The notes beneath the pieces were generated by a model. The model had not been told where the DNA came from, searched no databases, and saw only the letters and a program-made list of their open reading frames with translations. Shown in pieces: positions 1 to 14,405 of a stretch of 14,405 bases of DNA (positions are counted from its first letter, which is position 1; each line of letters opens with the position of its first letter). Location: the NCBI GenBank assembly GCA_003648575.1, contig QMPN01000052.1:1-14405 (forward strand), in the 5' to 3' direction. The stretch comes from Bacteroidota bacterium (GTDB lineage Bacteria > Bacteroidota > Bacteroidia > Bacteroidales > B18-G4). Position numbers and translations under genes: made by a program.

Positions 1-38
1 ACTCGAAAGCAGACCTGGGGTTCTTTCGGAAAAGCAAT

Positions 39-46
39 TAACTTTG
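39..46 (+). promoter_or_regulatory. Bacteroidota-type -7 promoter box (TAACTTTG)
   Basis: TAACTTTG followed by C is an exact match to the Bacteroidota -7 consensus TAnnTTTG. Transcription would begin about 7 bases downstream, near 53, so translation cannot begin at the upstream in-frame TTG at 44. This supports the ATG at 83 as the start of the next gene. No clear -33 TTG is visible at the expected distance. Confidence 0.6.
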
Positions 47-82
47 CACTTTAGCGTTTCTGAACAAAATAAAGCCTTTGTA

Positions 83-604
83 ATGAATGAATTTCTCGAA
101 ATATTAAAATACGTCCTTCCGTCGCTAATAGTTTTTGCTGTTGCTTACTTTCTGATCCGTTCTTTCCTCGACCATGAAGTGAAACAACTCAGGGAAGAGA
201 AGAAGGACGGCACCCGAAAAGCGGTTATTCCCATGCGCTTCCAGGCATATGAAAGAATAGTCTTATTCATGGAACGCATCAGCCCGGCCAATATGGTGCT
301 ACGGGTGAACAAAGCCGGTATGAGCAAAGAGTTGTTGCATGCAGAACTGCTCCGCACCGTACGGGAAGAGTATGAACATAACCTGGCCCAGCAGATCTAT
401 ATTTCAGACAAAGCGTGGGATCTTGTGAAAGGTGCAAAGGAAGAAGTCCTGAGTGATATCAATACAGCAGCTGCCGGCATGGGAGAGAAAAGCAGTGCCG
501 TAGAATATGGCCAGCAGGTGATTGGTCAAAACCTGGAAAAAAAATCTCATGCCAGTGAGGTCGCATTAAAATTTCTCAAAGAAGAGATCAGGGAAATGTT
601 TTAA
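83..604 (+). CDS. Conserved Bacteroidota one-TM protein of unknown function (DUF7935-like)
   Basis: The 173-residue product has one N-terminal membrane segment (about residues 5-26, LKYVLPSLIVFAVAYFLIR) and a charged, helical cytoplasmic part. The stretch RFQAYERIVLFMERI (about 53-67), followed by an EYEHNLAQQIYIS segment, matches a family I remember as widespread in Bacteroidota and now often called DUF7935; I am not certain of that number. I know of no assigned function. The ATG at 83 is chosen over the TTG at 44 because the -7 box lies across the TTG. The end of the protein is predicted helical with many Lys and Glu. It stands before the aminotransferase gene but has its own promoter, and a heptamer repeat array plus a second promoter separate the two. 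The gene is intact. Confidence 0.8.
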   Translation: MNEFLEILKYVLPSLIVFAVAYFLIRSFLDHEVKQLREEKKDGTRKAVIPMRFQAYERIVLFMERISPANMVLRVNKAGMSKELLHAELLRTVREEYEHNLAQQIYISDKAWDLVKGAKEEVLSDINTAAAGMGEKSSAVEYGQQVIGQNLEKKSHASEVALKFLKEEIREMF

Positions 605-607
605 AAG

Positions 608-670
608 AGTTCCCGGTTCCCAGTTTCAAGTCTCTAGTTTCAAGTCTCCGCAACCCAATATCTGGTATCC
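608..670 (+). repeat. Array of nine in-phase 7-bp repeats (consensus RGTNTCN)
   Basis: Starting 3 bases after the stop at 604, the sequence divides into nine consecutive 7-mers at 608, 615, 622, 629, 636, 643, 650, 657 and 664. Most fit RGTNTCN or RGTTCCC. AGTTTCA then AGTCTCT occurs twice in tandem (622-649, 13 of 14 bases identical). The unit at 650 is the most divergent. The array ends 14 bases before the -7 box of the next gene. It is non-coding and contains no obvious terminator hairpin. Confidence 0.75.
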
Positions 671-684
671 GGCGTGAAAATTAC

Positions 685-692
685 TACCTTTG
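685..692 (+). promoter_or_regulatory. -7 promoter box (TACCTTTG) for the aminotransferase
   Basis: TACCTTTG followed by C matches TAnnTTTG exactly. The predicted transcript start is near 699, which rules out the in-frame GTG at 674 and supports the ATG at 719. A -33 TTG is not convincing; only a weak CTGG is found at 662-665. Confidence 0.6.
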
Positions 693-718
693 CTTCTCTT
701 TTTAAAAATGTAAGAAGT

Positions 719-1921
719 ATGGAAGCCTTATCGGAACGTATTAAGATGCTCTCAGAATCAGAAACCCTGGCTATGACCAGGAAGAGCCGTGAGCTGAGGG
801 CAAAAGGTTATGATGTGATCAACCTCAGCATAGGGGAACCCGATTTCAATACGCCTGAGTTCATTAAAGATGCAGCCCATGCAGCCATCGATCAGAACAA
901 AACACACTATCCACCGGTACCGGGATATCCAGAACTAAGGCAGGCCATTGCCGAGAAATTCAAAAGAGATAATGGTCTGGATTATTCCCCTGATCAGATC
1001 ATCGTATCGGGCGGCGCTAAGCATTCTATCGCCAACGTGATGATGTGCCTGGTGAATAAAGGGGATGAGGTAATCGTCCCTGCTCCTTACTGGGTATCAT
1101 ATAAAGAGATTATCAAGCTGGCAGAGGGTACAGCTGTGGTCGTTGATGCCAGCCTGGAAAATGATTTTAAGGTCACAGCGGAACAGATTGAAGCAGCCAT
1201 CACACCCAGGACAAAAGTATTGATATACAGTAGCCCGTGTAACCCCACAGGTTCTGTTTATTCTAAAGATGAGCTCGAAGCTATCGCCAGGGTCATTGCA
1301 GCACACGAGAACATTTATATTATCTCCGATGAGATATATGAGCTCATACGCTTTGAGGGCACTCATGAAAGTATCGCACAATTCGATTTTATAAAGGATC
1401 GTGTGATCACCATCAACGGTGTTTCTAAAGGTTTTGCCATGACCGGATGGCGTGTGGGATACCTCGCGGCCCCTCTTGAAATTGCCAGGGCATGTGATAA
1501 ACTCCAGGGACAGGTAACATCAGCTACCTGCTCTATTTCACAGTATGCTTCCATTGCAGCTATGAATTGTGATCCTGCTACCAATAAGGATGTCAGGAAA
1601 ATGGTGGCGACATTCGAAGAACGCCGCCAGCTTGTTTACGGACTGCTGGAGGAGGTTCCGGGGTTCAGGAATAACATGCCGGAAGGGGCCTTCTATTTCT
1701 TCCCGAATGTGACAGCGTATTATGGTAAGAAGTTCGGTGATGCGGAGATGAAGAACAGCAGCGACCTCTGCATGTACCTGCTCAACCATGCACATGTGGC
1801 CCTGGTGCCCGGCGACGCCTTCGGTAACCCGGATTGTATCAGGATATCCTATGCCACATCCAAGAAACTCCTAATCACGGCTATTACCAGGATCTCTGAT
1901 GCCCTGGCAGAACTTAAATAA
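719..1921 (+). CDS. aspC: Class I PLP-dependent aminotransferase, aspartate aminotransferase type
   Basis: The product has 400 residues, usual for the subgroup I-gamma bacterial enzymes that move the amino group between aspartate (or related amino acids) and 2-oxoglutarate in the cytoplasm. Visible motifs, counted from the ATG at 719, are SIGEPDF (37-43, substrate loop), PAPYWVSY (121-128, ring-stacking segment), SSPCNPTG (171-178, Asn175), SDEIYE (203-208, Asp204 to the pyridine nitrogen), SKGFAMTGWRVGY (236-248, Lys237 the Schiff-base lysine) and RISYA (375-379, Arg375 to the substrate carboxylate). All catalytic residues are present. The start at 719 gives the family N-terminus with LSESETLAM, and the predicted transcript start excludes the GTG at 674. 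Exact substrate range (Asp, aromatic, Lys/DAP) cannot be read from the motifs. The next gene follows after 9 bases, so the two are probably co-transcribed. Confidence 0.93.
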   Translation: MEALSERIKMLSESETLAMTRKSRELRAKGYDVINLSIGEPDFNTPEFIKDAAHAAIDQNKTHYPPVPGYPELRQAIAEKFKRDNGLDYSPDQIIVSGGAKHSIANVMMCLVNKGDEVIVPAPYWVSYKEIIKLAEGTAVVVDASLENDFKVTAEQIEAAITPRTKVLIYSSPCNPTGSVYSKDELEAIARVIAAHENIYIISDEIYELIRFEGTHESIAQFDFIKDRVITINGVSKGFAMTGWRVGYLAAPLEIARACDKLQGQVTSATCSISQYASIAAMNCDPATNKDVRKMVATFEERRQLVYGLLEEVPGFRNNMPEGAFYFFPNVTAYYGKKFGDAEMKNSSDLCMYLLNHAHVALVPGDAFGNPDCIRISYATSKKLLITAITRISDALAELK

Positions 1922-1930
1922 GCATCCGGC

Positions 1931-2932
1931 ATGGGCAGTTATTCTCAGCTAGTTGAATCTTTTGGCGACAAACGAGTTATGGTCGTTGGTGATGTGATGG
2001 TGGATTCCTACCTCTGGGGTGTGGTCGACCGTATATCGCCGGAAGCACCTGTTCCGGTTGTGGACGTGAACCACCGTGAGGAAAGACTCGGTGGTGCTGC
2101 CAATGTAGCAGTGAATATTAGTGCGCTGGGAGCGGAGGCAGTCCTTTGCTCTGTGGTTGGCACTGAAATGAAAGCGGATGTTTTTCTGAATATTATGGAA
2201 AAGGAAGGCCTTTCGAGTGCCGGGATATACCGGAGTGACGACAGGATCACCACTACCAAGTTCAGGATCATCGGTAACAACAGCCAGCTATTGAGGGTAG
2301 ATGAGGAGGTTACACACGACCTGAACCCGTTGGATGAAAAAGCATTTCTGGACTTATGCCTCCATCAGATCAAGGCCCGTAAGATAGATGTGATGATCAT
2401 CCAGGATTACAATAAAGGCATACTCACTCCTGTAGTGATTGAAGGATTGATCGTGATGGCCCGTGAAAATGATATTCCTGTAGTAGTAGATCCCAAGAAG
2501 AAAAATTTTGACCTCTACAGAAACGTTAGGCTTTTTAAGCCTAACCTCAAGGAGCTGAAAGAAGGCCTGAAAATTGATTTCAGGGAGCCCGATAAAGATA
2601 TTCTGAATGATACTGTGAACCTTCTGCGTGATGAGATCAATGTCGACATTGCCCTGATCACCCTCTCGGAACACGGTATTTATATTTCGGCCAGGAAGGA
2701 TCAGGTACTCGAAAGCCACCTGCTCCCCGCTCATATGAGAAATATTGCTGATGTTTCCGGTGCCGGTGATACGGTGGTGAGTGTAGCTTCTCTCTGCCTG
2801 GCGGCAGATGCTCCGCTGAAAATCATTGCTGAAGTCTCCAATCTGGCAGGTGGGATCGTATGTGAAAAGGTGGGTGTTGTGCCCATCGATCGCTCCCGCT
2901 TCATGGAGGAGTTAGGGAAACTTGGGGGGTAA
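1931..2932 (+). CDS. hldA: D-glycero-beta-D-manno-heptose-7-phosphate kinase (RfaE domain I)
   Basis: The 333-residue PfkB/ribokinase-fold enzyme phosphorylates heptose 7-phosphate at C1 on the way to ADP-heptose for the LPS inner core. The N-terminus VMVVGDVMVDSYLWG (16-30) with RISPEAPVPVV (34-44) and LGGAANVA (53-60) is characteristic of the HldE/RfaE kinase domain. The ATP site with catalytic Asp is DVSGAGD (274-280, Asp280). The C-terminus SNLAGGIVCEKVGVVPI also fits. The protein ends after this domain, so the cytidylyltransferase half (domain II) found in bifunctional HldE is absent and should be encoded elsewhere, as for organisms with separate HldA and HldC. It lies 9 bases after the aminotransferase. 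Its last codons contain the -33 element of the porT promoter. Confidence 0.92.
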   Translation: MGSYSQLVESFGDKRVMVVGDVMVDSYLWGVVDRISPEAPVPVVDVNHREERLGGAANVAVNISALGAEAVLCSVVGTEMKADVFLNIMEKEGLSSAGIYRSDDRITTTKFRIIGNNSQLLRVDEEVTHDLNPLDEKAFLDLCLHQIKARKIDVMIIQDYNKGILTPVVIEGLIVMARENDIPVVVDPKKKNFDLYRNVRLFKPNLKELKEGLKIDFREPDKDILNDTVNLLRDEINVDIALITLSEHGIYISARKDQVLESHLLPAHMRNIADVSGAGDTVVSVASLCLAADAPLKIIAEVSNLAGGIVCEKVGVVPIDRSRFMEELGKLGG

Positions 2933-2952
2933 AGGATAAATCAATAAGTTTG
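2922..2952 (+). promoter_or_regulatory. porT promoter: -33 TTG (2922) and -7 TAAGTTTG (2945)
   Basis: TTG at 2922-2924 inside the end of hldA, a 20-base spacer, and TAAGTTTG at 2945-2952 followed by C together make the most complete Bacteroidota promoter in the window. The predicted transcript start near 2959 gives a leader of about 60 bases before porT. The rest of this 89-base gap is AT-rich, with no further structure seen. Confidence 0.65.
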
Positions 2953-3021
2953 CAAAAATTATTATTCGCTGAAATAAACCTCTAAAACACCCGTTAATTA
3001 CATTATTAATACTGGGACTCT

Positions 3022-3795
3022 TTGAAGTTGATACGATACATAAGCATTTTTACCATTGCCTTGATCCTTCTGACTGCCGCTCCGGCACAGGCTCAGAAAA
3101 GAGGCGTGATGAACCTGCCAAACTATAATCATTCGAAGTATCATTTTGGGTTTATCCTTGCATTGAACCAGATGCACTTTACTGTGCAAATGAATGAAGG
3201 CTTTCAACGGGTTACCTATGATTCATTGCAGTCACCTGATATCTTTGCCGATTCACTTCACCTGCTGAATGTGGAATCTAAGCCAACAATTGGGTTTACC
3301 GTTGGTATCGTTGGAAACCTGAAGCTGGGTAAGTATTTCGACCTGCGGCTTATTCCATCACTTGCTTTTGGTGAGCGCTCCCTTGATTATTATATGGCGG
3401 CATTTGATGACGGACAACTCTCTTTTGTACAGATCAATAAGAGTGTTACCTCTGCACATATCGATATTCCCCTGCACGTGCGTTACCGATCCAAGCGGGT
3501 GCATAATTTTGGAGCCTATGTCCTGGGTGGCGCGAAATATGTGCTCGACCTGGCTGCCACACGTACCCAGAAGAAGGAAGATGATAATGAGACCCTGGTA
3601 AAATTAAGAAAACACGATATTGCTGCCGAAATAGGGGCAGGCTTTGAATTCTACAATGCCTGGTTTAAGCTCGGGATAGAAGTTAAGATGTCGTATGGCC
3701 TGTTTAACCTGCTCCAGGATGAAGATAATATCTATACAGGCGGCATTGCAAGCCTCAAGTCCAAAGTCTGGCAGATCTCATTTACATTCGAATAG
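3022..3795 (+). CDS. porT: PorT-like outer-membrane beta-barrel protein of type IX secretion
   Basis: The 257-residue protein begins with a clear signal peptide: basic residues, a hydrophobic core (about 6-19) and APAQA with likely cleavage after residue 24. Then comes a segment with NLPNYNHSKYHFGFILALNQMHF (about 31-53), which I recognise from PorT/SprT, an essential component of the Bacteroidota T9SS. The rest is alternating beta-strand character (GFTVGIVGNLKLGKYFDLRLIPSLAFGER, then later amphipathic strands) ending in WQISFTFE, typical of a barrel whose last residue is aromatic or nearly so. The start must be TTG at 3022: an in-frame stop lies at 3007-3009, no ATG or GTG intervenes, and the first internal Met (residue 30) would lose the signal peptide. 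It has its own promoter and is convergent with the sigma factor gene. A generic PorT-family barrel outside T9SS is the alternative. Confidence 0.75.
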   Translation: MKLIRYISIFTIALILLTAAPAQAQKRGVMNLPNYNHSKYHFGFILALNQMHFTVQMNEGFQRVTYDSLQSPDIFADSLHLLNVESKPTIGFTVGIVGNLKLGKYFDLRLIPSLAFGERSLDYYMAAFDDGQLSFVQINKSVTSAHIDIPLHVRYRSKRVHNFGAYVLGGAKYVLDLAATRTQKKEDDNETLVKLRKHDIAAEIGAGFEFYNAWFKLGIEVKMSYGLFNLLQDEDNIYTGGIASLKSKVWQISFTFE

Positions 3796-3799
3796 TTAG

Positions 3800-3827
3800 A
3801 GTGCCAGGTGCCAGATACATGGTGCCG
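3800..3827 (+). repeat. Four in-phase 7-bp repeats downstream of porT
   Basis: Four base pairs after the porT stop, 7-mers AGTGCCA (3800), GGTGCCA (3807), GATACAT (3814) and GGTGCCG (3821) follow each other in phase; a fifth (3828) is degenerate. They fit the loose RGTNYCN consensus of the other arrays. The array ends at the A-tract of the sigma-gene terminator. Confidence 0.6.
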
Positions 3828-3833
3828 GGCAAT

Positions 3834-3862
3834 AAAAAAGCCGAAACTTTTCAGTCCCGGCT
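3834..3862 (-). terminator. Rho-independent terminator of the sigma factor gene
   Basis: Read on the minus strand, AGCCGGGACT (5' arm), GAAA loop and AGTTTCGGCT (3' arm) form an uninterrupted 10-bp stem, with two G-U pairs in the middle, followed at once by a run of T. It starts 22 bases after the sigma stop codon. The plus-strand reading has an A-tract before the stem and only a broken T-run after it, so activity for porT would be weaker. Confidence 0.85.
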
Positions 3863-3884
3863 GTTTATCCTGTTGAATTGTTTA

Positions 3885-4391
3885 CTAATTGTCGAAATCC
3901 TTTAAGCCTGCCATCAGCTTTTTGCGTGTAAAGAATATCCTGCTCTTTACCGTGCCTATGGAAATCTCAAGTTCTTCTGCGATCTCTTTATATTTGAAGC
4001 CCTGTGTATGCATTTCGAATGGCACCCTGTGGTCATCAGAAAGGGTGTCGATCTCACGTAGTATCTCTTTTTCAGCTATTTCAGATTCGGGTGAAATTGA
4101 AACATGAGCACTGGAATTATTAATATGATAAAGATTATCTGTAGTATCGATAATGGTACGTGCGCGCACATTGCGACGGTAATTATTGATGAAGATATTC
4201 TTCATAATAGTAAATAACCAGGCTTTCAGATTTGTTGAATCAACAAACTTATCCTTGAAGGTGAGTGCCTTTAAAAAGGTCTCCTGGAGCAGGTCCTGGG
4301 CATCATCCTCATTATTGGTCAACTTCTTGGCAAAATATTGGAGATGTTTCTGCATCCCGGTGAGTTTATAGTTGAAGTCTATCGTGGTCAT
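3885..4391 (-). CDS. ECF-type RNA polymerase sigma factor
   Basis: The 168-residue protein has sigma region 2 at about 12-78, with DDAQDLLQETFLKAL (29-43) contacting core polymerase and AWLFTIMKNIFINNYRR (57-73) as the -10 recognition helix. Region 4 lies at about 107-162, with YKEIAEELEISIGTVKSRIFFTRKKL (134-159) as its helix-turn-helix. There is no region 1.1 or 3, as expected for ECF (group 4) factors. A good RBS (AGGA) precedes the ATG at 4391. No anti-sigma gene is next to it: downstream is porT on the other strand, upstream is the B12-domain regulator. This suggests control at the level of its own transcription rather than by sequestration. The adjacent gene makes a B12- or light-responsive role reminiscent of Streptomyces LitS plausible, but that is inference. 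A PorX/SigP-type role in T9SS control, given the neighbouring porT, is the alternative. Confidence 0.88.
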   Translation of the reverse strand: MTTIDFNYKLTGMQKHLQYFAKKLTNNEDDAQDLLQETFLKALTFKDKFVDSTNLKAWLFTIMKNIFINNYRRNVRARTIIDTTDNLYHINNSSAHVSISPESEIAEKEILREIDTLSDDHRVPFEMHTQGFKYKEIAEELEISIGTVKSRIFFTRKKLMAGLKDFDN

Positions 4392-4423
4392 GTTTTCCTG
4401 GTGTTTGTTTAATTACTTGATTG

Positions 4424-4455
4424 CAAAGTTAAACATATCCAATGACAAAAGTCAA
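4424..4455 (-). promoter_or_regulatory. Promoter of the sigma factor gene
   Basis: On the minus strand TAACTTTG followed by C (4431 to 4424) matches TAnnTTTG exactly, with TTG (4455 to 4453) 21 bases upstream as -33. The 8-mer TTAAACAT on the plus strand at 4429-4436 overlaps the upstream edge of the -7 box, and the same 8-mer occurs in the opposite orientation near the regulator's own start (5531-5538). It could be an operator, though it is AT-rich and may be chance. Further upstream is a 5-bp inverted repeat, AGGTA, 6 bases, TACCT (4529-4544). Nothing else is seen in the 208-base gap 4392-4599. Confidence 0.6.
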
Positions 4456-4599
4456 GTTTTTGGATAAGTATTTTAGAATAAATCTAAATAAAAATAGTAA
4501 ATAACTGAAAATCAGAGTAAAGGAATAAAGGTAAAAATGTACCTAAATAGAAGATAATTTGATAAAATAGGGTGTGAAGAGATGAGAAAAGGTATGAGT

Positions 4600-5490
4600 T
4601 TAGATCTTGCTCAGGACTTTATCGCGGAATTCGAGTACGGTAGGAAGCTTATGAATGGTCTTAGGAAGACTGTCACATATTTTATCTAGCTGTATACCGC
4701 CAACATATATTGCTTTTCCCTTAAAATGTGTCGAGAGCTCCTTCAGATAATCCCCCATCATAGAGGTTTCCACGGGGGTGGAAAAAGAGGTGACCAGCAT
4801 ATCGGGATCCACAAGTTTATCAATGGCTTCCACATCAAGCAGGGGTACGCCTTGCCCCAGAAAAATAGTTTTATGCCCTTTCTTTCGTATCAGGTAATTG
4901 TGTACAAGCAAACCAATATCGTGAAGCTCCCATTGCGGGAGGACCAGCAGGAAAGTCTTGCTGTTTTTGGACCTTTCTACCGGTAAACCGTCGATAGCTG
5001 CAAAAAGCTTTTGCCTGATCAGGTTTGATATAAAGTGCTCATGAACAGGGGTGATACTACCAATCTGCCATAGAATGCCAATCTTGTTCAAGAGTGGGTA
5101 GATGACATTGAACAGTGTATCTTCGAAGCCTATCTTAATGATGGAATTGTTTAATACATTCTCGAATTTGATCTCATCAAGGTCGATCATGGTAACGATA
5201 AGGTTCTCAATCTGCCCACTTCGCTCGGGCGATTGCACATTGTTAAGTTCAAGGATCTTCTGGCTCAGCTTCTTATTATCAAGTGTAGAGACTTTGGAAA
5301 TCTTGTGACCATTATTTACCAGCACCGAAATGTTTAACAATCGCTTCAGGTCATCATCGCAATAATAACGGATATTGGTATCCGTGCGTTCAGGGTGGAG
5401 AATATTATAACGCTTCTCCCATATCCTGATCGTATGAGCTTTGATTCCTGAAATTCTTTCCAGGTCTTTTATGGAATACTGACTTGTCAT
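4600..5490 (-). CDS. MerR-family regulator with B12-binding domain (CarH/LitR type)
   Basis: The 296-residue protein has three parts. A MerR DNA-binding domain opens it (YSIKDLERISGIKAHTIRIWEKRY at 5-28, then a wing with NIRYY). A helical cap domain follows, about 95-168. A Rossmann B12-binding domain closes it, about 178-296. The cap has W141, nine residues, then E151-H152, the W-x9-EH signature of CarH photoreceptors. The Rossmann part has E188-L-H-D-I-G193 (ExHxxG; His190 the candidate lower cobalt ligand), S235-F-S237 where S-x-L is usual, and G264-G265. The residue right after the cap Trp is Gln142; in Thermus CarH, from memory, it is His132, the upper ligand in the light state. The ATG at 5490 is preferred over the GTG at 5526, because MTSQYSIKDLE is the family N-terminus. 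Likely role: adenosylcobalamin-responsive, possibly light-responsive repressor of the adjacent sigma gene and of itself. Confidence 0.85.
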   Translation of the reverse strand: MTSQYSIKDLERISGIKAHTIRIWEKRYNILHPERTDTNIRYYCDDDLKRLLNISVLVNNGHKISKVSTLDNKKLSQKILELNNVQSPERSGQIENLIVTMIDLDEIKFENVLNNSIIKIGFEDTLFNVIYPLLNKIGILWQIGSITPVHEHFISNLIRQKLFAAIDGLPVERSKNSKTFLLVLPQWELHDIGLLVHNYLIRKKGHKTIFLGQGVPLLDVEAIDKLVDPDMLVTSFSTPVETSMMGDYLKELSTHFKGKAIYVGGIQLDKICDSLPKTIHKLPTVLEFRDKVLSKI

Positions 5491-5570
5491 TCGTTTGTTG
5501 TAGTGCTCATATAACAATTGTTTCACAAAAATGTTTAATGTTTATTAGTAAATTCGCAGCAAGCTTGATT
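5491..5570. promoter_or_regulatory. Divergent promoter region between the B12 regulator and the DUF2520 operon
   Basis: In this 80-base gap a near-match TAAATTCG followed by C (5549-5556, +) fits TAnnTTTG at 7 of 8 positions and would start the operon transcript close to the ATG at 5571. On the minus strand CATTTTTG (5533 to 5526) is a 7-of-8 match for the regulator. Two direct tandem copies of AATGTTT (5530-5543) overlap it and contain the 8-mer also found at the sigma promoter. They are candidate operator half-sites for autoregulation. Confidence 0.4.
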
Positions 5571-6290
5571 ATGGAAACAATACAAGATATCGTCATCGTT
5601 GGAGCAGGGAATGTTGGAACTCACCTGGCAGAGATCATGCTCGAAGCTGGTTTCACCATTTGCCAACTCGCTGAAAGAGGTGCGACAATTGTTCCCGGAA
5701 AGGACCTTTATATCATGGCCCTGCCGGATGCTGCGATGGAGGAGGCTCTCTCGGAAATGCCTTTAAAGGATGAAATGCTTGTTCATACTTCCGGATCTGT
5801 ACCCATGGAGATCCTTAGCAGGTATTCAGAGAACACAGGTGTTTTCTATCCTTTGCAAACTTTTACGAAAGGCAGGCCGATTGACATGAAAGAGGTTCCC
5901 CTGCTGATTGAGGCCAACCGCATCGATAATGAAAACATATTAGTGGAAGCAGCGAAGAAAATCAGCAATAAGGTGATCGTAGCTGATTCTGACAGGAGGC
6001 TTTCCCTTCATATTGCGGCAGTATTTGCTTCGAATTTCAGCAACCATATGTATGACATTGCCCGCCATTTGATGGAGGAACAGGAGCTGGATTTTGATCT
6101 CCTGTCGCCCCTGATTATCGAAACGGCAGCCAAAGCAAGGGCACTTGGCCCCGACAAGGCTCAAACGGGCCCGGCCAAAAGAAATGACCGTGAGGTCATC
6201 AGGAAACACCTCGATATGCTCAAAGGGCATGAAGCGATCAAGGAACTGTACAAAAGAATTTCTGACAATATTTCAGAACAGGAAAAATAA
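5571..6290 (+). CDS. DUF2520 Rossmann-fold protein (F420/NADP oxidoreductase-like), internally short
   Basis: The 239-residue protein opens with a dinucleotide-binding beta-alpha unit, IVIVGAGNVGTHLAE (7-21), and continues with DLYIMALPDAAMEE (45-58), HTSGSVPMEIL and GVFYPLQTF. It ends in an all-helical domain with IAAVFASNFSNHMYDIA and GPDKAQTGPAKRND. This is the DUF2520 family found in nearly all Bacteroidota upstream of kdsC, with unknown substrate. Compared with family members as I remember them, the segment between the first helix and DLYI is about 25 residues shorter. It reads GFTICQLAERGATIVPGKD, without the usual VYSRT-type strand end that contacts the cofactor ribose. The frame is open, so this is an in-frame change. 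The ATG at 5571 is chosen over earlier codons because the family begins just before the glycine motif and the upstream codons overlap the regulator. kdsC starts 5 bases after the stop. Confidence 0.8.
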   Translation: METIQDIVIVGAGNVGTHLAEIMLEAGFTICQLAERGATIVPGKDLYIMALPDAAMEEALSEMPLKDEMLVHTSGSVPMEILSRYSENTGVFYPLQTFTKGRPIDMKEVPLLIEANRIDNENILVEAAKKISNKVIVADSDRRLSLHIAAVFASNFSNHMYDIARHLMEEQELDFDLLSPLIIETAAKARALGPDKAQTGPAKRNDREVIRKHLDMLKGHEAIKELYKRISDNISEQEK

Positions 6291-6295
6291 AGCAG

Positions 6296-6817
6296 ATGAC
6301 GAATTATAAAGAACTCCTTAGAAATATCAGCACTTTTGTGTTCGATTATGATGGCGTGCTGACCGAAGGCATCGTGATGCTGACAGAAAAGGGCGAGCCT
6401 TTGCGTACAGCAAATGTCAGGGATGGCTATGCCTTGCAACTGGCAGTGAAGAAAGGATATCGTATTGCCGTGATATCCGGGGGTAAATCACCTTCCATGT
6501 CACACCGCCTGGCTTCATTGGGTATTAAAGACGTATTTCTGGGGGTGGAACATAAGATAGACGTATTTGAGAAATACCTCGAAGAAAACAATATCAGTCG
6601 CGAGGAAGTGGTTTATATGGGAGATGACATCCCTGATTACCATGTGATGCAGCAGGCCGGTGTTGCTGCATGCCCGGCCGATGCCGCAGAGGAGATCAGA
6701 TCCATATCGAAATATATTTCCCATTATGAAGGCGGGAGAGGCTGTGTAAGGGATATAATTGAACAAGTATTAAAACTGCAAAAAAACTGGATGGATGATG
6801 ACGCATTCAAGTGGTAG
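6296..6817 (+). CDS. kdsC: KdsC-type 3-deoxy-D-manno-octulosonate 8-phosphate phosphatase
   Basis: The 173-residue HAD-superfamily enzyme without a cap domain works as a tetramer, removing phosphate from Kdo-8-phosphate to give Kdo for lipid A-core assembly. Visible are motif I DYDGVLTEG (17-25, nucleophile Asp17 and acid/base Asp19), RDGYA (42-46), motif II SGG (61-63), Lys87, motif III GDDIPD (109-114) and the tail GGRGCVRDIIEQV (146-158) that reaches a neighbouring active site in this family. Length is normal. It is the second gene of the operon and overlaps the prenyltransferase start by 23 bases, which suggests coupled translation. YrbI-like phosphatases acting on other nonulosonates (such as KDN-9-P) share the motifs, so the substrate is inferred from the LPS genes nearby. 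Confidence 0.88.
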   Translation: MTNYKELLRNISTFVFDYDGVLTEGIVMLTEKGEPLRTANVRDGYALQLAVKKGYRIAVISGGKSPSMSHRLASLGIKDVFLGVEHKIDVFEKYLEENNISREEVVYMGDDIPDYHVMQQAGVAACPADAAEEIRSISKYISHYEGGRGCVRDIIEQVLKLQKNWMDDDAFKW

Positions 6818-7769
6818 ACCAAATAAGCTCAGATGCTGGTTGTCGATGCTGCGCATTCCCAACCTGGCCATTATCGTTCTGACACAGTATTTGCTGGGGT
6901 ATGGTATCATCCGGCCGGTGATGAACATGCAAAGGGTGGAACCACCCCTGGGACATCTGAACTTTCTCATACTGGTGCTGATCACCGTACTGATCGCAGC
7001 AGCAGGTTATATCATCAATGATCATTTTGATGTGAACACCGATCATAAAAATAAACCGGGCAAGAATATGCTTGAAGGCATGATCTCTGTCAGACTGGCT
7101 CTGAGGGCATATTATATATTTAATGGTATAGCCATCCTGGCCGGCTTCTACCTGTCGTGGATGGCCGGATCATCTCAGCTTGGACTTATCTTTCCGGCCA
7201 TTATCGGGCTGCTGTGGTTTTACTCCTCACGATACCAGCGAATGCCCTTCTGGGGGAACCTGATCGTGGCCATACTCTCTGCCATGGTGGTGCTCATCGT
7301 ATGGCTGTTCGAATTTTTTATGTTGCTCAATAGCGGAGATGAATTTGTGAGTGTGATGGGGCAGCTGTCTGCCATCAACAGCTATGTATGGGCATATGCA
7401 CTTTTTGCTTTCCTGGTATCCCTCTTCAGGGAGATCTTAAAAGATATACAGGATATGGATGGAGACATGAAGATGGGCTTCAGGACCCTGCCCGTGCTCT
7501 GGGGGATCAATGCAGCAAGAATGATTGCCGGAATACTGATCCTGCTCACCGTAGTGGCCCTGGCCGGGGCACAATGGTACCTTTATTCCAAAGGCTTTAC
7601 GCTTCCTTTCTGGTATCTCTTGCTGGCTGTACAGACCCTGCTCCTGTACCTTTTTTACCAGGTGATCATATCACGCAAAACCGAGGCATACGCTTTCCTT
7701 GGAAATGCAGCCAAGATCATCATGCTGGCGGGCATATTATCGATGGAACTGATCTATATTAGCTTTTAA
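6795..7769 (+). CDS. UbiA-family prenyltransferase (DGGGP synthase-like)
   Basis: The 324-residue inner-membrane protein has about nine hydrophobic segments. The two Asp-rich motifs that bind the Mg-diphosphate of the prenyl donor are present: NDHFDVNTD (75-83) in the first loop, and DIQDMDGD (217-224) in the fourth or fifth. Bacteroidota members in this position are usually annotated geranylgeranylglycerol-phosphate geranylgeranyltransferase, an archaeal-lipid-type activity. Whether they make such ether lipids or prenylate another acceptor is not established by this sequence. The start is the first ATG of an ATGATG pair, 23 bases inside kdsC; the second ATG is equally possible. maf begins 2 bases after the stop. 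A quinone prenyltransferase (MenA/UbiA) is less likely because of the KdsC/Maf context. Confidence 0.82.
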   Translation: MMTHSSGRPNKLRCWLSMLRIPNLAIIVLTQYLLGYGIIRPVMNMQRVEPPLGHLNFLILVLITVLIAAAGYIINDHFDVNTDHKNKPGKNMLEGMISVRLALRAYYIFNGIAILAGFYLSWMAGSSQLGLIFPAIIGLLWFYSSRYQRMPFWGNLIVAILSAMVVLIVWLFEFFMLLNSGDEFVSVMGQLSAINSYVWAYALFAFLVSLFREILKDIQDMDGDMKMGFRTLPVLWGINAARMIAGILILLTVVALAGAQWYLYSKGFTLPFWYLLLAVQTLLLYLFYQVIISRKTEAYAFLGNAAKIIMLAGILSMELIYISF

Positions 7770-7771
7770 AC

Positions 7772-8356
7772 ATGTTGCTGAAAAACCTGGACAAATATGA
7801 CATCATCCTGGCCTCAGGATCACCTCGCAGGCATGCCCTGCTTGCTGAGTTGGGAATTGATTTCACCATAGAAGCCAGGCCGGTTGAAGAAACATATCCC
7901 CCTGAATTGAAAGGGGAAGAGATTGCCATCCATTTGAGTTGTTTGAAAGCTGATGCTTTCGAATCAGCCTTCTTTACAGAAAAGACCCTGCTGATCACTG
8001 CCGACACCATTGTCTGCCTCGATGGAAAGATTTTGGGAAAACCGGCTTCCCGTGAGGAGGCCATGGCCACATTATGGCAGCTTTCGGGAAAGATGCACCA
8101 GGTTATCACAGGCCTCAGCCTGAGAAGCATTCAGAAAGAGGTGAACTTTGCCGTGAGTACGGATGTTTACTTTAAAGAGCTTAAAGAGGAAGAGATCGCC
8201 TTCTATGTGGATCAGTACAGGCCATACGACAAGGCCGGTGCCTACGGCATTCAGGAGTGGATCGGATATGTCGGGATAGAAAAAGTCGATGGCTCTTTTT
8301 ACAATGTAATGGGCTTGCCGGTACTGAAGCTATATGAAGAGTTGGGCAAGTTTTAG
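7772..8356 (+). CDS. maf: Maf-family nucleoside triphosphate pyrophosphatase (YhdE-like)
   Basis: The 194-residue cytoplasmic enzyme hydrolyses non-canonical or surplus nucleoside triphosphates to the monophosphate and pyrophosphate. Conserved parts are LASGSPRR (13-20, phosphate-binding), ITADTIV (75-81, Asp78 the general base), GKP (89-91), LSGKMHQVITG (104-114) and YDKAGAYGIQEW (152-163). The Arg/Gln pattern with Gln161 fits the dTTP/UTP-preferring YhdE subgroup rather than the m7GTP-preferring YceF subgroup; this assignment is from memory of the motif. In other phyla Maf is linked to septum inhibition and often called a septum formation protein. It is the fourth gene of the operon, 2 bases after ubiA and 24 before surE. 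Confidence 0.9.
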   Translation: MLLKNLDKYDIILASGSPRRHALLAELGIDFTIEARPVEETYPPELKGEEIAIHLSCLKADAFESAFFTEKTLLITADTIVCLDGKILGKPASREEAMATLWQLSGKMHQVITGLSLRSIQKEVNFAVSTDVYFKELKEEEIAFYVDQYRPYDKAGAYGIQEWIGYVGIEKVDGSFYNVMGLPVLKLYEELGKF

Positions 8357-8380
8357 TAATTTTATACTGGGATCATAAAA

Positions 8381-9151
8381 ATGAAAAAACCACACATACT
8401 GGTTACAAACGATGATGGGTATACAGCACCGGGAATTCTTAAGCTGGTCGCCATCATGCAGGAATTGGGCGACGTTACAGTCGTAGCTCCGGAGGAACCC
8501 ATGTCGGGGGCCGGGCATGCCATTACCGTGCGCAATCCGCTCAGGCTGAAGAAAAGATCAGAAGAAAACGGACTTGAAGTATGGTCCTGCAGGGGCACAC
8601 CCGTCGATTGCGTGAAACTCGGCGAACAGATCGTACTTCGTAAGAAGCCAGATCTGCTTGTTTCAGGGATCAACCATGGCTCAAATGCAGCAGTGAACAT
8701 TGTTTACTCCGGAACCATGGGTGCCGTGCTGGAAAGTACCATTAGCGGCATACCATCCATCGGATTCTCCCTGTGTGACTATCGACATGATGCGGACTTC
8801 AGCAAGGTAGATAAATATATCAGGAAGATATGTATGGAAGTTCTTGAAAAAGGCTTGCCTGAGCGTACCTGCCTGAATGTGAATATCCCTGCTGTGAACG
8901 GAGCCGATATCAAGGGCATCAAAGTATGCAGCCAGGCCAATGCCCGCTGGGTGGAGGAGTATGATGAGCGTAAAGATCCTGCCAACAGGGACTATTACTG
9001 GCTTACCGGCAAGTTTGAACTGCTCGATGAAAGAAAAGAAACAGATGAAGCAGCGCTTCGCGACAATTATGTTTCGGTGGTACCGGTTCATTACGACCTG
9101 ACAGCCCACCATGCGATGGAGCATCTTCATAAATTTGATCTGGATGTTTAA
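8381..9151 (+). CDS. surE: 5'/3'-nucleotidase SurE
   Basis: The 256-residue metal-dependent nucleoside monophosphate phosphatase, also active on short polyphosphate in E. coli, is linked to stationary-phase survival. The metal site is complete: NDDG (10-13, Asp11 and Asp12), MSGAGHAIT (41-49, Ser42) and SGINHGSNAAVN (95-106, Asn98), followed by IVYSGTMGAVLES. The later segments (TCLNVNIPAV and VSVVPVHYDLTAHHAM) are also typical. Length is normal. The ATG at 8381 leaves a 24-base gap after maf, the largest gap inside the operon. Its last three codons overlap the start of the next small gene by 8 bases. Confidence 0.93.
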   Translation: MKKPHILVTNDDGYTAPGILKLVAIMQELGDVTVVAPEEPMSGAGHAITVRNPLRLKKRSEENGLEVWSCRGTPVDCVKLGEQIVLRKKPDLLVSGINHGSNAAVNIVYSGTMGAVLESTISGIPSIGFSLCDYRHDADFSKVDKYIRKICMEVLEKGLPERTCLNVNIPAVNGADIKGIKVCSQANARWVEEYDERKDPANRDYYWLTGKFELLDERKETDEAALRDNYVSVVPVHYDLTAHHAMEHLHKFDLDV

Positions 9152-9416
9152 CAGGAATTCAATGTGGTTCGGTATACTGATCGGCATACTCATGCCATTA
9201 GTCACCTATGGCTTGTTGTATGGAATACTATATCTCTATCAAGACCTGTCGGCTGCCCCCTTGCAGTTCGATGAATCCCTGCTTCAGCTTATCAGCCCGG
9301 TGATCAACCTCTTCTTTATCCGATATTATTTCGTTAACAAAAAATATGACGATACGGGGAAGGGCTTGTTGTTAGTGACTTTTGTATACGTGATTGCTTA
9401 TTTTGTTATTAGATGA
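9144..9416 (+). CDS. Small three-TM membrane protein between surE and lpxB
   Basis: The 90-residue hydrophobic protein has three likely membrane segments, about 7-28 (WFGILIGILMPLVTYGLLYG), 46-62 (around LLQLISPVINLFFIRYYF) and 73-89 (GLLLVTFVYVIAYFVI). I do not recognise a named family. Proteins of this size and layout between surE and lpxB occur in Bacteroidota, as I recall. The ATG at 9144 overlaps the end of surE by 8 bases, and the stop overlaps the lpxB start as ATGA, so translation is probably coupled on both sides. The upstream codon at 9111 is less likely because it would put 41 bases inside surE. The ATG at 9162 is another option. Position suggests a membrane role near lipid A synthesis, but that is only inference. 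Confidence 0.72.
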   Translation: MFNRNSMWFGILIGILMPLVTYGLLYGILYLYQDLSAAPLQFDESLLQLISPVINLFFIRYYFVNKKYDDTGKGLLLVTFVYVIAYFVIR

Positions 9417-10534
9417 AATATTACATCATAGCCGGTGAAGCCTCTGGCGACCTGCATGCTTCCAAGTTGATGAATGGCTTGAAAAAGCAGGATGCGGATG
9501 CTGATTTTCGTTGCTGGGGAGGCGACCTGATGGAAGATGCAGGTGGAGTCCTGGTGAAGCATTACCGCGACCTCGCATTCATGGGCTTCGCGGAGGTGTT
9601 GATGAACATCAGGACCATTTTGCGGAATATGAAATTCTGCAAGCAGGACATCCTCGAATATAAGCCTGATGTACTCATACTGGTCGACTATCCCGGTTTC
9701 AACCTGCGGATGGCAGAGTTTGCTGCAAAGCAGGGGATCAGGGTATTCTATTACATCTCACCACAGGTGTGGGCATGGAAGCGCTCAAGAGTGCATAAGA
9801 TCAAAAAGTATGTGGAACGGATGTACGTGATCCTGCCATTCGAAAAAGATTTTTATGCCAAATTCGATTATAACGTAGATTTTGTAGGCCATCCCTTGCT
9901 GGATGCAATTCAAAATGAAACAGATGATGAAAAAAACATCAGGATAGAGGCCGGACTTGATAGTAAAGCTGTCGTGGCTGTCCTGCCGGGAAGCCGCAAG
10001 CAGGAGATCAAAAAGATGCTGCCGGTGATGATGGAGATGACAAAACATTTTCCTGACCACCAGTTTGTGATTGCTGCCGCTCCTTCAGCTCCTGATAGCT
10101 ATTATGATGCTGCTGACGGAATTGCAGGTGTGAAGATCATAAAAGGCAAGATGCATGCTATTTTGCGTATTGCGGATGCGGCCATGGTTACCTCCGGAAC
10201 AGCTACACTGGAAACAGCCCTTTTCAAGGTTCCTGAGGTAGTCTGTTATAAGGGCGGATGGATCTCATATTACATAGCCAAAAGGCTAATAAAAGACATA
10301 AAATATATTTCCCTGGTTAACCTAATTATGGATCGCGAAGTAGTAAAAGAACTGATTCAGGGTGAATTTAATGCGGGCCGTCTCAAAAGTGAGCTTACCC
10401 GATTGATATCTGATGATCAATACCGCTCACAAATGCTTTCCGACCTGGAAACCCTGCATAAAAAGCTAGGTGGCCCCGGCGCATCGGAAATGGCAGCACA
10501 GCTGATATACCAACGGCTACAGCAGTCTAAGTGA
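9413..10534 (+). CDS. lpxB: Lipid-A-disaccharide synthase
   Basis: The 373-residue GT19 glycosyltransferase, peripheral on the inner membrane, joins UDP-2,3-diacylglucosamine and lipid X to give the lipid A disaccharide. Conserved segments are GEASGD at the N-terminus (8-13), CWGGDLMEDAGG, LAFMGFAEVL, LVDYPGFNLRMA (donor/acceptor region), ISPQVWAWKRSRVHKIKKYVERMYVILPFEKDFY, VGHPLLD, VLPGSRKQEI and TSGTATLETAL (UDP-binding C-terminal domain). Length is usual. It is the last gene of the operon that begins at 5571, its start overlapping the previous stop by 4 bases (ATGA). Two bases after its stop begins the largest repeat array of the window. Confidence 0.95.
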   Translation: MKYYIIAGEASGDLHASKLMNGLKKQDADADFRCWGGDLMEDAGGVLVKHYRDLAFMGFAEVLMNIRTILRNMKFCKQDILEYKPDVLILVDYPGFNLRMAEFAAKQGIRVFYYISPQVWAWKRSRVHKIKKYVERMYVILPFEKDFYAKFDYNVDFVGHPLLDAIQNETDDEKNIRIEAGLDSKAVVAVLPGSRKQEIKKMLPVMMEMTKHFPDHQFVIAAAPSAPDSYYDAADGIAGVKIIKGKMHAILRIADAAMVTSGTATLETALFKVPEVVCYKGGWISYYIAKRLIKDIKYISLVNLIMDREVVKELIQGEFNAGRLKSELTRLISDDQYRSQMLSDLETLHKKLGGPGASEMAAQLIYQRLQQSK

Positions 10535-10536
10535 TG

Positions 10537-10578
10537 AGTATTGAGTAATGAGTATCGAGTATCGAGTATCGAGTATCG
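10537..10578 (+). repeat. Six in-phase 7-bp repeats (AGTATCG type) after lpxB
   Basis: Beginning 2 bases after the lpxB stop: AGTATTG (10537), AGTAATG (10544) and then four perfect AGTATCG units (10551-10578). This is the most regular heptamer array of the window and ends at an A-rich spacer before the array of opposite orientation. Confidence 0.9.
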
Positions 10579-10584
10579 AAAATA

Positions 10585-10612
10585 ACTCAACACCCAACAC
10601 TCAACACCCACT
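10585..10612 (-). repeat. 7-bp repeats in inverse orientation (ACTCAAC/ACCCAAC)
   Basis: ACTCAAC and ACCCAAC alternate at 10585, 10592 and 10599, then ACCCACT at 10606. Their reverse complements (GTTGAGT, GTTGGGT) rotate to AGTGTTG and GGTGTTG, that is, the same RGTNTYG family as the preceding array on the opposite strand. The two arrays are partly self-complementary and could form an imperfect hairpin. Confidence 0.8.
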
Positions 10613-10644
10613 GTGTCCGCCGAAGCGGAGCGAAGGTGGAACAC
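10613..10644. repeat. GC-rich hairpin element embedded in the heptamer array
   Basis: Two exclusive folds are visible. One is a tight hairpin TCCGC-CGAA-GCGGA (10616-10629). The other is a longer one in which GTGTCCGCC (10613-10621) pairs with GGTGGAACAC (10635-10644), with one bulged A and one G-U pair. The element interrupts the ACTCAAC/ACCCAAC array, which resumes at 10643, shifted by 2 bases out of 7-base phase. There is no T-run after it, so it is not a classic terminator. It resembles REP-like intergenic elements. Confidence 0.6.
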
Positions 10645-10670
10645 TCAACACCCAACCCCGAACCCTCAAC
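10643..10670 (-). repeat. Second inverse 7-bp repeat block upstream of comEC
   Basis: ACTCAAC (10643), ACCCAAC (10650), CCCGAAC (10657) and CCTCAAC (10664) continue the family after the hairpin element. The remaining 76 bases to the comEC start (10671-10746) are AT-rich; no exact TAnnTTTG box was found there. Confidence 0.75.
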
Positions 10671-10746
10671 CCTTTAGTGTGACATTTTCTGATTTACCGT
10701 ATTAATAGGTAGAAGGAATCTTTTCATCATCTATTAATGCTTACTC

Positions 10747-12786
10747 ATGTGGAGCCGTATTCCCCTGCTGAGGTTGATCTTGCCCTATATTGCGGGTGTG
10801 CTTATGGCCTATGGACAAGGCCTGGAGGCAAACAATTATCTATTATGGATTGCTGCTATTCCGCTTATGGCCGGCGGGATATTTTATGGCATTTTATTTA
10901 GCTATCGCAGCAGGTGGTTATATGGCAGTTTCATCATTCTGTTCATGTTTCTCAGTGGGCTGTTTTTTACAGGCAAAAAAGAGTCTTCCAGGAAAATGAT
11001 CCTTTCTGAGGTCCCGTCAGGAGAGCATATGTACCTGTGCAGCCTGGATGAGACCTTCGAAATGCGTGCACGCTCATGCAGGGGTAAAGTGAGGGTGATA
11101 TCAGTATGCGACAGCCTGGGCTGGCATGAGATGCATGCTGATATGATGCTGTATACAGAACAGGATAGCAGCTTGCTGAGTGTGCCGGCGGGAACATATT
11201 TGTTAATATCTGCAGATCTCAGAGAGCTCAGGTCCCCTGCAAACCCTGCGGAGTTTGATTATAAGGAATACCTGGCCCGGAAAGGAATTTTCCACAGTGC
11301 ATATCTCAAAAAGGGACAATGGCAGATCAGTGATCATGCTGCCGGTTTTGATTTGTTGCGTTTAGCGGATGGAATCAGGCAAAGCCTGTTGGCGAAGCTC
11401 CGTGCAAATGGTATCCGGGGAAAGTATTTTGGCATTTCTTCTGCTCTATTGCTGGGAGAAGACAGCCAGCTCGATGCCGACATACGTGATGTGTATGCCA
11501 GGGCAGGAGCCATGCATATCCTTTGTGTATCGGGCCTTCATGTTGGGGTCATCTTCCTGGTGCTTAATTTTATGTTTGGAATTTTGAAGAGGATAAGGGT
11601 AGGAAAACTCCTTTTGCCTGTTTTGCTTATGGCCTGCATCTGGTCCTACGCCCTTATTACCGGTCTTGCACCCCCGGTGGTCAGGGCTTCCTGTATGATT
11701 AGTTTTTTTATACTTGGCAATGCTCTGGGGAGGCATAAGAATGTGTACAACACCCTTGCTGCATCTGCCATATTAATGCTGTTGTTCGATCCATATGTCC
11801 TTTTCGGTGCAGGTTTCCAGCTGTCGTATACCGCAGTGCTGGGCATCATTTCTCTTCAAAAGCCCATCAGCAACTTGCTTTATTTCAGGTATAAGCTTAC
11901 CAACAGCATCTGGTCTATCACCTCTGTATCCATAGCCGCCCAGTTGGGTACCTTTCCCGTGCTGCTCTACTATTTCCATCAGTTTCCACTGTATAGCCTG
12001 CTGACCAACCTTATTGTGATCCCTCTTTCTTCCTTGATCATATACGCAGGCATCCTTCTCTTTATGATGCCGGCATCCAGCATAGCAGCTGAAGCAGCCA
12101 GCTGGATCTTCCTGAAATTGATTGGGATCATGGATGCCGGAGTTAGCCTGGTAGATCGCATCCCATACGGCATGCTTGAAGGAATATATGTCGACCTGCC
12201 AATGGCAATACTGATTGGGTTGATCATATGTTGCTTTTCTGCTTTCCTGATCGGAAAACAAAAACTTTTTCTTATTGCGGGACTGATGTCGCTGATGGTA
12301 TTTTCTGCTCATCGCCTTAACAGCAATTATCTCAGACAAGGCCAGAAGATCTTTATTGTATATTCTATCCGCGGACACTCAGCCTATGATATCATACAAG
12401 GGTCATCACACACTTTTATGGCTGACTCCTCAATCCTTGCATCTGAAGGAAAGCTTGATTACAGCATCAAGCCCTTCTGGCTCGAAAAAGGCCTGGATGC
12501 TCCACAAATCTGTCTTCTTCCTGATACTAAAATACCAAATATAACTGGCTCTCGTATTGTCATCTGGCAGGACAAATTTCCTCACTGCCATCCGCCCCGC
12601 GAAAGGCTCAAACTGGATTACCTCATACTCAGGGGAGATTGTCCTTTTGATCCGGAAGATGTATTTCAGTGGTTTGATCCAGGATTGGTGATCATCGACT
12701 CATCAGTGCCGCCATGGGTGAAAGCCCCGGAAAGGGATTATAGATTTTGGGATGTGAGGAAAAACGGCGCTTTCCTGAAGGATTAG
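10747..12786 (+). CDS. comEC: ComEC/Rec2-family DNA-uptake channel protein without a metallo-beta-lactamase core
   Basis: The 679-residue polytopic inner-membrane protein belongs to the family that moves single-stranded DNA into the cytoplasm in natural transformation. N-terminal membrane segments (about 8-75) lead into a soluble DUF4131/OB-like part (about 85-200, with a RSPANPAEFDYKEYLARKGI stretch at about 160). The Competence domain (about 220-500) follows, with LLLGEDSQL, AGAMHILCVSGLHVG (about 253-267), GLAPPVVRASCMI and LFGAGFQLSYTAVLGI. The C-terminal region after about 523 lacks the HxHxDH zinc motif of full ComEC proteins. It is only about 155 residues and looks like a degenerate version of that domain, as I recall for many Bacteroidota. 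The ATG at 10747 begins with the typical WSRIPLLRLILPYIAGV. It is convergent with the T9SS cargo gene, leaving 17 bases between stops. Competence in this organism is not shown by the gene alone. Confidence 0.88.
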   Translation: MWSRIPLLRLILPYIAGVLMAYGQGLEANNYLLWIAAIPLMAGGIFYGILFSYRSRWLYGSFIILFMFLSGLFFTGKKESSRKMILSEVPSGEHMYLCSLDETFEMRARSCRGKVRVISVCDSLGWHEMHADMMLYTEQDSSLLSVPAGTYLLISADLRELRSPANPAEFDYKEYLARKGIFHSAYLKKGQWQISDHAAGFDLLRLADGIRQSLLAKLRANGIRGKYFGISSALLLGEDSQLDADIRDVYARAGAMHILCVSGLHVGVIFLVLNFMFGILKRIRVGKLLLPVLLMACIWSYALITGLAPPVVRASCMISFFILGNALGRHKNVYNTLAASAILMLLFDPYVLFGAGFQLSYTAVLGIISLQKPISNLLYFRYKLTNSIWSITSVSIAAQLGTFPVLLYYFHQFPLYSLLTNLIVIPLSSLIIYAGILLFMMPASSIAAEAASWIFLKLIGIMDAGVSLVDRIPYGMLEGIYVDLPMAILIGLIICCFSAFLIGKQKLFLIAGLMSLMVFSAHRLNSNYLRQGQKIFIVYSIRGHSAYDIIQGSSHTFMADSSILASEGKLDYSIKPFWLEKGLDAPQICLLPDTKIPNITGSRIVIWQDKFPHCHPPRERLKLDYLILRGDCPFDPEDVFQWFDPGLVIIDSSVPPWVKAPERDYRFWDVRKNGAFLKD

Positions 12787-12808
12787 ATCCTGGTGATTAA
12801 TGATTAGT
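12781..12808. repeat. Short 7-bp periodic stretch (GATTARN) across the convergent stops
   Basis: GATTAGA (12781), an unrelated 7-mer (12788), GATTAAT (12795) and GATTAGT (12802) are in phase. The first contains the comEC stop and the last the stop of the T9SS cargo gene. Period agrees with the other arrays but the word differs, so membership is uncertain. No terminator hairpin is visible between these convergent genes. Confidence 0.4.
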
Positions 12809-14096
12809 GGAGAATTAATTTCCTGCTTAGGCTTTGATTGTTTGAACTCAAGCGTATAAAGTATATTCCTTTTAGCTTATCATTATTCCATATAATAGAG
12901 TGCTTTCCTTTATTTTCCGGACCCATATTCAATATTTCTACCACCCTGCCGAATATATCAACGATACTCAATTGGATATGTGTTGCTTCTTCAAGTTCAT
13001 ATTGGATGGTAACCGCACCCTCCGATGGGTTTGGAAAAGGGGGCAGAAGAGATACTCGGATATCGGATTTCGAATATCGAATATCGGATATCGAAACGAC
13101 TCCATTTTCCTGGTATGCGATCAATCCTGTATCTGCCGTGCCAATCCAGAGGTTGCCAAGTTCGTCTGCTGCCAGGGCCTGGATGTGCTCCGAAAGCAAG
13201 CCTGAATTTGTCGGAAGATAGGTGGTCCAGTCGGCACCATCGTACTTAATCAGGCCTTTGGAATGCCCGATCCAGGTGTTCCCGCTGTAGTCGAAGGTGA
13301 TATCGAAGACATATCCGATGGCCGTATCAGGGATGCCGGTGATATTTTCGTCATAAACAGTCCAGACTCCTGCGAAATAATTACAAAACACTCCATCACT
13401 GCCTACCCATACGCTGTTTTCGTGATTGATGGCGATGGTGGATGTGAAATACATTTCCACCGGCATGGCCGTGCCCGTCCAGTCGCCGGTGTATTTAAAT
13501 ATCGTATTTCCGGTGCCTCCGGCCCAGACTGAGTTATCCGGGCCGACATCTACACTGCTCAGGTAATCGGGAAGGATGGAGTTTCCGGAGTGATGTTGCT
13601 CCCATACAGATCCGTTGTACATAAAGAGTCCCTGGCCACCGGTGGTAGCCCAGATATTCCCGTAAAGATCAGATTCAATGCTGAAAACAGGAACATTAAC
13701 GCTAACAGGAAAAGGATGCTTTTCCCATATGCTGCCATCGAAGGAAGAAACTTCCCCGTGGTTGGTTCCAACCCATACCACATCATCTGCATCGATATGT
13801 ACAGATCCTATGAAATTTGAGTTTAAGCTGCTGTTCAGTGAGTCGTATACGAACCATGTATAGCCATCGAATACTGCCAGTCCGCCATCGGTACATATGC
13901 CACCCCCGCAAACGGGTTCTGTGCCTATCCATTTCCTTCCTTCTGCATCTACTTCAATATCGGAAATATACCTTGATGGAATGGTACAGGTCCATGGGTC
14001 CCAGTACATCCATGCAGGATTCTGGGATCGTGTGATCCCGCTCACCATCAGGAGGCCTATCACTAATATTATGTATCTGACGACAGGTCTCTTCAT
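12804..14096 (-). CDS. Secreted seven-bladed beta-propeller protein with T9SS sorting domain
   Basis: The 430-residue protein has an N-terminal signal sequence (basic MKRPVVR, then IILVIGLLMVSGI, likely cleaved near residue 24). Seven repeats of the two-component-regulator propeller type follow, with WxGT-like cores near residues 56, 107, 149, 191, 230, 275 and 317, each followed by an FDGxxW-like strand. A linker at about 331-350 and a type A T9SS C-terminal domain (352-430) complete it. The domain opens with PFPNPSEG and contains LSIVDIFGRVV, GKHSIIWN and KGIYFIRLSS, ending in SRKLILH. Such domains direct export through T9SS and surface attachment or release. The linker contains the 7-residue repeat SDIRYSK/SDIRVSL made by a DNA heptamer array. 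No enzymatic motif is seen; binding or sensing is guesswork. The ATG at 14096 is chosen because it directly begins the signal peptide. It follows the carboxyltransferase gene by 13 bases. Confidence 0.87.
   Translation of the reverse strand: MKRPVVRYIILVIGLLMVSGITRSQNPAWMYWDPWTCTIPSRYISDIEVDAEGRKWIGTEPVCGGGICTDGGLAVFDGYTWFVYDSLNSSLNSNFIGSVHIDADDVVWVGTNHGEVSSFDGSIWEKHPFPVSVNVPVFSIESDLYGNIWATTGGQGLFMYNGSVWEQHHSGNSILPDYLSSVDVGPDNSVWAGGTGNTIFKYTGDWTGTAMPVEMYFTSTIAINHENSVWVGSDGVFCNYFAGVWTVYDENITGIPDTAIGYVFDITFDYSGNTWIGHSKGLIKYDGADWTTYLPTNSGLLSEHIQALAADELGNLWIGTADTGLIAYQENGVVSISDIRYSKSDIRVSLLPPFPNPSEGAVTIQYELEEATHIQLSIVDIFGRVVEILNMGPENKGKHSIIWNNDKLKGIYFIRLSSNNQSLSRKLILH
13060..13094. repeat. Five tandem 7-bp repeats (ATATCGR) inside a coding region
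   Basis: ATATCGG (13060), ATTTCGA (13067), ATATCGA (13074), ATATCGG (13081) and ATATCGA (13088) are contiguous, with a degenerate unit just before (13053). Rotated, they differ by one base from the AGTATCG unit after lpxB. The unit is nearly its own reverse complement at the ATATCGAT-like core. Seven is not a multiple of three, so the array encodes a 7-residue repeat per three units. The reading frame stays open. Confidence 0.85.
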
Positions 14097-14109
14097 AAAT
14101 ATTGTTTTG

Positions 14110-14405
14110 TTACGCTTTCCTGAAATCGAGGATCCTTCCACGGTTTCGGCGCTTGTCGGGAAAGCGCAGGGCGTAGAACAGCCTCACATAGTAGGAGAGG
14201 AGGCCTTTAAGCTCCCTTCTTTTTACCAGGTGCTGGATCTTATCAGTTTCATAGAGTTTGTTGGTGGTGATGATGTCACGGTCGACACTGAATCCGCCGC
14301 CCATCACAACACGTGGCCCGGCAAATTCAACCAGGGCACCTTCTTCACCAATGATGATATCTCCCTGGGTCACATAGCTGGCGTACGCACCACCGGTGGT
14401 TGGAC
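14110..14405 (-). CDS. accD: Acetyl-CoA carboxylase carboxyltransferase subunit, C-terminal part (5' end outside window)
   Basis: The last 98 codons of a gene that continues beyond the window edge. The frame reads [33 protein letters not shown], where PTTGG-x-x-ASY, GDII-x-x-E-x-GAL and FAGPRV are hallmarks of the carboxyltransferase (crotonase-fold) beta domain that moves CO2 from biotin to acetyl-CoA in fatty acid synthesis. The tail (residues [34 protein letters not shown] and a basic end) is longer and more basic than that of E. coli AccD. An acyl-CoA or fused AccDA-type carboxyltransferase therefore cannot be excluded. The GTG at 14373 is internal, not a start: the frame is open upstream of it and carries the conserved motif. 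Stop is TAA at 14112 to 14110. Confidence 0.82.

Follow-up and report, generated by a model that had tools for sequence, protein, structure and literature searches.

The heptanucleotide repeats of cyanobacteria carry the name short tandemly repeated repetitive (STRR) sequences. Long simple sequence repeats (LSSRs) were described by Mrazek in 2007 (as cited in PMC4692102 and PMC4679880), and in these accounts STRRs and LSSRs share with the arrays reported here a 7-base unit, an intergenic location, many local words and a variable copy number. The TAACTGA repeats occur in Beggiatoaceae, cyanobacteria and five Bacteroidetes (MacGregor 2015, PMC4679880), which contradicts an earlier reading of the DNA studied here, made from its sequence only, that no Bacteroidota counterpart of heptamer repeats had been described. 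They too are heptamer direct repeats, one set of which closely follows a stop codon, with other heptamers sometimes near; as that paper presents them, however, they have one fixed word, lie mainly upstream of starts in the Beggiatoaceae genome and are read as translational regulation. In Xanthomonas and Nostoc, GGGAATC-type heptamers (Rehm 2015, PMC4692102) mostly occupy the same gaps in sister species with differing length and sequence, and some form inverted pairs, but they are interpreted there through G-quadruplexes. In a survey of 7006 prokaryotic genomes, heptamers outnumbered all other intergenic tandem repeats in many species (Mori 2018, PMC6344855); the sections of that paper on heptamers found no clear clue to function and give no gene-family association.

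The intervening sequence (IVS) in the 23S rRNA of Coxiella burnetii is 428 nt long and contains an ORF for S23p/IVP (PMC4990558), the four-helix "23S rRNA-intervening sequence protein" of family PF05635. The name of one solved IVP structure, 2gsc (XCC0516), points to X. campestris as its source (PMC4990558). As described there, 23S IVSs resemble the elements reported below in their about equal length, complementary stem-loop ends, a protein of the same family in the loop and sporadic distribution. The present elements differ in being intercistronic at stop codons, in having several copies per genome and in having tandem-repeat arms. A search of open-licence PMC papers found none joining IVP and heptamers, and the passages on GGGAATC-type repeats do not make that link; the finding that heptamer arrays go with IVP (PF05635) genes is new here.

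We analysed a 14,405-nt stretch of DNA from a Bacteroidota bacterium (the window; Table 1). Lags 4 to 30 were compared, with an array called at a score of at least 9; lag 7 gave five arrays, on which TRF agreed. Lags 8 and 30 gave one array each and the rest were only multiples of 7. Among 300 Markov-1 surrogates of the window the mean was 0.09 lag-7 arrays, with a maximum count of 2 and a maximum score of 11.5, which array 4 equals and does not exceed. A 7-base unit in excess over other periods is characteristic of heptanucleotide repeats (STRR/LSSR).

Table 1. Positions of the repeat arrays and associated features in the window.
Feature	Position	Strand	Lag-7 call (score)	Remarks
DUF7935 gene	68..604	+		PF25589, E 2e-57; stop precedes array 1
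Array 1	608..670	+	609-648 (13)	Degenerate heptamers AGTTTCA/AGTCTCY; starts 3 nt behind stop at 604
Array 2	3800..3830	+		Three to four GGTGCCA-like units, hairpin-forming; 4 nt behind stop at 3795
lpxB	9413..10534	+		PF02684, E 1e-90; stop precedes largest array cluster
Array 3	10535..10579	+	10535-10579 (30.5)	GAGTATC x6; TRF; directly behind lpxB stop
Array 4	10585..10612	-	10585-10610 (11.5)	Inverse orientation; GGTGTTG on - strand
Palindrome	10611..10644	.		GC-rich, around GTGTCCGCCGAAGCGGAGCGAAGGTGGAACAC; interrupts array; read directly from sequence
Array 5	10640..10673	-	10640-10673 (14.5)	Continues array 4 beyond palindrome
Array 6	13056..13093	+	13056-13093 (21)	GATATCG/AATATCG; in ORF, not behind stop

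The sequence-only reading had proposed a family of repeats that keeps its period while the local word differs by locus, and this was borne out, the excess at lag 7 being by far the largest in both the window and its relatives. Five of its six arrays stand out. The sixth, at 3800-3827, was absent from both TRF and the lag-7 scan and is not supported as a tandem repeat; a hairpin is the better description of array 2 (z -3.74, with none of 200 shuffles as good). The proposed consensus, RGTNYCN, covers only some arrays, since A occupies position 2 in array 6 and T occupies position 6 in the inverse arrays, and one of the promoter regions held to be array-free has 2.1 copies by TRF at 5530-5544. 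Placement behind stops held at 604, 3795 and 10534, with 0 to 4 nt between stop and array, but not for array 6, which lies within an ORF (12804-14141, minus strand; Reg_prop and Por_Secre_tail domains) in the linker before the T9SS sorting domain. The palindrome around GTGTCCGCCGAAGCGGAGCGAAGGTGGAACAC has a single copy within the window, and its core was absent from a 259-kb sample of the closest relative, G001.

That sample (50 contigs) excluded two contigs selected for their arrays (C19 and C216) and is therefore biased against arrays; at score 12 it contained 34 arrays at lag 7, and lags 4-6 and 8-13 each gave between 0 and 5. When the window was pooled with 80 Bacteroidota loci (81 sequences, 1.38 Mb in total), there were 59 lag-7 arrays versus 0 to 10 at other lags. 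Although only 7.2% of bases in the G001 sample are intergenic, 36 of its 39 arrays were. Arrays at most 10 nt from a stop codon numbered 12/28 in G001 (5.6 expected) and 25/63 in loci L002-L080 (11.1 expected), values reached in 0/500 simulations each; these counts cover arrays flanked by genes on either side, which leaves out 9/37 and 4/67. The checks proposed in the sequence-only reading were made on these relatives: lag 7 was far ahead of other lags, and stop placement was enriched about twofold. An inverted partner was found within 700 nt for 10/37 arrays in G001 and 11/67 in L002-L080, compared to 1 and 5 in the reversed-sequence control.

The behavior of single arrays is in part that expected of slippage, one of the roles originally suggested for them. 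Copy number shifts in 7-base steps, the same array having approximately 3, 7 and 22 units in the close Bacteroidales L070, L068 and L071, and adjacent units are alike, changing stepwise. Neutral in-phase slippage could account for the arrays altogether if heptamers arise under weak selection, with 7 favored by the replication machinery (a hypothesis of Mrazek and others, per PMC4692102 and PMC4679880) and the IVP association secondary. The position of array 6 within an ORF is consistent with this, as is the solo state of most arrays in relatives, an IVP lying within 500 bp of only 6/37 in G001 and 3/67 in L002-L080. However, slippage does not predict that L068 has a different word from L070 and L071 behind the same stop codon. 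Likewise unpredicted are inverted arms, the scarcity of arrays in IVP-free genomes, and the joint appearance of arrays and an ORF at otherwise empty gaps (all below), and we consider this explanation unlikely. Neutral slippage or protein binding along the DNA, as proposed in the sequence-only reading, would alone leave array origin unexplained, since such arrays are probably the inverted arms of IVP-carrying, IVS-like elements. Behind lpxB, G001 also has an array, of another word (CAGCYAC); comparison at the same position was limited to lpxB because no orthologues of the window's DUF7935 and OMP genes were found in G001.

The link to IVP was missed at first because other genomes were needed to see it. 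We compared the 11 IVP genes of G001 and the best IVP of each of 30 other genomes in its class with GIY-YIG and LpxB genes as controls. A period-7 array was found within 150 nt of 6/11 G001 and 18/30 class IVP genes, versus 0/30 GIY-YIG and 1/30 LpxB genes. With periods 7, 8 and 9 pooled, these counts were 7/11 and 24/30 versus 1/30 and 4/30, such an array being absent at four G001 and six class loci. Among the 18 plasmid IVP loci examined (of 30 records), 14/15 cyanobacterial and 3/3 other loci had arrays of period 7-9; the passages on cyanobacterial STRRs and LSSRs in PMC4692102 and PMC4679880 make no link to IVP. The IVP itself appears to be under purifying selection, judging by codon comparison: of the 20 most similar pairs, 13 had a defined dN/dS, which was 0.07-0.22 in 12 of them, after dropping codon pairs of less than 62% identity or fewer than 80 codons.

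The two flanks of an IVP gene usually resemble one another in inverted orientation. Comparing each upstream flank with the reverse complement of its own downstream flank gave medians of 20.5 (G001, n=10) and 18.5 (class, n=30), versus 9 for mismatched loci, 9 and 10 in direct orientation and 9 for LpxB; L191 and one GIY-YIG locus were left out for short flanks. Flanks were more alike direct than inverted at 2/30 class and 2/15 cyanobacterial loci, strongly so at L203. Inverted flanks are not specific to IVP, as 11/29 GIY-YIG loci exceeded the 99% cross-locus level (12/29 in direct orientation), in both cases without period 7. Small GIY-YIG genes were considered as a second heptamer carrier and ruled out (0/30), their flanks bearing other repeats, both direct and inverted.

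Heptamers also accompany IVP genes across genomes. In 198 genomes, heptamer counts (in which matches overlap within arrays) rose with the number of IVP copies (rho 0.66), and at least two matches were present in 2/41 IVP-free versus 95/157 IVP-bearing genomes; neither figure corrects for shared ancestry. Forward and backward patterns separately, then combined, gave rho 0.60, 0.53 and 0.66, the backward-read pattern not being a clean background because it is itself a heptamer family. Intergenic lag-7 arrays numbered 0 in 10 of the 41 IVP-free genomes and 16 in 10 IVP-rich genomes. One outlier, G002, had 1199 heptamer matches yet only four IVPs, and in a set of 79 short loci (3 to 21 kb each) the density of arrays showed no significant relation to IVP per Mb (rho 0.17, p 0.14).

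The arrays and the IVP gene behave as a unit. In Nostocales plasmids with flanks 91-98% identical, the array, IVP and inverted array were present or absent as one unit of ~420-500 bp, with exact junctions and insertion at stop codons. At three plasmid sites, all involving IVP-bearing elements, filled and empty versions had flanks that otherwise matched. The empty sites are gaps of 0-13 bp with no array, and the unit is likely gained rather than precisely lost. As possible target-site duplications, the junctions have direct repeats of 3-5 bp (GTAA; TTCTA; ATG), and two of these include the stop codon; all are short, and the repeat words account for part of them. Between their arms, the inspected elements carry PF05635 as the sole gene, and no transposase or reverse transcriptase of their own. 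One remnant, L312, consists of a solo array behind a stop and a cut-off IVP start (match 76.6%). At a fourth site (cas6-cas4), the short form L313 contains an unrelated insert and was not counted as a remnant. If heptamer arrays were instead preferred landing sites for IVP elements and not parts of them, solo arrays outnumbering IVP-bearing ones, and the IVP of L203 within a direct array, would be readily understood. Insertion into a direct array would, however, give direct and not inverted flanks, and the empty sites carry no array at any of the three sites, making this a highly improbable explanation.

Inverted pairs formed very stable hairpins (L177, z -9.5; L169, z -9.4), and complementary ends forming an extended stem were found in IVP-bearing elements and in two ORF-less G001 pairs. 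A classical IVS within Azospirillum 23S rRNA also has heptamer arms (PF05635 E 2e-33; hairpin z -13). Only one locus (L320) of the 20 scanned lies in LSU rRNA. In short IVSs the S23p/IVP ORF is optional. The window has a single pair of arrays that fold together, arrays 3 and 4, in a weak, imperfect hairpin (10533-10680, z -2.85; 1/200 shuffles as good). The transcript hairpins of inverted arrays accord with the earlier suggestion of a role in 3'-end structure. The arrays might instead serve the host at transcript 3' ends, as terminators or as hairpins that stabilise the RNA, and IVP genes merely settle in their loops, as the position of arrays after stops, the stability of the inverted pairs and the array 2 hairpin between convergent genes would suggest. 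Yet arrays sit between codirectional operon genes (e.g., cas6-cas4 and cas10-cmr3), stop enrichment is strongest in codirectional gaps, the empty sites are wholly without arrays and array 1 does not fold (z -0.5). We regard such devices as an improbable explanation.

The window contains no IVP gene. A search of open segments of at least 50 aa, and another by tblastn, recognised no IVP remnant in it (best tblastn E 0.07), and an Rfam scan gave no match, hence no rRNA location; a separate tRNA search also found none. The words of three of its six arrays match IVP-element arms of G001: array 1 matches L192 (equalled by 1.3% of phase-permuted controls), and arrays 4 and 5 match L188 (1% and 0.7% of controls). 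The other three did no better than controls, arrays 2 and 6 having no match among the G001 arms and array 3 being matched as well by 13% of controls.

Based on these observations, the arrays are probably members of one family of hairpin elements that resemble IVSs and live between genes. Counting against this are the lack of an IVP in the window, the mostly solo arrays of relatives, the IVP loci with no period 7-9 array, and the many heptamers of G002. As the window is without an IVP, we infer that its arrays are ORF-less or decayed arms of such intercistronic elements. A complete element consists of a heptamer array, a PF05635 IVP/S23p gene and the inverse-complement array, in ~420-500 bp inserted at the upstream gene's stop codon. 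Once transcribed, it can fold to one long stem of both arrays with the ORF in the loop, like a 23S IVS. RNase III, which excises 23S IVSs without religation, would process the intercistronic elements, and a hairpin there would be tolerable because its excision from mRNA harms neither neighboring gene. Single arms and ORF-less hairpins would be short or decayed forms. In-phase slippage would then expand or contract the arms, which, being repeated, could still pair in any register; slippage and copying between arms presumably keep the two alike, and the IVP may help the element to spread.

More tentatively, and short of an even chance in our judgment, heptamers, the commonest intergenic tandem repeat, may largely be the live or dead arms of one mobile RNA-hairpin class that has IVP as its only protein and jumps to intercistronic stops, its rRNA-borne members being the 23S IVSs. 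If the arrays are IVS arms, many genes annotated "four helix bundle protein", some within cas operons, would be element cargo and not operon members.

Lag scanning of the window, whose genes encode a DUF7935 protein, a class I aminotransferase, a PfkB kinase, an outer-membrane barrel, an ECF sigma factor, a MerR/B12 regulator, LpxB, ComEC and a propeller protein with a T9SS sorting domain, indicated that lag 7 was the sole period clearly in excess, multiples of 7 aside. At a score of at least 9, five lag-7 arrays were found, against a mean of 0.09 in 300 Markov surrogates. The sequence-only reading had taken array 2 for a tandem repeat, and this stretch does fold as a hairpin, but its repeat signal is weak. 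That reading also placed the arrays mostly after stop codons; array 6, however, sits within a coding region: it forms the linker preceding the T9SS sorting domain, and three of its units amount to seven codons. Heptamer arrays were seen within open frames elsewhere too (L129 and L158).

Coordinates of heptamer arrays and related features (L numbers are fetched loci)
Feature	Locus	Position	Units
Array 1	window	608-670	
Array 2	window	3800-3827	
Array 3	window	10535-10579	
Array 4	window	10585-10612	
Array 5	window	10640-10673	
Array 6	window	13056-13093	
GC-rich palindrome	window	10611-10644	
Array in open frame	L129	3125-3164	
Array in open frame	L158	5293-5324	
Stop-adjacent array	L071	8002-8160	about 22
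Stop-adjacent array	L068	5138-5184	about 7
Stop-adjacent array	L070	5211-5229	about 3
IVP gene in cas operon	L298	1495-1851	
IVP gene in cas operon	L303	1492-1851	
IVP gene in cas operon	L305	1489-1857	

An LpxB search yielded 80 Bacteroidota loci, the nearest (LpxB 77% identical) from a Bacteroidota MAG of 2.1 Mb, here G001. The period-7 excess extended beyond the window as anticipated, with 59 arrays in the 80 loci plus the window and 0-10 at each of lags 4-6 and 8-13. G001 was array-dense, having 39 arrays in a sample of 50 contigs (259 kb) that omits two array-bearing contigs from the same ranges; 36 of the 39 were intergenic, the intergenic share of bases being 7.2%. Placement near stops was likewise borne out: among arrays flanked by genes on both sides, 12/28 in G001 and 25/63 in the other 79 loci lay within 10 nt of a stop codon (5.6 and 11.1 expected). 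Counted in the same way, start codons gave 3 (3.8 expected) and 12 (8.3 expected, sd 2.0), so there was no clear enrichment at starts. The stop effect was strongest in codirectional gaps (10/22 vs 3.4 expected in G001; 19/50 vs 9.3 in the others) and weaker in convergent ones (2/4 vs 2.1; 9/24 vs 4.9). This placement may represent target choice, or mere survival of insertions between cistrons.

Several G001 arrays formed complementary pairs, and three small ORFs enclosed by such pairs matched PF05635, the 23S rRNA-intervening sequence protein (IVP or S23p; E 1e-37, 7e-35 and 3e-22). G001 has 11 IVP genes, and 0/14 control genomes has any; period-7 arrays lay on both sides of 6/11, and period-9 arrays on both sides of 1/11. 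We examined the best IVP gene of each of 30 further genomes of the class, using 150-nt flanks. A period-7 array was present beside 18/30 IVP genes, 0/30 GIY-YIG genes and 1/30 LpxB genes; for period 7, 8 or 9 the counts were 24/30, 1/30 and 4/30. The two flanks of an IVP gene matched each other in inverted orientation with medians of 20.5 (G001) and 18.5 (class), against 9 for flanks of different loci; direct matches were 9 and 10. Flanks of GIY-YIG genes also exceeded the cross-locus 99% level (inverted 11/29, direct 12/29), so IVP genes are marked by period-7 inverted arms and not by inverted flanks alone. The small GIY-YIG nuclease genes of Bacteroidota (L225-L254) had strong repeats in their flanks (direct 12/29, inverted 13/29) but lacked period-7 arrays, pointing to another type of small mobile element.

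One IVP element (L185) folded into one hairpin whose outer stem consists of the arms (z -5.75). Some IVP genes had arms of period 8 or 9 (L189, L196, L298, L321), so unit length is not always seven. Codon comparisons suggest purifying selection on the IVP: dN/dS was 0.07-0.22 in 12 of the 13 non-independent pairs with a defined ratio, some with dS above 1, the exception (L296 vs L297) being nearly free of changes.

Of the 198 class genomes, 157 had a PF05635 match, and 153 of these passed the curated cut-off. Heptamer counts in these genomes, from a degenerate pattern combined with its reversed form, correlated with IVP copy number (rho 0.66, kinship uncontrolled). At least two hits occurred in 2/41 IVP-free and 95/157 IVP-bearing genomes, and median hits were 0, 0, 3.5, 8 and 19 at 0, 1-2, 3-5, 6-8 and at least 9 IVPs. 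Intergenic lag-7 arrays numbered 0 in 10 IVP-free genomes (388 kb) and 16 in 10 IVP-rich ones (380 kb), spread over 7/10. Within 79 loci of 3-21 kb the array-IVP relation was not significant (rho 0.17). An extreme outlier was a 7.2-Mb genome (G002) with 1199 hits for one heptamer pattern and just 4 IVP genes.

Published work describes heptamers as the most frequent tandem repeat between genes, without a clue to what they do (PMC6344855), intervening sequences (IVSs) as parasitic elements in rRNA genes that are removed post-transcriptionally, and S23p as a four-helix homopentamer of function given as unknown (PMC4990558; structures 2gsc, 2rld). Heptamers in Bacteroidetes are also on record (PMC4679880), contrary to the initial belief that no Bacteroidota counterpart had been described. 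A full-text search of open-licence PMC papers gave no publication that we recognised as linking IVP with heptamers. The IVP gene of Azospirillum lipoferum (PF05635 E 2e-33) lies within 23S rRNA (RF02541, 2529 bits), as a classical IVS whose arms are inverted heptamer arrays and whose whole unit folds (z -13). It shares IVP and inverted heptamer arms with the Bacteroidota elements and differs in site, 23S rRNA rather than between cistrons; this case links the elements lying between genes to the established IVS family.

Both-sided arrays also adjoined IVP in Riemerella (period 7) and Gemmatirosa (period 8). Plasmid IVP genes were chiefly cyanobacterial (24/30 records), and in 15 cyanobacterial loci period-7 arrays adjoined the gene in 12, arrays of period 7-9 in 14, and arrays on both sides in 8. 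In cyanobacterial plasmids, some type III-B and type I-D cas operons contain arm-flanked IVP genes, which appear to be inserted elements rather than cas genes.

Nostocales plasmids with flanks 91-98% identical provided filled and empty sites. The X-Y gap (site 1) measured 13 bp in the empty state (L310 and L311, plus four further records judged by coverage) and 441 or 427 bp in the filled state (L297, L296). Here the unit begins directly after the stop TAA, and GTAA recurs at its far end. The A-B gap (site 2) was 3 bp (L308, L314-L316) or 420 bp (L299, L317), and the B-C gap (site 3) was 2 bp or a one-base overlap (L299, L314-L316) or 505 bp (L308); thus one operon has the element in A-B or B-C, depending on the plasmid. 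We infer that the unit was gained, not precisely lost, at these sites. At site 1 of Nostoc C052 (L312), the left array follows the stop with the 5' part of an IVP gene (76.6% identity across 133 bp) and the right array is missing; this solo post-stop array is a visible remnant.

A search of the window for an IVP gene or recognisable remnant found none. For arrays 1, 4 and 5, only about 1% of phase-permuted controls matched G001 IVP arms as well as the window words did; the remaining three arrays gave no such match. Arrays 3 and 4, downstream of lpxB, lie in opposite orientations with a weak joint fold (z -2.85), and the G001 lpxB also has an array behind it, of a different word. The window arrays therefore read as probable IVS-like arms, ORF-less or decayed. 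The palindrome, which splits one heptamer array, appears to be a different small repeat that inserted there; it has a single copy in the window, and a search of the G001 sample did not find its core.

Three close Bacteroidales (L071, L068 and L070; blocks 88-96% identical) share a stop-adjacent array of very different unit number, and at a second stop the L068 word differs from that of the other two, so array length shifts by sevens and one word can take another's place at a particular stop. The shared array is a ready system for measuring slippage.
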